Source: Dyella sp. RRB7
GTDB taxonomy: Bacteria > Pseudomonadota > Gammaproteobacteria > Xanthomonadales > Rhodanobacteraceae
Length of the DNA stretch: 64,000 nucleotides
Direction: 5' to 3'
Assembly (NCBI RefSeq): GCF_022761115.1
Contig: NZ_JAKWJS010000003.1
Location: 124,001 to 188,000, forward strand
Shown here: piece by piece, positions 1 through 64,000 of the stretch
Layout of the letters: every line of letters begins with the position of its first letter
How positions within the stretch are numbered: position 1 is the stretch's first letter
Position numbers and translations under genes: made by a program
Notes under the pieces: model-generated
Seen by the model: only the letters and a program-made list of their open reading frames with translations
Told to the model about the DNA's origin: nothing
Databases searched by the model: none

Positions 1-1137
1 GCCCGCCGACAGCTCGTGCAGGAATCCGTACAGCCCCTTGCCTCGCTCGGTCATGCAGAGCATCAGGAAGGCCACGCCGATGAACGACAGCCAGAATCCC
101 GCCGACAACACCGACAACGGATCGACCAGCAGCACAGCCATCAACGCCAGCGCCAGCGTCTGCGGCCCACCCGGATGACGCCGCGAGCAACGCGCCAACG
201 CCACGACGCCGATCATCAGCAGGGTGCGCACCGTCGGCAGCCCAAACCCCGCCAGCGCGCTGTACGCACCCGCCACCCACAGGGCCGCCATGGCCTGTGC
301 CTGCGATCTGGGCAGCCGCAAGCCCAGCCGTGGCGACAGCAGATAGACAAGCCGTACCAGCCAGATGCCAAACAGCGCCGCCACGCCCACGTGGAAACCC
401 GAAATGGCGATAAGGTGCGGGATGCCGTTGGCGCGGGCGACCTCCCAATCGTGCTGACTGAGTCCGCGCGTGTCGCCCACCGAAAACGCCTGCAGCAAGG
501 CGACATCGTGCGGATCGTCCACGCGCGCGGCGATGCCGCGGCTGATCGCCTGGCGAACGGCGTTGATGCAGAAGCCGGAGCTGCCAAGCAGCACATTGCC
601 AGGCCCCTCGCGCACATAGCCCGTCGCCACGATGTGGCGTTCCAGCGCGCTTCGCTCGCTGTCGGTACCGCCGGGGTTGAGCAATCCACGCGGACGCTTC
701 AGTCGCAGGTTGAGTTGCCAGCGGCTGCAAGGCGGAACATCGTCCGCCCGGTTGTACCAGTTCACCCGCACCCGGCCATGCAACGGCACGGCTGTCCGCT
801 CAAGCGAAGCCTGTTCGATGCGCAGCAGGAAACCGGTGGCATCGCGGCGTGCCAGCGGCAGATCGGCTACATACCCGACGACGGTGAAATCCCGCCCTTC
901 CTGCTCGCGCGGCAGGCGCGCATCCATGGCCGTGCCGCCACGCCAGCAGGCCCACGCGATGCCGAACAGGCACCACGCCAGCGCGCGCCCATAGGCACCC
1001 AGGCGAAGCACGATAAGCGCGACAGCCGCCAAGGCACCGCAGATCCACGCCTGCGGCAATACCACCAGCCACTGCACCGCCAGCACGCCGAGCAGCAGCA
1101 TGACGGCGGGTACCAGCGCACCGTCCTTGCGCATCAT
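1..1137 (-). CDS. comEC: ComEC/Rec2-family competence membrane protein, N-terminal part
   Basis: Open on the minus strand with no stop to the left edge, giving the first 379 residues of a larger protein. ComEC forms the inner-membrane channel for transforming DNA. The translation begins MMRKDGALVP, has hydrophobic segments at once, then a soluble N-terminal region (DUF4131-like) with WQLNLRLKRPRGLLNPGG, and then the competence-domain signature HLIAISGFHVG followed by several membrane helices and GLPTVRTLLMIG. A GAGGAGGGG ribosome-binding site lies just upstream of the double ATG at 1132-1137. The C-terminal metallo-beta-lactamase domain would lie outside the window. It follows lolD on the same strand about 100 nt downstream. 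Family assignment is firm; whether the cell is competent cannot be told from here. Confidence 0.9.
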   Translation of the reverse strand, partial: MMRKDGALVPAVMLLLGVLAVQWLVVLPQAWICGALAAVALIVLRLGAYGRALAWCLFGIAWACWRGGTAMDARLPREQEGRDFTVVGYVADLPLARRDATGFLLRIEQASLERTAVPLHGRVRVNWYNRADDVPPCSRWQLNLRLKRPRGLLNPGGTDSERSALERHIVATGYVREGPGNVLLGSSGFCINAVRQAISRGIAARVDDPHDVALLQAFSVGDTRGLSQHDWEVARANGIPHLIAISGFHVGVAALFGIWLVRLVYLLSPRLGLRLPRSQAQAMAALWVAGAYSALAGFGLPTVRTLLMIGVVALARCSRRHPGGPQTLALALMAVLLVDPLSVLSAGFWLSFIGVAFLMLCMTERGKGLYGFLHELSAG

Positions 1138-1236
1138 CCATCCCCTCCTCGCCGGAAGGGGACAGGTTAGAGTCCACGGCGCAACGACGAGGCCGAAAAA
1201 CGTGTAGGCGCCAGCGACATGCGCCGGCGCCTGCGA

Positions 1237-1947
1237 TCAGGCGTGGACCTTCTCGACCAGGCTGCCGTTGTGCAGCTCCAGCGTGCGATCCATGCGCGCA
1301 GCCAGACGATTGTCGTGCGTGACCAGGATGAAGCTGGTGCCGATCTCACGATTGAGTTCCAGCATCAGGTCGTAGACCTGCGCGGCATTGCTTTCATCCA
1401 GATTGCCGGTGGGCTCGTCGCCCAGCACCACCGCCGGCCGGGTCACCAGGGCACGGGCCACCGCGCAACGCTGGCGCTCGCCGCCGGACAGCTCGCCGGG
1501 CTTGTGATGCAGTCGCTGGCTGAGCCCCACGCGACCGAGCAAGGCGGTGGCCTGGCGCTCCGCCTCGGCGATGCCCACGCCGCGGATCAGCAACGGCATG
1601 CACACGTTCTCCAACGCGGTGAACTCGGGCAGCAGATGGTGGAACTGGTAGATGAAACCCATCGAACGGTTGCGCACGCGGCCACGGTCGGCGTCGGACA
1701 GGCTCGAAAGGTTCTGCCCTTCCACCTCCACCTCGCCACGCGTCAGCGTATCGAGGCCGCCGATGATATGCAGCAAGGTGCTCTTGCCCGAACCGGACGC
1801 CCCCACGATGGCCAGCGTCTCGCCGCGCTTCAGCGTGAAGCTGACATCGGCGAGCACGTCGGTTTTCAGGTCGCCTTCGTCATACACCTTGGCGATGTGG
1901 CTGGCGCGCAGCACGATGTCGTTATGGGAATTCATGGGCTTACTCAT
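1237..1947 (-). CDS. lolD: Lipoprotein-releasing ABC transporter ATPase LolD
   Basis: 236-aa ABC ATPase. It powers release of outer-membrane lipoproteins from the inner membrane to the carrier LolA. Walker [10 protein letters not shown] is at residues 49-57, the Q-loop near Q101, the signature LSGGERQR at 153-160 and Walker [10 protein letters not shown] at 173-181. The phrase [18 protein letters not shown] is typical of LolD. The start overlaps the end of the upstream permease gene by 8 nt, so the two are translationally coupled; an in-frame ATG at 1935 (MNSHND) is an alternative start. Only one permease gene is next to it, so the transporter is probably assembled with this LolC/E-type subunit. 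Confidence 0.95.
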
Positions 1948-3187
1948 AGCGCAGCGCCTGCGCCGGCTGCGTGCGCGAAGCGCGCCACGCGGGATAAAGG
2001 GTGGCCAGCAGCGAGAACAGGAAGGTGATCAGGGCCACCCAGCCCACATCGCCCATCTGCAGCTTGCTGGGCAGCTCGCTGATGTAATAGACGTCCGGCG
2101 ACAGGAAGGTGACGCCGGTGACGTGCTCGATCCACTTGACGATGACGGGCAGCTTCCACGACAGCAGCGAACCCAGGCCCACGCCAAAGCCGATGCCGAC
2201 GACACCCACCAGCACGCCCTGCACCATGAACATGCCCATGATGCTGCGCGGCGTGGAGCCGAGCGTGCGCAGGATGGCGATGTCGGCCTGCTTGTCGGTC
2301 ACCAGCATCATCAACATGGAGATGAGGTTGATCACCGCCACCAGGATGATCAGCGAGAGGATGATGAACATCACCTTCTTCTCCATCGAGATGGCGGAGA
2401 AGAAGTTGGCATGGCTGTCCATCCAGGTATCCACGCGGTAGACCTGCCCCAACTGGTCGGCCAGTTCGTGAGCCACCTCGCGCGCGTTGAACATGTCGTC
2501 CAGGCGCAGGCGGATGCCGGTGGGGCCATCGAGTCCGTTGAGGCGTTCGGCATCGCCCATGTTGACCAGGGCCAGGCCGGAGTCGAACTCCTGCATGCCG
2601 ATCTCGAACACGCCCGCCACCCGGAAGCTGCGCAGGCTCGGCACGCTCCCGGTGATCGGCGAGGACTTGAACGACGGTACCGCCACGATCACCTTGTCGC
2701 CCACCGCCACGCCGAGCGACATCGCCAGCTCGCGGCCCAGCACGATGTTCCAGCTACCCGGCGTCAGGTCGCTGAGCTTGCCCTCGACCATATGGCGATC
2801 GATGTCGGACACCTTCGGCTCCACCGACGGTTCGATGCCGCGCAGCAGGCCACCGGTGGATTGGCGGGCCTGGAAGAAGGCCTCCGATTCCACGTAGGGC
2901 GCCGCCCCCTTCACGTGCGGATTGGCCTCGGCGATCTTCACCGCGCGCGGCCATTCCTGCACGGCCTGGCCGGGCATGCCCGACACCGTGGCATGCGAAA
3001 TGGCGCCGAGGATGCGCGAGCGCAACTCGTCGTCAAAGCCATTCATCACCGACATCACCGTGATCAGCGCAGTCACGCTGATGGCAATGCACACGATGGA
3101 CACCGTGGAAATGAAGGAGATGAACTGGTTGCGACGCTTGGCGCGGGTGTAACGCAGGCCGATGAAAAGCTCGAGCGGTCTGAACAT
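1940..3187 (-). CDS. lolC: Lipoprotein-releasing system permease, LolC/LolE family
   Basis: 415-aa inner-membrane protein. It begins [20 protein letters not shown], the classic LolC/E amino terminus, followed by a first membrane helix ([20 protein letters not shown]), a large periplasmic domain of roughly 220 residues, and three C-terminal helices in FtsX-like arrangement. I chose the ATG at 3187 because homology starts there; the frame is open 18 codons further up to 3241, but that stretch is not conserved in style. It extracts mature lipoproteins together with LolD. LolC and LolE cannot be separated by eye. Confidence 0.92.
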
Positions 3188-3260
3188 GAGGGGCGGGTCG
3201 CTTCTGTGATTCGAAAGGGCTAGCCGCCCCAGTGGCGCCAATTATCGCCTGATAACGGAC

Positions 3261-3731
3261 TTAAACCGTAGGACCACGTTCAGCGGAAAGAGTGCCCCGG
3301 CTTTCGCGCGGCGTTTGCCGCCCGGTGGCCAGGCGCATGCGCAGGCGGCGACGGATATCGGCATCGCTATTGTCGGGCGCCAGCAAAAGCAGGACGGCGC
3401 CTCGTCCCGGTGTCTTCAAATGCAGCCAGATGGCCCACTGCCCCAGTATGCGAAAGGAGACGAGCGTGGCCGCGACATCCTCATGCGTGGTCATGCGCAG
3501 GCTCCACCCACCATCGTGGGCCCAGCCCGCCGCCACCACGTCCTGGCGCGCAAAACGGGCGATGGCACGCCGTGTCGCCAGCACCGCACCAACCGTCAGT
3601 GCGACTTTCAACCCGCTCGGGATGGCGCTCAGCCATGCGGCCACAATCGCCAGCGTCGAGAGCAACAGCAACACGCGAGCCGGCCAGCGCGATGGCCGGT
3701 ATTCAAAGCCGATGGCGGGCGCGGATGTCAT
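3261..3731 (-). CDS. ygfX: YgfX/CptA-like small membrane protein
   Basis: 156-aa protein starting MTSAPAIGFEYRPSRW, with two adjacent hydrophobic helices (VLLLLSTLAIVAAWLSAI and VALTVGAVLATR) and a soluble C-terminal half. It overlaps the 3' end of sdhE by 29 nt, the arrangement of sdhE-ygfX in enterobacteria, where YgfX/CptA was described as an inner-membrane partner of SdhE and a proposed toxin. Identification rests on size, the two-helix architecture and this linkage rather than on a strict motif. A start 13 codons further upstream is possible but would lie deep within sdhE. Confidence 0.65.
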   Translation of the reverse strand: MTSAPAIGFEYRPSRWPARVLLLLSTLAIVAAWLSAIPSGLKVALTVGAVLATRRAIARFARQDVVAAGWAHDGGWSLRMTTHEDVAATLVSFRILGQWAIWLHLKTPGRGAVLLLLAPDNSDADIRRRLRMRLATGRQTPRESRGTLSAERGPTV

Positions 3732-3951
3732 CGATGATGGCCTGCCAGTCGGGGCGCGATGCCTTGGCATGGCCCATCACCCAGTCCCACAGGTCCGGGT
3801 CCTGCACGTCGAGCAGTTCCTCGAAGGCCTGGCGCTGGGCTTCGTCGGCGCCGGCGAAGCGGTCGTCGAGCCAGCCGCCGAACAGCGCGTCCAGTTCTCG
3901 GGTGCCGCGACGGGTGCGCCAACGGAGGCGTTTGATGCGGGCTTCTTCCAT
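3703..3951 (-). CDS. sdhE: FAD assembly factor SdhE
   Basis: 82-aa protein with the diagnostic RGxxE motif (RGTRE, residues 15-19), preceded by RLRWRT and followed by LDALFGGWLD. SdhE binds the succinate dehydrogenase flavoprotein and promotes covalent flavinylation of SdhA. It is the gene after sdhB in the operon, with about 65 nt between them. Length and motif match the family; confidence is high. Confidence 0.93.
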   Translation of the reverse strand: MEEARIKRLRWRTRRGTRELDALFGGWLDDRFAGADEAQRQAFEELLDVQDPDLWDWVMGHAKASRPDWQAIIDDIRARHRL

Positions 3952-4016
3952 AAACGCGCGGGGCGCCTCCTACTCGATACGCCCCGCTCCCCCGATGAGG
4001 GAGCGGGAACAAGCGC

Positions 4017-4799
4017 TTAAGTCCGGCGCTCGACGATCAGCTTCTTGATCTCCGCGATCGCCTTGGCGGGATTGAGACCCTTCGGGCAGGTGCGCGCGCA
4101 GTTCATGATGGTGTGGCAGCGGTACAGCTTGAACGGATCTTCCAGATCGTCCAGGCGGGCACCGGTGTCCTCGTCGCGGCTGTCCACGATCCAGCGGTAG
4201 GCCTGCAGCAGGATGGCCGGACCGAGGTAGCGGTCGCCGTTCCACCAGTAGCTCGGGCAACTGGTCGAGCAGCAGGCGCACAGGATGCACTCGTAGAGAC
4301 CGTCGAGCTTCTTGCGGTCTTCCGGCGACTGCAGGCGCTCCTTGTCGGCCGGCGCCGGGCTCTGCGTGCGCAGCCAGGGCTTGATCGAGGCGAACTGCGC
4401 GTAGAAGTGCGTCAGGTCGGGCACCAGATCCTTCACCACCGGCATGTGCGGCAGCGGGTAGATCTTGACGTCGCCCGAGGCGCAATCCTCGATGGCCTTG
4501 GTGCAGGCCAGCGTGTTGGTGCCGTCGATGTTCATGGCGCACGAGCCGCAGATGCCCTCGCGGCACGAACGGCGCAGCGTGAGCGTCGAATCGATCTCGT
4601 TCTTGATCTTCAGCAGCGCGTCCAGAACCATCGGGCCGCACGCGGCCAGGTCGACCTCGTAGGTGTCGATGCGCGGGTTCTGACCATCATCCGGCGACCA
4701 GCGATAGATGCGGAACGTGCGCGGCTTCTTGGCGTCCTTGGCCGGGAAATGCTTGCCCGGCTGGACCTTGGAATTCTTGGGTAGCGAAAACTCTGCCAC
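4017..4799 (-). CDS. sdhB: Succinate dehydrogenase iron-sulfur subunit SdhB
   Basis: 260-aa subunit that carries electrons from SdhA to the quinone site. The 2Fe-2S ligands are C79, C84, C87 and C99 ([10 protein letters not shown]). The C-terminal clusters are served by C171, C174, C177 and C181 ([13 protein letters not shown]) and by C228, C234 and C238 ([14 protein letters not shown]). All expected ligands are present. It is 90 nt downstream of sdhA and upstream of sdhE in the same operon. Confidence 0.97.
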
Positions 4800-4889
4800 G
4801 TTTGCCTCACTGATCTCGTGCTTGTCGTAACAGCTCGCCTTGCGAGCGCCGGTACAACGTTGAAAGAACCTCGAGGGTTCCGAACCTGA

Positions 4890-6677
4890 TTAGTAAACGC
4901 GCTTCTTGGGCGGCACGACTTCGACATCCGAGGTCATGGTGTACATATGCACCGGACGGAAATCGAAATTGGTCTTGCCTGCCTCGTCGACGGACACCAG
5001 GGTGTGCTTCTGCCAGTTCGCGTCGTCACGATCCGGGAAGTCCTCGCGGGCATGCGCACCACGGCTCTCGTGGCGCTGTGCCGCCGAGTACATGGTGGCC
5101 ACGGCCTGGTCCAGCAGGTTGGCCAGTTCCAGCGTCTCGATGAGGTCGGAGTTCCACACCAGCGAACGGTCGCTGACGCCCACGTCCTTGAACGACTCGC
5201 GGACCTTGGAAATCTTTTCGCAGCCTTCCTGCAGCGATTCGCCGGTACGGAACACGGCCGCGTCGGACTGCATCGTGCGCTGCATTTCGGCACGGATCTT
5301 CGCGGTCGGCAGGCTGCCCTTGGCGTTGCGCAGGCCATCGAAGCGGGCGAGCGCCTTGTCCAGCACGTTGGCCGGCAGGTCCTTGTGCGGCGTGTCCGGC
5401 TTGATGATCTCGGCGCAACGGTGCGACACCGCACGGCCGAACACCACCAGGTCGAGCAGCGAGTTCGAGCCCAGGCGATTGGCGCCATGCACCGACACAC
5501 AGGCCGCCTCGCCGATGGCGAACAGGCCCGGCACCACGGCGTCGACATCGTCGCCCTTCTTCTGCACCACCTCACCGTGATAGTTGGTGGGGATGCCGCC
5601 CATGTTGTAGTGCACGGTGGGGATGACCGGGATCGGCTCCTTGGTCACGTCCACGCCGGCGAAGATGCGCGCCGACTCGGCGATGCCCGGCAGGCGCTCG
5701 TGGATCACGTCCGCGCCCAGGTGCATCAGGTTGATGTAGATGTGGTCCTTGTGCTCGCCCACGCCGCGGCCTTCGCGGATCTCCATCGTCATGGCGCGGC
5801 TGACCACGTCACGCGAGGCGAGATCCTTGGCGTTGGGCGCGTAGCGCTCCATGAAGCGCTCGCCGTTGGAGTTGGTGAGGTAGCCACCCTCGCCACGCAC
5901 GCCTTCGGTGATCAGGCAGCCCGAACCGTAGATGCCGGTGGGGTGGAACTGCACGAACTCCATGTCCTGCAGCGCCAGGCCCGCGCGCAGCACCATGCCG
6001 CCGCCGTCGCCGGTGCAGGTATGCGCCGAGGTAGCGCTGAAGTAGGCGCGGCCGTAGCCGCCGGTGGCCAGCACCACCGCGTGGCCGCGGAAGAAATGCA
6101 GGGTGCCTTCGTTCATGTCCAGCGCAAGCACGCCGCGGCACACGCCCTCTTCGTCGAAGATGAGGTCGATGGCGAAGTACTCGATGAAGAACGTGGCGTC
6201 ATGCGCCAGCGCCTGCTGGTACAGCGTGTGCAGGATGGCGTGGCCGGTACGGTCGGCCGCGGCGCAGGTGCGCTGCGCGGTGCCCTTGCCGTAGTGGGTG
6301 GTCATGCCGCCGAACGGGCGCTGGTAGATCTTGCCTTCCTCGGTACGCGAGAACGGCACGCCGTAGTGTTCCAGCTCGATGATGGCCGGAATCGCCTCGC
6401 GGCACATGTACTCGATGGCGTCCTGGTCGCCCAGCCAATCCGAACCCTTGATGGTGTCGTAGAAGTGGAAGCGCCAGTCGTCCTCGCCCATGTTGCCCAG
6501 CGCGGCGGAGATGCCACCCTGCGCCGCCACCGTGTGCGAGCGGGTCGGGAACACCTTGGTGATGCACGCGGCCTTGAGGCCCTTCTCGGCCAGGCCGAAG
6601 GTGGCGCGCAGGCCCGCGCCGCCGGCGCCGACCACGATCACGTCATACTTATGCTGTTGGATCTTGTAGCTTTCCAT
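4890..6677 (-). CDS. sdhA: Succinate dehydrogenase flavoprotein subunit SdhA
   Basis: 595-aa flavoprotein that oxidises succinate to fumarate in the TCA cycle and respiratory complex II. The dinucleotide-binding GAGGAGLRA is at residues 17-25. The FAD-linked histidine lies in [10 protein letters not shown] (H48), and the active-site region includes [21 protein letters not shown] (split over residues about 245-265). The C-terminus ends VVPPKKRVY as in other SdhA proteins. It sits a few bases downstream of sdhD, with SdhE encoded in the same operon for flavinylation. Confidence 0.97.
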
Positions 6678-6681
6678 CGAA

Positions 6682-7098
6682 TCAGGCTCCCAGCGCCACG
6701 CGCAGCACGGCCATCAAGGTGGCCAACGTGCCGAGCACTGCAATGAACTTCACCAGCACCAGGAGGACGACCTCCTTCCAGCGCGTATGCACGTAGTCCT
6801 CGATCACGACCTGCAGGCCCAGCACGGCGTGCCAGCACACGGCGAGCACGAAGGCCACCAGCAGCAGCGCGTTCCATGGCTTGGCAACGATGCTGCGCGC
6901 CGTGGCGTAGTCGGCATGCAGGGCGCCGAGCACGGTCAGCACGAACCAGATGGCCAGGAACACCAGCGCCGCGGCGGTGACGCGCTGGGTCCACCAGTGG
7001 CCGACGCCCGACTGCGCCGAGCCAAGGCCGCGAGCGCGCTTGAGCGGATTGCGCAGCTCGCTGCGCACGTCGTGGGCACTGTGATTGTTCGTGCTCAT
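6682..7098 (-). CDS. sdhD: Succinate dehydrogenase membrane anchor SdhD
   Basis: 138-aa membrane anchor with three hydrophobic helices. The haem/quinone region [17 protein letters not shown] contains the conserved histidine H90 and the D101-Y102 pair expected at the quinone site. The ATG at 7098 overlaps the sdhC stop (ATGA), so the pair is translationally coupled. The frame is open further upstream inside sdhC, but that part is not SdhD-like. Confidence 0.92.
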
Positions 7099-7490
7099 GC
7101 GGCACCTCCCGAGGTCAGCACGTAGGCCCACACGACGACGGTCAGCACGATGCTGACGATGATCGACAGCCAGCTGGAGCGGACGAACTGGGGAATGGCA
7201 TAGCCCATGCCGCCATCCTGGAGCAGGTGACGGATGCCGTTGCACAAGTGATAGAACAGCGCCCAGCTCCAGCCGAACAGCAGCACCAGGCCAATCGGGC
7301 TGCCGACGCAGGTCCTGAACTGGTTATAGCTGTCCTCGCCATGGGCCAGGGAGAACACCCCCCACAGCACCAGCAGGGTACCTACGGACAGGGCGATGCC
7401 GGTGGCGCGATGCAGGATGGAGGTCACCATCTGCACTTGCCACTTATATATGCCCATGTGGGGAGAGAGCGGTCGTTGCGTATCTGCCAT
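7095..7490 (-). CDS. sdhC: Succinate dehydrogenase cytochrome b556 subunit SdhC
   Basis: 131-aa three-helix cytochrome b subunit. It contains SILHRATG (quinone-site Ser and Arg, residues 24 and 28) and FYHLCNGIRHLLQD with the haem-ligand histidine H81. It begins the membrane-anchor pair and is preceded, 85 nt upstream on the same strand, by the small SdhAF4-type gene. Confidence 0.94.
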   Translation of the reverse strand: MADTQRPLSPHMGIYKWQVQMVTSILHRATGIALSVGTLLVLWGVFSLAHGEDSYNQFRTCVGSPIGLVLLFGWSWALFYHLCNGIRHLLQDGGMGYAIPQFVRSSWLSIIVSIVLTVVVWAYVLTSGGAA

Positions 7491-7575
7491 GGCGGCTATC
7501 CTGAGTGGAATCGCTTATGCCCGGTACCGCCCTTCCCTGTTTCCAACAACGCCGGCCAGCAGCCGGCGCAGCGGA

Positions 7576-7743
7576 TCAGAAGTCGATACAGCGCCCGTTC
7601 TTTTCCCAATCGCCGTAGCGCGTGGGATCCGGAGCTGGCCGCTCAACCGGAATCTTGCCCGTAGCCGGAACACCGGGCACGGTCGCTTGCTCCGCGGGAA
7701 CGGAAGCCGGCTTGGACTCTGATTGGGAGGACGTATCGGACAT
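7576..7743 (-). CDS. SdhAF4-type succinate dehydrogenase assembly factor (DUF1674), 55 aa
   Basis: Small gene just upstream of sdhC on the same strand. It reads MSDTSSQSESK, a low-complexity Pro/Ala/Glu-rich linker, and ends with DPTRYGDWEKNGRCIDF. That ending is the complete conserved C-terminal motif of the DUF1674 family, which includes the mitochondrial and alphaproteobacterial succinate dehydrogenase assembly factor 4 (Sdh8). SdhAF4 binds the flavinylated SdhA subunit before it joins SdhB. The location at the head of sdhCDAB and the motif agree. A factor of this kind together with SdhE in one operon is noteworthy. The ATG at 7743 is the only sensible start. Confidence 0.88.
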   Translation of the reverse strand: MSDTSSQSESKPASVPAEQATVPGVPATGKIPVERPAPDPTRYGDWEKNGRCIDF

Positions 7744-7889
7744 GGTATGTGAAAGCCGAGAAAGCGTAATACTTGCGTAAATTCAGCACAACCTTGACGG
7801 CCGGGCGATCGTCTGTCACTAGGGATGCCCTGACATCCAAAAAGCTGTCGCTTGTTTCACCGACACCCCGCCCTCACCTCGCCCGGCGT

Positions 7890-8687
7890 ATGACTACCGA
7901 TCACTCCGCACAGACCCTGTCGATCGAAGGCGCCGATGCCATCGCTTTCGCGCAATCCCAATTTAGCAGCAACGTCCAGGCGCTGGGCGTGGGGCAATGG
8001 CAGTTCAGCGCGTGGCTCAATGCGAAAGGGCGCGCGCAGGCCCTGTTTCACCTGGCCCGTGTTGCCGATGACGCGCTGCTGCTTCTGTTGCGCGGCGGCG
8101 ATGCGGCGACGCTCGCGCAATCGCTGCAACGTTTCGTATTCCGCGCCAAAGTCAAACTCACCGCGCACCCGCCGCGCCCGCTGGGCACCGGGCCAACCCG
8201 CGACACTTACGCCTTTGATCGTGAAGGCGATGCCTACACGTTCGGCTGTGGCACGCACAGCCTGGTAGTGGGCGCATCGTCCGATCATGCCTGGCAGGCG
8301 CTACAGATTCGTGCAGGTTGGCCCTGGCTTCCCGATGACACGCTCGGCGAGTTGCTGCCTCCCTCCCTGTCACTCGAACGCCTGCAGGCGGTTGCGCTGG
8401 ACAAGGGCTGTTATCCCGGCCAGGAAATCGTGGCGCGCCTGCACTATCGCGGCGGCAACAAGCGGCATATGCATTGCGTCGTATTGTCGCAACCCTTGCC
8501 TGGGGGCACCGTGCTGCGCCATGACGACAAGGAGATCGGCCAACTGCTCGATGTAGCAGCCGACGAACCGGATGTCATGGCGCTCGCAGTGATTGACGAT
8601 GACGTCGTCAAACAACTGATCGATGGCACGCAAGGCGTTGTCGACGAAGGCATCTCGTTGCGCGTCGTGGCGAGTTGGCCCGCGTAA
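7890..8687 (+). CDS. ygfZ: Folate-binding Fe-S cluster assembly/repair protein YgfZ
   Basis: 265-aa GcvT-like protein. The family hallmark K-G-C-Y-x-G-Q-E is present as DKGCYPGQEIVARLHYRG (K172-E179). YgfZ supports maturation or repair of certain 4Fe-4S enzymes, succinate dehydrogenase among those affected. It is divergently transcribed from the sdh operon, sharing a 146-nt intergenic region with the SdhAF4-type gene. I chose ATG 7890; the frame stays open to a TTG at 7773, which would run into the sdh promoter region. Confidence 0.93.
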   Translation: MTTDHSAQTLSIEGADAIAFAQSQFSSNVQALGVGQWQFSAWLNAKGRAQALFHLARVADDALLLLLRGGDAATLAQSLQRFVFRAKVKLTAHPPRPLGTGPTRDTYAFDREGDAYTFGCGTHSLVVGASSDHAWQALQIRAGWPWLPDDTLGELLPPSLSLERLQAVALDKGCYPGQEIVARLHYRGGNKRHMHCVVLSQPLPGGTVLRHDDKEIGQLLDVAADEPDVMALAVIDDDVVKQLIDGTQGVVDEGISLRVVASWPA

Positions 8688-9145
8688 AAAAATATCTGCG
8701 CAAGGACTCGCGACGACATCACGCCAATGTGAGCGCGACGTGAACCTGAACGGCCAGGCACTTGCCAGATGTGAAATGCGCCACTAGGCTCCGCCGACCA
8801 ATTGAATGACGCCCCACGCCCATGGGTGTCGATATACGCGACGAACCGGAAGGGTCCGGATCAGCGCGACCCGACAGAAATGTCGGAGTACATGCCGCCA
8901 ATAGCGCGGATGAAGTTGCAGGCAACGTGGTCGTCAGTACCCGAGCAATGCCTTGGCAGCACAACAAGTTGAGAGTGGCACCGGATCAGCCGCTCGACTG
9001 GCCACAATCCCGTGGCAAACCACCTGACCACAGTTTCGGTTCGGTGTGATCAATCCAGGTGGAACGGCCTGCCCGCCCGTCCACCGCAACGGCGTATGAA
9101 GTCAGCAGCACCGACCTCATGCGTACAGCACGTTGGAGGCAGACA
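8688..9145. other. 458-nt intergenic region with no supported gene
   Basis: Between ygfZ and the cell-wall hydrolase. Short open frames exist on both strands but none has a ribosome-binding site, a recognisable domain or family-like composition. The last 15 nt hold the ribosome-binding site (GGAGG) of the next gene. I see no clear terminator or RNA gene. Confidence 0.5.
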
Positions 9146-9580
9146 ATGAAACTTTCCATGCTGTTGTGGCTTGCGTCCGTGCTGCCACAGCCCCTCGCGG
9201 ACCAGACCTGCCTGGCCACGACGGTGTATCTCGAGGCACGCAGTGAGTCGACCATCGGGCAGTATGCCGTGGCCGAAGTAGCCCTTCGACGTCGCGACCG
9301 CGGCACCTGGGGCGGTAGCGTTTGTGAGGTCGTCAATTCACCGCGCCAGTTCGCGCTGACAACGACCGCACGCAATTTCGAAGTGACCGACCTGAACTCC
9401 TGGACCAAGGCGTGGAAGATCGCCGGCGATTCCATCAGCAACTGGAGCCTGCCCAAGGGCGAGCGCACCGTGTATGTGCCGCAGGCAGATCATTTCGCAA
9501 CGCTCGCAGTCGCCCCCACCTGGTCGACTCGACGCATCGTAAAAACCATCGGCGACCATGCGTTCTACGCGGTCAACTGA
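9146..9580 (+). CDS. Secreted cell-wall hydrolase, SleB/Hydrolase_2 family
   Basis: 144-aa protein with a signal peptide (MKLSMLLWLASVLPQPLA) followed by CLATTVYLEARSES and GQYAVAEVALRRR, the opening of the SleB-type Hydrolase_2 domain. In the family the Glu of the YLEAR segment is the likely catalytic acid. The domain continues to ADHFATLAVAPTW. It probably cleaves peptidoglycan in the periplasm; the substrate bond cannot be told. The start is set by GGAGG 7 nt before ATG 9146. A strong terminator follows at 9597-9624. Confidence 0.8.
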   Translation: MKLSMLLWLASVLPQPLADQTCLATTVYLEARSESTIGQYAVAEVALRRRDRGTWGGSVCEVVNSPRQFALTTTARNFEVTDLNSWTKAWKIAGDSISNWSLPKGERTVYVPQADHFATLAVAPTWSTRRIVKTIGDHAFYAVN

Positions 9581-9596
9581 AGATAACTAAAGCATA

Positions 9597-9624
9597 AAAA
9601 AAGGCCCTCGCAAGAGGGCCTTTT
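9597..9624 (+). terminator. Intrinsic terminator after the SleB-like gene
   Basis: AAAAGGCCCTC-GCAA-GAGGGCCTTTT is an 11-bp perfect hairpin with a GCAA tetraloop. A-tracts and T-tracts on both sides let it work in both directions, ending both the hydrolase gene (+) and the convergent lipoprotein gene (-). Confidence 0.9.
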
Positions 9625-9651
9625 CATTTGGACGTCTATACGTCTATAACG

Positions 9652-10104
9652 TCACAACCGATAGACGAGGTTGTTGCGTATCTGCACGTAATCACCAGGG
9701 CGGACCTGCGGATCGGCCGCCTGGGTCACCGTGGCATAACGACCGTCATCAAGCTTGATGGTCACCTGCCAGGCAATGTCCGGACCGCCACTGTTCTTGC
9801 CGACCTGGTTGCCCACGGCGCCGCCAGCCACGGCACCGGCAACGGTTGCCAGGGTCCGGCCGCTACCGCTGCCGATCTGGTTGCCGATCAGGCCACCAGC
9901 CACGCCACCAATGACCATACCCAGCGGCGACGAATCCCTTTGGGTCTGTATCTGGCGCACATCACTCACCACGCCGCATTGCTCACAACGATTGGACGCG
10001 CCGCTGTACACCACCTGTCGCTGGGGTGGCGGCACGCATCCGGCCGTCAGCGCAATAACGGAAACCAATCCCACGACTGCCAAACGTCTAAGCAATGTAT
10101 GCAT
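9652..10104 (-). CDS. Glycine-zipper 2TM lipoprotein (17-kDa antigen/SlyB-like)
   Basis: 150-aa lipoprotein. The signal peptide ends in lipobox LTAGC (Cys23), giving an outer- or inner-membrane anchored product. The middle is a glycine-zipper hairpin (GGVAGGLIGNQIGSGSGR, then ATVAGAVAGGAVGNQVG) and the C-terminal part is a small beta-rich domain. It is transcribed with the paralogous gene directly upstream (10116-10691), only 11 nt apart. The role is probably envelope integrity; no specific function can be assigned. Confidence 0.8.
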   Translation of the reverse strand: MHTLLRRLAVVGLVSVIALTAGCVPPPQRQVVYSGASNRCEQCGVVSDVRQIQTQRDSSPLGMVIGGVAGGLIGNQIGSGSGRTLATVAGAVAGGAVGNQVGKNSGGPDIAWQVTIKLDDGRYATVTQAADPQVRPGDYVQIRNNLVYRL

Positions 10105-10115
10105 GGCGTGAATCC

Positions 10116-10691
10116 TCAGTGAGCGTCGGAAACGGCTACCACACCTTCCTGTACCTGCAGCCTGTCACCCGGATCGTGATCCATTCGTACAGTGCGGGTG
10201 ACGCCGTTGTACTCATAACTGACGTCGTACGCCACTACCTTGTCGCCCGCGCTGCCGGCGACCGTGGTACAGCGGCGCTGCGTGGTGGAAACCGTGGCGT
10301 TCTGCTGATGGTTCTGCTGGATCTCGTGACCCGCGTAACCGCCGCCCACCGCGCCTGCCACGGTGGCCAGGGTGCGGCCCTTGCCGCTGCCGATCTGGTT
10401 GCCCAGCAGGCCGCCCGCCACGGCACCGATGGCCGTGCCAGCAATCTGATGGGTATCCTGCACCGGCTTGTGCTGGGTGACGACCTCGTCGTGACACACC
10501 TGCTGGGGCGCACTGGGGGCCTCATGGACCGGCGTCACGCTGACCACGCGGGCGTACTTGGGGCCGTCCTGGGACTGCGCCGCGGCGCCCACGCCACCAT
10601 CGGCATTCGCATCGCGATTGCATGCCGACAAACCAAAAACCAGCGCCGCGCCAAGTCCGAGATTCAGCGCTGAAACGACCAACCTGTTCAT
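10116..10691 (-). CDS. Glycine-zipper 2TM lipoprotein, paralogue of the next gene
   Basis: 191-aa lipoprotein starting MNRLVVSALNLG with lipobox GLSAC (Cys24). The glycine-zipper core (AVAGGLLGNQIGSGKGR, then ATVAGAVGGG) is almost the same as that in the following gene, so the two arose by tandem duplication. A region with NHQQNATVSTTQRRC and a C-terminal beta domain follow. ATG 10691 is preceded by AGGAGA; the open frame further upstream is not protein-like. Confidence 0.8.
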   Translation of the reverse strand: MNRLVVSALNLGLGAALVFGLSACNRDANADGGVGAAAQSQDGPKYARVVSVTPVHEAPSAPQQVCHDEVVTQHKPVQDTHQIAGTAIGAVAGGLLGNQIGSGKGRTLATVAGAVGGGYAGHEIQQNHQQNATVSTTQRRCTTVAGSAGDKVVAYDVSYEYNGVTRTVRMDHDPGDRLQVQEGVVAVSDAH

Positions 10692-10830
10692 AATGCTCTC
10701 CTGTCTGGATCGGCGGAGCACCCCGCGTCCGCCTGATTCGATCCGAACGTGCCTCCATTGAACCCGCGAGTCACTGAATATTCGCTTAGACCGAAGCCGC
10801 TTATTTTCCCGGGACAGGACCCCGCAATCT

Positions 10831-11598
10831 GTGCTCGAACTCACCGACAGCCATGCACATATCGATGACGCCAGCTTCGATGCCGACCGCGACGCCATGT
10901 TCACGCGCGCGTCCCAGGCTGGCGTCGGGCACATCGTCGTGCCCGCGATCGACCTCGCATCGTGGGGCCGCATTGCCGCCATCTGCGCGAACCATCCCCA
11001 AGCGCATCCCGCCTACGGGCTGCACCCGATCTACCTTGACCAGCATCGGCCGGAGCACATCGACGCGCTGATCACGCAGCTGCAGACCCACCCGGCGGTC
11101 GCCGTGGGCGAAATCGGCCTCGACTACTTCCTGCCCGAACTGGATCAGCAACGGCAGCGCGAGTACTTCCAGCAGCAACTTCGCATTGCGTGCGACTTCG
11201 ATCTCCCGGTCATCGTGCATGCGCGCCGCGCCATGGACGAAGTCACCTCCACCATGCGCCGTATCGGCGGCCTGCGCGGGGTGGTGCACAGCTTCTCCGG
11301 CAGCGTGCAACAGGCGCAGCAGCTCTGGGACATGGGCTTCCACATCGGCATCGGCGGCCCGGTGACCTACGAACGGGCACAACGTCTTCGTCATATCGTC
11401 GCGACCATGCCCATCGAACGCTTGCTGCTGGAAACCGACGCACCGGACCAGCCCGGCGCGGGCCATCGCGGCGAGCGCAATGAGCCGGCTCGATTGACCG
11501 ACGTGCTGGGCGTGGTGGCAGCGCTTCGCGGCGAGAGCGAGGCGTCCATCGCCCAAGCCACCACCGCGAACGCTCGCCGCCTTTTCAGGTTCGGCTGA
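10831..11598 (+). CDS. tatD: TatD-family metal-dependent hydrolase
   Basis: 255-aa TIM-barrel hydrolase starting at GTG. Metal-binding residues are visible as DSHAHID (H8, H10), AVGEIGLDYF (Glu), the HAR histidine, HSFSGS and LLETDAPD (Asp). TatD proteins are 3'-5' DNases/RNases implicated in DNA quality control. The neighbour upstream is divergent and the MarR operon starts about 90 nt downstream, so it seems monocistronic. Confidence 0.9.
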   Translation: MLELTDSHAHIDDASFDADRDAMFTRASQAGVGHIVVPAIDLASWGRIAAICANHPQAHPAYGLHPIYLDQHRPEHIDALITQLQTHPAVAVGEIGLDYFLPELDQQRQREYFQQQLRIACDFDLPVIVHARRAMDEVTSTMRRIGGLRGVVHSFSGSVQQAQQLWDMGFHIGIGGPVTYERAQRLRHIVATMPIERLLLETDAPDQPGAGHRGERNEPARLTDVLGVVAALRGESEASIAQATTANARRLFRFG

Positions 11599-11689
11599 CC
11601 CCTTACCCAGGGCGACGCGCGGAGACTTGTGCCCCGCGCCGGGCGGGTGCTAGCCTAATTACTTCACTGGCGAACTATCCTCTGATGAA

Positions 11690-12217
11690 ATGAAGCAGAT
11701 GCACGAATGCCTCGCGCGCATGGACGAGGGGATAACCCGCGTTCGCGAGTTCATTCCGGAGCTTCCCTTGCAGGAGGTCATGCTCACCCGGCTGCTGTTG
11801 CTGGTGGGCGGCAATCTGCTCGACGAGCTGGAGTTCAATCTCAAGCCCTACGACTTGAATGACAGTGACTTCCGCACGCTGATGATGATCTACAGCAGCC
11901 CATCCGGCAGCGCGAGCCCGACCGAGCTGTGCGAGTACGCGCAACAGAGCGCGACCAACATGACGCGTATCGCCAATGTGCTGGTGAAGGCAGGCCTGGT
12001 CACCCGCGCCGCCAGCGCCGAGGACCGCCGCCGCGTCGTGCTCAGCATTACCACGGCGGGCAAGCGCCTGGTGCGAAAGATCCTTCCGCCGCTGTTCCCG
12101 CAAGTGCTGGGCGCTTTCGCCTCGCTCAGCGCCAGCGACAAGCGCACGCTCGATCGCCTGCTACGGCAGATTGCCCTCAACATCGATTCGCTCACCCACA
12201 CGGACCGTCGTCCATGA
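11690..12217 (+). CDS. MarR-family transcriptional regulator of the efflux operon
   Basis: 175-aa winged-helix regulator. The HTH SPTELCEYAQQSATNMTRIA is followed by the wing segment AEDRRRVVLSITTAGKR, both typical of MarR. It is the first gene of a four-gene operon with an outer-membrane factor, a membrane-fusion protein and an MFS pump, and its stop overlaps the next start (ATGA at 12214). By analogy with EmrR/FarR it would repress the operon until a toxic ligand binds. The start at 11690 has no strong Shine-Dalgarno; ATG 11699 is an alternative. Confidence 0.88.
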   Translation: MKQMHECLARMDEGITRVREFIPELPLQEVMLTRLLLLVGGNLLDELEFNLKPYDLNDSDFRTLMMIYSSPSGSASPTELCEYAQQSATNMTRIANVLVKAGLVTRAASAEDRRRVVLSITTAGKRLVRKILPPLFPQVLGAFASLSASDKRTLDRLLRQIALNIDSLTHTDRRP

Positions 12218-13719
12218 CCCCACTATTTTCGATCCGTCGCGGACTCGGCTATCGCGCGGCGCTCGCCGGCGCGGTGGCCCTTGCCGTCGCGGGTTGTTCG
12301 ATCCCGGCCAGGCTCGGCCATCCGGCCGTTCGCGACGACGTACCGCTGGCAGGGCTCGATGTCGCCACGCGCGCCGGCTGGCCGGAAGCGGAATGGTGGC
12401 GCCAGTACAACGATCCGCAACTCGATACGCTGATCGCGATGGCGATGAAGGGCTCGCCCGATATCGCGCAGGCGCGTTCGCGGGTGGAGTCGGCCGAGCA
12501 GTCGATCCGCGCCACCACGGCGCAGGCCGGGCTCAACGTCAACGGCAGTGCCCAGGTCGAACGCCAGCGCCTGAGTGAATACGGCCTGATCCCGCCGAAG
12601 TTCCTCGGCTTCACCTGGTACAACCAGGGCGACCTCGGGGTGCAGGCGCAATACGATTTCGACTGGTGGGGCAAGAAGCGCGCGACCATCGAGGCGGCCG
12701 TGGACCAGGCCCACGCGGCCCAGGCGCAACACAGCGCCGCCGCGCTGGCGATCCAGAGCACCGTGGCCGACACCTATTTCGGCTGGCTCGCGGACGAAGC
12801 GCGCATCGGCATCGCCCAGCAGGCGGTACAGACGCAGGAGCAGCTGACGCGCATCGCCGAGCTGCGCGTGCGCCAGGGCGTGGACCTGCCCGATACGCTG
12901 GAATCGGCCAAGGCACAGCTCGCCGCCGCCCGCCAGATGCAGGTGACCATCGAGAGTTCCGCCAGGATCCGCGTGGCCGCGCTCGCCAGCCTGCTTGGCG
13001 TGGCGCCGGCGGACATGCCCGCGCTGCAGCCGCGTGAACTGCCCACCATCAACAGCGGCCTGCCCGACAACGTGGGCGTCGACCTGATCGCACGCCGCCC
13101 CGACATCGCCGCCAGCCGCTGGCAGGTGGAGTCGGCCTTGCGCCAGACGGACGTGGCGCGCGCGGAGTTTTTCCCCGATATCAGCATCAGCGCCATGGCG
13201 GGGCTGTCCAGCATCGACCTGGACAGGTTCTTCCATTCCGGCAGCCGCGTGTTCGGGCTGACGCCTGCCCTGCATCTGCCGATCTTCACCGGCGGCCTGC
13301 TCGAAGCCAACTACGGCATCAGCAAGGCCCAGCTCAACGCCGCCGTGGCGCAGTACAACAGCACCGTGCTCACCGCCGCGCGGGACGTCGCCACGCAGAG
13401 CCTCACCGCGCAACAGCTCGCCGGCCGCCGCCAGCAACAGCTCGCGCAGATCGACGCCAACGAACGCCTGCTCAGCAACGCGCAGGCGCGTGCCCGACGC
13501 GGCGTGCGCGACATTCGCGAAACCCTCAGCGCCAAGGCCCAGCTGCTGCAGCAGCAGGACGACGCGGTCAGCCTGCATGCGCAGGCGGTCTCCACCGATA
13601 TCTCGCTGATCAAGGCCCTGGGTGGCGGCTATCGCGCCCCTGCGCCCGGTCAGGCCTCCAACGACACCTCCCCTTCTTCTTCGAACCTTGCCGGAGACGC
13701 CACGCATGAGCGCCACTGA
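12214..13719 (+). CDS. NodT-family outer-membrane efflux lipoprotein (TolC-like)
   Basis: 501-aa outer-membrane factor with lipobox LAVAGC (Cys28). It has two OEP repeats, and the motifs EWWRQYNDPQLDTLI and GLPDNVGVDLIARRPDIAAS are characteristic of NodT/OprM-type channels. Together with the following EmrA- and EmrB-like proteins it completes a tripartite exporter across both membranes. It starts inside the marR stop codon (ATGA) and overlaps the next gene by 14 nt. Confidence 0.93.
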   Translation: MTPLFSIRRGLGYRAALAGAVALAVAGCSIPARLGHPAVRDDVPLAGLDVATRAGWPEAEWWRQYNDPQLDTLIAMAMKGSPDIAQARSRVESAEQSIRATTAQAGLNVNGSAQVERQRLSEYGLIPPKFLGFTWYNQGDLGVQAQYDFDWWGKKRATIEAAVDQAHAAQAQHSAAALAIQSTVADTYFGWLADEARIGIAQQAVQTQEQLTRIAELRVRQGVDLPDTLESAKAQLAAARQMQVTIESSARIRVAALASLLGVAPADMPALQPRELPTINSGLPDNVGVDLIARRPDIAASRWQVESALRQTDVARAEFFPDISISAMAGLSSIDLDRFFHSGSRVFGLTPALHLPIFTGGLLEANYGISKAQLNAAVAQYNSTVLTAARDVATQSLTAQQLAGRRQQQLAQIDANERLLSNAQARARRGVRDIRETLSAKAQLLQQQDDAVSLHAQAVSTDISLIKALGGGYRAPAPGQASNDTSPSSSNLAGDATHERH

Positions 13720-14908
13720 TTCCGCCGCCAGACCGCAGGACAACGACAGTGGCATGGCCGCTAAGAATCCGGCCAAGCGCCGTCGCGCACTGCTGATCGT
13801 CACGTCGGTATTCGTCCTCGCCGCCGCGGCGTGGGTGCTGTTGTGGGTGTTCGTGTTCTCCACCCGCGAGAAGACCGACAACGCCTACGTGGGCGGCAAC
13901 CAGGTGGCGATCTCGGCCCAGGTGCCGGGCACGGTGGTGGCCATCCTCGCCGACGACACCCAGCGCGTCGAAGCGGGCCAGGTGTTGGTGAAGCTCGACA
14001 GCACCGATGCAGATGTACGCCTGCAGCAGGTCAGCAGCGCACTGGCGCAAACGGTGCGCCAGGTGCGCGAACAGACCGAGTCGGCCTCCAGCGCCGATGC
14101 GCAGGTGGCCAAGGCGCGCGTCGACCTGAAGAAGGCCCAGGCCGATCTGGCCCGCCGCCTGCCGCTGATCGCCGAGCAGGCCGAGGCCCCGGAGAACGTG
14201 CAGCATCTGCGCGATGCCGTCGACCAGGCGCAGGCGTCGCTCACCGCCGCCGAGGCCCAGGCCGCCGCCGCGCATGCCGCCATCGAGGGCACCGACGTGC
14301 CCAACAACCCGGCCGTGGTGCAGGCTCGCGCCAACTTCCGCGCCGCCTGGGTGGCAGCGCAGCGCAATGCGATCTATGCGCCGGTGACCGGCTATGTCGC
14401 GCAGCGCAGCGTGCAGGTGGGCAACAGCGTGCAGGCGGGCCAGCAGCTGATGACGGTGGTGCCGCTGCACAACCTGTGGGTGGATGCGAACTTCAAGGAA
14501 AACCAGCTGCGCCACATCCGCGTGGGCCAGCCGGCCAGGATCGAGACCGACGTCTATGGCGGCGGGGTGGAGTACCACGGCAAGGTGATCGGCCTGGGCG
14601 CAGGCACCGGCAGCGTGTTCTCGCTGCTGCCCGCGCAGAACGCCACCGGCAACTGGATCAAGGTGGTGCAGCGCGTGCCGGTGCGCATCGCGCTGGACGA
14701 CAAGGAACTCGACCAGCACCCGCTGCGCGTGGGCCTGTCCACCGAGGTCACCGTCGACATCACCGACGACAAGGGTCCGGTGCTGGCCTCCACCAACAAC
14801 GGCCAGCCGGTGGCGCAGACGGACGTCTATGACCAGATGGCCAGCAAGGCCGATGCGGAAGCCGAGAAGATCATCCAGGCCAACCTGAGCCAGCACAGCG
14901 CCAACTGA
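13706..14908 (+). CDS. emrA: EmrA-like membrane-fusion protein (HlyD family)
   Basis: 400-aa periplasmic adaptor. A single N-terminal helix (residues about 27-49) is followed by TDNAYVGGNQVAISAQVPG, the biotinyl-lipoyl-like start of the EmrA family, a long coiled coil rich in Ala/Gln (about 110-220) and a beta-barrel segment LWVDANFKENQLRHI. It bridges the EmrB-like pump to the NodT channel. Confidence 0.92.
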   Translation: MSATDSAARPQDNDSGMAAKNPAKRRRALLIVTSVFVLAAAAWVLLWVFVFSTREKTDNAYVGGNQVAISAQVPGTVVAILADDTQRVEAGQVLVKLDSTDADVRLQQVSSALAQTVRQVREQTESASSADAQVAKARVDLKKAQADLARRLPLIAEQAEAPENVQHLRDAVDQAQASLTAAEAQAAAAHAAIEGTDVPNNPAVVQARANFRAAWVAAQRNAIYAPVTGYVAQRSVQVGNSVQAGQQLMTVVPLHNLWVDANFKENQLRHIRVGQPARIETDVYGGGVEYHGKVIGLGAGTGSVFSLLPAQNATGNWIKVVQRVPVRIALDDKELDQHPLRVGLSTEVTVDITDDKGPVLASTNNGQPVAQTDVYDQMASKADAEAEKIIQANLSQHSAN

Positions 14909-14922
14909 CGAGCTGAACAGCC

Positions 14923-16479
14923 ATGGCCTCCACACCCAACGACGCCCTGCCGCTCAAGCCGCTGCAGGGCAGCGCGCTCGTCCTGCTGACCATCGCCGTC
15001 GCGTTCAGCACCTTCATGGAGGTGCTGGACATGACCATCGTCAACGTCGCCGTGCCCCATATCGCCGGCAGCCTGGGCGTGAGTTCCAGCGAGGGCACCT
15101 GGACGATCAGCTCCTATTCGCTCGCCAGCGCCATCATGCAGCCGCTGACCGGCTGGATCGCGCGACGCTTCGGCGAAGTGAAGACCTTCGTCTTCTCGGT
15201 GATGCTGTTCGTGGTGTTCTCCATGCTGTGCGGCCTGGCCACGTCCATGCCGATGCTGGTGATCGCCCGCCTGATGCAGGGCGCCGGCTCCGGCCCGATG
15301 GTGGCGCTGTCGCTGACCCTGCTGCTGTCGAGCTACCCCAAGACCAAGCAGGGCATCGCGCTGGCGCTATGGGCGATGACCGTGGTGGTGGCGCCGATCT
15401 TCGGCCCGATCCTGGGCGGCTGGCTGACCGACAACTTCTCCTGGCCGTGGATCTTCTACATCAACGTGCCGGTGGGCCTGGCGGCCGGCATCATCACCTG
15501 GACCCTGCTGCGCAAGCGCGAAACCAAGACGCGCCAGACGCCGATCGACGTGATCGGCCTGGCGCTGCTGGTGGTGGGTGTGGGCTCCCTGCAGTTCATG
15601 CTGGACAACGGCAACGACAACGACTGGTTCGCCTCGCCGATGATCACCACGCTGGGCCTGATCGCGCTGGTCTGCATCAGTTTCCTGGTCGTGTGGGAGT
15701 TGAACGCCAAGCACCCGGTGGTGGACCTGGGCCTGTTCCGGCGCCGCAACTTCAGCGTGGGCGTCACGGCGCAGTCGCTGGGCATGTTCGCGTTCTTCGG
15801 CATCAACGTGGTGTTCCCGCTGTGGCTGCAGACCACGCTGGGCTATACCGCCACCTGGGCCGGCCTGGCCACGGCGCCGGTAGGCATCCTGGCCTTCCTG
15901 CTCTCGCCCATCCTGGGACGCAACCTGCAGCGGCTGGAACTGCGCGCGGTGGTGACCTTTGCCTTCATCGTGTTCGCCGGCACCTCGTACTGGTTCTCCA
16001 CCTTCGACAGCTCGGCCTCGTTCGCCTCGCTGATCCTGCCGCGCTTCGTGATGGGCATTGCCATCCCCTGCTTCTTCATCCCGCTCAACCAGATCTACCT
16101 GGCGGGGCTGCCCGCGGAGGAGATCGCCAGCGCCACCGGCCTGGCCAATTTCTTCCGCACCCTGGGCTCCAGCGTTTCCACCGCGGTGACGGTGACGCTG
16201 TGGGAGCACCGCGGCATCTGGCACCACGCCACCCTCGCCGAAAGCGTGGCCCCGTCCAACCCGGCGGCCACCCAGGTGGTGCAGCAGCTGACTCGCGGCG
16301 GCATGAGCCAGATGCAGGCCCTGGGGGTGACCGACCAACTGGTGAACAAGGAGGCGTTGACGCTGGCGGTCAACGACGTCTTCTGGCTCTGCATGGTGCT
16401 CTTCATCCTGCTGATCCCGGTGCTGTGGTTCGCCCGGCCGCCGTTCGGCAGCGCGGGCGGCGCTGCGGCAGGCCACTGA
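14923..16479 (+). CDS. emrB: EmrB/QacA-type MFS drug exporter (DHA2 family)
   Basis: 518-aa proton-driven transporter with about 14 membrane helices. Family marks include LDMTIVNVAVPHIAGSLGVS in the first helix and the motif-C-like stretch FGPILGGWLTDNFSWPWIF. It is the last gene of the marR-nodT-emrA-emrB operon, 14 nt after emrA. The substrate is likely hydrophobic toxicants; the exact range is unknown. Confidence 0.93.
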   Translation: MASTPNDALPLKPLQGSALVLLTIAVAFSTFMEVLDMTIVNVAVPHIAGSLGVSSSEGTWTISSYSLASAIMQPLTGWIARRFGEVKTFVFSVMLFVVFSMLCGLATSMPMLVIARLMQGAGSGPMVALSLTLLLSSYPKTKQGIALALWAMTVVVAPIFGPILGGWLTDNFSWPWIFYINVPVGLAAGIITWTLLRKRETKTRQTPIDVIGLALLVVGVGSLQFMLDNGNDNDWFASPMITTLGLIALVCISFLVVWELNAKHPVVDLGLFRRRNFSVGVTAQSLGMFAFFGINVVFPLWLQTTLGYTATWAGLATAPVGILAFLLSPILGRNLQRLELRAVVTFAFIVFAGTSYWFSTFDSSASFASLILPRFVMGIAIPCFFIPLNQIYLAGLPAEEIASATGLANFFRTLGSSVSTAVTVTLWEHRGIWHHATLAESVAPSNPAATQVVQQLTRGGMSQMQALGVTDQLVNKEALTLAVNDVFWLCMVLFILLIPVLWFARPPFGSAGGAAAGH

Positions 16480-16489
16480 TCCATAAAGA

Positions 16490-16513
16490 TTGCTGCATCC
16501 CCCGGTGCAGCAA
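16490..16513 (+). terminator. Possible terminator/hairpin after emrB
   Basis: TTGCTGCA and TGCAGCAA pair perfectly over 8 bp around a TCCCCCGG loop, just after the emrB stop. There is no T-tract, so it may be a 3'-end-protecting hairpin or a weak terminator. Confidence 0.4.
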
Positions 16514-16569
16514 TTGAATACCACTTGGGCGACTGGTGCGGCGCAATACCTTCTGCTAGTTTGTGTCGC

Positions 16570-17055
16570 ATGGCACAAACTATCCGCACCATCAAGAAGT
16601 ACCCGAACCGCCGGCTCTATGACACGGAGATCTCCAGCTACATCACGCTGGAAGAGGTCCGCCAGCTGGTCCTGGACGGCGAAACCTTCGAGGTTCGCGA
16701 CGCCAAGAGCGGCGAGGACCTGACCCGTTCGGTCCTGCTGCAGATCATCTCCGAGCACGAGGAAAAGGGGCAGCCGATGCTGTCGCCCCAGCTGCTCAGC
16801 CAGATCATCCGCTTCTACGGCGACTCGCTGCAGGGCTTCATGGGGCCCTATCTGGAACGCAGCCTGCAGGTCTTCCTGGACCAGCAGCAACAGTTCCGCA
16901 CGCAGCTCAACAGCCTGCTCGGCCAGACCCCCTGGTCGATGCTCAACGAGCTGACCGAGCGCAACATGGAAGCCTGGCGCAACATGCAGCGCGGCCTGCT
17001 CGATACCGCCACGCAGGCGCAGACGCCGCCACGCGGCGGCAAGAAGCCCGGCTAA
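16570..17055 (+). CDS. phaR: Polyhydroxyalkanoate synthesis repressor PhaR
   Basis: 161-aa regulator. The N-terminal PHB/PHA accumulation DNA-binding domain is clear (RTIKKYPNRRLYDTEISSYI), followed by a second conserved segment (LTRSVLLQIISEHEEKGQP) and a Gln-rich C-terminal helix. PhaR proteins repress phasin and PHA genes and bind PHA granules. I start at ATG 16570; the open frame upstream is not conserved. It is followed about 100 nt later by a PhaB-like reductase, but no PHA synthase is in the window. Confidence 0.88.
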   Translation: MAQTIRTIKKYPNRRLYDTEISSYITLEEVRQLVLDGETFEVRDAKSGEDLTRSVLLQIISEHEEKGQPMLSPQLLSQIIRFYGDSLQGFMGPYLERSLQVFLDQQQQFRTQLNSLLGQTPWSMLNELTERNMEAWRNMQRGLLDTATQAQTPPRGGKKPG

Positions 17056-17152
17056 GCCCGCCTGGCCGGCGCGCGCAGCGCCGGCCGCTCCGTTCATCCG
17101 ACCGCTGCAGCACAACATGTGCTGCCCTGCGGCATGTGCACGAGTCCTTCAC

Positions 17153-17914
17153 ATGAATGCTTCCGCCCGTATCCCGCGTGTTGCCGTCGTGACCGGAGGC
17201 ATTGGCGGCCTCGGCACCGAGATCTGCCGCCAGCTGGCGCAGGCCGGCCGCCAGGTGATCGCCGTGGACCTGCCCGCCCGCGCGGAAAGGCTGGAGGCGT
17301 TTCGCCACGAGCTTGCCGACCTCGATGGCGCGGTGCGCTTCGAACCGGCCGATGTCAGCCAGTTCGACCGTTGTGCCGAGCTGATCGGTCGCATCGAAGC
17401 CGAGCACGGCAGCGTGGACATCCTGGTCAACGCCGCCGGCATCACCCGCGACACCAGCCTGCGCAAGATGACCCCGCAGCAATGGCACGAGCTGATGCGG
17501 GTGAACCTGGACGGCGTGTTCAACATGTGCCGCAACGTGGTCGAAGGCATGAGCGGGCGCGGCTTCGGCCGCATCGTCAATCTCAGCTCGGTGAACGGCC
17601 AGACCGGCCAGTTCGGCCAGACCAACTACTCCGCCGCGAAAGCCGGCGTGCACGGCTTCGGCATGGCGCTGGCCCGCGAAACGGCACGCAAGGGCATCAC
17701 CGTGAACACCGTTTCGCCCGGCTATTGCGATACCGCGCTGGTGGCCGCGGTGCCGGCGGATATCCGCGAACAGATCATCGCCGACATTCCGGTCGGCCGC
17801 CTCGGCTCGCCGGGCGACATCGCCCGCGCCGTGCGGTTTCTTGCCTCAGACGATGCCGGCTATATCACCGGCGCGAATTTGCCGGTGAATGGCGGCTACT
17901 TCATGAGCTTCTGA
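17153..17914 (+). CDS. phaB: Acetoacetyl-CoA reductase-like short-chain dehydrogenase
   Basis: 253-aa SDR. The NADP-binding glycine motif TGGIGGLGTEI is near residues 14-24. Catalytic Ser, Tyr and Lys lie in NLSSVNGQTGQFGQTNYSAAKAG, split by about 12 residues, and NAAGITRDTSLRKMTPQQW is characteristic of PhaB/FabG-type acetoacetyl-CoA reductases. PhaB makes (R)-3-hydroxybutyryl-CoA for PHB synthesis. Linkage with phaR supports the call, but a general 3-oxoacyl reductase cannot be excluded. Confidence 0.82.
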   Translation: MNASARIPRVAVVTGGIGGLGTEICRQLAQAGRQVIAVDLPARAERLEAFRHELADLDGAVRFEPADVSQFDRCAELIGRIEAEHGSVDILVNAAGITRDTSLRKMTPQQWHELMRVNLDGVFNMCRNVVEGMSGRGFGRIVNLSSVNGQTGQFGQTNYSAAKAGVHGFGMALARETARKGITVNTVSPGYCDTALVAAVPADIREQIIADIPVGRLGSPGDIARAVRFLASDDAGYITGANLPVNGGYFMSF

Positions 17915-17989
17915 ACCGGGCGCGGCCGTTCCTCCTCGCGCTTCCAACCCGCTACTCTTGGCGGACAACGGACCTCAAAGCGGAGCCTC

Positions 17990-19390
17990 ATGGCGCAGCA
18001 AATCACCCTCATCGGCGGCGGCCTGGTCGGCGCCCTGCTCGCCCAGCAACTGGCGGGGCGCGGTTTCGCGGTGGATGTGTTCGAGAAGCGGCCCGACCCA
18101 CGGGTGGCCGGCTTTAGCGGGGGGCGCTCGATCAACCTGGCCCTGGCCGAACGCGGCCTGCACGCGCTGCGCCAGGCAGGCCTGGCCGATGACGTGCTGC
18201 AACGCGCGGTGATGATGCGCGGCCGCATGGTGCATACGCGCGACGGGCGCTCCGGCCTGCAGCGTTACGGCGTCGACGACAGCGAAGTGATCTGGTCGGT
18301 ATCGCGTGGCGCGCTGAACATGCTGCTGCTGGACGCCGCCGAGGCGGCCGGCGTGCGCTTTCATTTCGGCCAATCGCTGGCCGGCGCGGACTTCGACGCG
18401 CACCGCATCCGCCTGGCCGATGAGCAAGGCGTGGAGCGGGACATCGATGCCCCGGTGGTGATCGGTGCCGACGGCGCCGGCTCGGCCTTGCGCGCCGCGA
18501 TGAATGCCTATGCGCCGCTGGGCGAACGCGTGGAATCGCTGGGCCACGCCTATAAGGAACTGGAGATTCCGCCCGGCGGCACGCTGCCGGCGGCGCTGGT
18601 CGGCGACAGTGGCGGCCACGACCAGTTCGCGCTGGAACCGCACGCCCTGCATATCTGGCCGCGTGGCGGCTATATGTGCATCGCCCTGCCCAACACCGAG
18701 GGCAGCTTCACGGTCACCCTGTTCCTGCCTGCCCAGGGCGCGCACCCGAGTTTCGCCACGCTGCCGGACGCCACCGCCGCGCGGGCGTTCTTCCAGCATG
18801 ACTTCCCCGACCTGCTGCCGTTGATTCCGGATTTCGCCGCGGACTACGACGGCCACCCGGTCGGCACGCTCTCCACGCTTTACCTGCAGCGCTGGCACCT
18901 GGATGGCCGGGCGCTGCTGGTGGGGGACGCGGCCCATGCCATCGTGCCGTTCCACGGCCAGGGCATGAACTGCGGTTTCGAGGACACCGTGGTGCTGGCT
19001 TCGCTGCTGGCCGAGGCCCCCGGCGATACCGCCGAGGTGTTCGCCGAATTCCAGCGCATCCGCCAGCCCAATGCCGACGCCATCGCCGCCATGGCGCTGG
19101 AGAACTACGTGGAAATGCGCGACTCGGTGGCCGACCCGCATTACCTGGCCAAGCGCGAACTGGGCGCCTTGCTGGCCGGGCGCGCGCCGCAGCATTTCAT
19201 GGCGCGCTACCGCATGGTCACCTTCACCCACCTGCCGTATGCCTACGCCTATGAGCGGGGACGCGCGCAGGATCTGCTGCTGGAACAACTGCTGCGCGGC
19301 TCGACCCAGGCCGCCTCGGTCGACCTGGACGCCGCGGTCGCCGCACTCCACGCCACCCTTCCCCCGCTGCCCGATCCGCTGCATGGATGA
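17990..19390 (+). CDS. kmo: Kynurenine 3-monooxygenase
   Basis: 466-aa FAD-dependent hydroxylase. It starts with the nucleotide-binding LIGGGLVGALLAQQLA, has FSGGRSINLALAERG (the kynurenine monooxygenase-specific stretch), and the second FAD motif LVGDAAHAIVPFHGQGMN. KMO converts L-kynurenine to 3-hydroxykynurenine in tryptophan degradation and de novo NAD or quinolinate synthesis. No other kynurenine-pathway gene is adjacent. The following DUF3293 gene overlaps its end by 8 nt. Confidence 0.93.
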   Translation: MAQQITLIGGGLVGALLAQQLAGRGFAVDVFEKRPDPRVAGFSGGRSINLALAERGLHALRQAGLADDVLQRAVMMRGRMVHTRDGRSGLQRYGVDDSEVIWSVSRGALNMLLLDAAEAAGVRFHFGQSLAGADFDAHRIRLADEQGVERDIDAPVVIGADGAGSALRAAMNAYAPLGERVESLGHAYKELEIPPGGTLPAALVGDSGGHDQFALEPHALHIWPRGGYMCIALPNTEGSFTVTLFLPAQGAHPSFATLPDATAARAFFQHDFPDLLPLIPDFAADYDGHPVGTLSTLYLQRWHLDGRALLVGDAAHAIVPFHGQGMNCGFEDTVVLASLLAEAPGDTAEVFAEFQRIRQPNADAIAAMALENYVEMRDSVADPHYLAKRELGALLAGRAPQHFMARYRMVTFTHLPYAYAYERGRAQDLLLEQLLRGSTQAASVDLDAAVAALHATLPPLPDPLHG

Positions 19391-19802
19391 ACTGATCGCC
19401 GCGTACCAGGCCACCGACTACCGCGTGCGCCTGGCTCGCGGCGGCTACGCCAGCATCAGCATCGACCAGCCCTTGCCGGCCGATCTGGTGTCCCTGGTCG
19501 GCGACCACGCCTGGGGATTCATCACAGCGTGGAATCCCGCATCGCAACCCCACTCGCGACAATCCAATCGTCAAGCGCAGCAAGGGCTGCTCCGTGCCCT
19601 GCGGGGTGGCCCAGGCACGGTGGCGGTGCACGCGGCCATGGGCGTAGGCGGCGACGGTCGATGGCGCGAGCCCAGCCTCTTTGTGGTCGGCCCGGATGTC
19701 CGGCAACTCGATCCGCTGGCCTTGCGCTTCGGGCAGAACGCCTATCTGCACGGGCGCGGCGACGGCCTCGCCCGGCTACGCTGGATGCGGGAGCGGCTTT
19801 AG
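19383..19802 (+). CDS. DUF3293 domain-containing protein
   Basis: 139-aa protein starting MDELIAAYQATDYRV. The segments ITAWNPASQP and REPSLFVVGPDVRQLDPLALRFGQNAYLHG (in parts) match the DUF3293 pattern, a small uncharacterised domain. It overlaps the kmo stop by 8 nt and is probably co-expressed with it. Function unknown. Confidence 0.7.
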   Translation: MDELIAAYQATDYRVRLARGGYASISIDQPLPADLVSLVGDHAWGFITAWNPASQPHSRQSNRQAQQGLLRALRGGPGTVAVHAAMGVGGDGRWREPSLFVVGPDVRQLDPLALRFGQNAYLHGRGDGLARLRWMRERL

Positions 19803-19881
19803 CTTCGATGGCGACCCGCACGCTGGTTGGCGGCACTGCGCCGCATAGACAAGGCTGTCAGCCATTGCGGACAATCGGACG

Positions 19882-20520
19882 ATGACTGCCCCGCCCGCCG
19901 CCGCCCCGATCCTGTTGGAAGCCCGGGCGCTCTCCTTCTATCGCCAGGACGAGCCCGTGTTCGGTCCGCTGGACTTTCGCCTGCATGCCGGCGAAGTGGC
20001 CCTGGTCGAAGGCGACAACGGCAGCGGCAAGACGACTTTGCTGCGCATCCTGGCGGGCCTGCTGCACATCGACGAAGGCGAGCTGCGCTGGCGTGACCAG
20101 CCCTGGCGGCGCGAAGAGCACCTCGGCGACACGCTGTTCCTCGGCCATCACCTGGGCCTGAAAGCCGATCTCAGCGCACGCGAGAACCTTTCCGTGGCGA
20201 CTGGCCTGTATGGCGTGCGCGATGGCCGCAAGGTGGCCGATGTACTGCTCGACATCGGGCTGGCCGGTTATGAGGACGAACCGGTGCGCCGCCTGTCCGC
20301 CGGCCAGAAGAAACGCGCCGCGCTGGCGCGCCTGCTGTTGCTGCCGGCCACGCTGTGGTTGCTGGACGAGCCCTACGCCAACCTGGACCGCACCGGCATC
20401 GAGCTGGTCAACCGCCTGCTGGCCGAACACGCGGCGCGTGGCGGCGCGGCGCTGGTGACCAGCCATGGCGCGGTGAGCTTCCTGGGTGGCGCGCCGAAAC
20501 GGGTGCGCATGCATGCGTAG
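19882..20520 (+). CDS. ccmA: Cytochrome c biogenesis haem-exporter ATPase CcmA
   Basis: 212-aa ABC ATPase. Walker A is EGDNGSGKTT (about residues 43-52), the signature LSAGQKKRAALAR and Walker B LWLLDEPYANLD. CcmA with CcmB releases holo-CcmE from CcmC in System I cytochrome c maturation. It is the first gene of a nine-gene ccm operon. Confidence 0.94.
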   Translation: MTAPPAAAPILLEARALSFYRQDEPVFGPLDFRLHAGEVALVEGDNGSGKTTLLRILAGLLHIDEGELRWRDQPWRREEHLGDTLFLGHHLGLKADLSARENLSVATGLYGVRDGRKVADVLLDIGLAGYEDEPVRRLSAGQKKRAALARLLLLPATLWLLDEPYANLDRTGIELVNRLLAEHAARGGAALVTSHGAVSFLGGAPKRVRMHA

Positions 20521-20542
20521 ACCCCGTGGCTCGACCATGAAA

Positions 20543-20640
20543 CCCCTCCCCCCGCACGCAGGGGGAGGCTGGGAGGGGGTGAGCTCTTTCGCCCGTTGGT
20601 GTTACCCCTCCCCAACCCTCCCCTGCAATGCAGGGGAGGG
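20543..20640. repeat. REP/BIME-like pair of inverted GC-rich repeats between ccmA and ccmB
   Basis: Two units of about 36 nt face each other. The first (about 20543-20580) has CCCCTCC...CAGGGGGAGG...GGGAGGGGGT, and the second (about 20604-20640) is nearly its reverse complement, ACCCCTCCCC...CCCTCCCCTG...CAGGGGAGGG. Each unit folds on itself. Such modules are typical of extragenic repeats spread by REP-associated transposases in Xanthomonadales. The right edge supplies GGAGGG, the likely ribosome-binding site of ccmB. Confidence 0.75.
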
Positions 20641-20649
20641 AGCGAAGGC

Positions 20650-21348
20650 ATGGGGGTGCGCATGAGCAGAACACGGCTTTCCACCGCCTGCGTCGCCGTG
20701 CTGCGCCGCGATCTCACCCTGGCCTGGCGTCGCCGCGGCGACATCGTCATGCCGGTGCTGTACGCGCTGATCGTGATCACCCTGTTCCCGTTCGCGCTGG
20801 GCCCGGAAGACGCGCTGCTGCAGCGCATTGCCGGCGGCGTGGTGCTGGTGACCATGCTGCTGGCCATGCTGCTGGCGCTGGACGCGATGTTCCGCAGCGA
20901 TATCGAGGACGGCTCGCTGGAGCAGCTGATGCTGTCGCCGCAACCGTTGGCGCTGATGCTGGGCATGAAGATCCTCGCGCACTGGATCACCACCGCGCTG
21001 CCACTGATCCTTATCGCGCCGTTGCTGGCCGGCATGCTGCACCTGCCCGCGCCGGTGATGCCGGTGCTGGTCTATGCGCTGCTGCTGGCCACGCCATTGC
21101 TGAGCCTGCTTGGCGCCGTGCTGGTGGCGCTGACGGCCGGCACCCGACGCTCTGGTATGCTGCTGGCGTTGATGCTGCTGCCACTGTGCGTGCCGGTAGT
21201 GATCTTCGCCGCTGGCGCCGTCGCCGCGGCACAACAGGGGCTGCCGTGGCTTGCGCCCATGGCCTGGCTGGGCGCCGCGCTGGTCATGGCCCTGGTGCTG
21301 GCGCCGCTGGCCTGCGCCGCCGCCCTCCGCATTGCCTTGGACGCCTGA
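20650..21348 (+). CDS. ccmB: Haem exporter permease CcmB
   Basis: 232-aa six-helix membrane protein. The N-terminal CVAVLRRDLTLAWRRRGDI and LFPFALGPEDALLQRIAGGV are CcmB-typical, as is DIEDGSLEQLMLSPQPL. ATG 20650 lies 8 nt after GGAGGG that belongs to the REP-like element; ATG 20662 (MSRTRL) is an alternative. It forms the CcmAB transporter with the upstream ATPase. Confidence 0.92.
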   Translation: MGVRMSRTRLSTACVAVLRRDLTLAWRRRGDIVMPVLYALIVITLFPFALGPEDALLQRIAGGVVLVTMLLAMLLALDAMFRSDIEDGSLEQLMLSPQPLALMLGMKILAHWITTALPLILIAPLLAGMLHLPAPVMPVLVYALLLATPLLSLLGAVLVALTAGTRRSGMLLALMLLPLCVPVVIFAAGAVAAAQQGLPWLAPMAWLGAALVMALVLAPLACAAALRIALDA

Positions 21349-21353
21349 ACGCT

Positions 21354-22136
21354 ATGGCCAACTGGATCCCCTTGTGGGTGCACAAGCTCAGCTCGCCGCC
21401 GAACTTCTATCGCTTCGCCGGCACGTTGCGCCCCTGGGCCCTGGGCCTGGCGCTGCTGCTGGGCGCCATCGCCCTGTACGGCGGCTTGGTGCTGGCGCCG
21501 GCCGATTACCAGCAGGGTGATGCCTACCGCATCATCTTCATCCACGTGCCGTGTGCCTGGATGGGCTTGTTCGTCTATGGCGTGATGGCCATCGCCTCAT
21601 TTATCTCGCTGGTCTGGCGCATCAAGCTGGCCGAGGTGGTGGCGATGGAATCCGCCCCCATCGGCGCGGCCTTCACCTTCATCACCCTGTGTACCGGCTC
21701 GCTGTGGGGCAAGCCGATGTGGGGCACTTGGTGGACCTGGGACGCGCGGCTCACCTCCGAGCTGGTGCTGCTGTTTCTGTACCTGGGCGTGATCGGCCTG
21801 TATCACTCGTTCGAGGACCGCCGCCAGGGCGCGCGCGCCGCCGCCTTCCTCGCCATCATCGGCATCATCAACGTGCCGATCGTGCATTTCTCGGTGAACT
21901 GGTGGAACACGCTGCACCAGGGTTCCACCGTGCGCCTCCTTGGCCCTTCGAAGATGAGCGGCGACATGCTGTGGCCGCTGCTGACCATGATGGCCGCCAC
22001 CAAGTTCTATTACATCGCCAGCCTGTTCGGCCGGGTGCGCACTGATCTGCTGTCGCTGGAAAGCGGCAAGGACTGGGTACGCCAGATCGCCGAAGCCCAA
22101 GGGCACGCGGCAGCCAAGCAGGAGGGCCGTCGGTGA
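21354..22136 (+). CDS. ccmC: Haem-handling protein CcmC
   Basis: 260-aa six-helix membrane protein with the haem-binding tryptophan-rich motif [14 protein letters not shown]. It loads haem onto CcmE. It starts 5 nt after the ccmB stop and its end overlaps ccmD. The frame is open further upstream through ccmB, but homology begins at ATG 21354. Confidence 0.95.
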
Positions 22137-22333
22137 GCGCGTTTTCCTGGGACAGCTTCATCGCCATGGGCGGCTATGCCGCCTATGTGTGGCCGGCGTA
22201 TGCGGTGTTCTTCATCGTGCTGATCGCCGACTACGTCAGCCCCACGCTGCGTCGCCGCCGCGACCTGCGCGAGCTGCGTGCGCGCATGGCGCGGCAGAGC
22301 GCGCGCCAGCAACGCCCCCCTTCAGCGTCCTAA
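22133..22333 (+). CDS. ccmD: Haem exporter small subunit CcmD
   Basis: 66-aa protein with one membrane helix ([20 protein letters not shown]) and a basic, Arg-rich cytoplasmic tail. CcmD stabilises the CcmC-CcmE interaction. Its GTG start overlaps the ccmC stop (GTGA). Confidence 0.9.
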
Positions 22334-22353
22334 GCAACGCGCACCGAGTCGCC

Positions 22354-22821
22354 ATGAATCCCACCCGCAAGCGCAGGCTCACCATCGTTCTCCTCGTGAT
22401 CGCGGCAGCCGCCGTGGCGATCGGGCTGATCGTGTTCGCCCTGCAGCAGAACATGAACTACCTGTTCACGCCGAGCCAGGTGCAGACGGGCCAGGCGGGC
22501 AGCTACAAGACCTTCCGCCTCGGCGGCATGGTCAAGGCCGGCTCCATCCAGCGCAGCAACGACTCGCTCAAGGTCACCTTCACCGTGGTCGATGCCAGCG
22601 GCTCGATGCCGGTGGAATACACCGGCATCCTGCCCGACCTGTTCCGCGACAATCAGTCGGTGATCGCCACCGGCCACATGGACAACGCGCGCTTCATCGC
22701 CACCGAAGTGCTGGCCAAGCATGACGAAACCTACATGCCCAAGGAGCTGAAGGACGCCATGGCCAAGGCCCACGAAGGCAAGCAGGTGAACGAGGCCGCC
22801 GGCCAGGACAAACCGCAATGA
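22354..22821 (+). CDS. ccmE: Haem chaperone CcmE
   Basis: 155-aa membrane-anchored OB-fold chaperone. The covalent haem-binding histidine is H123 in [11 protein letters not shown], with Tyr127 in the usual H-x3-Y spacing. An N-terminal helix anchors it in the inner membrane. Its stop overlaps the ccmF start (ATGA). Confidence 0.95.
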
Positions 22822-24791
22822 CCCCCGAACTCGGTCAACTCGCCCTGATCCTCGCCCTGCTGCTGGCACTCGCGCAGGGCGTGCTGCCGCTGATCGGCGC
22901 GTGGCGCGGCAACCGCGCGCTGATGGCGGTGGCGCGTCCGGCCGCCGCCGGCCAGGCAGTGTTCGTGATGCTGGCCTTCGTGCTGCTGGTGTGGGCGTTC
23001 CTGCGGTTCGATTTCTCGGTGCAGTACGTGGCCGACAATTCCAACCTCGCACTGCCCTGGTACTACCGCATCGCCGCGGTGTGGGGCGCGCACGAGGGTT
23101 CGCTGCTGCTGTGGATTTTCATCCTCAACCTGTGGACGCTGACGCTGGCCATATTGAGCCGCAACCTGCCCGAGGTTTTCGTGGCCCGCGTGCTGGGCGT
23201 GCTCGGGCTCGTCGCCGTGGGCTTCCTGGCCTTCATCATCTTCACCTCCAATCCGTTCGCGCGACTGCTGCCGATGCCGGCCGACGGCGGTGACCTCAAC
23301 CCGGTGCTGCAAGACCCGGGCATGACCTTCCATCCGCCCGTGCTGTACATGGGCTACGTGGGCTTCTCGGTGGCGTTCGCGTTCTCCATCGCCGCACTGC
23401 TCGGCGGTGAACTGGAACAGGCCTGGGTGCGCTGGGCGCGGCCGTGGACCAACGTGGCATGGGCGTTTCTTTCCGCGGGCATCGTGGCCGGCAGCTGGTG
23501 GGCGTATGCCGAGCTGGGCTGGGGCGGCTGGTGGTTCTGGGACCCGGTGGAAAACGCCAGCTTCATGCCGTGGCTGGTGGGCGCGGCGCTGATCCATGCG
23601 CAGGCGGTGACCGAGAAGCGCGGCGGCCTGCGCGCGTGGACCATTCTGCTGTCCATCTTCGCGTTCTCGCTGTCGCTGCTGGGTACCTTCCTGGTGCGCT
23701 CGGGCGTGCTCACTTCGGTGCATGCGTTCGCCTCCGACCCGAAGCGCGGCCTGTTCATTCTCTGCTTCCTCGCCGTGGTGGTCGGCGGCTCGCTGCTGCT
23801 GTATGCACTGCGAGCGCCCAAGGTGGCCGGCGGCAAGCCGTTCAGCGTGGTCTCGCGCGAAACGGCGATCCTGATCGGCAACCTGATGCTCACCGTGGCC
23901 GCCGCGATGGTGCTGCTGGGCACGCTGTTCCCGCTGATCGGCGATGCGCTGAACCTGGGCAAGATTTCGGTGGGGCCACCATATTTCGGCTTCCTGTTCA
24001 CCCTGCTGATGTTGCCGGTGGTGTTGCTGCTGCCGTTTGGTCCTTACCTGCGCTGGGGCAAAGGCGAAGCATCGCTGCTCAGGGGCGTGTTGTGGCGCGC
24101 GGGCCTGGCCACGGTGGCCTGCGCCATCGTGGCTGCCGTGCTCACCGATGGCACCGGCAAGGCCATCGCTGGCACGGCCGCCGCGGTGTGGTGCGGCTTC
24201 GGCACCCTGCTCTATGTGGTCAAGCGCTGGCGCGAGATGCCGGCGGGCCGACGCTATCCCGCCGAGATGGCCGGCATGCTGCTGGCCCACTTCGGCGTGG
24301 GTGTGTTTCTCGCTGGCGTGCTGCTCACCAATGCGCTGAGTGTCGAGCGCGACGTGCGCCTGGCGCCGGGCCAGACCGAGAGCATCGGCGGCTATCAGTT
24401 CCGCTTCGATGGCGTGCAGGAAACCCAGGGGCCCAACTGGCAGGGCGACCAGGGCACCGTCACGGTGATGCGCGATGGACGCGAGGTGGCCGTGATGCAC
24501 CCGCAGAAACGCACCTATACGCGCGGCCAGGTGCAGACCGAATCGGCGATCAACCCGGGCATCACACGCGACCTCTACGTCGCCCTGGGTGAGCCGATGG
24601 ATCGCAATCAGCCTGATGGCGCCTGGGCGCTGCGCCTGTACGACAAGCCGTTCGTGCGCTGGATCTGGGCCGGCGGCCTGCTCATGATGCTGGGCGGCTT
24701 CTTTGCCGCTGCCGATCGGCGTTTTCGTACCCGGCGCGCCACCGAGACGGCGATGGTTGCCGTCGCCGCGATGCAGGAGTCACGCGCGTGA
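22818..24791 (+). CDS. ccmF: Cytochrome c haem lyase subunit CcmF
   Basis: 657-aa polytopic protein that ligates haem to apocytochrome c together with CcmH/I. The haem-handling WWD motif is [20 protein letters not shown]. About 14-15 membrane helices and the periplasmic loop with [14 protein letters not shown] are as expected. It overlaps both neighbours by 4 nt. Confidence 0.95.
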
Positions 24792-25330
24792 GTCGCCTGT
24801 TGCCCTTCTTCGGTTTCCTGCTGCTGGTCGCGCTGTTCGGTTTCGGCATCTGGTGGAACACCCAGCACGACCAGCGCGAAGTGCCATCGCCGCTGATCAA
24901 CAAGCCCGCCCCGGCATTCGTGCTGCCCCAGCTGGACGACCCGACGCAGACGGTCAGCCGCGACGCGCTGCTGGGCAAACCCTATCTCATCAATGTGTTC
25001 GCCAGCTGGTGTGTTGCCTGCGGCGAAGAGCATCCGGTGCTGATGGCCGACGGCAAGTCCATCGGCGTGCCGATCATCGGCTACAACTACAAGGATGCGC
25101 CCGACGATGCCAAGGCGTGGCTTGCACAGCACGGCAACCCGTACGACATGGTCATCGTCGACCAGCAGGGCCGCACGGCGATCGACTTTGGCGTGTACGG
25201 TGCGCCGGAGAGCTTCCTGGTCGATGGCAAGGGCATCATCCGCTACAAGCGCATCGGCCCGCTGACGCCGGAAGTGATCGAGCAGGAACTCAAGCCCGCC
25301 ATCGCCGCGCTCAAGAAGGAGGCGCCGTGA
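24788..25330 (+). CDS. dsbE: Thiol:disulfide interchange protein DsbE/CcmG
   Basis: 180-aa membrane-anchored thioredoxin-fold protein, GTG start. The redox motif is WCVAC (C75, C78) in FASWCVACGEEHP. DsbE/CcmG keeps the apocytochrome CXXCH cysteines reduced for haem attachment. It overlaps ccmF by 4 nt and abuts ccmH. Confidence 0.93.
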   Translation: MSRLLPFFGFLLLVALFGFGIWWNTQHDQREVPSPLINKPAPAFVLPQLDDPTQTVSRDALLGKPYLINVFASWCVACGEEHPVLMADGKSIGVPIIGYNYKDAPDDAKAWLAQHGNPYDMVIVDQQGRTAIDFGVYGAPESFLVDGKGIIRYKRIGPLTPEVIEQELKPAIAALKKEAP

Positions 25331-25782
25331 TGCGTACGCTGTTGCGCTCGCTGCTGCTTGGCCTGCTGATGTTTGCCGGCGTGGTGGCGGCCCAGGCGAT
25401 CGACCCGCTGCCGTTCAAGGACCACGCCGAGGAAGTGCGCTTCCAGAGCCTTACGCGTGAACTGCGTTGCCTGGTCTGCCAGAACGAGAACCTCGCCGAC
25501 TCCAACGCCGACCTCGCCCGCGACCTGCGCCACGAAGTGTTCGAGCTGATGCAGCAGGGCAAGAGCGACGAGGAGATCAAGCAATACCTGGTCGAGCGCT
25601 ATTCGGACTTCGTGCTGTACGACCCGCCGGTGAAATCCAGCACGTTGCTGCTGTGGTTCGGCCCGCTGGCGATTTTGCTTGCCGGTGCGGTAGTGGTGGT
25701 GGTCACGGTGCGCCGGCGCAGCCGCGTGGTGCCGGCAACGGTCGCGGATGACAAGTCGACCGACGAAGGGGACGACTGGTGA
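25330..25782 (+). CDS. ccmH: Apocytochrome c thiol-reductase subunit CcmH/CycL
   Basis: 150-aa protein with signal peptide, the family motif LRCLVCQNENLADSNA (C47, C50), and a C-terminal membrane helix. It passes reducing equivalents to apocytochrome c. The ATG at 25330 shares one base with the dsbE stop (TGATG); an in-frame GTG lies just before it. Confidence 0.93.
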   Translation: MRTLLRSLLLGLLMFAGVVAAQAIDPLPFKDHAEEVRFQSLTRELRCLVCQNENLADSNADLARDLRHEVFELMQQGKSDEEIKQYLVERYSDFVLYDPPVKSSTLLLWFGPLAILLAGAVVVVVTVRRRSRVVPATVADDKSTDEGDDW

Positions 25783-26813
25783 AGCTTGCTTTCTTTCTGA
25801 TCGCGGCGGCCATGATCGCCGTGGCGCTGGCGCTGTTGCTGCTGCCGCTGGTGCGTCATGGCCGCCAGCAGGGCCGCTCGCGCGGCGTCTTCGCGCTGGC
25901 CCTGATCATCGCCTTCGCGCTGCCGCTGGCTGCCGTTGGCCTTTACCTCGGCATCGGCACGCCCGTTGCGCTGAACGACGTGCCTCGCGCCGATGCAGGC
26001 ATGAGCATCGGCCAGGCGGTGGAGGAGTTGAAGGCGCACCTCGCGCAGAAGCCGGACGACCTGCAGGGCTGGATGCTGCTGGCGCAGACCTACGGCGCCA
26101 TGCATCGCCAGGCCGAAGCGCGTGATGCCTACGAACAGGCCTTGCGCATCGACGCCAACAACAGCGTGGCCATGGTGGGCTGGGCCGAAGCCGACTCGCT
26201 GCTGCGTGACGACCACCTGATCGAAGGCCGCTCGCTGGAACTGCTGCAACGCGCCGTCAAGCTCGACCCGCAAAGCCAGCACGGCCTGTGGCTGCTGGGC
26301 ATCAGCCAGTTCCAGCACGACGAATACGCCGAAGCCGCCGCCACCTGGCGCCAGCTGCAGCCGATGCTTGATCCCGATTCCAATGTCGCCAGGGCGGTGG
26401 CCGAGCAGATCGCCGTCGCCGATGCACGCGCAGGCAAGGCGGGCACGCCCGCGGCGGCCGATCCCGAGGGGCCGGCCCTGCAAGTGCAGGTGGCGCTGTC
26501 ACCCACGCTCAAGAACAAGCTGTCGCCCGGCGACACGCTGTTCGTCTATGCGCGCGCCGAGCAAGGCCCGCCGATGCCGCTGGCCGTGGCCAGGATGGAT
26601 GCCGCCGCCCTGCCCGCCACGGTCACGCTTACCGACGCCATGGGCATGACACCCCAGCTCAAACTATCCTCGGCACCGCGCGTGTTCGTCGGCGCCCGCA
26701 TCAGCAAGCATGGCCAGGCCATCGCCCAGCCAGGCGACCTGGAAGGCGACGCCGGCGTGGTGGACGTGAACACGCATACTCCCGTCAAGATCAGCATCGA
26801 CAAGGTTCATTGA
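25779..26813 (+). CDS. ccmI: c-type cytochrome biogenesis protein CcmI/CycH
   Basis: 344-aa protein with two N-terminal membrane helices, a TPR region (LQGWMLLAQTYGAMHRQAEARDAYEQALRID in parts, about residues 90-130) and a C-terminal periplasmic domain. CcmI recruits apocytochrome c to the CcmFH lyase. GTG start overlapping ccmH by 4 nt; its stop shares a base with the next gene (TGATG), so that gene may be read through from the ccm operon. Confidence 0.9.
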   Translation: MKLAFFLIAAAMIAVALALLLLPLVRHGRQQGRSRGVFALALIIAFALPLAAVGLYLGIGTPVALNDVPRADAGMSIGQAVEELKAHLAQKPDDLQGWMLLAQTYGAMHRQAEARDAYEQALRIDANNSVAMVGWAEADSLLRDDHLIEGRSLELLQRAVKLDPQSQHGLWLLGISQFQHDEYAEAAATWRQLQPMLDPDSNVARAVAEQIAVADARAGKAGTPAAADPEGPALQVQVALSPTLKNKLSPGDTLFVYARAEQGPPMPLAVARMDAAALPATVTLTDAMGMTPQLKLSSAPRVFVGARISKHGQAIAQPGDLEGDAGVVDVNTHTPVKISIDKVH

Positions 26814-27916
26814 TGAGCGGCGACGCGCGCCAGTATTTCGCCCTACCCTCGCCGTTTGCGATGAAGCGTGGCGGCGAGCTTCGCGGCGCCCGCGTCGCCT
26901 ATGAAACCTGGGGTGAGCTGACTGCGTCGCGCGACAACGCGGTGCTGATCCTCACCGGCCTGTCGCCCAGCGCGCACGCGGCCTCCAACGCCGAAGATCC
27001 CTCGCCCGGCTGGTGGGAGGCCATGATCGGCCCGGGCAAGGCCATCGATACTTCGCGCTGGTTCGTCATTTGCGTGAACTCGCTGGGCAGCGACAAGGGC
27101 TCCACCTGTGCGGCCTCGATCAACCCCGCCACCGGCGAGCCCTACCGACTCGATTTTCCCGAACTGTCGCTGGAAGACGTGGCCAACGCCGCGCACGCCG
27201 CAGTCAGCAGCCTGGGCATCGAGCAACTGGCCTGCCTGATCGGCTGCTCGATGGGCGGCATGGGTGCGCTGGCCTACATGATGTTGCATCCGGGCAGCGT
27301 GCGGGCGCACATCAGCGTGGATACGGCGCCGCAGGCGCAGCCGTTCGCCATCGCCATCCGTTCGCTGCAGCGCGAGGCGATCCGGCTCGATCCGCGCTGG
27401 AACAACGGGCACTACAGCGCCGACAGCTATCCCGAGGACGGCATGAGCATCGCGCGCAAGCTCGGTGTCATCACCTACCGCTCGGCGATGGAATGGAATG
27501 GCCGCTTCGCGCGCATCCGGCTCGACCCGGAGCAGCGCGACGACAATCCGTTCGGGCTGGAATTCGAAGTGGAGTCCTACCTGGAAGGTCACGCGCAGCG
27601 CTTCGTGCGCACCTTCGACCCCAACAGCTACCTCTATCTCTCGCGCGCCAGCGACTGGTTCGACATCGCCGAATACGGTGATGGCAACGTGATGGAAGGC
27701 CTGCGGCGCATCCATATCGAAAAAGCCATGGTCATCGGCGTCAGCACCGACATCCTGTTCCCGCTGGAGCAGCAGGAGCAGATTGCCGACGGCCTGCGTG
27801 CCGCCGGCGCCGCCGTGGATTTCGTGGCGCTCGACTCGCCCCAGGGCCACGACGCCTTCCTGGTCGACATACCCAACTACAGCCGCGCCATTGGCGGCTT
27901 TCTCAGCCGACTCTGA
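26813..27916 (+). CDS. metX: MetX-family O-acyltransferase (serine O-succinyltransferase or homoserine acyltransferase)
   Basis: 367-aa alpha/beta-hydrolase. The nucleophile is S146 in LIGCSMGGMG, and the C-terminal GHDAFLVD carries the catalytic His. The conserved LGSDKGSTCAASINPATGEP matches the family. In Xanthomonadales a subgroup of MetX proteins is known to succinylate L-serine for cysteine synthesis rather than acetylate homoserine; the altered oxyanion region (ILTGLSPSAHAAS instead of the usual THALTGDSH type) points toward that subgroup, but I cannot decide by eye. It is coupled to the end of ccmI and followed by a cysteine dioxygenase. Confidence 0.85.
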   Translation: MSGDARQYFALPSPFAMKRGGELRGARVAYETWGELTASRDNAVLILTGLSPSAHAASNAEDPSPGWWEAMIGPGKAIDTSRWFVICVNSLGSDKGSTCAASINPATGEPYRLDFPELSLEDVANAAHAAVSSLGIEQLACLIGCSMGGMGALAYMMLHPGSVRAHISVDTAPQAQPFAIAIRSLQREAIRLDPRWNNGHYSADSYPEDGMSIARKLGVITYRSAMEWNGRFARIRLDPEQRDDNPFGLEFEVESYLEGHAQRFVRTFDPNSYLYLSRASDWFDIAEYGDGNVMEGLRRIHIEKAMVIGVSTDILFPLEQQEQIADGLRAAGAAVDFVALDSPQGHDAFLVDIPNYSRAIGGFLSRL

Positions 27917-27983
27917 ACGCCGAACCGCCCCGCCAGCCCCACGCTGCTAAGATGGCCGGGCAGTACCGCAAACCGAGAACGTC

Positions 27984-28562
27984 ATGCTCACCCTTCAATT
28001 CCCCGGCTCCCGCCAATTGATCGACGCGATCGACGCCGCCGTCGCCCACGACAGCACCCGCGCCGTCACCGACAGCCTGCGCAACAGCCTGTGCGACCTG
28101 ATCCGCGGCCAGCAAGTGAAGCTGCCCGAGTGCGTGTTCGAAACCGCCGAAGGCCGCTACGCCCGCCGCGAGCTGTACCGCAGCGAAGAGCACGGCTACT
28201 GCGTGGTCGCCATGACCTGGGGCCCCGGCCAAGGCACCCCCATCCATGACCACTGCGGCATGTGGTGCGTGGAAGGCGTCTGGAGCGGCGCACTGGAAGT
28301 CGTCCAGTACGAGCGCCTCGCCGACGAGGACGGCCACTACCGCTTCCAGCCCGTCGGCTCCATCCAGGCCGGCCCCGGCTCCGCCGGCAGCCTGATCCCG
28401 CCCCACGAATACCACACCATCCGCAACCCCAGCGGCGACACCGTGGCGGTCAGCCTGCACATCTACTCCGGCCCGATGACCCACTGCGCCGTCTTCCAGC
28501 CCCTAGGCCACGACCAGTACCTGCGCTCCGATCGCCAACTGGGACTCGACCCGGTCCATTGA
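27984..28562 (+). CDS. Cysteine dioxygenase family protein
   Basis: 192-aa cupin with the iron ligands H88 and H90 (PIHDHCGMWCVEG) and H144 (PHEYHTIRN). CDO-type enzymes oxidise cysteine to cysteine sulfinate; bacterial homologues may instead act on 3-mercaptopropionate. Cys91 next to the second His is unlike the Cys-Tyr crosslink position of the animal enzyme. It lies 67 nt after the MetX-family gene, suggesting a cysteine-metabolism pairing. It ends 25 nt before the tRNA-Leu gene. Confidence 0.85.
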   Translation: MLTLQFPGSRQLIDAIDAAVAHDSTRAVTDSLRNSLCDLIRGQQVKLPECVFETAEGRYARRELYRSEEHGYCVVAMTWGPGQGTPIHDHCGMWCVEGVWSGALEVVQYERLADEDGHYRFQPVGSIQAGPGSAGSLIPPHEYHTIRNPSGDTVAVSLHIYSGPMTHCAVFQPLGHDQYLRSDRQLGLDPVH

Positions 28563-28574
28563 ACACGGCATAAT
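28546..28574 (+). promoter_or_regulatory. Sigma-70 promoter of tRNA-Leu
   Basis: -35 TCGACC (4/6) at 28546-28551, 17-nt spacer, -10 CATAAT (5/6) at 28569-28574, about 14 nt before the mature tRNA. The -35 box lies within the last codons of the cysteine dioxygenase gene. Confidence 0.6.
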
Positions 28575-28587
28575 TGCCGCTTGCAGT

Positions 28588-28673
28588 GCCGGTGTGGCGG
28601 AATGGTAGACGCGGTGGACTCAAAATCCACTGGCAGCGATGTCGTGTAGGTTCGAGTCCTATCACCGGTACCA
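28588..28673 (+). tRNA. leuX: tRNA-Leu (anticodon CAA)
   Basis: 86-nt class II tRNA with a long variable arm. Acceptor GCCGGTG pairs with CACCGGT (G-U at the first pair), the anticodon stem-loop is GTGGA-CTCAAAA-TCCAC (CAA, reads UUG), the T-loop is GTTCGAGTC, and CCA is encoded. Its 3' end is the probable integration site of the element that follows. Confidence 0.95.
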
Positions 28674-28674
28674 A
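28658..28674 (+). other. Putative attL core in the 3' end of tRNA-Leu
   Basis: CCTATCACCGGTACCAA within the T-arm and acceptor stem of tRNA-Leu. The sequence CCTATCACC-TACCAA recurs at 43613-43627 with the GG missing. The integrase gene begins 186 nt further on, the usual geometry for tRNA-targeting elements. Confidence 0.55.
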
Positions 28675-28716
28675 GCAAACGTTTCAGGACGTCCCATAGA
28701 GTCCAAGGAACGTAGG

Positions 28717-28744
28717 AAAAGCCCGCAAATATGCGGGTTTTTTT
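28717..28744 (+). terminator. Intrinsic terminator after tRNA-Leu
   Basis: CCCGCA-AATA-TGCGGG hairpin (28722-28737) preceded by AAAA and followed by seven T. It ends tRNA-Leu transcription before the integrase. Confidence 0.88.
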
Positions 28745-28757
28745 ATGCCCGCTCGCT

Positions 28758-28816
28758 CCATGGTGTCCATACCGTACCATGGAATCTCACCCTCTTTGGG
28801 GGTATATCTAGGGGTA
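28758..28816 (+). promoter_or_regulatory. Left-end integrase arm sites and inverted repeat
   Basis: CCATGGT (28758-28764) and ACCATGG (28776-28782) form a 7-bp inverted repeat. Next comes GGGGGTATATCTAGGGGTA (28798-28816), present with one mismatch at the other end of the element (43546-43564), plus an inverted ATACCCCC at 28850-28857 next to the integrase start. Repeated GGGGTA motifs flanking a P4-type integrase are plausible arm-type binding sites. Confidence 0.55.
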
Positions 28817-28859
28817 TCAGGGGCATGCAGCCCTCTCCTTGATTACCGGATACCCCCAC

Positions 28860-30098
28860 ATGCCGCCGATCACCGACATCGCGCTGCGCAAAGCAAAACC
28901 TCGGGACAAGCCCTACAAGATGGCGGTGGGCAATGGCCTCTATCTGCTCATCAACCCAACCGGGTCGAAGCTCTGGCGCTGGAAGTACCGCGTTGCCGGC
29001 AAAGAGAAACTGCTGGCGCTCAGCGCCTATCCCACCTTTTCTCTGCAGGACGCCCGCCAGCGCTGCGAGGAAGAGCGCCGACGCCTGGCGCTGGGCGAAG
29101 ACCCCAGTGAAACGCGCAAGGCACAGAAGATGGCCAAGACGCGCGCCGACGTGATCGCAGCAGATACCTTCGAACGCGTCGCACGCGAATGGATGGCGTG
29201 GCGGGAGTCCCGGGGCGATACCGCGGAGACCACAGCATCGAAGGACCGCTGGCGCCTGGAGTCGTACCTCTTCCCTCACATCGGCCAGCGCCCCATCACC
29301 GAGATCACCGCCCTCGAGCTTCGCGACGTGCTGAAGAAGGCCGAGGACGCCGGCAAGCGCGAGACCGCCAGCCGAGTGAAGATCAACGCAGGCCAGGTGT
29401 TCCGCTGGGCCGTCCTCGAGGGACGCACACATAGCGACATCACCGCCAGCCTGCGTGGCCTCTTCACGACGCCCAAGCCGACCCACCGCGCCACCATCAC
29501 CGACCCTAAGCAGATCGGCGAGCTCCTGCGCGCGATCGAGGGCTACACCGGGCAATTTGTCACCCTGTCCGCACTGAAGCTCGCGCCGCTCGTGTTCGTG
29601 CGCCCGGGGGAGCTGCGCCAGGCAGCGTGGAGCGAGTTCGATCTCGATCAGGCAATGTGGCGCATCCCCGGCGAGCGCATGAAGATGAAGGCCGCTCACC
29701 TGGTTCCGCTGTCGACACAGGCAGTCGAGGTGCTGCGCGAGCTACACAAGCTCACGGGCCACGGCCATTACGTGTTCCCCGGCGTTCGCACCGCCACCCG
29801 CCCGATGTCCGAGAACACCGTGAATGCTGCCCTCCGCGGTCTGGGCTACACGACAGAGCAGATGACTGGCCACGGCTTCCGCAGCATGGCAGCCACCCGC
29901 CTCAATGAGATGGGCTGGAACGCGGATGCGATCGAGCGCCAGCTCGCGCACGCTGAGTCCAACAAGGTCCGCGAGGCCTACACGCATGCCGCGCAGTATC
30001 TGGATGAACGTCGAGACATGATGCAGGCGTGGGCCGACTACCTGGATGGCTTGCGTGCTGGTGGTAACGTTGTGCCAATCCGTGCTCAGGCCGGATGA
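28860..30098 (+). CDS. int: Tyrosine integrase, P4/DUF4102 type
   Basis: 412-aa site-specific recombinase. The N-terminal DUF4102 arm-binding domain (LTD-like start ITDIALRKAKPRDKPYKM) precedes a SAM-like core-binding domain and the catalytic domain. Catalytic residues: R248 (RPGELR), H338-R341 (GHGFR), H364 (LAH) and probably Y374 (REAYTHA). ATG 28860 follows directly after an inverted GGGGGTA site. It is adjacent to tRNA-Leu, its likely target. Confidence 0.95.
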   Translation: MPPITDIALRKAKPRDKPYKMAVGNGLYLLINPTGSKLWRWKYRVAGKEKLLALSAYPTFSLQDARQRCEEERRRLALGEDPSETRKAQKMAKTRADVIAADTFERVAREWMAWRESRGDTAETTASKDRWRLESYLFPHIGQRPITEITALELRDVLKKAEDAGKRETASRVKINAGQVFRWAVLEGRTHSDITASLRGLFTTPKPTHRATITDPKQIGELLRAIEGYTGQFVTLSALKLAPLVFVRPGELRQAAWSEFDLDQAMWRIPGERMKMKAAHLVPLSTQAVEVLRELHKLTGHGHYVFPGVRTATRPMSENTVNAALRGLGYTTEQMTGHGFRSMAATRLNEMGWNADAIERQLAHAESNKVREAYTHAAQYLDERRDMMQAWADYLDGLRAGGNVVPIRAQAG

Positions 30099-30125
30099 CC
30101 AGCAACGCAACAGGGGACAATCAGG

Positions 30126-30530
30126 ATGAATATTCCTTCTGATCGGCAGATCTTTGAGGCCGTCTACGCCATGTATGTCAGTGACTACCTGGTGCAAGAG
30201 CACGAACAGACGCAACGCAGGGTGTATTTCCCAATCGACGTCGCGGCAGTAGCGAAGAAGCTACGCTGCAGTACGCATATCCTGTTCGGTCGGCTCTACC
30301 ACGACCTTGCGAAAAGGTACGACCCCGCAACAGAGCCAAATGTCAGCGGCGCCGTATTCCTGATCCAAGCAGGTTCTGACAGGCACTGCATCCACTTCCC
30401 CTACATGGTTGCCATCCTCGCAGGCCTACGAGAGCAACGTAGGGTCCAGGTATATACGTGGGCCATATCGCTCGCGGCCCTTGCCCTTTCGGCAGCCAGC
30501 CTTCTGGTCAGCCTGGCCAATAGGCATTGA
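30126..30530 (+). CDS. Small protein with C-terminal membrane helix, unknown function
   Basis: 134 aa, starting MNIPSDRQIFEAVYAMYVSD with an AGGGGAC ribosome-binding site. The body is soluble and helical, with a winged-helix-like feel (AAVAKKLRCSTHILFGRLYHDL), and it ends in one hydrophobic helix (WAISLAALALSAASLLVSLA). The family is not recognised. Its place next to the integrase marks it as element cargo. Confidence 0.6.
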   Translation: MNIPSDRQIFEAVYAMYVSDYLVQEHEQTQRRVYFPIDVAAVAKKLRCSTHILFGRLYHDLAKRYDPATEPNVSGAVFLIQAGSDRHCIHFPYMVAILAGLREQRRVQVYTWAISLAALALSAASLLVSLANRH

Positions 30531-30562
30531 TGCAGTGTCAGGGCGAGCGGCTGCAATTCGCA

Positions 30563-30652
30563 GGGCGAAATTCCCGGCTGCATTTGAGGAGGGCGAATTT
30601 CCCTGAATTTATCGTGTTCTGACAATGGCAGTTGTCAGAGGTCGATAAATTC
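30563..30652. repeat. Nested inverted and direct repeats (possible operator or cis-acting site)
   Basis: GGGCGAAATTCCC (30563-30575) and GGGCGAATTTCCC (30591-30603) are near-identical direct repeats. They are followed by GAATTTATCG (30605-30614) and its perfect reverse complement CGATAAATTC (30643-30652). Between these arms lies a second inverted repeat TGACAA (30620-30625) and TTGTCA (30632-30637). The region is non-coding and unusually AT-rich for this window. Confidence 0.7.
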
Positions 30653-30789
30653 CCTGTTTTAATCGTCGCCGGGGGCTCCCCCCAAAAAACCGACCGCGCC
30701 AACCCTTTGGAATTGCAGCGAAACTTCAGTGGCGAGTAGCAAATGGCGCTGTTAGGCTGAAACCACCGACCCAAACGGAGGTAACAGAC

Positions 30790-31008
30790 ATGCGCAACCG
30801 CATCAGAGAACTGACGAGAGGCGACAAGGTGCTCTGCCTGATCGAGATCTCGCACGACGCCTATCCGGAGAATCGCCAGTACGTGACCGAGGTTCATCAG
30901 ATCCTCCCCGGCGGGAAAAGAACGCGGGGGGTTTGGGACAGCAGCACTTCGTACGCCGATCCCGAGGAAGCGTGGCGCAAGGGCCAGCAGCATTTCGACG
31001 ATCACTGA
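30790..31008 (+). CDS. Hypothetical 72-aa protein
   Basis: Starts MRNRIRELTRGDKVLC with a very good ribosome-binding site (GGAGGTAACAGAC before ATG). It is a compact alpha/beta protein with GGKRTRGVWDSSTSYADPEEAW. Family not recognised. The strong translation signal and the element context support a real gene. Confidence 0.65.
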   Translation: MRNRIRELTRGDKVLCLIEISHDAYPENRQYVTEVHQILPGGKRTRGVWDSSTSYADPEEAWRKGQQHFDDH

Positions 31009-31088
31009 CGCCGTGGCGCCGTACCGCTGCTTGCGTGGTGCGACCTATGGTTCGACCATTGGTCACTATAAGGTCGGGGAGACCACGC

Positions 31089-31682
31089 ATGGCAAAGGCT
31101 CCTGTAGACGCGCGTGATCGGACGCTCGGCCTCTATTCGATCGACGACTTGTACAAGAAGTTGTTGTGGGAGTTCGGCGAATTTGAGCGACTGTCCCAGG
31201 GAGACCTGTCGCCCAATCTCCCTGCCTGTTATATGGCCCAGAATGCGGCCGCGACAGCGTGGCATATGGGTGACTGGCTTTCGGCCGAGATCGACGCGCT
31301 CGGGCTTTGGGTTTCGGTTTCCACGCTCACTGGGAGGTCGCTGAAGAGGCGGCAAGATCTCCAGAGCTGGATGAGGGAGAACCTTGGACTTCTCGCCTGC
31401 GAGCAGATTGCCGATGCGACGAAGCATGCCCAGCTCTTTGCCTGGGTACATCTCCCTGGCTTTTCCACCGAAACCAAGTTCTACAACTTCTATGGCGAAG
31501 TCGATGCCGGCGGAGTCGTCACGGCCGTGCATCACTACGAAGAAGCCACCACGCCGATACCGAAAGTGGTTCTCATGGAGGGGACTCACCGCGGCATCTA
31601 TGAACTTGCACCGCTACTTGAGAGCTCCATCTCTTGGTGGAACGATCTACTTGGCACCATACGTTACTCGCAGGGCAAGTGA
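31089..31682 (+). CDS. Hypothetical 197-aa protein
   Basis: Starts MAKAPVDARDRTLGLYSID, with GGGGAGA upstream. It is a soluble, mixed protein with many aromatic residues (LLWEFGEFERL, AATAWHMGDWLSAEIDALGLW, SISWWNDLLGTIRY) and no signal peptide. It resembles conserved proteins of unknown function found on integrative elements, but I cannot name a family. The last gene of the left plus-strand block. Confidence 0.6.
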   Translation: MAKAPVDARDRTLGLYSIDDLYKKLLWEFGEFERLSQGDLSPNLPACYMAQNAAATAWHMGDWLSAEIDALGLWVSVSTLTGRSLKRRQDLQSWMRENLGLLACEQIADATKHAQLFAWVHLPGFSTETKFYNFYGEVDAGGVVTAVHHYEEATTPIPKVVLMEGTHRGIYELAPLLESSISWWNDLLGTIRYSQGK

Positions 31683-31715
31683 GATCGGGCTACCTCCGTG
31701 ACCAGCGCAACCCCA

Positions 31716-32153
31716 TCACCTACGCTGGTTCATCGCCCACTGGTCGACCTCGGACTTTTTCCACGAACGGGTAATCGGGTTCTGCTTCGGGAAGTCCGGC
31801 CTGCAGGCCACGCGCTCGAGGAAGCCACGGCGGTTTGGTGCACCCTTCGGCGTCACCATGCCCAGAAAGACCGCGCAAGCGTCGGCGCTCAACCAGCGGT
31901 CGCCGGCGACCAGGGCGGCGACCATCGTTATCGTTTCGGCATCCGCCATTGCACGTCCGCGCTGCCCACCAGCGTCATGGCCACCTCGATCCATCTCGCC
32001 ACCCCGGCTTGTAATCGGAGACTCTTTCTTCACCGCAGCAATCGCTTCACGCGCAGCCCGTTCCGCCGCCAGATACTCATCCACCGCCACTTCCGCCAAC
32101 GCACGTACGAGTCGCTCCATAGCGATCGACGGCATATTCGAACCCGGCTTCAT
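31716..32153 (-). CDS. Excisionase/AlpA-like DNA-binding protein
   Basis: 145-aa protein on the minus strand. The C-terminal half is a winged HTH of the MerR/Xis type: RWLSADACAVFLGM, then FLERVACRPDFPKQ and SWKKSEVDQWAMNQ, matching the pattern of excisionase domains with a FPxP-like turn and a terminal RxxEVxxW. The N-terminal half is helical. It faces the integrase cluster and overlaps no other gene, so it may act as Xis or as a transcription regulator. An internal start at MERLVRAL is possible. Confidence 0.6.
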   Translation of the reverse strand: MKPGSNMPSIAMERLVRALAEVAVDEYLAAERAAREAIAAVKKESPITSRGGEMDRGGHDAGGQRGRAMADAETITMVAALVAGDRWLSADACAVFLGMVTPKGAPNRRGFLERVACRPDFPKQNPITRSWKKSEVDQWAMNQRR

Positions 32154-32269
32154 CGCGCTACCTCACCAGCCCACTCCCCGCAGATCTTCGAATGGTGGGC
32201 ACAACCGCCACTGAAGCGTATAGGCCAAAAGCAAAGGCCGCTTGACGGCGCTCCCCACCGGGCGCATTC

Positions 32270-32351
32270 TCCTGCAGTCGCCGCAAAATCGGCGACCAGG
32301 CGTGAGAACCTGATACCTACTAGGCGCAACGGCGCCTATGGCGCTTTTTTT
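32270..32351 (+). ncRNA. C4 antisense RNA-like leader RNA
   Basis: An RNA ending at an intrinsic terminator (GCGCC-TAT-GGCGC then seven T, 32332-32351) contains GTGAGAACC (32302-32310) and CCTACTAGG (32316-32324). Both are complementary to downstream segments GGTTTCTCAC (32426-32435) and CCTAGTAGG (32415-32423). A competing hairpin TAGGCGC/GCGCCTA (32321-32338) overlaps the terminator. This layout, an RNA upstream of a short conserved pseudo-ORF (Icd/Ash-like, MVGVQGSHALAGF), is that of P1/P7 C4 antisense RNA. The 5' end is estimated. Confidence 0.55.
32332..32351 (+). terminator. Intrinsic terminator within the C4-like region
   Basis: GCGCC-TAT-GGCGC followed by TTTTTTT. It overlaps the alternative hairpin TAGGCGC/GCGCCTA (32321-32338), so the two structures exclude each other. 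Confidence 0.75.
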
Positions 32352-32414
32352 GTGCCCGTTGCGTTATGCCCGCTTTATGGTGGGCGTGCAGGGCAGCCAT
32401 GCGCTGGCCGGTTT

Positions 32415-32435
32415 CCTAGTAGGCCGGTTTCTCAC
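32415..32435 (+). promoter_or_regulatory. Target sequences complementary to the C4-like RNA
   Basis: CCTAGTAGG and GGTTTCTCAC, complementary (the second with one bulged T) to the two segments at 32316-32324 and 32302-32310. They lie in the mRNA leader upstream of the 32498 gene, where pairing could block translation of the small leader frame or trigger termination. Confidence 0.5.
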
Positions 32436-32497
32436 CCCTGCACGTCCGCCACCCTGCCGTAATGGCGCGGTGGACAACCAACTGCGGAGGGCTGCAT

Positions 32498-32827
32498 ATG
32501 AATGCTCGTTCGAATACTGCCATCGCCGATGAGTTCTTCACGCTCAATGGGCGCTATCTCATCGATCCCTCGTCCGCGGCCAAAGATCTGGCGATTGATG
32601 CTTCATGCTTGCTGGACGGTGTGATTCACACGGTACACGCGATCATTGACGGTCTCTCGGACAAAGGGAGCGACATGACCGCCAACGTACAGCGACAAGT
32701 GCCTGCGATGCTGTACGGGTTGGTCTACCAGCTCGAGATGGCCCAGCGCATCACTGGATCGCTCGAGCGCGCCACATTCGCCGATCAATCCAGTGGCCCG
32801 TCTTCACTGGAGGTGCATCATGAGTAA
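32498..32827 (+). CDS. DUF3077/DUF6124-like small phage protein
   Basis: 109 aa, starting MNARSNTAIADEFFTLNG with GCGGAGGG upstream. The helical core DLAIDASCLLDGVIHTVHAI and AMLYGLVYQLEMAQRITGSL resembles the DUF3077 type of small proteins common in pseudomonad and xanthomonad prophages. Function unknown. It is the first real gene behind the C4-like leader and overlaps the next gene by 8 nt. Confidence 0.6.
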   Translation: MNARSNTAIADEFFTLNGRYLIDPSSAAKDLAIDASCLLDGVIHTVHAIIDGLSDKGSDMTANVQRQVPAMLYGLVYQLEMAQRITGSLERATFADQSSGPSSLEVHHE

Positions 32828-33275
32828 GAGGCCAGAGAACATTGGTACTGCAGCCGCCATCCCGACCGAGGTTTTCATGAACGCTCCTGAGAACTCAGCT
32901 TGCGCGCTTACCGTGCTTGGCAACACGGTGAACAACATGGGTTACGCGGGGCACGGCATCAGTCATCCCCACTCTCCGCACCGCATCAAGGCCTTTACCG
33001 TGCGCGGCAACTCCATGGCCCCGCGCCTCTGCGAAGGTGACACGGTGTATGTAGACATCGAGGACACGGCACCCGCGGATGGTGAGATCTTTGCCGTGAT
33101 CGTCCATGGGGAAACGCAGATAAAGCAGATCGAGCTACGTATGGACGGGCTCCACATCGTGAGCCTGGCCTATCCGAATCGACCGGACATCGTTCCGCCG
33201 GATAGGATGCATACGCTCCATATCGCTGGCCGCGTGGCTGGCGCCATCAAGCTCAGGAAGACTCAAGACCTGTAG
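32820..33275 (+). CDS. S24/LexA-like peptidase-domain protein without HTH
   Basis: 151-aa protein beginning MSKRPENIGTAA. The LexA-type autoprotease fold is evident: RGNSMAPRLCEGDTVYVD carries the catalytic Ser, and the downstream TQIKQIELRMDG supplies the Lys. The N-terminal 60 residues do not form an obvious HTH, unlike CI or LexA. It could be an UmuD-like or anti-repressor-like switch protein of the element. It overlaps the preceding gene by 8 nt. Confidence 0.75.
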   Translation: MSKRPENIGTAAAIPTEVFMNAPENSACALTVLGNTVNNMGYAGHGISHPHSPHRIKAFTVRGNSMAPRLCEGDTVYVDIEDTAPADGEIFAVIVHGETQIKQIELRMDGLHIVSLAYPNRPDIVPPDRMHTLHIAGRVAGAIKLRKTQDL

Positions 33276-33392
33276 CCATCGGCGACCACACCGCCAGCTG
33301 ATCACTCATGCCGCGCCTAGGACGGCCATCCGAAAACCGGGCACCTTCCCCGGCTGGCGCGGCACCTTATCGAAGGGCGCAAAGGTGTGCGC

Positions 33393-34553
33393 ATGGCAGT
33401 CCAATCGCTCTCCGATTACTTGTCTCTCGCGGAGACATTGGAAGCCCTCGGTGTAACGAAAGGCAACTTCTGTCGAGCCATTGAAGAGGGAAAGGTGACT
33501 CTACCCGCCTATCTTCGCTCAGGCCTCCAGCCGTTTCTTGCCGACTTCCTGTCTGGCCTCTTTCACGAGCCGGACAGCGACAAGATGAACTTCGAGGTAG
33601 CGGAATACCTAGGTCGTGACAGGACCCGCGGCGGTCACCAGCTGCTGTCCGACCTCTTGGATACCCGCAAGGATGGAAAGGAGTGGAGTAGCCGCCACGG
33701 TCTTCGCGCGAAGCTCCACCTGCTCAAGCCTTGGGAAGGTTGGTTCATTGCCTTCCCTCACAGTCCGCCATGGAGCGATTGGCGGAACACTGCAGGGCTC
33801 AGTGGCACCGAGTGCGTGATTCACCCTGAGCAGCTCGGTGACGACGATGTGTCTGTCGAAGGCTTGCTGCTGAATCACATGCAGCCAGTTGGCCCAGATG
33901 ACCCGCACTTTCCACACTTTGCGCTCTCCGGCACGGTCCGCCTGACGCCCGACACATTGCTCCGCTGGGCACGATCTGGACGCTTTGCCAGCCCCGTACG
34001 AGTGACGCCGCCATCGTGGTGGGCCAGCGAGGGCACGCTTATCCCGTGGACGCCTCAGGGCACCCCCAAGAACTACTTCGCCCTGCGGTACCCAACGACC
34101 GAGGGCTATACGGACATGCCCGCCACCAGCCTCCAGGTCGTACCTATCCATGGCTGGCATGACACACCTGCCGATGATGACCTGCTATTCCGCAGAGAAG
34201 ACGTCGAGGTCTTGCAGGGTGGGACGACAGGGGTTGCAATGGCCGGAGCCTTGTCGATCGCGGACAGTCGGCCTACCGACGCAACCGTCCTTCCCGGACA
34301 TAGCGGGCGCAGACAGGACGCTATAGCCCGAGAGATCGAGGTCGCTATTGCGCGCATGGAGAACGGTGGTACGCGCGCGAGCATTAATCAGCACACCGTG
34401 ATGGCCGAACTCGTCCAGCGCGCGGGCACAACGGGTTGCTGCATCACTGAAGTGGCGGACGGCGGTAAGGCTGTCATTTGGCTAGACGATGAAGGGCAAC
34501 AGCAAAAGCTGACCAAGGAAGCACTGAAGAAGCGCCTGCAACGCCGTCCCTGA
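33393..34553 (+). CDS. Large hypothetical protein of the element
   Basis: 386 aa, starting MAVQSLSDYLSLAETLEALG, with AAAGG 7 nt upstream (an in-frame GTG at 33387 is an alternative). The N-terminal part reads like a small HTH (LGVTKGNFCRAIEEGKVTLP). The C-terminal 90 residues (ARMENGGTRASINQHTVMAELVQRAG...KEALKKRLQR) look like a second helical domain. No family recognised; similar long proteins precede AlpA and primase genes in satellites and prophages. Confidence 0.6.
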   Translation: MAVQSLSDYLSLAETLEALGVTKGNFCRAIEEGKVTLPAYLRSGLQPFLADFLSGLFHEPDSDKMNFEVAEYLGRDRTRGGHQLLSDLLDTRKDGKEWSSRHGLRAKLHLLKPWEGWFIAFPHSPPWSDWRNTAGLSGTECVIHPEQLGDDDVSVEGLLLNHMQPVGPDDPHFPHFALSGTVRLTPDTLLRWARSGRFASPVRVTPPSWWASEGTLIPWTPQGTPKNYFALRYPTTEGYTDMPATSLQVVPIHGWHDTPADDDLLFRREDVEVLQGGTTGVAMAGALSIADSRPTDATVLPGHSGRRQDAIAREIEVAIARMENGGTRASINQHTVMAELVQRAGTTGCCITEVADGGKAVIWLDDEGQQQKLTKEALKKRLQRRP

Positions 34554-34680
34554 GGGACGCGATTGGGTCGCGAAGGGACACGACCGGGACGCCATCGGGA
34601 CACGACAGGGACGCTTGTTGCGCGATCTCGAATGTGTGGCATTTGGTTCATCCACATCACAACTGACGTGGAGCGCCACC

Positions 34681-34917
34681 ATGCAAACCCATGCCGTCTC
34701 ACAGCCCGCCGTAACGTCTCCTCCCCCGCCCAGCCTGCTTCGCATCAGCGACGTGCAACGCCGTACCGGCCTCAGCCGCGGCACGATCTATCGCTTGGTG
34801 GCCGCCGGCGAGTTCCCGCGTCAGATCCGCCTCACCGAAGCGACTACGGCCTGGGTCGAGTCCGAAGTGACGTTCTGGATCGAAAGCCGCATCGCCGCCA
34901 GCAAGGCGGCGCAGTGA
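34681..34917 (+). CDS. alpA: AlpA-family transcriptional regulator
   Basis: 78-aa protein. The MerR-like HTH is LLRISDVQRRTGLSRGTIYRL followed (residues about 40-58) by EFPRQIRLTEATTAWVESEV, the standard AlpA pattern. In P4-like elements and islands AlpA activates excision genes. Its TGA overlaps the next ATG (TGATG), opening a run of coupled genes. Confidence 0.85.
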   Translation: MQTHAVSQPAVTSPPPPSLLRISDVQRRTGLSRGTIYRLVAAGEFPRQIRLTEATTAWVESEVTFWIESRIAASKAAQ

Positions 34918-35225
34918 TGAGCTGCCGCCAGAAACGCCAACGCCCGGCTGGCACCGGGCGTCAGGGCAAAGCTAAGGATCTTCCGTCACTCAACGATACC
35001 ACCGCTAGCGCCCAGCGTGCGCGATTGCTGGCGGCATTGAAGCACAAAGCTATCGACACCATCACTATCCGCCGACATCTATCCATCCTTATGCCGGCAG
35101 CGCGCATAAAGGAGCTGCGGGATCAGGGGCACCGCATCGTCACGGCGCGTGTCGGCCGATACGACGATCAAGGACGCCCGCACCGCAACGTTGCGCTGTA
35201 CACGCTTGTTGGGGGCGCGAAATGA
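34917..35225 (+). CDS. HTH domain protein of the primase operon
   Basis: 102 aa. The conserved stretch ARLLAALKHKAIDTITIRRH and LSILMPAARIKELRDQGHRI is the HTH_39-like fold often encoded before phage primases. The N-terminal part is basic (MSCRQKRQRPAGTGRQGKAK) and may bind DNA. It is coupled to both neighbours (TGATG upstream, ATGA downstream). Confidence 0.7.
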   Translation: MSCRQKRQRPAGTGRQGKAKDLPSLNDTTASAQRARLLAALKHKAIDTITIRRHLSILMPAARIKELRDQGHRIVTARVGRYDDQGRPHRNVALYTLVGGAK

Positions 35226-35554
35226 ACCGCCTCACCGCTCTCTTCCAGTCCAAGCGCAAGGCCGCCAGCGAAAACACTTATGACCGTGCACGCCGGCGCT
35301 ATCTACGGAACGGCATGACCGCAGACATGGCAGACCTTCTGGTCACTATGGCCAAGGTCCTGGACATGCCGCCTGACGAACGCAACACGTCCCAGGCTGG
35401 GCTGGCGCTGCAGGCCCGCTACCGTGCGTACTACCTCATGGCGGAAAACGACTTCGCTGCCATTGCGGACAACCGCGCCTTTGCCACGTTCAAGCGGGAG
35501 CTCGATCGGCTCAACCAGAAGGCAGTGGCCGCGGCAATGGAGCTGCAGGCATGA
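35222..35554 (+). CDS. Hypothetical 110-aa protein of the primase operon
   Basis: MNRLTALFQSKRKAASENTY, then a helical protein (DMADLLVTMAKVLDMPPDER and the following coiled segment). Coupled by ATGA overlaps to both neighbours. Family not recognised; conserved placement suggests an accessory role in replication. Confidence 0.6.
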   Translation: MNRLTALFQSKRKAASENTYDRARRRYLRNGMTADMADLLVTMAKVLDMPPDERNTSQAGLALQARYRAYYLMAENDFAAIADNRAFATFKRELDRLNQKAVAAAMELQA

Positions 35555-35859
35555 GCCGCTCGTCCAGCGCCCACATGCCCAAGAACTGGCGCGATCGGTT
35601 GCCCGACGTGGCTACCTATTACGCTCGGCACGTCCAGAACCTCAGCAAGCCCAACGCGACAGGCTGGGCCACGGGCGCATGCCCCTTCCACGTCGACCGG
35701 AATGCCAGCCTGTCCGTGCACGTCGCAGGCGATCGAGGCCACTGGCGGTGCAGCGCTTCGTGCGGTGGTGGCGACCTCGTGGGCTTCCACATGCGCCTGC
35801 ACCGCATGGACTTCAAAACTGCTGTCCGGGACCTGGTTGGACTGGGAGTAGCCGCATGA
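35551..35859 (+). CDS. CHC2 zinc-finger primase-like protein
   Basis: 102 aa, consisting mainly of a CHC2-type zinc finger: GACPFHVDRNASLSV (C44, H47) and HWRCSASCGGGDLVGFH (C67, C71). This is the DNA-recognising domain of DnaG-type primases without a Toprim domain. The next gene carries a second zinc-finger protein, so primase function may be split between genes. Confidence 0.82.
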   Translation: MSRSSSAHMPKNWRDRLPDVATYYARHVQNLSKPNATGWATGACPFHVDRNASLSVHVAGDRGHWRCSASCGGGDLVGFHMRLHRMDFKTAVRDLVGLGVAA

Positions 35860-36326
35860 GTGCCCTACGCAGCCAAGCCTCCTACAACCCGATCGATGTC
35901 CTGCTGCCGCGCCTGGATGGTTTGATGCAGACCGGCAAAGGCTGGCGCGCACGCTGTCCATCGCACGGCGGCAAAACGCGCACCCTCTCGATCTGCGAGG
36001 GCAATGACGGACGCCTTCTGCTGCACTGCTTCGCTGGGTGTCAGGTGATCGATGTGCTCACCGCCATCGGCCTCGATGTTGGCGACCTCTTCATCCGGCG
36101 CGATCTGCGCACGATGACACCGCAACAGCAGCGTGAACTGCAGCAGGCCGCGCGCATCCCGAAATGGTCGTCTGCCGTCGACGTGCTCTCGATAGAAGCG
36201 TCCATTTTGCTGATCGCAGCTACTCAGCTTGGCGAAGGTCAGTCGCTCCACGCAGAGGATCTGAGCCGCCTGAGGATGGCTGCGATGCGCATCTTCGACG
36301 CCCAGGAGGTGCTCCGTGCACGCTGA
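35856..36326 (+). CDS. Second zinc-finger primase-associated protein
   Basis: 156 aa. Zn motif CPSHGGK (C34, H37) and LLLHCFAGCQVIDVL (C58, C62), as in the N-terminal domains of phage primase/helicase proteins. The C-terminal helical region (SIEASILLIAATQL and following) is separate. No Toprim or polymerase domain. Coupled to the CHC2 gene by ATGA and overlapping the helicase gene by 11 nt. Confidence 0.78.
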   Translation: MSALRSQASYNPIDVLLPRLDGLMQTGKGWRARCPSHGGKTRTLSICEGNDGRLLLHCFAGCQVIDVLTAIGLDVGDLFIRRDLRTMTPQQQRELQQAARIPKWSSAVDVLSIEASILLIAATQLGEGQSLHAEDLSRLRMAAMRIFDAQEVLRAR

Positions 36327-37698
36327 CACCAATGCTACGCATGCGGACTTCGATGCATATGCCGACGGCCACGCGGATCACTCCCGGATGCACCTGGTGA
36401 CACAGGACGTCATCGAGGACGACACCCCACCGGAACGCCCGCTAGCGGCGGCGATGGCGCGCGCGATGCGGCCCTTCACTGCAGATGAGCTGGAGAATGC
36501 CCAAGGAGCTCACCCGCACGCCTTCATGGCAGGAGACGCTGGCCTATTCCCGATCGGGGAAGTGGCCGTCGTGGCCGCCCCGGGGCGTGAGGGCAAGACC
36601 TTTGCCCTCATGGCGATCGCTGCAGCCTACGCCCGCGGGAAGCGCCTCCATGGACTTACACCGGTGCCTGACCAGCAGGCAATCATCTACAGCGCGGAAG
36701 ACGACCGGGTGCAGTACGCCCGCAAACTCGCGGCTCTGCGCTGGAAGCACGGCGAGGTCACAGACGGTGCTACCTGGTGGGAACACATCATCGTCCCCGA
36801 TCTTGAGAGTCCCGAGCTCGTGGAGTGGCGCGAACTGGTCAAGGTCATGGATCGACGCCCCTGCGCCGGGCCGGCCGTGAACGCGATCATCAATGCGCTG
36901 CAGCCGTCGATGAACTCTTCGGTGCCGCCCGGCCTGCTGATCTTCGAGACCGCCAGCACGCTCAATGAGGCGGACGAGGACAATGCTGGGCTGAAGGTAC
37001 TGGTGGGTGCACTGAAGAAGATCGCCAAGGCACTCGACGTCGCGGTCGTGCTCGTCCATCACACCAGCCAGGCCGCAGGCTCCAACCTCTCCACCCTCAG
37101 CATCGGCACCGCCGATATCCGAGGCGCCACCGCGCTGGTGTACAACGCGCGGCAATGCTTCCTCCTGGTCAACCTGGGCAGCGACGACAATCCGCACCCG
37201 GACGCCGATGCCAGAACGTTGCTGCGGAAGATGGTGTCGCCCGGAGTTCCTACACGCGTCTCTGCCCTGATTTGCCTGGACAGCAGCAAGGCCCTCGACC
37301 CTCCCCCGATCTATCTCCGATGGATATCCACGCCGTACGGGCCGGCACTCGAGGAGATCACGCCGCCGGCATCACTGAGCGGTCTGCGCTGGCGCAAAGT
37401 GCTCGCCGCGCTCAACGGGAAGCGTGCAGAGGTTCGCGAGGACGCCAAGGGCGCCAAGGAGCAGGCGAAGGTCGCGGAAGCCGTGGCGGCCGTCAGGAAG
37501 CTCAACAGCAAGGATGTTCCCGCCAGCGCCAAACAAGTGTCGCTCGCTGCCGGGCATACCAAAGCCTGGGCGAAGCCTTACCTCGACTTGGCCGAGGAAC
37601 AGGGCCTGGTCACCACGTCCATGGCAAAGATCGCCAACACCGGTAGCGACACCGTTGTGTATCACGCAAAGCAGTGGGCAGATGGAGATAGCGAGTGA
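36316..37698 (+). CDS. RepA-like AAA/RecA-fold replicative helicase
   Basis: 460-aa ATPase, GTG start. Walker A is APGREGKTF (about residues 88-96), Walker B LLIFETASTLNE, and a further conserved HHTSQAAG (sensor-like) and RGATALVYNARQ. This is the AAA_25/RepA family used by plasmids such as RSF1010 and by many phages. The C-terminal 130 residues are helical with a probable winged HTH (KDVPASAKQVSLAAGHTKAW). It ends the coupled operon and is followed by iterons, consistent with a replication initiator or helicase. Confidence 0.82.
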   Translation: MHADTNATHADFDAYADGHADHSRMHLVTQDVIEDDTPPERPLAAAMARAMRPFTADELENAQGAHPHAFMAGDAGLFPIGEVAVVAAPGREGKTFALMAIAAAYARGKRLHGLTPVPDQQAIIYSAEDDRVQYARKLAALRWKHGEVTDGATWWEHIIVPDLESPELVEWRELVKVMDRRPCAGPAVNAIINALQPSMNSSVPPGLLIFETASTLNEADEDNAGLKVLVGALKKIAKALDVAVVLVHHTSQAAGSNLSTLSIGTADIRGATALVYNARQCFLLVNLGSDDNPHPDADARTLLRKMVSPGVPTRVSALICLDSSKALDPPPIYLRWISTPYGPALEEITPPASLSGLRWRKVLAALNGKRAEVREDAKGAKEQAKVAEAVAAVRKLNSKDVPASAKQVSLAAGHTKAWAKPYLDLAEEQGLVTTSMAKIANTGSDTVVYHAKQWADGDSE

Positions 37699-38011
37699 AT
37701 CTGCCTAGTGCTCTCACAAACCGCATAACCAAGCGCCCTGGACTAGGCAGACGACTAGGCAGATTGTTTTCTGCTCACTGCTACAGGAAGGGACGAGGCG
37801 GAAAAGGTGCGCCTGCAAGGGCACTTTCCGTCCGTTCCTCCGCACCTGTACGACTGGGTGGTAGGCAGATTTCTATAGGGGTGTGGGGGATCTGCCTACC
37901 CAGTCAGGGGCGCCTTCGGCATCCACTCCTGCGCTGCATTTCACGACTCGAACGACATACCCAGACGGCGGCGGCCATCGGGACGCAGCCAATCATCTAC
38001 GGAGCCACTTC
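37699..38011. other. 313-nt non-coding region with iterons, putative origin
   Basis: Lies between the helicase and the tape-measure gene. A short open frame crosses it but has no ribosome-binding site or family-like composition. It holds five copies of TAGGCAGA (see repeat entry). Before the next gene lies CGGAG as ribosome-binding site. It may be both the origin and the scar of lost morphogenesis genes. Confidence 0.55.
37700..37899. repeat. Five iterons of TAGGCAGA, both orientations
   Basis: Copies at 37700-37707 (minus), 37744-37751 (plus), 37756-37763 (plus), 37863-37870 or nearby (plus) and 37891-37898 (minus). The flanking base often extends the match to CTAGGCAGA. By chance an 8-mer would rarely occur even once in 200 bp. 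Iterons next to RepA-type helicases usually mark an origin or autoregulatory operator. Confidence 0.75.
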
Positions 38012-40033
38012 ATGACCACCGTTGTGGAAGCGCTGTTCATCACGCTCGGGCTCGACACCCGGGACTTTGACAAGAAGAAGGAAGGCGTCACCACGTCACT
38101 GACGAAGCTGGGCGAGGCCTCGGACAAACAGACTAAGACCATTACCGAGAGCGGTAAGAAGGCGGCCAATGCCTTCTCCATGCTCAAGATCGAGGTGCTT
38201 GGCGCGCTGGCGGCCTTCGGCATGACCACCAGCTTCAAGGACTTCATCACCACCAACATCAACGGGCAGGCGGCGCTCGGCCGCCTCTCGGCGAACCTCG
38301 GCATGTCTACGCAGAAACTCGAGGCGTGGAAGCTGGCGGCGAAGGAAATGGGCCAGTCCGGCGAGGACGCCGTCGGCGCGCTACAGTCGGTGGCTAAGGG
38401 CGTGGCAGAGGCGCGCATTACCGGGCACTCGGCGCTGACCGATGCTTCCCGACGCTTCGGCTTCGCGATCGACACCAAGGACAACGAGCAGACGCTGATC
38501 AACATAAGCCGGCGCATGGCGCAAACCCATGACCGGCAGCAGGCGCTGATGATCGCCGAGGCCGCCGGCGTTGGGAACATCGCCAACCTGCTCCTGCAAG
38601 GTCCGGACAAGCTCCAGGCGCAGCTCGCGCACACCATGAGCCTGACGGGCGCGGCCACCAAGGAAAGCACGGAGCAGGCGGCCAAGCTTCAGGCGCAATG
38701 GGCGGACCTGCAGGAACGCTTCCAGCAGGTCGGTGAGCGCGTCTTTGCGCGACTTGAGCCGGTGCTCGCCCGGCTCGGTGAACGCCTGGCCAACTGGCTG
38801 GACAAGGTGGATTGGCAGAAGGTCATCGATGGCATCAGTCGGTTCATCGACAAGGTCAACGAGGTGGTCAAGGAGATGGGCGGGTGGAAGACTATCGCCG
38901 AGATCCTCGGCGGCGTGCTGGCGCTGAAGCTCTTGTCTCCCCTATTAAATCTGGTCGGCGTCTTCGGCCGGCTGATTCCCTTGCTCGGCTCCGCCACCGC
39001 CGGCGCCACCGCAATGGCCGGGGCCTTCTCGACGATCGGCGCTACGGTTGGCCTGGCGGCCGCAGCCTTCGCTGGCTGGAAGCTGGGCGAATGGATCTCC
39101 AACAACATGTCCCCGCAGCTGCAAGAACAGGTCGGCCGATTCACGGCCACCCTGGCAGCACTGGCGGGGGACAAGGATGCGCAACAAGCCATCAACCAGG
39201 AGAAGAAGTCCAGCGCAATCGACGCAGCGCGTAACGACCCAAACGTCAGCGACGATGTGAAGCGGGCCGCGGCGGGAAAGTCGAGCCTGAGCGATCCGGC
39301 CATCATCCGTCTCCTGGCCATGCACGAGCGAGCACGAGCCAAGGCATCTGGGCAGCCTGAGGCGGGTCCACTGATCGGCTCGGACTTCATGGGCAAGTTC
39401 GACCCGATGCATTCGCGCACCTTCACGGGGCCAAATGGCAACGCCACGTTGTTCGGCATGCTGGAGAACAAGTATGGCTTGCCGGCGGGAATGCTGGCCA
39501 AGAAGTTCGAGACGGAATCGGGCAATGGCACGCACCTTATCTCTAGAGCTGGCGCGCTCGGACCCATGCAGTTCATGCCGGCGACAGCAACAGAGTTCGG
39601 CCTGACCACCGGCCTCAATGGCACGGTCATGGACTTGGACAAGAGCGCAGAAGCCGCAGCGAAGTACATGGCACAGCTCCACAAGCAGTTCGGCGACTGG
39701 GACAAGGCACAGGCGGCCTACAACTGGGGCGGTAGCAACCTCAGCAGGGCGATCGCTGCGTACGGCGACAAGTGGCTGGAGCACGCGCCATCCGAGACGC
39801 AGGCCTACGTCAACAAGGGCTATCTGAAGTCGGTGCCGATGTCGCCTCAGACGCCGGCCATGTCGGCCGCGCAGCGCTCGGGCGGCAACACGGACAACAG
39901 CAGCTCAGTGTCGATTGGCACGCTCAACGTGAACGCGCCGAAAGCGACTGACGCCAATGGTGTCGCCAAGGGCATGCAGTCTGCACTGCGCTCGAACTCA
40001 CTCGTTAACCCCTTCACCAAGGGGCTTACCTGA
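38012..40033 (+). CDS. Phage tail tape-measure protein with lytic transglycosylase domain
   Basis: 673 aa, starting MTTVVEALFITLGLDTRDFD. The long helical body (LTKLGEASDKQTKTITESGK and onward) and two central hydrophobic stretches (TIAEILGGVLALKLLSPLLN; GATVGLAAAAFAGWKLGEWI) are tape-measure features. Residues about 470-620 form an SLT transglycosylase domain: catalytic E502 in KKFETESGNG, GALGPMQFMPATATEFG and AQAAYNWGGSNLSRAIAAYG. It would set tail length and locally open peptidoglycan. It stands without upstream tail-tube or sheath genes. Confidence 0.85.
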   Translation: MTTVVEALFITLGLDTRDFDKKKEGVTTSLTKLGEASDKQTKTITESGKKAANAFSMLKIEVLGALAAFGMTTSFKDFITTNINGQAALGRLSANLGMSTQKLEAWKLAAKEMGQSGEDAVGALQSVAKGVAEARITGHSALTDASRRFGFAIDTKDNEQTLINISRRMAQTHDRQQALMIAEAAGVGNIANLLLQGPDKLQAQLAHTMSLTGAATKESTEQAAKLQAQWADLQERFQQVGERVFARLEPVLARLGERLANWLDKVDWQKVIDGISRFIDKVNEVVKEMGGWKTIAEILGGVLALKLLSPLLNLVGVFGRLIPLLGSATAGATAMAGAFSTIGATVGLAAAAFAGWKLGEWISNNMSPQLQEQVGRFTATLAALAGDKDAQQAINQEKKSSAIDAARNDPNVSDDVKRAAAGKSSLSDPAIIRLLAMHERARAKASGQPEAGPLIGSDFMGKFDPMHSRTFTGPNGNATLFGMLENKYGLPAGMLAKKFETESGNGTHLISRAGALGPMQFMPATATEFGLTTGLNGTVMDLDKSAEAAAKYMAQLHKQFGDWDKAQAAYNWGGSNLSRAIAAYGDKWLEHAPSETQAYVNKGYLKSVPMSPQTPAMSAAQRSGGNTDNSSSVSIGTLNVNAPKATDANGVAKGMQSALRSNSLVNPFTKGLT

Positions 40034-40122
40034 TATGCGGGTCCCCCACTCGCTTTCTTCGCGCCAGATAGACGATTCGCGCCCGTCCACGCATCTGCCC
40101 GCCATCAACAGGAACTGACCTC

Positions 40123-41055
40123 ATGAGCTTCACCAAGCGAAACCTCACCTTTGAGATCCAACTCAATAAGGGTCCCGATTTCAAGCCAGGAGAGGACATC
40201 CCACTGACCTTCGACAACGGCGCCACGAAACTCTCTCTTTTAGGCTTGCGCAGCCGCGTGACGGCACAGTCCTGCATTGGTGGCGACGTCGCATATGCCG
40301 GGCGCGCCCTTATCCAGATCTGGGGTATGAAGCCCGCGGACATGGCGAAGCTGTCCACCGTGGGTTTTGACCAGGCCAAGATTGGCTGGAACAACATCAA
40401 GATATTTGCTTCCGATGATGGATCTCTGGCGCCGTCCACTGTTTTCGACGGCGGGATCTTCGACGCCCGGATCAACTACAACGCCATGCCGGACGTCTCG
40501 CTCGAGCTGGAATGCTGGTCTTCGATGAACGAACAAATTCAGGCCATTCCCGGAACCAGCGCGCCTGGCGCTTCTGACGTAGCAGCCATGCTTCGTGGCA
40601 TCAGCGCCGCCTGCGTTCCACCGCTGGACTTCCTCGGCCCGGGCACCGATGCAGTGCTGGCTAACCATGCGGTCGGAGGCTCGCCCGCAGACCAGATCGA
40701 GGACATCTGCATAGCCGCCGGCATCTGCTACACGCTACAGGGCGGCAAGCTAACGGTATGGCCTAAAGAGCAAGCCATCGATGACTTGGTTATAACGACA
40801 GGCCCCGGCATGGGGTTGGTCGGGTTTCCGGAGTACAGGAGGCGCGCCATCGACATCACAATGGAGTTCAATCCCCAGGTCCAGCTCGGTCGACAGATCA
40901 CCATCAACACCGCGCCACACGTCCCCTCCGTTCCAGGCCTGCCCGGTACCTTCTGGCTGAACATTGTGGAGCATGACCTGTCCTGCGAGCTTCCCGATGG
41001 CCCGTGGTTTACCCATGCCACTGTCAGCGATCGGCAGATCGTGGGGAGGGTGTGA
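40123..41055 (+). CDS. Phage baseplate hub-like protein
   Basis: 310 aa, starting MSFTKRNLTFEIQLNKGPDF. It contains VTAQSCIGGDVAYAGRALIQ, typical of hub proteins that precede Gp138 spikes in contractile-tail phages, and a later domain with YTLQGGKLTVWPK (LysM/hub-like) and NEQIQAIPGTSAP. Overlaps the spike gene by 1 base (stop and ATG adjoin). The identification rests on order and motif style. Confidence 0.68.
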   Translation: MSFTKRNLTFEIQLNKGPDFKPGEDIPLTFDNGATKLSLLGLRSRVTAQSCIGGDVAYAGRALIQIWGMKPADMAKLSTVGFDQAKIGWNNIKIFASDDGSLAPSTVFDGGIFDARINYNAMPDVSLELECWSSMNEQIQAIPGTSAPGASDVAAMLRGISAACVPPLDFLGPGTDAVLANHAVGGSPADQIEDICIAAGICYTLQGGKLTVWPKEQAIDDLVITTGPGMGLVGFPEYRRRAIDITMEFNPQVQLGRQITINTAPHVPSVPGLPGTFWLNIVEHDLSCELPDGPWFTHATVSDRQIVGRV

Positions 41056-41801
41056 TGTCGGACAACAACGTCTTTTCCAACCTGGCTGCGTCAGGAAATG
41101 AGGCCGGCCAGTGGTCGTTCGCTTTCCGCGCCGCCATGGCGAAGATCCGCACCTGCATGCCAGTCCAGGTCATGGCCGTGCATGGTGGCGGCCTGGGTCC
41201 GGTAGGACGCGTCGACGTGCAGCCGCTGGTGCAGCAGACCGATAGCGCTGGCAACGTCGTATCGCTGCCGGTGCTATATGGGTTGCCCTATCTGCGCTGG
41301 CAGGGTGGTCAGAGTGCGGTGATTCTTGATCCTGCAGTGGGTGACGTCGGCCTGATGTGCTCTGCGGACCGCGATGTGTCTGCGGTCGTGGCCACGGCCA
41401 AGCTCTCGCCGCCCGGGTCCAATCGCCGCTTCAGCCTTGCCGATGGCTTCTACGTCGGTGCCACGCTCAATGGCGCACCCACGCAGTACCTGCAATTCGA
41501 TCCCGCCGACGGCGTGACGCTGAACTCGCCGATGGCTATCAAAGCCCAGATCGGTACCGACGCGGACGCCGCGCGCCTGGTCATGAACGCCTTAGGCCTC
41601 GTGCTTAGCTTCGGCGGCCACTCCATCACGATCAACAGCAGCGGCATTGCGATTTCCGGTGCGGTGATAGGCGACAGCTCGGCCACGTTCCAAGGCGAAG
41701 GCACGTTCAACGGTGGCCACACAGTTTCGCAGCATGAACATCCCGTCTCTGGTGTTCAGACCGGCTCGTCCACCGTCACCTCGCAGAAGCCGACAGGGTG
41801 A
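41055..41801 (+). CDS. Gp138-type baseplate spike protein
   Basis: 248 aa. The N-terminal domain MPVQVMAVHGGGLGPVGRVD, followed by YGLPYLRWQGGQSAVILDPA, matches the Gp138 N-terminal OB-like fold of membrane-piercing spikes. A repeated beta-helix tail follows, ending HTVSQHEHPVSGVQTG; such HxH tips bind a metal ion at the apex of the spike. It is the last tail gene present. Confidence 0.82.
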   Translation: MSDNNVFSNLAASGNEAGQWSFAFRAAMAKIRTCMPVQVMAVHGGGLGPVGRVDVQPLVQQTDSAGNVVSLPVLYGLPYLRWQGGQSAVILDPAVGDVGLMCSADRDVSAVVATAKLSPPGSNRRFSLADGFYVGATLNGAPTQYLQFDPADGVTLNSPMAIKAQIGTDADAARLVMNALGLVLSFGGHSITINSSGIAISGAVIGDSSATFQGEGTFNGGHTVSQHEHPVSGVQTGSSTVTSQKPTG

Positions 41802-41820
41802 CTGGCCAGGCATGCCGACG

Positions 41821-41975
41821 ATGATCCCCGACATCGCGCACGCGCGCGAAGACCTGGGGAAGGATGGAAGGCGCCATGATTACTCACATCGCGCGTACGC
41901 GCGTGCGCGCGAGCTTCCGTATAAAGGGAGGCCGCATGACTTTCCGCATCGCGCACGCGCGCGCGGGAACCGCCG
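41821..41975 (+). repeat. Three tandem imperfect repeats with repeated start codons and CG-alternating cores
   Basis: Units begin at ATG 41821, 41876 and 41936 (spacing 55 and 60 nt). Each has ATGAy, about 6 bases, then CATCGCGC and an alternating CGCGCG run, and the second and third are preceded by Shine-Dalgarno-like GGAAGGCGCC or GGGAGGCCGC. The units would encode short Arg/His/Ala-rich peptides. Confidence 0.65.
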
Positions 41976-42025
41976 CACCTGAGCTATTTGGAGCAATCAG
42001 CTACGCTCGTACAGCCGGAGGTTGA
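41876..42025 (+). CDS. Possible 49-aa peptide from the tandem repeats
   Basis: Reads MITHIARTRVRASFRIKGGR, then MTFRIAHARAGTAAP and ends YARTAGG. GGAAGG precedes the ATG. It starts in the second repeat and an internal ATG at 41936 begins the third. A companion frame starting at 41812 gives another basic peptide (MPTMIPDIAHARED...). No family; coding status uncertain, and it overlaps the end of the convergent zinc-ribbon gene. Confidence 0.3.
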   Translation: MITHIARTRVRASFRIKGGRMTFRIAHARAGTAAPELFGAISYARTAGG

Positions 42026-43357
42026 TGGCTGCCCGCTGGCGGCCCCTTCTCTGTCAGACGTGGGTCCGGGGTTTACAGGCGCAGGAACAGTAGACGCCAC
42101 ACCGTACTTGGCACCGTCAAACTGCAGGAGCTGGGTTCTGTCCATGCTCTCCATGGACCCGTCGTCCTTTGCGTTGACTCCAGCAGATCTAAACTCGAGG
42201 TTTGGCCAGCCTTCGTGGCTCGCCTCGATTGCATGCAGCTCCCCCTTCCAGTTGGAGCATTTGTCCTTTTCGCAATAGCCGCTCCCCGTGGCATCGGTGC
42301 TAGTCGGCCCGTTCCATACGACCGCGACGCTACCGTTCACATCTGCGATAAGGGACCCATAGCTATCCACGACACCTTGACCGATGTCCGTTGCCGATAG
42401 GAATACCGCTGGGTGACTGCCCAAAGGAAAGAGCTCGGCAGTGCCTCCGAGCTTTCCATAAGCGCCAAACGTGGTGATGGCGTCACTCCAGGAGGTCATC
42501 ACCCAATTGCCTTGCTGCTTGGTAAGCACGGCAGAACTCAAAGAAACACCACACGCGTGACAATCGCCCGAAAGCGCGTAACTGACCAAGACAAAGCGGG
42601 AACTGGACGAGCCCACTGCGTACGGCGCTGAGGTGTAGACCAACTCTGGCCTGACGGGCTTCCCATCGCCGTTCACGCCCGGAGGAAGTTGCCGCAGCAC
42701 CGCATTGGCATCGAATGGGTCTGCGACAGCGACCTGCGGGGCCGCAGGACCCTGATGCGCCCCCGTCAGTCCCGAGTCGGTTGCCGCCTTACTCTGCGCA
42801 CCAGCTGTCGGCTCCTCGTACGGAGGCCGAGAATCAGCTTGGGCCGATCCATCCGATTCCCCAACGTTCACGATGTCCATGGAGCAAACATCGCTCCATG
42901 AGGAACCCGGCGCTTCACAGGTCTTGCCCACCGCGATCGATACATCTCGCTGAGCCGTGTCGTTTGGCCATACCCGACCAGAACAAAGCGGTCCGCTGTT
43001 GGCCGAGCCGCCCGTCTGATTGACCAGCTTGACCACCACGCACTGCGACCCCGGCGTCCATCCCGTGTTGGTGAACTGGCATTGCCCGTGACCTAGGCCA
43101 TTCACTTGGCAGCGCGCCTCAACGTGTTGGCCGATCTGAAGTGCGGGAACGAAGCACACCCCAAGCACCAGGCCAATAACCAAGACCGCGAACGACGATA
43201 GGGTGATGCTCACCGAACTCGACCGCTTCTTCTCCTCCCGATCCGCAGCAACCTTGAACGAACTCGGAGTGACCGCGATCGGCCGACCACACTTCGGGCA
43301 AGCCGGAGCCGCATCGCTAACGTCAGTCCCGCAATCAGGACACTTGATCAGAGCCAT
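41984..43357 (-). CDS. Zinc-ribbon membrane protein with secreted C-terminal domain
   Basis: 457 aa on the minus strand. The N-terminus is a zinc ribbon, MALIKCPDCGTDVSDAAP with a second CPKCGRP (four Cys), then one membrane helix (SSFAVLVIGLVLGVCFVPAL, about residues 53-75), then about 380 residues probably outside the membrane with many cysteines (SQCVVVKLVNQ, GDCHACGVS, GSGYCEKDKCSNW). This topology recalls bacterial zinc-ribbon/FHA-less sensors of unknown role. It is the element's terminal cargo; its base composition is lower in GC than the flanks. Confidence 0.65.
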   Translation of the reverse strand: MALIKCPDCGTDVSDAAPACPKCGRPIAVTPSSFKVAADREEKKRSSSVSITLSSFAVLVIGLVLGVCFVPALQIGQHVEARCQVNGLGHGQCQFTNTGWTPGSQCVVVKLVNQTGGSANSGPLCSGRVWPNDTAQRDVSIAVGKTCEAPGSSWSDVCSMDIVNVGESDGSAQADSRPPYEEPTAGAQSKAATDSGLTGAHQGPAAPQVAVADPFDANAVLRQLPPGVNGDGKPVRPELVYTSAPYAVGSSSSRFVLVSYALSGDCHACGVSLSSAVLTKQQGNWVMTSWSDAITTFGAYGKLGGTAELFPLGSHPAVFLSATDIGQGVVDSYGSLIADVNGSVAVVWNGPTSTDATGSGYCEKDKCSNWKGELHAIEASHEGWPNLEFRSAGVNAKDDGSMESMDRTQLLQFDGAKYGVASTVPAPVNPGPTSDREGAASGQPSTSGCTSVADCSK

Positions 43358-43545
43358 TTTCCCTCACCCCCTGTTGGTAGAACGGTCGTTACAAATCATC
43401 CGGCATAGTCTTCATCACTGACAGCCGGCGTTCCATCCACCATTCGGGCACTCCAGTGAGGGCGTGTAGCGGCCGTTCGGGACGATGTCAGTTGGCCAAT
43501 AACTGGCACTTATTAGCTAAGTCGCGTGGCAAGCGCCAGCGCGCC

Positions 43546-43564
43546 GGGGGTATATCTGGGGGTA
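43546..43564 (+). promoter_or_regulatory. Right-end integrase arm site
   Basis: GGGGGTATATCTGGGGGTA, one mismatch to the left-end copy at 28798-28816. Presence at both ends but nowhere else seen supports an integrase or excisionase binding role. Confidence 0.6.
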
Positions 43565-43612
43565 CATCCTCGAAAGCCCTCTACAAACCTCATCAGATAA
43601 GACTTTTCGCGA

Positions 43613-43627
43613 CCTATCACCTACCAA
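43613..43627 (+). other. Putative attR, degenerate copy of the tRNA-Leu 3' end
   Basis: CCTATCACCTACCAA equals the tRNA-Leu 3' end (28658-28674) with GG deleted. It lies 49 nt right of the arm-like site. Confidence 0.45.
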
Positions 43628-43713
43628 GGATTTACGAGGTTTTTGAAGTTCCAAGTCTGGTCCGCAAAACAGGATTTGGTCCGCAGTTACCGTAGATCCC
43701 GATGTAAATGAAG

Positions 43714-43734
43714 GCCGCCGACAGGCGGCTTTTT
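43714..43734 (+). terminator. Intrinsic terminator right of attR
   Basis: GCCGCC-GACA-GGCGGC followed by TTTTTC. Works for plus-strand transcription entering from the element or the original tRNA locus. Confidence 0.8.
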
Positions 43735-43803
43735 CATTTCCGTCATCCCGCCAGGTGCGGTGGTTCTGGAGTACACGTACCCACGCGCAACCATCCGCCC
43801 AAG

Positions 43804-43834
43804 AAAAAGGCGCCAGTTACCCCGGCGCCTTTTT
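43804..43834 (-). terminator. Terminator of the old yellow enzyme gene
   Basis: AAAAAGGCGCC and GGCGCCTTTTT pair over 11 bp around a 9-nt loop, 22 nt past the stop of the minus-strand OYE gene; bidirectional. Confidence 0.85.
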
Positions 43835-43855
43835 CCGCGATATCGCAACGAAGCC

Positions 43856-44914
43856 TCAGGCAGCTTCGAGCGACGGATAGTCCGTATAGCCTTCGGCGCC
43901 CTTCGCGTAGAAGGTCTGCGGCACCCACGGGTTGAGCGGCGCATCGCGTTCGAGGCGCAGCGGCAGGTCGGGGTTCGAGATGAACAGCTTGCCGAAGGCG
44001 ACGGCATCGGCATCGCCGCGGTCGAGCAGTTGCTGGGCCGTCTCCTTGGTCAACGATTCATTGGCGACGTACGGGCCGCCGAAGAGCTTCTTGAGTTGCG
44101 GTCCGAGACTGTCCTCGCCGATGGCTTCGCGTGCGCAGATGAAGGCGATCTTGCGCTTGCCGAGTTCCCTGGCGACATAGCCGAACGTGGCGAGCGGGTC
44201 CGAATCGCCCATCGAATGGGCATCGCGGCGCGGTGCCAGGTGCATGCCCACGCGGTCGGCGCCCCATACCTCGATGCACGCATCGGTCACTTCGAGCATC
44301 AGGCGCGCGCGGTTCTCGATCGGGCCACCATAGATGTCGGTGCGCTTGTTGGTGCTGTCCTGGAGGAACTGGTCCAGCAGGTAGCCGTTCGCACCATGAA
44401 TCTCCACGCCGTCAAAGCCGGCGGCCTTCGCGTTTTCGGCGCCCTTCTTGTAGGCCGCGACGATGCCGCCGATTTCGCTGGTGTCGAGCGCGCGCGGGGT
44501 CACGTAGGGGCGCTCCGGGCGAACCAGGCTTACATGGCCCTGCGCCGCGATCGCGCTGGGCGCCACGGGCAATTCACCGTTGAGGAACATCGGGTCCGAG
44601 ATGCGGCCCACGTGCCACAGCTGCAGGAAGATCCGGCCACCGGCTTCATGCACCGCCTGCGTCACCAGCTTCCAGCCTTCGACTTGTTCGTCGGACCAGA
44701 TGCCTGGCGTGTCAGCATAGCCCACACCCTGCGGCGTGACCGAGGTCGCTTCGGACAGGATCAGTCCGGCCGACGCGCGTTCGCGGTAGTAGCTCGCCAT
44801 CAACGCGTTGGGCACGCGTTCCTCGCCGGCGCGCGAGCGCGTGAGCGGCGCCATGAACACGCGGTTCTTCAACGTCAGGTCGCCGATCTGGATAGGGTCG
44901 AAAAGATTTGCCAT
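43856..44914 (-). CDS. nemA: Old yellow enzyme, NemA-type alkene reductase
   Basis: 352-aa FMN enzyme. Starts MANLFDPIQIGDLTLKNRVF; active-site region includes FDGVEIHGANGYLLDQFL and QDSTNKRTDIYGG, characteristic of NemA/OYE. These enzymes reduce activated C=C bonds, maleimides and nitro groups with NADPH. It is preceded on the same strand, 50 nt away, by an ArsR-type regulator with a palindromic operator, which suggests induction by electrophiles. Confidence 0.94.
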   Translation of the reverse strand: MANLFDPIQIGDLTLKNRVFMAPLTRSRAGEERVPNALMASYYRERASAGLILSEATSVTPQGVGYADTPGIWSDEQVEGWKLVTQAVHEAGGRIFLQLWHVGRISDPMFLNGELPVAPSAIAAQGHVSLVRPERPYVTPRALDTSEIGGIVAAYKKGAENAKAAGFDGVEIHGANGYLLDQFLQDSTNKRTDIYGGPIENRARLMLEVTDACIEVWGADRVGMHLAPRRDAHSMGDSDPLATFGYVARELGKRKIAFICAREAIGEDSLGPQLKKLFGGPYVANESLTKETAQQLLDRGDADAVAFGKLFISNPDLPLRLERDAPLNPWVPQTFYAKGAEGYTDYPSLEAA

Positions 44915-44964
44915 GTGTCGTTTCCAGTGAATGCGGGGAAATACCCGGTCTCGCGAACAGCGCC

Positions 44965-45261
44965 TCAGAGGCCGGTGTTGATGTGTGCCAGGAAGGCCTG
45001 GATCACGTCTTCGTTACGCTTGAAATACACCCATTGCCCGATGTTGCGGGTCGTCACGAGTTCCGCGCGCTGCAACGTCGCCAGATGCGCCGACACGGTC
45101 GACTGCGACAGCCCGCAGCGACCATGGAGCTGACCCGCGCAGACGCCATTCGCAATCGGATGCGCCTGCTCCGGGAAATAGCGCTCAGGCTCCTTGAGCC
45201 ATTGCAGGATTTCCCGTCGGATCGGGTTTGCCAGTGCCTTGTGGATTGCGTCGATGTCCAT
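44965..45261 (-). CDS. ArsR-family regulator of nemA
   Basis: 98-aa winged-helix protein. HTH: CGLSQSTVSAHLATLQRAEL, then wing TTRNIGQWVYFKRN. Two cysteines, C41 and C49 (NGVCAGQLHGRC), flank the start of the recognition region; thiol-based sensing of quinones or other electrophiles is plausible, as in other ArsR proteins that control OYE-type reductases. The arsenic-type metal site is absent. It lies upstream of nemA in one transcription unit. Confidence 0.85.
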   Translation of the reverse strand: MDIDAIHKALANPIRREILQWLKEPERYFPEQAHPIANGVCAGQLHGRCGLSQSTVSAHLATLQRAELVTTRNIGQWVYFKRNEDVIQAFLAHINTGL

Positions 45262-45316
45262 GGAGGTCAGCCAAGCGCTCGGGGGCGATAGCGCATATCG
45301 TCAGGGTTCGAATTAT

Positions 45317-45336
45317 ATATCGTAAAAATACGATAT
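45317..45336. promoter_or_regulatory. Palindromic operator of the ArsR-nemA unit
   Basis: ATATCGTA-AAAA-TACGATAT, perfect 8-bp arms around a 4-nt centre, 56 nt upstream of the arsR start. It sits in an AT-rich patch that probably also contains the promoter. Confidence 0.8.
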
Positions 45337-45570
45337 GCACGCATGGATTGATCCGAAGCTCAGGCGATTTCGGCCAGGGACCGTCACGCGGTCAAGCCGG
45401 CCAGGTGCCCTCTATGGCGGACCGCATCGCCGGACGGCATTGGCGACAGATGGACGGCAGCCTCCCTGGCGTTGTCGTTGGAAACCCGGCAATGGCAATC
45501 ACTTGCTCCCAAGGGCATCTAGCCGGATGCTTGCGCCCTCGCCGCCGGCCGGCGCTGATGCGGACTGCCC

Positions 45571-46149
45571 ATGGAACTGCCGATTACCATGATCATCAAG
45601 GCGCTCTGGGTCCTGTTCGTGCTCTATTGGCTGTGGGGCTGGCGGAGGGTCAAGGGCGCCAGTCGCAGCGAGCCGTTGCTACCGCGCCTGTTCAAGTACT
45701 GGTTGCCCCTGGCGGTGGCTATCTGGCTGCTATTTCCCAGTGAGGAAGCCGAAGGCTGGATGATGACGGCGCGGATGTATCCGCATTCGCAGGCCATCGC
45801 CGTGCTTGGCATGCTGATGGTGATCGTCGGCATCGGTTTCGCCTGCTGGGCGCGCCACGTGATCGGCAGTAACTGGAGCTCGGAGGTCCAGGTAAAGCAG
45901 GACCATGAGCTGGTCGAGCGAGGGCCGTATGGCCTGGTGCGTCATCCGATCTATACAGGACTGCTGCTGGCCTTTCTCGGCACGGCGGTGGCTGTCGGCG
46001 AGTGGCATGGGCTGGTCGCCGTGGCCATCATCGCGGTGTCATTCTGGTTCAAGCTGCGGCTGGAAGAGCGCTGGATGCGTGAAAGCTTCGGCGAGACGTA
46101 CGTGAATTACATGCGCCGGGTGAAGGCCTTGATCCCCGGCGTGCTTTGA
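45571..46149 (+). CDS. Isoprenylcysteine carboxyl methyltransferase-family membrane protein
   Basis: 192 aa with about five membrane helices. The SAM-binding motif of the ICMT/PEMT family is visible as ERGPYGLVRHPIYTGLLL, followed near the C-terminus by LEERWMRESFGETYVNYMRR. The bacterial substrate is unknown. Start ATG 45571. It is monocistronic and ended by a strong terminator. Confidence 0.85.
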   Translation: MELPITMIIKALWVLFVLYWLWGWRRVKGASRSEPLLPRLFKYWLPLAVAIWLLFPSEEAEGWMMTARMYPHSQAIAVLGMLMVIVGIGFACWARHVIGSNWSSEVQVKQDHELVERGPYGLVRHPIYTGLLLAFLGTAVAVGEWHGLVAVAIIAVSFWFKLRLEERWMRESFGETYVNYMRRVKALIPGVL

Positions 46150-46205
46150 AACCCGCTGCCGCGTCGGTATCCGGGCGATGAAGCGATGCGTCGAACCCGC
46201 CATAA

Positions 46206-46232
46206 AAAAGCCCCGCACAGGGCGGGGCTTTT
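46206..46232 (+). terminator. Terminator after the ICMT-family gene
   Basis: AAAAGCCCCGC-ACAGG-GCGGGGCTTTT, an 11-bp perfect hairpin; bidirectional, shared with the convergent small gene at 46241. Confidence 0.9.
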
Positions 46233-46240
46233 GTCTTCCC

Positions 46241-46435
46241 TTACGCCGGAATGGCCAGCATGGGATTGAGGGCTGGAGTGGTATCGAGCCGGCTCCGATA
46301 GGTTGCCTCGGTCTCCTGATATAGACCCGACCATGGGTTCAACACATAACCGTCCCTGGGCTCATGAGAGACACGCCTGTCGTCATGTCCTTGCGCCGCG
46401 TTGGCAAACAGCGCATCAAGGGTCGTCGAATCCAT
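46241..46435 (-). CDS. Small hypothetical protein
   Basis: 64 aa, MDSTTLDALFANAAQGHDD...NPMLAIPA, acidic and without a hydrophobic segment. GAGGAG lies just upstream of ATG 46435, and the gene is followed by the shared terminator, which supports a real gene. Family not recognised. Confidence 0.55.
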   Translation of the reverse strand: MDSTTLDALFANAAQGHDDRRVSHEPRDGYVLNPWSGLYQETEATYRSRLDTTPALNPMLAIPA

Positions 46436-46640
46436 ATGCACTCCTCGTTTGTTCGTGGCGGGGAGTTCAGCCTATCGTGACGATTGTTGGCGACCAGTTA
46501 AAGGAATCGCCCTTTTCGGCCAACACGAAATTTATGAGTCTGGCTCGCTATCCGGCGACGCCAGGAATCCGCGCAAGGCATGACGGACGTCCATACCGCT
46601 TGAGACAGCTCGGCCGCCTGGCCAAGCACGACGCATCGCC

Positions 46641-48128
46641 TCAAGGGTTGAGGTCGTAGCGCAAGGTGGTCTGCACGCGCTGCCCCTGCCCGCGCAAATC
46701 CGTCAGCGCGATGTTCTGGCCCCACAGGTACTCGATGCCCAGCATGGCTCGCTGGCTGAACTGCCAGGCGAGATTGACCGATGCGAACTTGGTGCTCTTG
46801 GGCAGATCCTGATCGAGCTGCAAAGCGGAACCCGGACTGATGCGCAGGTAGCCATAGGATGCGCTGGAACTCAGCGAATCGGTCCAGCCATGCGTATAGC
46901 CGACACCCCAGCCGCGCGCCCTGATCGCCCGTAACTGGCCGCTATTGGTGAAGGCGGCATCCAACCCCAGGCCGGAAATGTCCTGCAGGAAATTGGCATA
47001 CCCTCTGCCACTGCTTACCCACCCCTGTGCGCTGTCACGCTCGAACACCTTGGTGCTGCCGGTCAATTGCGTTGCATAGGCGCTGGTGCGCACGGTCTTT
47101 CCGTCGGTCGAATCCTGCATGCCGAGATCGCGCAACAGGTTGGCCCACTGGACATGCCAGTCGGGCGCCTCCCAGCGTAGCCCCAAGGTGAAATCGGCCA
47201 GGCGCGAATATGGCGAAAAACCGTTGGTCGAGGTGATATCCGCATTGGGCTTCTCCATCGATAACGGCAAGGTCAGCGTGCCTGCTTCGGACTTGTAGAG
47301 CACCGGCGAGAAACGCAGCTGCGGGCCGTACTTGAAGGTAAACGAGTTAGGCCCTTCGTAGTCGAGCGTATTGGGGAATACGTCGATGTCGGTAAACGCA
47401 GAGATGTTGTAGCCGGCGAGCAAGGTGTAATGCTCGTTGTCCAGCTCGCCGTAGAAGTACTGCAGGTTGTACGGCATGTCACCGGTGCCGCTGCCGAAGA
47501 AGTTGTTCTTGTAGACCACCTTCAAGGTGCCGTAATCGGTATCGCGCCGGAAATCCATGCGGAAAATACTCTGCCTGGCGCTGAGGTTGGTCCGCCAGCC
47601 GCTGCCGTAGAACGGCTGTCCGCGCACGGGAATGGATGAAGGCACGAACAAATCCTGCGACCCCATGTAGGTGTTGTCGAGCATGGTGTCGAGCTGGGCC
47701 ACCAGGTCCAGCTTGAGAAGGTTGCCGGTATTGCCCAATGACACATAGCCTTCGGGCAACGGCTCGGCCACGCCCGCCGGCGCCGATGGCGGGCGATACG
47801 GCGCAGGCACCGCAGGCTGCGGTGCCGTCGCCGACGCCAGTGACGCGGCGGGCGTCTGCGGCGCGGCGACCGCCGCAGGTGTCGATGAGGCCGTCTTCTC
47901 CTGCGACGACGCCTTGGCTTCCAGCTCGTCGAGGCGCTGTTGCATCTTCTGCATCACCTGCTGCTGCGCCTGCATCTGTTGGCGCATCTGCAGGATCTGC
48001 GCTTTCAGGTCATCCGTTGAATCGGTCGACTGCGCCAACAACGCCTGTGTCGGCGCCAGCAGGGTGCAACCAAGGATAACGGCGCTCAAGGCATGCTTCC
48101 GACCTACCAGTCCTTGTCGTAGCCGCAT
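46641..48128 (-). CDS. DcaP-like outer-membrane porin
   Basis: 495 aa. Signal peptide (SAVILGCTLLAPTQALLAQ), then a coiled coil (LKAQILQMRQQMQAQQQVMQ, about residues 40-75), a Pro/Ala-rich linker, and a beta-barrel beginning EGYVSLGNTGNLLKLDLVAQ, ending QRVQTTLRYDLNP. This is the layout of DcaP trimeric porins, which take up dicarboxylates and other small negatively charged compounds. ATG 48128 has AGGAG 7 nt upstream. Confidence 0.85.
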   Translation of the reverse strand: MRLRQGLVGRKHALSAVILGCTLLAPTQALLAQSTDSTDDLKAQILQMRQQMQAQQQVMQKMQQRLDELEAKASSQEKTASSTPAAVAAPQTPAASLASATAPQPAVPAPYRPPSAPAGVAEPLPEGYVSLGNTGNLLKLDLVAQLDTMLDNTYMGSQDLFVPSSIPVRGQPFYGSGWRTNLSARQSIFRMDFRRDTDYGTLKVVYKNNFFGSGTGDMPYNLQYFYGELDNEHYTLLAGYNISAFTDIDVFPNTLDYEGPNSFTFKYGPQLRFSPVLYKSEAGTLTLPLSMEKPNADITSTNGFSPYSRLADFTLGLRWEAPDWHVQWANLLRDLGMQDSTDGKTVRTSAYATQLTGSTKVFERDSAQGWVSSGRGYANFLQDISGLGLDAAFTNSGQLRAIRARGWGVGYTHGWTDSLSSSASYGYLRISPGSALQLDQDLPKSTKFASVNLAWQFSQRAMLGIEYLWGQNIALTDLRGQGQRVQTTLRYDLNP

Positions 48129-48529
48129 CGGGTCACTCCTGTTTGAACAGCAACCGCCGGCCCCACCTGTCATGCTGCGCGCCAGTTGCCTTGTCCCATC
48201 AGCGTGGAACGTCGGCCATCTGGCACGGCTATAACCCGCTACGAGCGGGATTCGCTGCATGAAAACGGCCATTGCCCGCTAACGGCAAGACACTGAGATA
48301 CCACGGCTTTCCCTGCATCGATTAGAGCCGAGAATTTGTAGAAGTGCCGTGAACCCGCGGGGCACGTCAAGGCATCAAAATCGATGGCGGCGATGAGATC
48401 GATAACGCCAACACGAGAGCGCGACAAGCGTACGAATGCAGGCCTGTCCCGATGTTGCGCGCCATGCCCGTCGACGGAGTCGTCCCCTGCACGTCAACCG
48501 GCGGTACCGGCCAGGAACAGGCATGCGGA
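48129..48529. other. Non-coding region upstream of the porin gene
   Basis: No supported gene. Contains a hairpin CCCGCT-ACG-AGCGGG (48235-48249) about 110 nt upstream of the porin start, in what would be its leader or promoter region. Confidence 0.45.
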
Positions 48530-48556
48530 TAAAAAAGCCCAGCGTTTGCTGGGCTG
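48530..48556 (-). terminator. Terminator of tRNA-Arg
   Basis: On the minus strand AGCCCAGC-AAAC-GCTGGGCT followed by TTTTTT, 6 nt beyond the tRNA-Arg 3' end. Confidence 0.9.
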
Positions 48557-48561
48557 GAAAT

Positions 48562-48638
48562 TGGTGACCCCGGCGCGATTCGAACGCGCGACCTGCCGCT
48601 TAGGAGGCGACCGCTCTATCCAGCTGAGCTACGGGGCC
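48562..48638 (-). tRNA. tRNA-Arg (anticodon CCT)
   Basis: 77-nt tRNA. Acceptor GGCCCCG pairs with CGGGGTC (one G-U), D-loop AGCTCAGCTGGATAGAGC, anticodon loop CTCCTAA (CCT, reads AGG), T-loop GTTCGAATC, encoded CCA. Rare-codon Arg tRNA, no integrated element next to it here. Confidence 0.95.
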
Positions 48639-48939
48639 AGCCGCATAAGGATAGCGGGGACCTGGCCAAAGCGAAACCGAAAGGCCCAACCTGCCGCTCG
48701 ACCCACGACGCATCGCCGGCCTGCGCGCAGGACACCACCGGGCCATCGGCTGGGGGCCCAGTGACATGAGCACGTAAATATCGCCGCGCTTGTCTTTCTG
48801 GTTCCCCCGGAAGCGGCTACAGTCAACCTCGAAGGACGAGCCGTGGTCAGCCGGGTTGTCTGCAGCTTCCCGGTCGCCATGAACGCCTCGCCATCACCCA
48901 CCCGATGGATATCGTGTTGCAAGACTGGGGCCAGTGAAA
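48639..48939. other. 301-nt non-coding region before the DosP-like gene
   Basis: No supported gene or clear hairpin. It must contain the promoters for tRNA-Arg (minus) and the phosphodiesterase (plus). Confidence 0.45.
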
Positions 48940-51507
48940 ATGAGCGACTTGCACGCCGATCTTGACGCTATTCTCCGGCCCGCGCTGGAGCAGTCCAGCA
49001 TATCGGTTGTCCTTGTCGACGAAGCCAACAGGATCCTGTTTTTCAATCAGGCCGCCGAGCACCTGTGGGGCTACCGGCGCGACGAAGTGCTTGGCCAAGA
49101 CATGCAACTGCTGCTGCCGCCAGACCTGCACGTGACGCATGACGATTACGTGCGCAAGAACCGGGCCGGTGGCGAAAACCGGCTCGATGGCTCAACCCGC
49201 GAAGTGCTGATGGAGCACAGGGATGGCCGACAGCTATGGGCCTCGCTCTCCCTGTCGAAGGTCGACCTCGGCGGGCGTATCCACTACATGGCGTTCGCAC
49301 GTGATGTGTCGGCCGAAGTGGCCACGCGCGAGCAGAACCGATTGCTGCTGATGGCTGTCGACCACACCGACAAAGTGGTGTTCGTGCTCGACGAAGAACG
49401 ACGCATCGTCCAGACCAATCGCGCATTCACCAAGCTATTCGGCTATACGAAAAGCGAGGCGATCGGCAAGGTCCCCAGCCAGTTCCTCGCCAGCCCGAGG
49501 GCGGACGAGACCGCGCTGGCTCGCCTGCGCAGCAGTGCATGGGGCGCCACCCCGTTTCACGAGGAGATCCTGGCCGTGGACAAGCATGGCCGGGACGTGT
49601 GGCTGCAGGTTTCGGTCAACCCCGTTTTTGACGACGCGAATGGCCATCGGGTCAGAAACCTGGTGGTGGCCTTGTCCGACATCACCGAGGACCGACGGAT
49701 CCGGGATCTGGAACGGGACATGCTGGCGGCGCTGACCAGCAACCTGTCCTTCATGGAGCTGGGGGAATACCTGTGCCGGCGCATCGAGTTGATCACGCCC
49801 GGTGTCGTGGCGACGCTCACCCGCGTCGCCGATGGCCGGATCCATCACTGGGCCGCGCCCCATTTTTCGTCCGTCTACACCACGGCGCTGGATGGCATGC
49901 GCATCGGAGAGGGCGTAGCGAGTTGTGGCACCGCGGCCCACCGTGGTGAGCCGGTGATGGTCTACGACATCGACACCGACCCGCTGTGGGCATCCTATAA
50001 GCATTTCGTCCTGCCCCTTGGCCTGCATGCGTGCTGGTCGTATCCGGTCAAGCGACGCAATGGCAGTGTCGCCGCCACGTTTGCGTTTTACTTCCGCGAA
50101 GGCGGCACGCCCGATGTCTACCTGGAACGCATTGCCCACGCCAGCGTGCATTTGTGCGCGCTGGCGATAGAGCGTGAGGAGAACCGGCAGCGATTGACCC
50201 AATTGGTGCAGTTCGACACGCTGACGGGCTTGCCGAACCGGAACCAGTTGCACCACCTCATCGACGAACGGCTGACGTCCAGCGCCGCGCAAGGAATTTT
50301 CTTCTTCTGCATCGACGTGGATCGCTTCAAGGACATCAATGACACGCTAGGCCACGCGGCCGGCGATCGCGCGCTGGTGGCGATAGCCAATCGGATCCAG
50401 AAACATCTGGTGCCCGGTCAAATCCTTTGCCGGGCCGAAGGCGATCTGTTCGTCATCGTGGCGCCTGGCGGCGACGTCAACGGGGCATCGCTGATGGCTG
50501 AGCGCCTGCAAAATACCATCAGCGCGCCAATTGAAATCGACGGCCATCAGTTGAGCCTGTCGGCCAGCGTGGGTATCAGCCACTACCCTGGGGACGATGA
50601 TGGCCGGGACATTTTGCTGGCCAAGGCCAAGCAGGCCATGTACCAGGCCAAGAAATCCGGTGGCGGCGGCTATCGGTTCTTCGATTCCGAAATGAACCTG
50701 ATGGCCCATGACCGGCTGTTGATCGGTGCCGCACTCAAGCGCGCCATTGCCCATCGCGAGCTGTATATGTGTTACCAGCCGCAAGTACGCTCGGATACGG
50801 GCGAACTCTACGGCGTCGAGGCGCTGGTGCGTTGGCACGACGCCGAATTCGGCGAAATATCGCCCGAAAAACTTATCGGATTGGCGGAAGAGATCGGCGA
50901 AATCGAGCCTATCGGCCTATGGGCGCTGCACGAGGTTTGCCGACAAAGGGCCGCCTGGCGCGATGCCGGCGTGCCGGTACCGCTGGTGTCGGTGAACCTG
51001 TCGCCATTGAGCTTTCGCAACCGCGACCTGCCGACGTACATCGCGGGCCTGCTGCGCGACCATGACATGCCTGGGACCAGCCTGACCATCGAGATCACTG
51101 AAAGCGCAGCGATGACGCTAACCAGGGACATGCTGGAAATCGTGCACAAGATCCGCGCGCTGGGCGTCGGCCTATCGATGGACGATTTCGGCACGGGCTT
51201 TTCCAACCTGTCCAATCTCGCCAACCTGCCGGTCACCGAGATCAAGATCGATCGCAGCTTCATCGCTCAATGCCTGCAAGAAAGCCGCCTGCAGTCCTTG
51301 GTGATGGCGGTCATCGATATCGGCAAGAGCCTGGGCTTGACGGTCGTTGCCGAAGGCGTGGAAACCGAGGCGCAATGGGACTTGCTCAAGAAGCACCATT
51401 GCCCGGTCGTGCAGGGCTACTTTTTTTCCCGCCCGCTGGCTCCACGGGATATCCCTGCCTGGATTGATCACCGCAACAAGTCGCTCGCCCCGGGTCCGAT
51501 CGCCTGA
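48940..51507 (+). CDS. DosP-like haem-PAS c-di-GMP phosphodiesterase (PAS-PAS-GAF-GGDEF-EAL)
   Basis: 855 aa. Closely follows E. coli DosP along its length: PAS1 (1-125), PAS2 (about 130-250), GAF (about 265-415), GGDEF (about 430-580), EAL (about 595-845). PAS1 keeps the proximal haem His (H67, VTHDDY) and Arg87, but the position of DosP Met95 is Ser85 (RLDGSTREV). The GGDEF signature is degenerate (AEGDLF), so no cyclase activity is expected. EAL motifs are intact: GVEALVRW, DDFGTGFSNLSNL, EIKIDRSF, VVAEGVET. Predicted gas-sensing phosphodiesterase. ATG 48940 is used; GTG 48934 is an alternative. Confidence 0.9.
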   Translation: MSDLHADLDAILRPALEQSSISVVLVDEANRILFFNQAAEHLWGYRRDEVLGQDMQLLLPPDLHVTHDDYVRKNRAGGENRLDGSTREVLMEHRDGRQLWASLSLSKVDLGGRIHYMAFARDVSAEVATREQNRLLLMAVDHTDKVVFVLDEERRIVQTNRAFTKLFGYTKSEAIGKVPSQFLASPRADETALARLRSSAWGATPFHEEILAVDKHGRDVWLQVSVNPVFDDANGHRVRNLVVALSDITEDRRIRDLERDMLAALTSNLSFMELGEYLCRRIELITPGVVATLTRVADGRIHHWAAPHFSSVYTTALDGMRIGEGVASCGTAAHRGEPVMVYDIDTDPLWASYKHFVLPLGLHACWSYPVKRRNGSVAATFAFYFREGGTPDVYLERIAHASVHLCALAIEREENRQRLTQLVQFDTLTGLPNRNQLHHLIDERLTSSAAQGIFFFCIDVDRFKDINDTLGHAAGDRALVAIANRIQKHLVPGQILCRAEGDLFVIVAPGGDVNGASLMAERLQNTISAPIEIDGHQLSLSASVGISHYPGDDDGRDILLAKAKQAMYQAKKSGGGGYRFFDSEMNLMAHDRLLIGAALKRAIAHRELYMCYQPQVRSDTGELYGVEALVRWHDAEFGEISPEKLIGLAEEIGEIEPIGLWALHEVCRQRAAWRDAGVPVPLVSVNLSPLSFRNRDLPTYIAGLLRDHDMPGTSLTIEITESAAMTLTRDMLEIVHKIRALGVGLSMDDFGTGFSNLSNLANLPVTEIKIDRSFIAQCLQESRLQSLVMAVIDIGKSLGLTVVAEGVETEAQWDLLKKHHCPVVQGYFFSRPLAPRDIPAWIDHRNKSLAPGPIA

Positions 51508-51699
51508 CCGCCATGCGGGCAACCTGGCGGCGCATGGGAAAGGGGCACGTGGGGCATCGCCCGCGACATGGCCAACACCGGGGCAAACGGCTGAAATCCG
51601 CAGTGTAGCGCCCGCCGGCGCGATCCGGTTCCAGGGGACTGCTAGAATGACCGTTTACATCCCGGCGCCCTCCCCCGCGCCCCGGTCTTGGAGCCAAGC

Positions 51700-53235
51700 A
51701 TGTCCCATGAAATCCTCACCGCACTCGGTCTCGGCAGCACGCAGTCGGGTACGTACCTCGGCCAAGGCGAATGGTCCAAGACCATCGACGCCGGTACCCT
51801 GCAGCCGGTCAATCCGGCTACCGGCGAAGTGATCGCTTCGGTGCATGCCTCCAGTGCGGCGGACTACGACGTCATCGTCAAGCGTGCGCAGGAAGCGTTC
51901 AAGGTGTGGCGCACCACGCCGGCCCCGCGTCGCGGCGAAGCCGTGCGCCTGTGTGGCGAGGCGCTGCGCAAGCACAAGGATGCGCTCGGCTCGCTGGTCG
52001 CGCTGGAAATGGGCAAGATCAAGCCCGAGGGCGACGGCGAAGTGCAGGAGATGATCGACATCGCCGACTTCGCAGTGGGCCAGAGCCGCATGCTGTATGG
52101 CTATACCATGCACTCGGAGCGCCCGGGCCATCGCATGTACGACCAGTACCACCCGCTGGGCCTGGTCGGCATCATCAGCGCGTTCAACTTCCCGGTCGCG
52201 GTGTGGGCGTGGAATGCGTTCCTCGCTGCCATTGCCGGCGATATCTGCATCTGGAAGCCGTCGCCGAAGACCCCGCTGTCGGCCATCGCCACCATGAAGA
52301 TCGTCAACGAGGCGCTGAAGGAAGGCGGCTTCCCGGACATCTTCTTCCTGTTCAACGACGCCGGTGTCGAGCTGTCGCAGGCCTTCGTGGACGATCACCG
52401 CATTCCACTGATCAGCTTCACCGGCTCGACCAAGGTGGGCCGCCACGTGGGCGAGCGCGTGGCCAAGCGCATGGGCCGTTCGCTGCTGGAGCTGGGCGGC
52501 AACAACGCCATCATCCTGGACGAGAGCGCGGACCTGAAGCTGGCCATCCCGGCCATCGTGTTCGGCGCCGTCGGCACCGCCGGCCAGCGCTGCACCACCA
52601 CGCGCCGCCTGTTCGTGCACGAGTCGATCATCAAGGACGTCACCGACAAGCTGGTCACTGCCTACAAGCAGGTGGAAGGCAAGATCGGCGACCCGACCCT
52701 CGCCACCACGCTGATGGGCCCGCTCAACAGCAAGGAGGCCGTGCAGGCCTATCTGGCTGCGGTGGAGAAGGCCAAGGCCGCCGGCGGCAGCGTGCTCACC
52801 GGCGGCGCCGCGCTCAGCGACCGCCCCGGCAACTTCGTGCTGCCGACCATCGTCACCGGCGTGAAGAACAGCGACGAGGTGGTGCAGACGGAAACCTTCG
52901 CGCCGATCCTCTACGTGATGCCGTTCAAGACGCTGGACGAAGCCATCGAGCTGCAGAACAGCGTGCCGCAGGGCCTGTCCTCGGCCATCTTCACGCAGAA
53001 CCTGAAGTCGGCCGAGCAGTATCTGTCGGCGGCCGGCTCGGACTGCGGCATCGCCAACGTCAACATCGGCACCTCCGGTGCGGAAATCGGCGGCGCCTTC
53101 GGTGGCGAAAAGGAAACCGGCGGCGGCCGCGAGTCCGGCTCGGATGCGTGGAAGGTCTATATGCGTCGCCAGACCAACACCATCAACTACTCCAATTCGT
53201 TGCCGCTGGCGCAGGGCATCAAGTTCGATCTGTAA
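51700..53235 (+). CDS. amaB: ALDH7-family semialdehyde dehydrogenase (piperideine-6-carboxylate dehydrogenase-like)
   Basis: 511-aa NAD(P)-dependent aldehyde dehydrogenase with catalytic C298 (GTAGQRCTT), E265 (LELGGNNA) and N163 (FNFPVAVW). The sequence [20 protein letters not shown] near the C-terminus marks the antiquitin/ALDH7A1 group, which oxidises alpha-aminoadipate semialdehyde in lysine degradation. Start ATG 51700 with GGAG upstream. No other lysine-degradation gene is adjacent. Confidence 0.9.
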
Positions 53236-53307
53236 GACTGACGGCGGCCGGATTGGCTATGCCGGCCGCCTTTCTACACCGCTACGCTGCGCAGGACGTG
53301 CAACGCC

Positions 53308-53610
53308 ATGAGCTACCAGCCTTCCGTTTACCGAAGCACCAATACGCTCTCCATCGCAAGCCTGGTATTCGGCATCACGGCATGGTGCGCCCTGCCTATG
53401 CTGGGTGCCGTGGTAGCCATCGTGTGCGGCCACCTGGCGCGCGCTGAAATCCGCCGCGCGCCGGCAGGTTCGATGGATGGCGATGGCATGGCCGTGGCCG
53501 GCCTGTTGCTTGGCTATCTGCAGCTGGCCTTTATCGCCTTGGCGATGCTGTTCGTGTTCGGCGCCCTGTTGCTCGGATTCGGCATCGCCTCCCACTTCCT
53601 GCACTGGTAA
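53308..53610 (+). CDS. DUF4190 membrane protein
   Basis: 100 aa with two or three hydrophobic helices: IASLVFGITAWCALPMLGAV, then GHLARAEIRRAP, and AGLLLGYLQLAFIALAMLFV. DUF4190 is a small inner-membrane domain of unknown function. Separated from the ALDH gene by about 70 nt. Confidence 0.78.
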   Translation: MSYQPSVYRSTNTLSIASLVFGITAWCALPMLGAVVAIVCGHLARAEIRRAPAGSMDGDGMAVAGLLLGYLQLAFIALAMLFVFGALLLGFGIASHFLHW

Positions 53611-53743
53611 GCACTCATGAATACGACGCGGAATGGGACGGCCGAGTGTTCTTCGCCTTTCGATTTCCGCAGCTGTCGCATCGTCGCCGCTACTGGCCAG
53701 ACGCTGCGGGTGGATAGTGGCCAGATCCTGACGAGGTGAACGC

Positions 53744-54511
53744 ATGAGCGATCTCAAGCCTACCGAGCGCTTCAGTGATCGCGTCGCCGATTACGTGCGT
53801 TATCGCCCGGACTACCCCCAGGCCATGCTGGCGTGGTTGCAGGACGAGCATGGCGTGAACCCGCACGAATGGGTGGCCGACATCGGCGCGGGCACCGGCA
53901 TTTCCAGCAAGCTGTTCCTCGATGGCGGCTACCACGTAATCGCGGTGGAACCCAATGCACCCATGCGTGCCGCCGCCGAGCAATGGCTGGGCGACCACGA
54001 GCGCTTCCGCATCGTCGACGGCCGCGCCACCGCCACCGGCCTGGATGACGCCAGCGTCGACCTGGTCATCGTGGCGCAGGCTTTCCACTGGTTCGACCAG
54101 AACGCGGCGCGGCGCGAGTTCCAGCGCATCCTGCGGCCGAATGGCCTGGTCGCCATCATCTGGAATTCGCGCCGGCTGGTGGGCACGCCGTTTCTTGAAG
54201 GCTACGAAGCGTTGCTGAAGACCTACGGCACGGATTACACCAGCGTCGCCGAGCGTTACGGCGATGAACCCCAGATGCGCGCATGGTTCGGCGAAGGTTA
54301 TCTCGGCATGGGTCGTTTCGATCACGGCCAGAAGCTGGATTTCGAGGCCTTGAGTGGCCGCCTGATGTCTTCGTCGTATGCGCCGCGCGCCGGCCATCCT
54401 TCCCATGAGCCGATGATGCAGGCCCTGCGCGAGCTGTTCGACCGCTGCGCCGTCGACGGCCGCATCGGCTTTGACTATGACACTGTCGTTTATGTGGGCA
54501 AGGTGCCCTGA
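53744..54511 (+). CDS. Class I SAM-dependent methyltransferase
   Basis: 255 aa. SAM-binding motif I is [15 protein letters not shown], with acidic [10 protein letters not shown] and the later [11 protein letters not shown], as in the Methyltransf_11/ubiE-like group. The substrate is unknown. It is followed 2 nt later by pyrD, so probably co-transcribed. Confidence 0.88.
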
Positions 54512-54513
54512 CC

Positions 54514-55551
54514 ATGTATGACCTGATCCGCCCCTTGTTGTTTGCGCTCGATGCGGAAAACGCCCATCGCCTGACGTTGTACGGGCTCGATGTGGCCCAG
54601 CGCAGCAACTTCATCCACCTGATCGCCAAGCCGCCGGCCGAGCTACCGACCACCGCGTTTGGCATCCGCTTCCCCAACCCGGTGGGGCTGGCGGCGGGCC
54701 TGGACAAGAATGCCGACCATCTCGACGCGCTGGGCGCGCTGGGTTTCGGCTTTGTCGAAGTGGGTACCACCACGCCGCGTCCGCAGCCCGGCAACGACAA
54801 GCCGCGCATGTTCCGCCTGCCCCGCCACGAGGCGGTGATCAACCGGCTGGGCTTCAACAACGACGGCGTCGATGCGCTGGTGCGCAACGTGCGGCAGTCG
54901 AGTTATCGCGGCGTGCTGGGCATCAATATCGGCAAGAACAAGGACACCCCCAACGACCAGGCGGTGGACGACTACCTGTTCTGCCTGCAGCGCGTGTATG
55001 CGCTCGCCAGCTACGTCACGGTCAACATCTCCTCGCCCAACACCCAGGGCCTGCGCGACCTGCAGGAGGAAGCCACGCTGCGCCGTTTCATCGAAACGCT
55101 GCGCGAGGCGCAGGAGCGTCTCGGTTCACAGGCGGGCGCGCGCAAGCCGATGCTGCTGAAGATCGCCCCCGACCTGAGCGAGACCGAACTCGACGCCATT
55201 GCCGAGGTGTTGCTTGCCGCTGGCGTGGACGGCGTGATCTGCACCAATACCACCATCGATCATTCGTCCGTGGCCAGCGATCCGCACGGCCATGAGATGG
55301 GCGGACTTTCCGGCAAGCCGCTGTTCGCACGCTCCACCGCGGTGTTGCGCGGCATGCGCAGGCGCGTGGGCGACCGCATCGGCATCATCGGCGTGGGTGG
55401 CATCCTGGATGGCAACGACGCAGCGGAGAAGATCGATGCCGGCGCCGCGCTGGTGCAACTGTATTCGGGCATGGTCTATCGCGGCCCGGCGCTGATCGCC
55501 GAATGCGTGGAAGAAATCCGTCGCCAGCGAGAGGACACCCAGGGTGGTTGA
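54514..55551 (+). CDS. pyrD: Dihydroorotate dehydrogenase (quinone), class 2
   Basis: 345 aa. Membrane-associating N-terminal helices, then [32 protein letters not shown], and the catalytic Ser region [15 protein letters not shown]. The FMN phosphate-binding site [15 protein letters not shown] is near the C-terminus. Oxidises dihydroorotate to orotate in pyrimidine synthesis using quinone. Its end overlaps the murB start by 8 nt if the GTG is used. Confidence 0.96.
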
Positions 55552-56581
55552 GCGCATTGACATGGGTGGCTATACGCTGATCGAGAACGCTTCGCTGGCA
55601 AACCGCAATACGCTGCGCGTGGATGCGCGGGCCAGGCTGCTGGCCGAAGTGCGCGATGCCTCCAAGCTGCCCGAACTGCTGGACTTTCCCGCCGTGCGCA
55701 ACGGTCGCCTGCTGGTGCTGGGCGAAGGCAGCAACATGCTGTTCACCGGTGACGTCGACGGTACCGTGCTGGCGATGGCCACCAGCGGCGTCCAGGTAGA
55801 ACACGATGGCGACGTCGCGCGCATCGCGGTGGCCGCGGGCGAGCGCTGGGACGACTTCGTGCGCTGGACGCTGGGCCAGGGTTTCGCCGGGCTGGAAAAC
55901 CTGATCCTGATTCCCGGCACCGTCGGCGCCGCCCCCATCCAGAACATCGGCGCCTACGGCACCGAAGTGGCCGAATTCATCGAAAGCGTGGAAGCATGGG
56001 ATACGCAGGAGCGCCGCGTGGCGACACTCGACCGCACGGCCTGCGCGTTCGCCTACCGCGACTCGCTGTTCAAGCAGCAGCCGGGCCGCTACATCGTCAC
56101 CGCCGTGCGCTTTGCCCTGCCCCGCACGCGCGAGCTGCGGCTGGACTACGCCGGCATCCGCGAAGAACTCGCCCGCATGGGCGTGGCCAAGCCGGCGCCG
56201 TTCCATGTGGCCGAAGCGGTGGTGCACCTGCGCACGCGCAAGCTGCCCGACCCTGCCGTGATCGGCAATGCCGGCAGTTTCTTCAAGAATCCCATTGTCG
56301 ACGCCAGCATCGGTGAGGCGCTCAAGCGCGAACATCCAGAGCTGGTCGCCTGGGTTGGCAACGATGGTCGCTGGAAACTGTCAGCCGCGTGGCTGATCGA
56401 AACCAGCGGCTTCAAGGGCCAGCGCGATGGCGACGCCGGCATTTCCAACCGGCATGCGCTGGTGCTGGTCAATCATGGCCGCGCCACCGGCGCCGAGCTG
56501 TGGGCGTTCGCCCAGCGCGTGATCGAAGGCGTGCAGGCAAGGTTCGGCGTGCGGCTGGAGCCCGAACCGATCGTGGTCTAA
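55544..56581 (+). CDS. murB: UDP-N-acetylenolpyruvoylglucosamine reductase MurB (type I)
   Basis: 345 aa from the GTG at 55544, which has GAGAGGA upstream and overlaps pyrD; ATG 55562 is the alternative. FAD-binding [20 protein letters not shown] and [20 protein letters not shown] are clear. Catalytic residues lie in [17 protein letters not shown] (Arg), NAGSFFKNP (Ser) and PEPIV (Glu). It completes UDP-MurNAc for peptidoglycan. Confidence 0.95.
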
Positions 56582-56617
56582 CCGGCGGCGCGCTTCGGCT
56601 CGCGCCGCCCCGCGGCT

Positions 56618-57862
56618 TCAGGCCTTCGCCCGTGCGGCCACGCGCGGGCCATCCAGCGATGGCAGGAACACCGTGATCACGCCGATCAGCGGCAGGTACG
56701 CGCACAACCCGTAGACGTACTCGATGCCACGCGCATCGGCGATGTGCCCCAGCACGGCGGCGCCGATGCCGCCCATGCCGAAGGCGAAGCCGAAGAACAG
56801 GCCCGAGATCATGCCCACGCGGCCGGGAATCAGCTCCTGCGCGTAGACCAGGATGGCCGAGAACGCGGAGGACAGGATCAGGCCGATGATCACCGTAAGC
56901 ACGCCGGTCCAGAACAGGCTGGCATGCGGCAGCAGCAGCGTGAACGGCGCCACGCCGAGGATCGACGCCCAGATCACCCACTTCCTGCCGACGCGGTCGC
57001 CGATGGGGCCGCCGAACAGCGAACCGGCCGCTACCGCGAACAGGAACACGAACAGATGGGCCTGTGCGTTCTGCACCGACACGCCGAACTTGTGGATCAG
57101 GTAGAAGGTGAAATAGCTGCTGAGGCTCGCCAGGTAGAAGTACTTGGAGAAGATCAGCAGGCCGAGGATCAGCAGCGACCAGGCCACCTTGGCGCGGGTC
57201 AGCACCACTGCCGAGGCATGCCGCGCCTTCGCTTTGCCGCGCACCGCGTGGTGAGTGCCGTACCAGCGACTCACCTGCAGCAGCACCACGATGGCCAGCA
57301 ACGCGGCCAGCGAGAACCACGCCACGCTGCCGCGCCCATGCGGCACGATGATCCACGCCGCCAGCAACGGCCCCAGCGAGGCGCCCGCATTGCCGCCCAC
57401 CTGGAACAGTGACTGGGCCAGGCCGTGCCGCCCGCCGGATGCCATGCGCGCCACGCGCGACGACTCGGGATGGAACACCGACGAACCGGTGCCCACCAGG
57501 GCGGCCGCCGCCAGCAGCACGGGGAAGTTCGGCGCCACCGCCAGCAACAGCAGGCCGCATAGCGAGAAGCCCATGCCCACCGGCAGGGAATACGGCATCG
57601 GCTTCTTGTCGGTGATCATGCCGACCGCCGGCTGCAGCAGCGAGGCGGTGAGCTGGTAGGTCAGCGTGATCAGGCCGATCTGGCCGAAACTCAGCGAAAA
57701 ATCGCTCTTGAGCACCGGATAGATCGCCAGGATCAGCGACTGGATCATGTCGTTGAGCAGGTGCGAAAAGCTGATGGCACCCAGGATGCGAAATTCGGTA
57801 CCGGACTCGGCGCGGGCAGCGGGAGCCGACGACAGCGGCAGGTCTTCAACGCGGGTTTGCAT
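56618..57862 (-). CDS. Fosmidomycin-resistance-type MFS exporter (Fsr family)
   Basis: 414 aa with 12 helices. ILGAISFSHLLNDMIQSLIL and GTGSSVFHPESSRVARMASG are Fsr-typical, as is QVGGNAGASLGPLLAAW. Exports fosmidomycin-like or other small compounds. It is divergent from an AraC-family gene that may regulate it. Confidence 0.88.
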   Translation of the reverse strand: MQTRVEDLPLSSAPAARAESGTEFRILGAISFSHLLNDMIQSLILAIYPVLKSDFSLSFGQIGLITLTYQLTASLLQPAVGMITDKKPMPYSLPVGMGFSLCGLLLLAVAPNFPVLLAAAALVGTGSSVFHPESSRVARMASGGRHGLAQSLFQVGGNAGASLGPLLAAWIIVPHGRGSVAWFSLAALLAIVVLLQVSRWYGTHHAVRGKAKARHASAVVLTRAKVAWSLLILGLLIFSKYFYLASLSSYFTFYLIHKFGVSVQNAQAHLFVFLFAVAAGSLFGGPIGDRVGRKWVIWASILGVAPFTLLLPHASLFWTGVLTVIIGLILSSAFSAILVYAQELIPGRVGMISGLFFGFAFGMGGIGAAVLGHIADARGIEYVYGLCAYLPLIGVITVFLPSLDGPRVAARAKA

Positions 57863-57968
57863 GGGGACGTGGGGGCTCAGTGACTGGGGGATGCGGCAGA
57901 GCGTCGCGGTTGCTTCGCCAAGGCGGCCACCTTAAAGTGAGGTTGGCCGGCCCGCACACGTCAGCGGG

Positions 57969-57982
57969 TCAATTTCTATTGA
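57969..57982. promoter_or_regulatory. Small inverted repeat upstream of the AraC gene
   Basis: TCAAT-TTCT-ATTGA, perfect 5-bp arms, 15 nt before the AraC start codon in the fsr-araC divergent region. A possible regulator site. Confidence 0.4.
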
Positions 57983-57996
57983 ATTTGGGCCAACCC

Positions 57997-58779
57997 ATGC
58001 GTAACGCCCGTGCCGACGCTTTCGAAAACACTCCACGCGACGTCATCGCGACCGGCAACGATTACCCACCCCACTACGTGCTGGCCACCCACTCGCATCG
58101 GCGTGGCCAATTGCTCTACGCCTCCACCGGCGTGCTGACCACCATCACCAGCGAGGGCAGCTGGGTGGTGCCGCCGCGTCGCGCGCTGTGGATTCCGGCG
58201 GGCATCGCGCACGAGGTGCACATGGGCGGCCCGGTCGCCACGCGCAGCGTCTATGTGACCCCCGACGCCGCGCTGGCCGCCGGCCTGCCCGGGCGCTGCC
58301 AAGTGATCGCCGTCTCGCCACTGCTGCACGAACTGCTGCAGGAAGCGGTGGATTTGCCCGCCGAGTACGACCTGGACGGCCGCGACGGGCGCGTCATGAC
58401 GCTGTTGCTGGAAGAAATCCGCCGCATGCCGACGCTGCCGCTCAGCGCGCCGCTGCCGCACGAAAAGCGCCTGGCCAGCCTGTGCCGGGAACTGCTCGAC
58501 CGGCCATCGCAGGAAGTGAAGATCGACGACATGGCGCGGCATGCCGGCATGAGCCGCCGCCACTTCACGCGCACGTTCCGCGATGAAACCGGCATGAGCT
58601 TCACCGCGTGGCGCCAGCAGGCGTGTCTGCTGGCCGCGCTGACCCGCCTGGGCAACGGCGAGCCGATCACCCAGGTGGCGGTGGAGCTGGGCTACGGCAG
58701 TCCCAGCGCATTCACCGCCGCCTTCCGCCGCGTGCTGGGTGCCGCGCCCAGCCGTTATCTCGCCACGCCGACAGCATGA
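57997..58779 (+). CDS. AraC-family regulator (cupin plus HTH, NimR-like)
   Basis: 260 aa. The N-terminal cupin (ATHSHRRGQLLYASTGVLTT, RALWIPAGIAHEVHMGG) is followed by two HTH motifs: IDDMARHAGMSRRHFTRTFR and TQVAVELGYGSPSAFTAAFR. This is the NimR/YeaM-like arrangement, in which the regulator controls the adjacent divergent exporter. ATG 57997 is chosen; the frame is open upstream into the intergenic region. Confidence 0.87.
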   Translation: MRNARADAFENTPRDVIATGNDYPPHYVLATHSHRRGQLLYASTGVLTTITSEGSWVVPPRRALWIPAGIAHEVHMGGPVATRSVYVTPDAALAAGLPGRCQVIAVSPLLHELLQEAVDLPAEYDLDGRDGRVMTLLLEEIRRMPTLPLSAPLPHEKRLASLCRELLDRPSQEVKIDDMARHAGMSRRHFTRTFRDETGMSFTAWRQQACLLAALTRLGNGEPITQVAVELGYGSPSAFTAAFRRVLGAAPSRYLATPTA

Positions 58780-58817
58780 ACGCGCGCATCAGCGGCCGAT
58801 GACGCATCGTTGGGCGT

Positions 58818-58833
58818 TGTCATGGGAATGACA
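58818..58833. promoter_or_regulatory. Inverted repeat upstream of ppk1
   Basis: TGTCAT-GGGA-ATGACA, perfect 6-bp arms, 143 nt before ppk1. The half-site resembles the TGTCA core of Pho boxes but in inverted arrangement; could be an operator. Confidence 0.35.
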
Positions 58834-58975
58834 GGCTTGTTGCGCACTATGTCCGGCAGGTAACAGCGCGAGTCGTGCTGCGCTGCCATGGCCCGGTCTT
58901 CATCGGCGCCGTACTACTATGCTATTTCGCGGATCAGCGCGGTTCCCTCGCGCCCGCCCATCGAACGGTGAACCG

Positions 58976-61177
58976 ATGAGTACTGATGTCGTTCGTCCCA
59001 GCGCCCTGCCCGACGCCGAAGCCACCGGAATCGCACCCGTGGCGCCCGCCGCCGGAAAGGCTGAAAAAGTTGCCGCGCCCACGCCGGCAGCGGCACCGGA
59101 CCTCAACGACCCCAGCCTGTACATCAATCGCGAACTGTCACAGCTGCAGTTCAATATCCGCGTGCTGGAACAGGCACTGGATGAGCGCAAGCCGATCCTC
59201 GAACGTCTCAAGTTCCTGCTGATCTTCTCCAGCAACATGGACGAGTTCTTCGAGATCCGCGTGGCGGGTCTCAAGAGCCAGATTGCGTTCGATCATGAAA
59301 TCGTCGGTCCCGATGGCCTGGCGCCGCGTCGTGCGCTGGCCGAGATCAGCGAGATCACGCACAAGCAGATCGAGCGGCAGTACACGATACTCAACGACCG
59401 CATCCTGCCTGAGCTGGCACGGCACGGCATCCGCATCGTGCGCCGCAACGAGTGGTCGAATAAGCAGAAGCTGTGGGTGCGCCGCTATTTCCGCCATGAG
59501 GTCGCGCCGCTGGTGACGCCGATCGGCCTGGATCCGACCCACCCGTTTCCGTTGCTGGTCAACAAGAGCCTCAACTTCATCGTGCAGTTGGAAGGCACCG
59601 ATGCGTTCGGCCGCGATTCGGGCCTGGCCATCGTGCCGGCGCCGCGCGTGCTGCCGCGCCTGATCCGGCTGCCCGACGATGTCAGCGAGGGCGGCGAAAA
59701 CTTCGTGCTGCTCTCCTCGATCATCCACGCCCATGCGGAAGAACTGTTCCCCGGCATGTCGGTGCGCGGTTGCTACCAGTTCCGCCTGACCCGCAACGCG
59801 GACCTCACCATCGATCCGGAAGACGTCGAGGATCTCGCGCGCGCCTTGCGCGGCGAGCTGTATTCGCGTCGCTTCGGCGATGCGGTGCGCCTGGAAGTGG
59901 CCGACAACTGCCCGCCCGAGCTCACCGGCTACCTGCTGCGCCAGTTCGGCCTGGCCGCCGCCGAGATGTACGAGGTGAACGGCCCGGTGAACCTGGCACG
60001 CTTGTTCGGCCTGGCCAGCAAGACGCATCGCCCGGAACTGGAATATCCGCCGTTCACGCCGTCGATCCCCAAGGCGCTGAAGAAGGCCGAGGACCTGTTC
60101 CAGGTGATCGGCCGGCAGGACGTGCTGCTGCTGCACCCCTACGAGTCGTTCGCGCCGGTGGTCGACCTGCTGCACCAGGCCGCCAAGGACCCCAGCGTGC
60201 TGGCGATCAAGCAGACGCTGTATCGCAGCGGCGCCAACTCCGAGATCGTCGATGCGCTGGTGGACGCCGCGCGCGCGGGCAAGGAAGTGACCGTGGTGAT
60301 CGAGCTGCGCGCACGCTTCGACGAGGAATCCAACCTCACCCTCGCCTCGCGCCTGCAGCAGGCCGGCGCCATGGTGATCTACGGCGTGGTGGGCGTGAAG
60401 ACGCACGCCAAGCTCATGCTGATCCAGCGCCGCGAAGGCGAGGAACTGGTGCGCTATGCGCACCTGGGCACCGGCAACTATCACACCGGCAACGCGCGCC
60501 TGTACACCGACTACAGCCTGCTCACCTCCGACCAGGCGTTGTGCGAAGACGTGCACAAGCTGTTCAGCCAGCTCACCGGCATGGGCAAGCTGCTGCAGAT
60601 GAAGAAGCTGCTGCATGCGCCCTTCACGCTGAAGAAGACGCTGCTGGAACTGATCGCCCGCGAGACGGCGCACGCGGTGGCCGGCCGCCCGGCGCAGATC
60701 ATCATCAAGGTCAACGCGGTCACCGACGCCAAGATGATCAAGGCGCTGTACAAGGCCAGCATCGCCGGCGTGAAGGTGGACCTGATCGTGCGCGGCATGT
60801 GCTGCCTGCGCCCGGGTGTGCCGGGCGTGTCGCACAATATCCGCGTGCGCTCGATCGTCGGGCGCTTCCTGGAACACAGCCGCGTGTACTGGTTCGCCAA
60901 CAACGGCGAGGAGAAGTTCTATCTCGCCAGCGCCGACCTGATGGAACGCAACCTGGACCGCCGCGTGGAAACCGGCTTCCCGATCGAGGGCAAGAAGCTG
61001 CAGGCGCGCCTGAAGAAGGAGCTGGACCTGTACCTCAGCGACAACTCCAGCGCATGGCTGCTGCAACCCAATGGACGCTATGTGCGCACGCAGCCCGGAT
61101 CGAACCAGAGCGTGCGCAATGTGCAAGCGCAATTGCTGGAGAAGCTGTGCGGCACGGGATTGACGACTGACGCGTAA
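58976..61177 (+). CDS. ppk1: Polyphosphate kinase 1
   Basis: 733 aa, making polyphosphate from ATP. After a Pro/Ala-rich N-terminal extension come [36 protein letters not shown], and in the catalytic part [13 protein letters not shown] and [20 protein letters not shown] with the phosphorylated histidine. The long extension before YINREL (about 48 residues) is unusual. ATG 58976 is used because the frame upstream is not conserved. Confidence 0.95.
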
Positions 61178-61214
61178 CCGGCGCGTCGATCCCGCCCGCG
61201 CCGGATAACGGGCA

Positions 61215-61772
61215 TCAGGCCTTTACGAACCGCTTCACCCACGCCACGTACCGGTCCACAAAGCCCTGCAGGAATTTCTGCGTCCCTTCGTTGCCGATAT
61301 GGCCCTCGGCGTCGAACAGGCCTTCCTTGTTCTGGATGAACACTTCCGGCTGATCCAGCGTGGGCACGTCCAGGTAGGCCAGCACGTTGCGCAGATGCTG
61401 CTGGGCCAGCGCGGTGCCGGTGGCGCCTATGGAGACACCGATCAGCGCGCCCGGCTTGCCGGCAAACGAGTTGGTGCCCCAGGGGCGCGAGCCGATGTCG
61501 ATGGCGTTCTTCAGCACCCCGGGAATCGAGCGGTTGTATTCGGGGGTGACGAAGAGCAGCGCATCGGCGGCCTCCACTTGCTGCTTGAGCCGCTGGCACT
61601 CGGCCGGATAGGCGGCATCGAAGTCCTGGTTGTAGAGCGGCAGGTTGTCGATGCGCACGTGATCGAAGCTGAAGTCGGCCGGCGCCAGCCGCTCGACCGC
61701 CCGTGCCAGGTGCCGGTTCAACGAGTCCTTCCGAAGGCTGCCTACGAATACGGCGACGCGGATCTTGCTCAT
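61215..61772 (-). CDS. NADPH-dependent FMN reductase (chromate/quinone reductase-like)
   Basis: 185 aa flavodoxin-like fold. VAVFVGSLRKDSLNRHLARA is the FMN-phosphate loop, and VTPEYNRSIPGVLKNAIDIG is the conserved signature of the ChrR/ArsH group. Reduces quinones, azo dyes or chromate. ATG 61772 with AGGAG upstream. Confidence 0.9.
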   Translation of the reverse strand: MSKIRVAVFVGSLRKDSLNRHLARAVERLAPADFSFDHVRIDNLPLYNQDFDAAYPAECQRLKQQVEAADALLFVTPEYNRSIPGVLKNAIDIGSRPWGTNSFAGKPGALIGVSIGATGTALAQQHLRNVLAYLDVPTLDQPEVFIQNKEGLFDAEGHIGNEGTQKFLQGFVDRYVAWVKRFVKA

Positions 61773-62045
61773 GCCTGTGCGCTCCTGCGGTGGGGAGTGG
61801 GAGGGGGATCTCAAAGCAGTGGAGTGCAAGCATGACAGCGCAGGCGGTTAAACCCTCGTGATCGCCAGCCCCGGCCACAGGACGGCTGGGGGCAACCTGT
61901 CGTGTAGCCTTCTATGCCTTTTGACGTAAAGAAGCGCGGCTGCCCGTCCGGCATCATGGATACCCGGTACGCATGGATGACGCATCCCCGGCGCTTCTGA
62001 TGCGCCAGGGATGACCGGAACGACCAGGGAAATACGCACCTGCCC

Positions 62046-63821
62046 ATGCAGCGGGAGTGCGTCGAAACAGGGGCACGGCGAATGGGTGGGCGGATCGCAT
62101 CGACAGCGAGGCGTGGCCGATGGCGGGTGCTCTGCATCCTCGCCCTGGCTGTGCTCGTGCCGTTGGCGCATGCCGGCACGGCCATGACCGGCGCCTCGCG
62201 CGAGGTACGACCCGGCGACACGCCCCAGGGCGTGCTGGAGGCATTCCGGCGGGGCGAGCTGGCGGGCTTCGATCCGTATCTGCTGCAGCGCTTTTCGCGG
62301 CAAGGCCAGGGCACCTGGGTGGTACTGCTGCCGCAACCGCCGCTGACCGGCGAGGAGCGCGTGCTGTCCATCTACCCGCCGCCCCTGGCCGCGGTGACCA
62401 TGCTGGCCCCGGACGGCACCGCGCTCACCCAATCGCTGGACGATTTCGGCGCCACCGCCCACGGCAACGGGCGGCTGGCGTACCGCATCAGCGAGACCAC
62501 CCCGGCCTCGGCCCCCATCCTGCTCAGGTTCGAGCCGGCAGCGGTGCACGCCTCGCCGGTGAGCTTCCAGCTGCAGTCATGGAGCGAGTACCTGCAGGCG
62601 GATGCACGCTGGCTGGTGTTTGCCAGCGCCTGCTTCGCGATCATGCTGGCGATGTCATTGATGGCGCTGTGCATGGCGATGATGCTGCGCGACGGCACCT
62701 TCGCCTGGTACGCCGGCTACGTGCTCTGCTATGCGCTGATCCAGGGCATCCAGACCGGCTACCTGTTCCACCCGCTCGGGCTGACTTGGCTGGCCGGCAC
62801 GGCCGCGCTGGTCAGCTCGTCGGCCATGGCGCTGTCGCTGGCCTTCGCCGCGATGTTCCTGGCGCGCTTCTGCGAGCTGCCGCGCTATGCTCCGCTGCTG
62901 CATACCCCCACGCTTACGCTGGCCGTGGGCATGCCGCTGGTGGTGTTGCTGCGCAGCTGCCAGATTCCCCTGTTGCAACAGACTGCCCAGGTGCTGATCG
63001 GCCCGCTGCTGCTGATCGGCACCCTGCTGCTGTTGCTGGCGGCGGTGACAGCGGCGGTACGCGGTGCGCGGCCGGCCTGGTTTTTCCTGGTGGGCTGGAC
63101 GCCGCTGCTGGTGCTCACCGCCTTGTCCAGCAGCCAGACCAACGGCATGCTGGCCGACGTCATCTGGCTCAGCGACGCCTGCCTTGGCGCCGGGGCCTTC
63201 GAAGCGATCGTGCTGTCGCTGGGCCTGGCCGATCGCGCCCTGCTCATGCGCCACGATCGCGACCTGGTGCAGGAGCTGGCCGACAACGACGCACTGACCA
63301 ACGTGCTCAATCGCCGGGCCTGGAGCGAAAGCGTCAGCAAGGTGCTGGCGAGCGGCAGCGCGCAGCCGGTGGCGCTGCTGTTTCTCGACCTGGATCACTT
63401 CAAGCTGCTCAACGACCGCCAGGGCCACGCCGCTGGCGATCGCGCCCTGGTGGCGGTGGCGGAGGCATTGCGCCATGAGTTGCGTCCCCACGACCTGCTG
63501 GGTCGCTACGGTGGCGAGGAGTTCGTCGCCATGCTCTATGGCATCGAGCAAGCCCAGGCCATGCAGGTGGCCACGCGCCTGTGCCGTCGGGTGTATCGCC
63601 TGGAGATTCCGGTCAACGACAAGGGCCTGATACTCAGCGTGAGCATCGGCATCGCCATGCGCATGCCCGAGGACACGGTGGAATCGCTGGTCGAGCGCTC
63701 CGACCACGCCATGTACCGGGCCAAGCTGGCCGGCCGCAACCGCGCGCGCCTGGACGAGGCGCTGGAGACCCCCGTGCGTCGCCCCTGGCCAAGGGCCGTC
63801 GAAAGCGATCGCCGCGCCTGA
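62046..63821 (+). CDS. Membrane diguanylate cyclase (7TMR-DISM plus GGDEF)
   Basis: 591 aa. Signal peptide, periplasmic 7TMR-DISMED2-like domain (LLQRFSRQGQGTWVVLLPQP), seven membrane helices (about 185-400), short coiled linker, and GGDEF domain. The active-site signature is intact (RYGGEEF), and the inhibitory RxxD site is intact too (RPHD five residues before GGEEF), so a feedback-inhibited cyclase is expected. NRRAWSES and DHAMYRAKLAGRN are typical. The start has several nearby candidates (62046, 62082). Confidence 0.9.
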   Translation: MQRECVETGARRMGGRIASTARRGRWRVLCILALAVLVPLAHAGTAMTGASREVRPGDTPQGVLEAFRRGELAGFDPYLLQRFSRQGQGTWVVLLPQPPLTGEERVLSIYPPPLAAVTMLAPDGTALTQSLDDFGATAHGNGRLAYRISETTPASAPILLRFEPAAVHASPVSFQLQSWSEYLQADARWLVFASACFAIMLAMSLMALCMAMMLRDGTFAWYAGYVLCYALIQGIQTGYLFHPLGLTWLAGTAALVSSSAMALSLAFAAMFLARFCELPRYAPLLHTPTLTLAVGMPLVVLLRSCQIPLLQQTAQVLIGPLLLIGTLLLLLAAVTAAVRGARPAWFFLVGWTPLLVLTALSSSQTNGMLADVIWLSDACLGAGAFEAIVLSLGLADRALLMRHDRDLVQELADNDALTNVLNRRAWSESVSKVLASGSAQPVALLFLDLDHFKLLNDRQGHAAGDRALVAVAEALRHELRPHDLLGRYGGEEFVAMLYGIEQAQAMQVATRLCRRVYRLEIPVNDKGLILSVSIGIAMRMPEDTVESLVERSDHAMYRAKLAGRNRARLDEALETPVRRPWPRAVESDRRA

Positions 63822-63912
63822 GTCCCTGCGCGCCAGGCACGGGCGAAAAATCGACAAGCCCATGCCAACCGCCGGGTTACGCTGGGCGCTCCAACGCATG
63901 GGAGCAAGCCTC

Positions 63913-64000
63913 ATGACGACCCCTACCGTTTCCGGCAGCACCATCATTCCCTGCCTGCGCTACCGCGACGCCCACGCGGCCATCGAATGGCTGTGCAAGG
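63913..64000 (+). CDS. VOC-family protein, N-terminal fragment cut by the window edge
   Basis: Only the first 29 codons are present: MTTPTVSGSTIIPCLRYRD, then AHAAIEWLCK. This is the opening of a PhnB/glyoxalase-like VOC protein (the RYRDAHAAIEWL pattern). GGGAGC upstream provides the ribosome-binding site. Confidence 0.75.
   Translation, partial: MTTPTVSGSTIIPCLRYRDAHAAIEWLCK

Follow-up and report, generated by a model that had tools for sequence, protein, structure and literature searches.

To our knowledge, phage satellites were formerly thought to take the tails of their helper phages whole. P4-like satellites are defined by sid, psu and delta, which act in capsid size, polarity suppression and late activation, respectively. 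For the satellites of one pathogen, the whole-tail rule was broken in 2026 by work on PLE of V. cholerae, which builds chimeric tails from its own tape measure protein (TMP), chaperone and hub, while its helper, the lytic phage ICP1, contributes the tube, the sheath, the fibres and the rest of the baseplate (PMC12987554). That paper describes deletion, blot, mass-spectrometry and electron microscopy data; for PLE11, blots and mass spectrometry demonstrated the replacement of TMP and hub, and deletion of tmp lowers transduction by about 99.9%. Moreover, some cf-PICIs carry putative tmp genes, according to the legend of Extended Data Fig. 10 and the discussion of the same paper.

The window analyzed here is a stretch of 64,000 nucleotides from Dyella sp. 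RRB7, in which an element of approximately 15 kb is inserted at a tRNA-Leu(CAA) gene (ARAGORN, Rfam). Comparison of the flanks with two other genomes (G045 and G053) placed attL at the 3' end of the tRNA and attR at 43613-43628, and a relative's genome was found to have the site vacant. The limits in the earlier note, 28588-43627, were thus one base off at the attR end. The features of the element, with window positions and strand, are as follows.

28588-28673, +: tRNA-Leu(CAA), integration target, 3' end holds attL (ARAGORN, Rfam, flank comparison)
28658-28675, +: attL core CCTATCACCGGTACCAAG, tRNA 3' end (sequence read and compared with G045/G053)
28860-30098, +: tyrosine integrase with arm-binding domain (PF00589 6e-28, PF13356, phrog_1)
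30126-31682, +: accessory ORFs of 134, 72 and 197 aa, no family (Pfam/PHROG scans; no PADLOC match)
31716-32153, -: 145-aa HTH-type protein (weak phrog_668)
32277-32351, +: isrK RNA (Rfam RF01394, 53 bits)
32373-32456, +: C4 antisense RNA, immunity (Rfam RF01695, 66 bits)
32498-32827, +: 109-aa ORF (kin in satellites L082, L095, L107)
32820-33275, +: S24/LexA-like peptidase regulator (PF00717 1e-12)
33310-33377, +: int-alpA RNA, probably a pseudoknotted leader (Rfam RF02996, 65 bits; covariation; loop complementarity)
33393-34553, +: 386-aa ORF 3' of the int-alpA RNA, no family (Pfam/PHROG scans)
34615-34917, +: AlpA regulator/excisionase (PF05930 3e-15)
34914-35225, +: winged-HTH protein (PF14090)
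35222-35554, +: 110-aa ORF, no family (Pfam/PHROG scans)
35551-35859, +: CHC2 zinc-finger primase-like protein (PF01807 9e-10)
35856-36326, +: second CHC2-type protein (phrog_6088 4e-10; weak in Pfam, 0.01)
36316-37698, +: AAA_25 ATPase, probable replication protein, RepA-like (PF13481; L040/L041 61-63%)
38012-40033, +: TMP with SLT transglycosylase domain, 673 aa (phrog_2013 7e-67; 82% to L032)
40123-41055, +: baseplate hub, 310 aa (phrog_196 2e-36, PF22759)
41055-41801, +: central spike, 248 aa (PF18352 1e-5; 83% to L032 spike)
41984-43357, -: 457-aa zinc-ribbon protein, cargo (Pfam/PHROG scans)
43613-43628, +: attR core CCTATCACCTACCAAG, element end (flank comparison with G045/G053)

There is good support for reading the element as an AlpA/C4-RNA-type phage satellite in its integrated state: its modules for regulation and replication are of the satellite kind, its att ends are defined, a relative has the site vacant, and other genomes show the same architecture. 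The isrK, C4 and int-alpA RNAs each exceed the Rfam gathering score, and the integrase, AlpA, CHC2 proteins and AAA_25 ATPase were recognized among the 18 ORFs scanned with Pfam and PHROG, so that the satellite-like integration, immunity and replication modules described earlier were recovered. Relatives of the AAA_25 ATPase were found in three other genomes of the family, two in satellites (L040 and L041, 61-63% identity) and one (L042, 45%) in a gene-dense, phage-looking region. A single-sequence search of viral contigs with this ATPase returned no relative; an alignment search returned 6 contigs, none matched by the tail queries. PADLOC gave no match for eight accessory proteins.

The element shares with P4 and P4-like satellites a tRNA-integrated integrase, AlpA, a C4-type antisense RNA, a replication module and an inferred dependence on a helper. 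However, P4-like satellites have a single large alpha primase-helicase, whereas the element has separate CHC2 proteins and AAA_25, and no member of the Psu, Sid, Delta/Ogr or Ash families was found in its 18 ORFs with Pfam and PHROG. Unlike P4, it carries tail-tip genes. The same scans recognized TMP, hub and spike and, as the earlier note had proposed, these are the sole virion genes: no capsid, portal, terminase, tube, sheath, wedge, fibre or separate lysis family and no tail assembly chaperone was recognized among the 18 ORFs. The spike scores 25.9 bits against a PF18352 cut-off of 26.1 and has no PHROG match; its assignment is joined by its identity to a phage spike (see below). AlphaFold modelled the hub and the spike with low confidence (pLDDT 51 and 44, respectively), so the folds are not confirmed by prediction. 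A count of promoter-like sites within 37500-43700 gave 0 against 1.3 expected.

The absence of a lysis gene, also claimed earlier, holds for separate lysis families, but the SLT region of the TMP matches lysis and internal-virion-protein PHROGs. This SLT domain, together with the lack of a separate lysis gene in the 18 ORFs, could be read as a sign that TMP, hub and spike form a stand-alone device that pierces the envelope or lyses the cell outside any virion; we regard this as highly improbable, given that no tube, sheath or wedge gene for contraction was found in those ORFs and that the phage gene order is kept.

Closest to the tail genes are those of four IMG/VR phage contigs (L032-L035) with contractile tails and E217/Pam3-type baseplates, which share TMP, hub and spike with the element but, unlike it, also encode sheath, tube, chaperone, Dit-like, plug, gp25-like and gpJ-like proteins (named by Pfam or position). 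The L032 counterparts of TMP, hub and spike are 82, 69 and 83% identical, and DNA identity across the tail genes is ~76-78%. In L032-L035 two genes separate TMP and hub, which in L032 encode a 241-aa protein with a Dit_like domain and a Pam3_gp18 plug of 106 aa. Neither was found in the element, where only 89 nt, containing a weak terminator-like hairpin, lie between TMP and hub, and DNA homology to L032 resumes inside the hub. The proposal that the cassette sets a different tail length was dropped, the TMPs of element and L032 being 673 and 669 aa.

All three ORFs are intact, no inactivating mutation was found in them, and dN/dS against L032 was 0.16 for the hub, 0.10 for the spike and 0.11 for the TMP, in a comparison that mixes phage and satellite branches and has dS near saturation. 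The earlier note had held that full-length prophage relatives, together with tail genes that are inactivated or confined to this one genome, would refute its reading; the tail genes do have their nearest kin on phage contigs, L032-L035, but the gene order of these differs and no satellite RNA was found on them with Rfam, and the tail genes are not inactivated. Its own alternative, a prophage with deleted morphogenesis genes, is disfavoured by the open genes, the low dN/dS and the recurrence of similar sets with the same two genes missing.

The element's cassette (type A) was found in 1 of 233 genomes of the family, its own, when four candidates per genome were scored, and in none of the other satellites found. 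The architecture, which the earlier note proposed to look for in other Rhodanobacteraceae, was found in other genomes with other cassettes. In a profile search of genome contigs with a TMP alignment, 33 loci were set aside; they match only query residues 453-624, around the SLT domain. No second phrog_196 hub was found elsewhere in the element's own genome, so no resident helper of matching tail type was seen. The single occurrence of type A, the unseen helper and the DNA identity to L032 would all fit a recombination scar, in which a satellite acquired a fragment of a phage tail operon whose genes are passengers or prophage remnants. We consider such a scar quite unlikely, since the three ORFs are open with low dN/dS, the homology picks up again in the hub with both intervening genes absent, the same genes are missing from unrelated cassettes, and the hubs of a satellite clade (below) are still open despite divergence to about 60-73% identity.

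TMP and/or hub and spike were found in at least 9 of 83 int-alpA loci of the host family, a census that is not a pure satellite list, since it includes the prophage L081 and since phages, too, can carry the RNA; the figure is a lower bound because the PHROG scan took in 25 of 79 candidate large ORFs. An integrase was detected upstream in 66 of the 83 loci and, on closer inspection, also for L082 and L118, but not for L107. Genes at the loci were called with a simple method based on codon usage; a check of L082 showed that two of its starts there were misplaced. L082, from another genus, also has all three tail genes, but derived from another phage lineage, in the order integrase at tRNA-Met, C4 and int-alpA RNAs, AlpA, DnaC-like loader and then TMP, hub and spike, all open and 1-2 nt apart. 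Within the stretches searched, neither L082 nor L118 showed an exact att repeat of at least 13 nt. Satellite L041 has hub and TMP, as well as a 99-aa gene with 49% identity to a gene in the structural region of prophage L081. L040, L114, L116 and L117 have a TMP without a recognized hub, and L107 and L118 have hub and spike without TMP; this variation indicates that an axial core carried as one unit is not universal. L116 also has a major head protein and looks nearer than the element to the cf-PICIs, which are capsid-forming and share with the element a predicted tape measure gene, whereas no capsid or packaging gene was found in the element. Three TMP candidates were not accepted: a 929-aa protein of L132 (nearest phrog_992, called a head protein), a 152-aa SLT-type fragment in L083, and a match in L119 on the opposite strand, upstream.

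A Dit-like and/or plug gene sits between TMP and hub in 72 tail modules of phages and prophages, "Dit-like" being backed by Pfam in L032 only and elsewhere denoting similarity to the L032 gene or to its positional counterpart in four prophages, L081 among them. At least one such gene was present in 60 of 61 IMG/VR contigs with TMP and hub both called, the exception being L193. All 12 family prophage modules with the usual order had two genes of fitting size at this place, often named Dit-like by size and position alone. By comparison, neither gene was found in the 3 of 3 int-alpA satellites that have TMP and hub (chance 1.5e-5, if the loci are independent). L193 has a DnaB-like helicase and a 121-aa gene related to genes of satellites L041 and L095, followed by TMP, hub and spike. 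A class-wide hub search of 369 genomes gave hub-part matches in five genomes besides the element's own; plug and/or Dit-like genes were seen in 5 of the seven regions obtained, L191 and L192 being the other two, on contigs of which some are poorly gene-called.

In the hub tree, the hubs of L193, L082, L107 and L118 form one clade (SH-aLRT 99), within which dN/dS between L107 and L118 was 0.08 for the hub and 0.10 for the spike, and the element's hub groups with that of phage L032 (SH-aLRT 91). A single group of all six hubs was rejected (p-AU 1e-18), and the AU test did not reject a common origin of the five satellite hubs of type B (p 0.118). The satellite hubs represent at least two captures, probably three.

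We consider it likely that the satellite exchanges the axial core of a helper's contractile tail for its own, while the outer tail still comes from the helper. During growth of a helper with a contractile tail, the satellite would excise and replicate in the same cell, take head, tube, sheath, baseplate ring and fibres from the helper, and add its own TMP, hub and spike, the axial core that would set tail length, pierce the envelope and be ejected before the DNA. The Dit-like protein and the plug, as outer adapters, would be supplied by the helper, which would explain why exactly these genes are missing in these satellites, and the outcome would be a chimeric tail. With its own ejection core, the satellite might enter cells that block the helper's ejection proteins, e.g., helper lysogens with superinfection exclusion, although this gain is a guess. 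We infer that the tail genes, as the earlier note had suggested, may redirect the helper's tail.

Defences of satellites and prophages, such as Tai (PMC11364771) and Rta (PMC12987554), are, however, also known to act on tail assembly, and TMP, hub and spike could instead be misfitting decoys that jam the tail assembly of a helper or competing phage. A partial tail gene set could be dominant-negative, and L107 and L118 have hub and spike without TMP. Yet a decoy needs less than a full TMP with an SLT enzyme domain and retained hub-spike pairs, and in L117 a possible chaperone adjoins the TMP (phrog_1442, E 0.005), like PLE, whose TMP is reported to enter particles; interference is therefore unlikely in our view.

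The preferred reading, exchange of the axial core, has its nearest precedent in PLE, where PLE1, PLE4 and PLE11 encode a TMP and PLE11 a hub as well. Unlike PLE, which has a chaperone gene (TAC) and the known helper ICP1, the element has no recognized chaperone and a C4/int-alpA/AlpA backbone, and it carries a spike, a term absent from the main text of PMC12987554. New relative to PLE and the cf-PICIs are thus the AlpA/C4 backbone, the spike and the missing Dit-like and plug genes.

Satellites carry the int-alpA RNA upstream of alpA; the evidence for its probable pseudoknotted fold lies in covariation of the nested helices and in loop complementarity. In late operons of many type-B-related phages the same RNA lies beside tube and TMP genes, so that the synthesis of tail cores might be controlled through one RNA in satellite and helper alike. 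In a reading that we hold to be less likely than not, AlpA/C4 satellites could be a modular class that repeatedly captures TMP, hub and spike, sheds the docking adapters and builds chimeric tails with satellite-owned penetration machinery, possibly under such shared control.

With tail-core sets in unrelated satellites of another bacterial family, tail remodelling looks like a general satellite strategy, which raises the question of which tail part decides the entry of satellite DNA. A TMP adjoining a hub, with no Dit-like or plug gene, provides a genomic signature for searching such elements.

The element is delimited by the following features:

28588-28673, tRNA-Leu(CAA), left border of the element
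copy of att ending at 43628, right border of the element (from comparison of the flanks with G045 and G053)

G053, a genome of the same genus, lacks the element; its left flank matches the window through the tRNA and its right flank resumes 54 nt on, at window position 43801, so that 43629-43800 are present in the window and absent from G053. In G045, also of the same genus, the counterpart of the right end in the window (43606-43737) directly continues from the 3' end of the tRNA, and the overlap gives an att core of CCTATCACC(GG)TACCAAG. A direct repeat, GGGGGTATATCT(A/G)GGGGTA, lies near both element ends (28798-28816 and 43546-43564), and these copies are perhaps candidate arm-type binding sites of the integrase. 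The tRNA-Leu context was also seen, at 90% over 135 bp, at L179:3224-3357 (genome G149), near the end of the tail genes of a contractile prophage; therefore, phage and satellite may share one attachment site.

From the left, the element carries an integrase and three accessory ORFs, then an HTH-like gene on the reverse strand, the isrK and C4 RNAs, a small ORF, a gene for an S24 peptidase and an int-alpA RNA. Next come a 386-aa ORF, AlpA and a winged-HTH protein; a further small ORF precedes two CHC2-type proteins and an AAA_25 ATPase. The tape measure protein (TMP), hub and spike follow, and a reverse zinc-ribbon gene closes the series. None of the 18 element ORFs matched head, packaging, tube, sheath, wedge, fibre or lysis families in Pfam or PHROGs, except that the SLT region of the TMP itself matches lysis and internal-virion-protein PHROGs.

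Relatives of these tail genes (TMP 58-82%, hub 57-69%, spike 58-83%) were found in four IMG/VR phage contigs, L032-L035, on which no satellite RNA was found. These contigs encode sheath, tube, chaperone, TMP, Dit-like, Pam3-gp18-like plug, hub, spike, gp25-like and gpJ-like genes, named by Pfam for L032 and by position for some. DNA-level identity between the window and L032 is 78% over the TMP and 76% over most of the hub plus the spike, and the two genes between TMP and hub have no counterpart in the window.

The hub profile, phrog_196, matched 21 of 230 Rhodanobacteraceae genomes at 23 places, five of them satellites. Among the 13 non-satellite loci examined (the partial-profile genomes G146 and G191 were left out), 10 carry, between a TMP-sized gene and the hub, one gene of 193-255 aa and another of 101-105 aa; L180 is differently arranged, and L184 and L185 match another part of the hub profile. 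The two intervening genes are likewise present in prophages L081 and L043, giving 12 family loci in all. IMG/VR was scanned with an alignment of type-B hubs, the lineage of the other satellite hubs, and the best 80 of 196 relatives were kept along with six AAA_25 contigs. With our own gene caller, TMP was followed by hub in 61 of these; the remaining contigs were dropped as incomplete, poorly gene-called or without tail genes. Both the Dit-like and plug genes lie between TMP and hub in 57 of the 61, one was recognised in three, and neither in L193. This 5.8-kb contig carries a DnaB-like helicase, a 121-aa gene, TMP, hub and spike, and the only census relatives of the 121-aa gene are in satellites L041 and L095. 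L193 is probably a satellite fragment, but because this assignment is partly circular it was kept out of the satellite count. Both adapter genes are thus absent from 3/3 int-alpA satellites with TMP and hub (including L041, where the hub precedes the TMP) versus 0/72 phage loci, which has a probability of 1.5e-5 under independence, an assumption that related sequences violate.

A protein search for AAA_25 (E 1e-15 or better) found matches besides the window's own in three of the 230 genomes. Two of these belong to satellites, L040 and L041, which carry an integrase, AlpA, the C4, isrK and int-alpA RNAs, and a TMP downstream. The L040 TMP has 641 aa and shares 60% identity with the TMP of prophage L043; the L041 TMP has 612 aa and is preceded by a hub. 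The remaining match, L042, lies in a region that is dense in genes and looks phage-like. The int-alpA RNA gave 84 matches in 62/230 genomes, or 83 loci once one double match was merged, and inspection of the surrounding DNA showed that the RNA is followed by TMP and/or hub and spike in at least nine (the window, L040, L041, L082, L107, L118, L114, L116 and L117), a lower bound that leaves out the full prophage L081. C4 RNA is present in seven of the nine and was not found in L114 and L116. In L082, TMP, hub and spike follow one another at spacings of 1-2 nt, all open, with a DnaC-like loader upstream, and BLAST similarity of its TMP to that of the window is confined to 124 SLT-region residues (35%). 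In L107 and L118, a primase-helicase precedes hub and spike. The TMP of L117 is the weakest call (1391 aa; phrog_1533 at 1e-13, with an unnamed family scoring higher). Satellite L116 (L116:7506-11601) has a different type of TMP and, in addition, a major head protein (phrog_10); such a head protein is also present in L102 and L148, and in L124 by similarity only.

Other virion-type genes were seen at int-alpA loci. Satellite L095 (genome G069; L095:8921-11086) has a pair of glycine-rich genes of the tail-fibre type. One of them shares 89% identity with a gene of L081, the full prophage of this genome; could L095 be a fibre-swapping satellite? L132:8948-11737 encodes a 929-aa protein of phrog_992, a family annotated as head protein; it also has lysin-type matches and may be an ejection protein of the podovirus type standing in for TMP. 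A small gene family lies beside tail cassettes in two satellites and L193 (L041:12252-12827, L095:11104-11784, L193:1422-1787); it has no PHROG match save a weak one in L193 (phrog_6216), and a scan of viral contigs returned L193 alone.

The int-alpA RNA (RF02996), used here as a satellite marker, also occurs in late operons of contractile phages, and the census therefore contains prophages. Copies in phages and a prophage include, among others:

L197:6246-6309, int-alpA RNA
L199:6361-6422, int-alpA RNA
L200:6544-6608, int-alpA RNA
L081:5001-5070, int-alpA RNA

The RNA lies just after the tube gene at 21 of 50 tube-x-TMP junctions in IMG/VR contigs; in some phages it also follows a more upstream gene of roughly 340 aa. 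Covariation across 13 copies from satellites and phages was seen in the nested helices of the RNA, and its loop region can pair with the RNA 3' end in 11/11 copies inspected without a control set. With the RNA model, neither L032-L035 nor the searched family prophages yielded a copy, which limits the link with phage operons to type-B phages.

In contractile tails, the TMP acts as the ruler and precedes the DNA on ejection, the trimeric hub serves as a platform, and the spike forms the puncturing tip. The retained TMP-hub-spike set would thus represent the axial core, and the discarded Dit-like and plug proteins would be adapters around it. A satellite supplying the core alone would rely on its helper for tube, sheath and receptor binding, and we propose this role for the window's tail core from its sequence. 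AlphaFold models were poor, and the phrog_196 search showed no helper of this tail type in the window's own genome. PLE satellites of Vibrio cholerae supply TMP, TAC and hub in this way; PLE11 particles contain its own TMP and hub and exclude the helper's counterparts, and loss of PLE11 tmp lowers transduction by about 99.9% (PMC12987554). While the PLE core set is TMP, TAC and hub, that predicted for the window element is TMP, hub and spike. Predicted tmp genes in putative satellites outside Vibrionaceae, and capsid-forming satellites (cf-PICIs) with tmp, appear in the discussion and the legend of Extended Data Fig. 10 of that paper, and these precedents lower the novelty of the window element. 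In literature on satellite tape measure, tail proteins, baseplate hub and chimeric tails, mostly surveyed in outline, we recognised no account of a non-PLE satellite with a hub or spike; in a Pseudomonas helper-satellite pair, the satellite is reported to encode a tail assembly protein I (PMC4936722).

Phylogenetic analysis of 77 hubs grouped L193, L082, L107 and L118 in a single clade with an SH-aLRT support of 99. The same tree paired L041 with phage L195 (support 96) and placed the window hub beside that of phage L032 (91). Constraining all six satellite hubs together was rejected (p-AU 1e-18); constraining the five type-B satellite hubs was not (p 0.118). These sequence comparisons therefore indicate that satellites captured the hub at least twice, and probably three times. 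Hubs of the four-member clade are open at about 60-73% identity, with dN/dS of 0.08-0.14 in the 3/6 pairs with computable dS, and spike dN/dS is 0.07-0.27 over six pairs. Three kinds of replication module precede the cassettes of this clade: a DnaC-like loader, a primase-helicase and, in L193, a DnaB-like helicase. This argues that the tail cassette itself behaves as a module.
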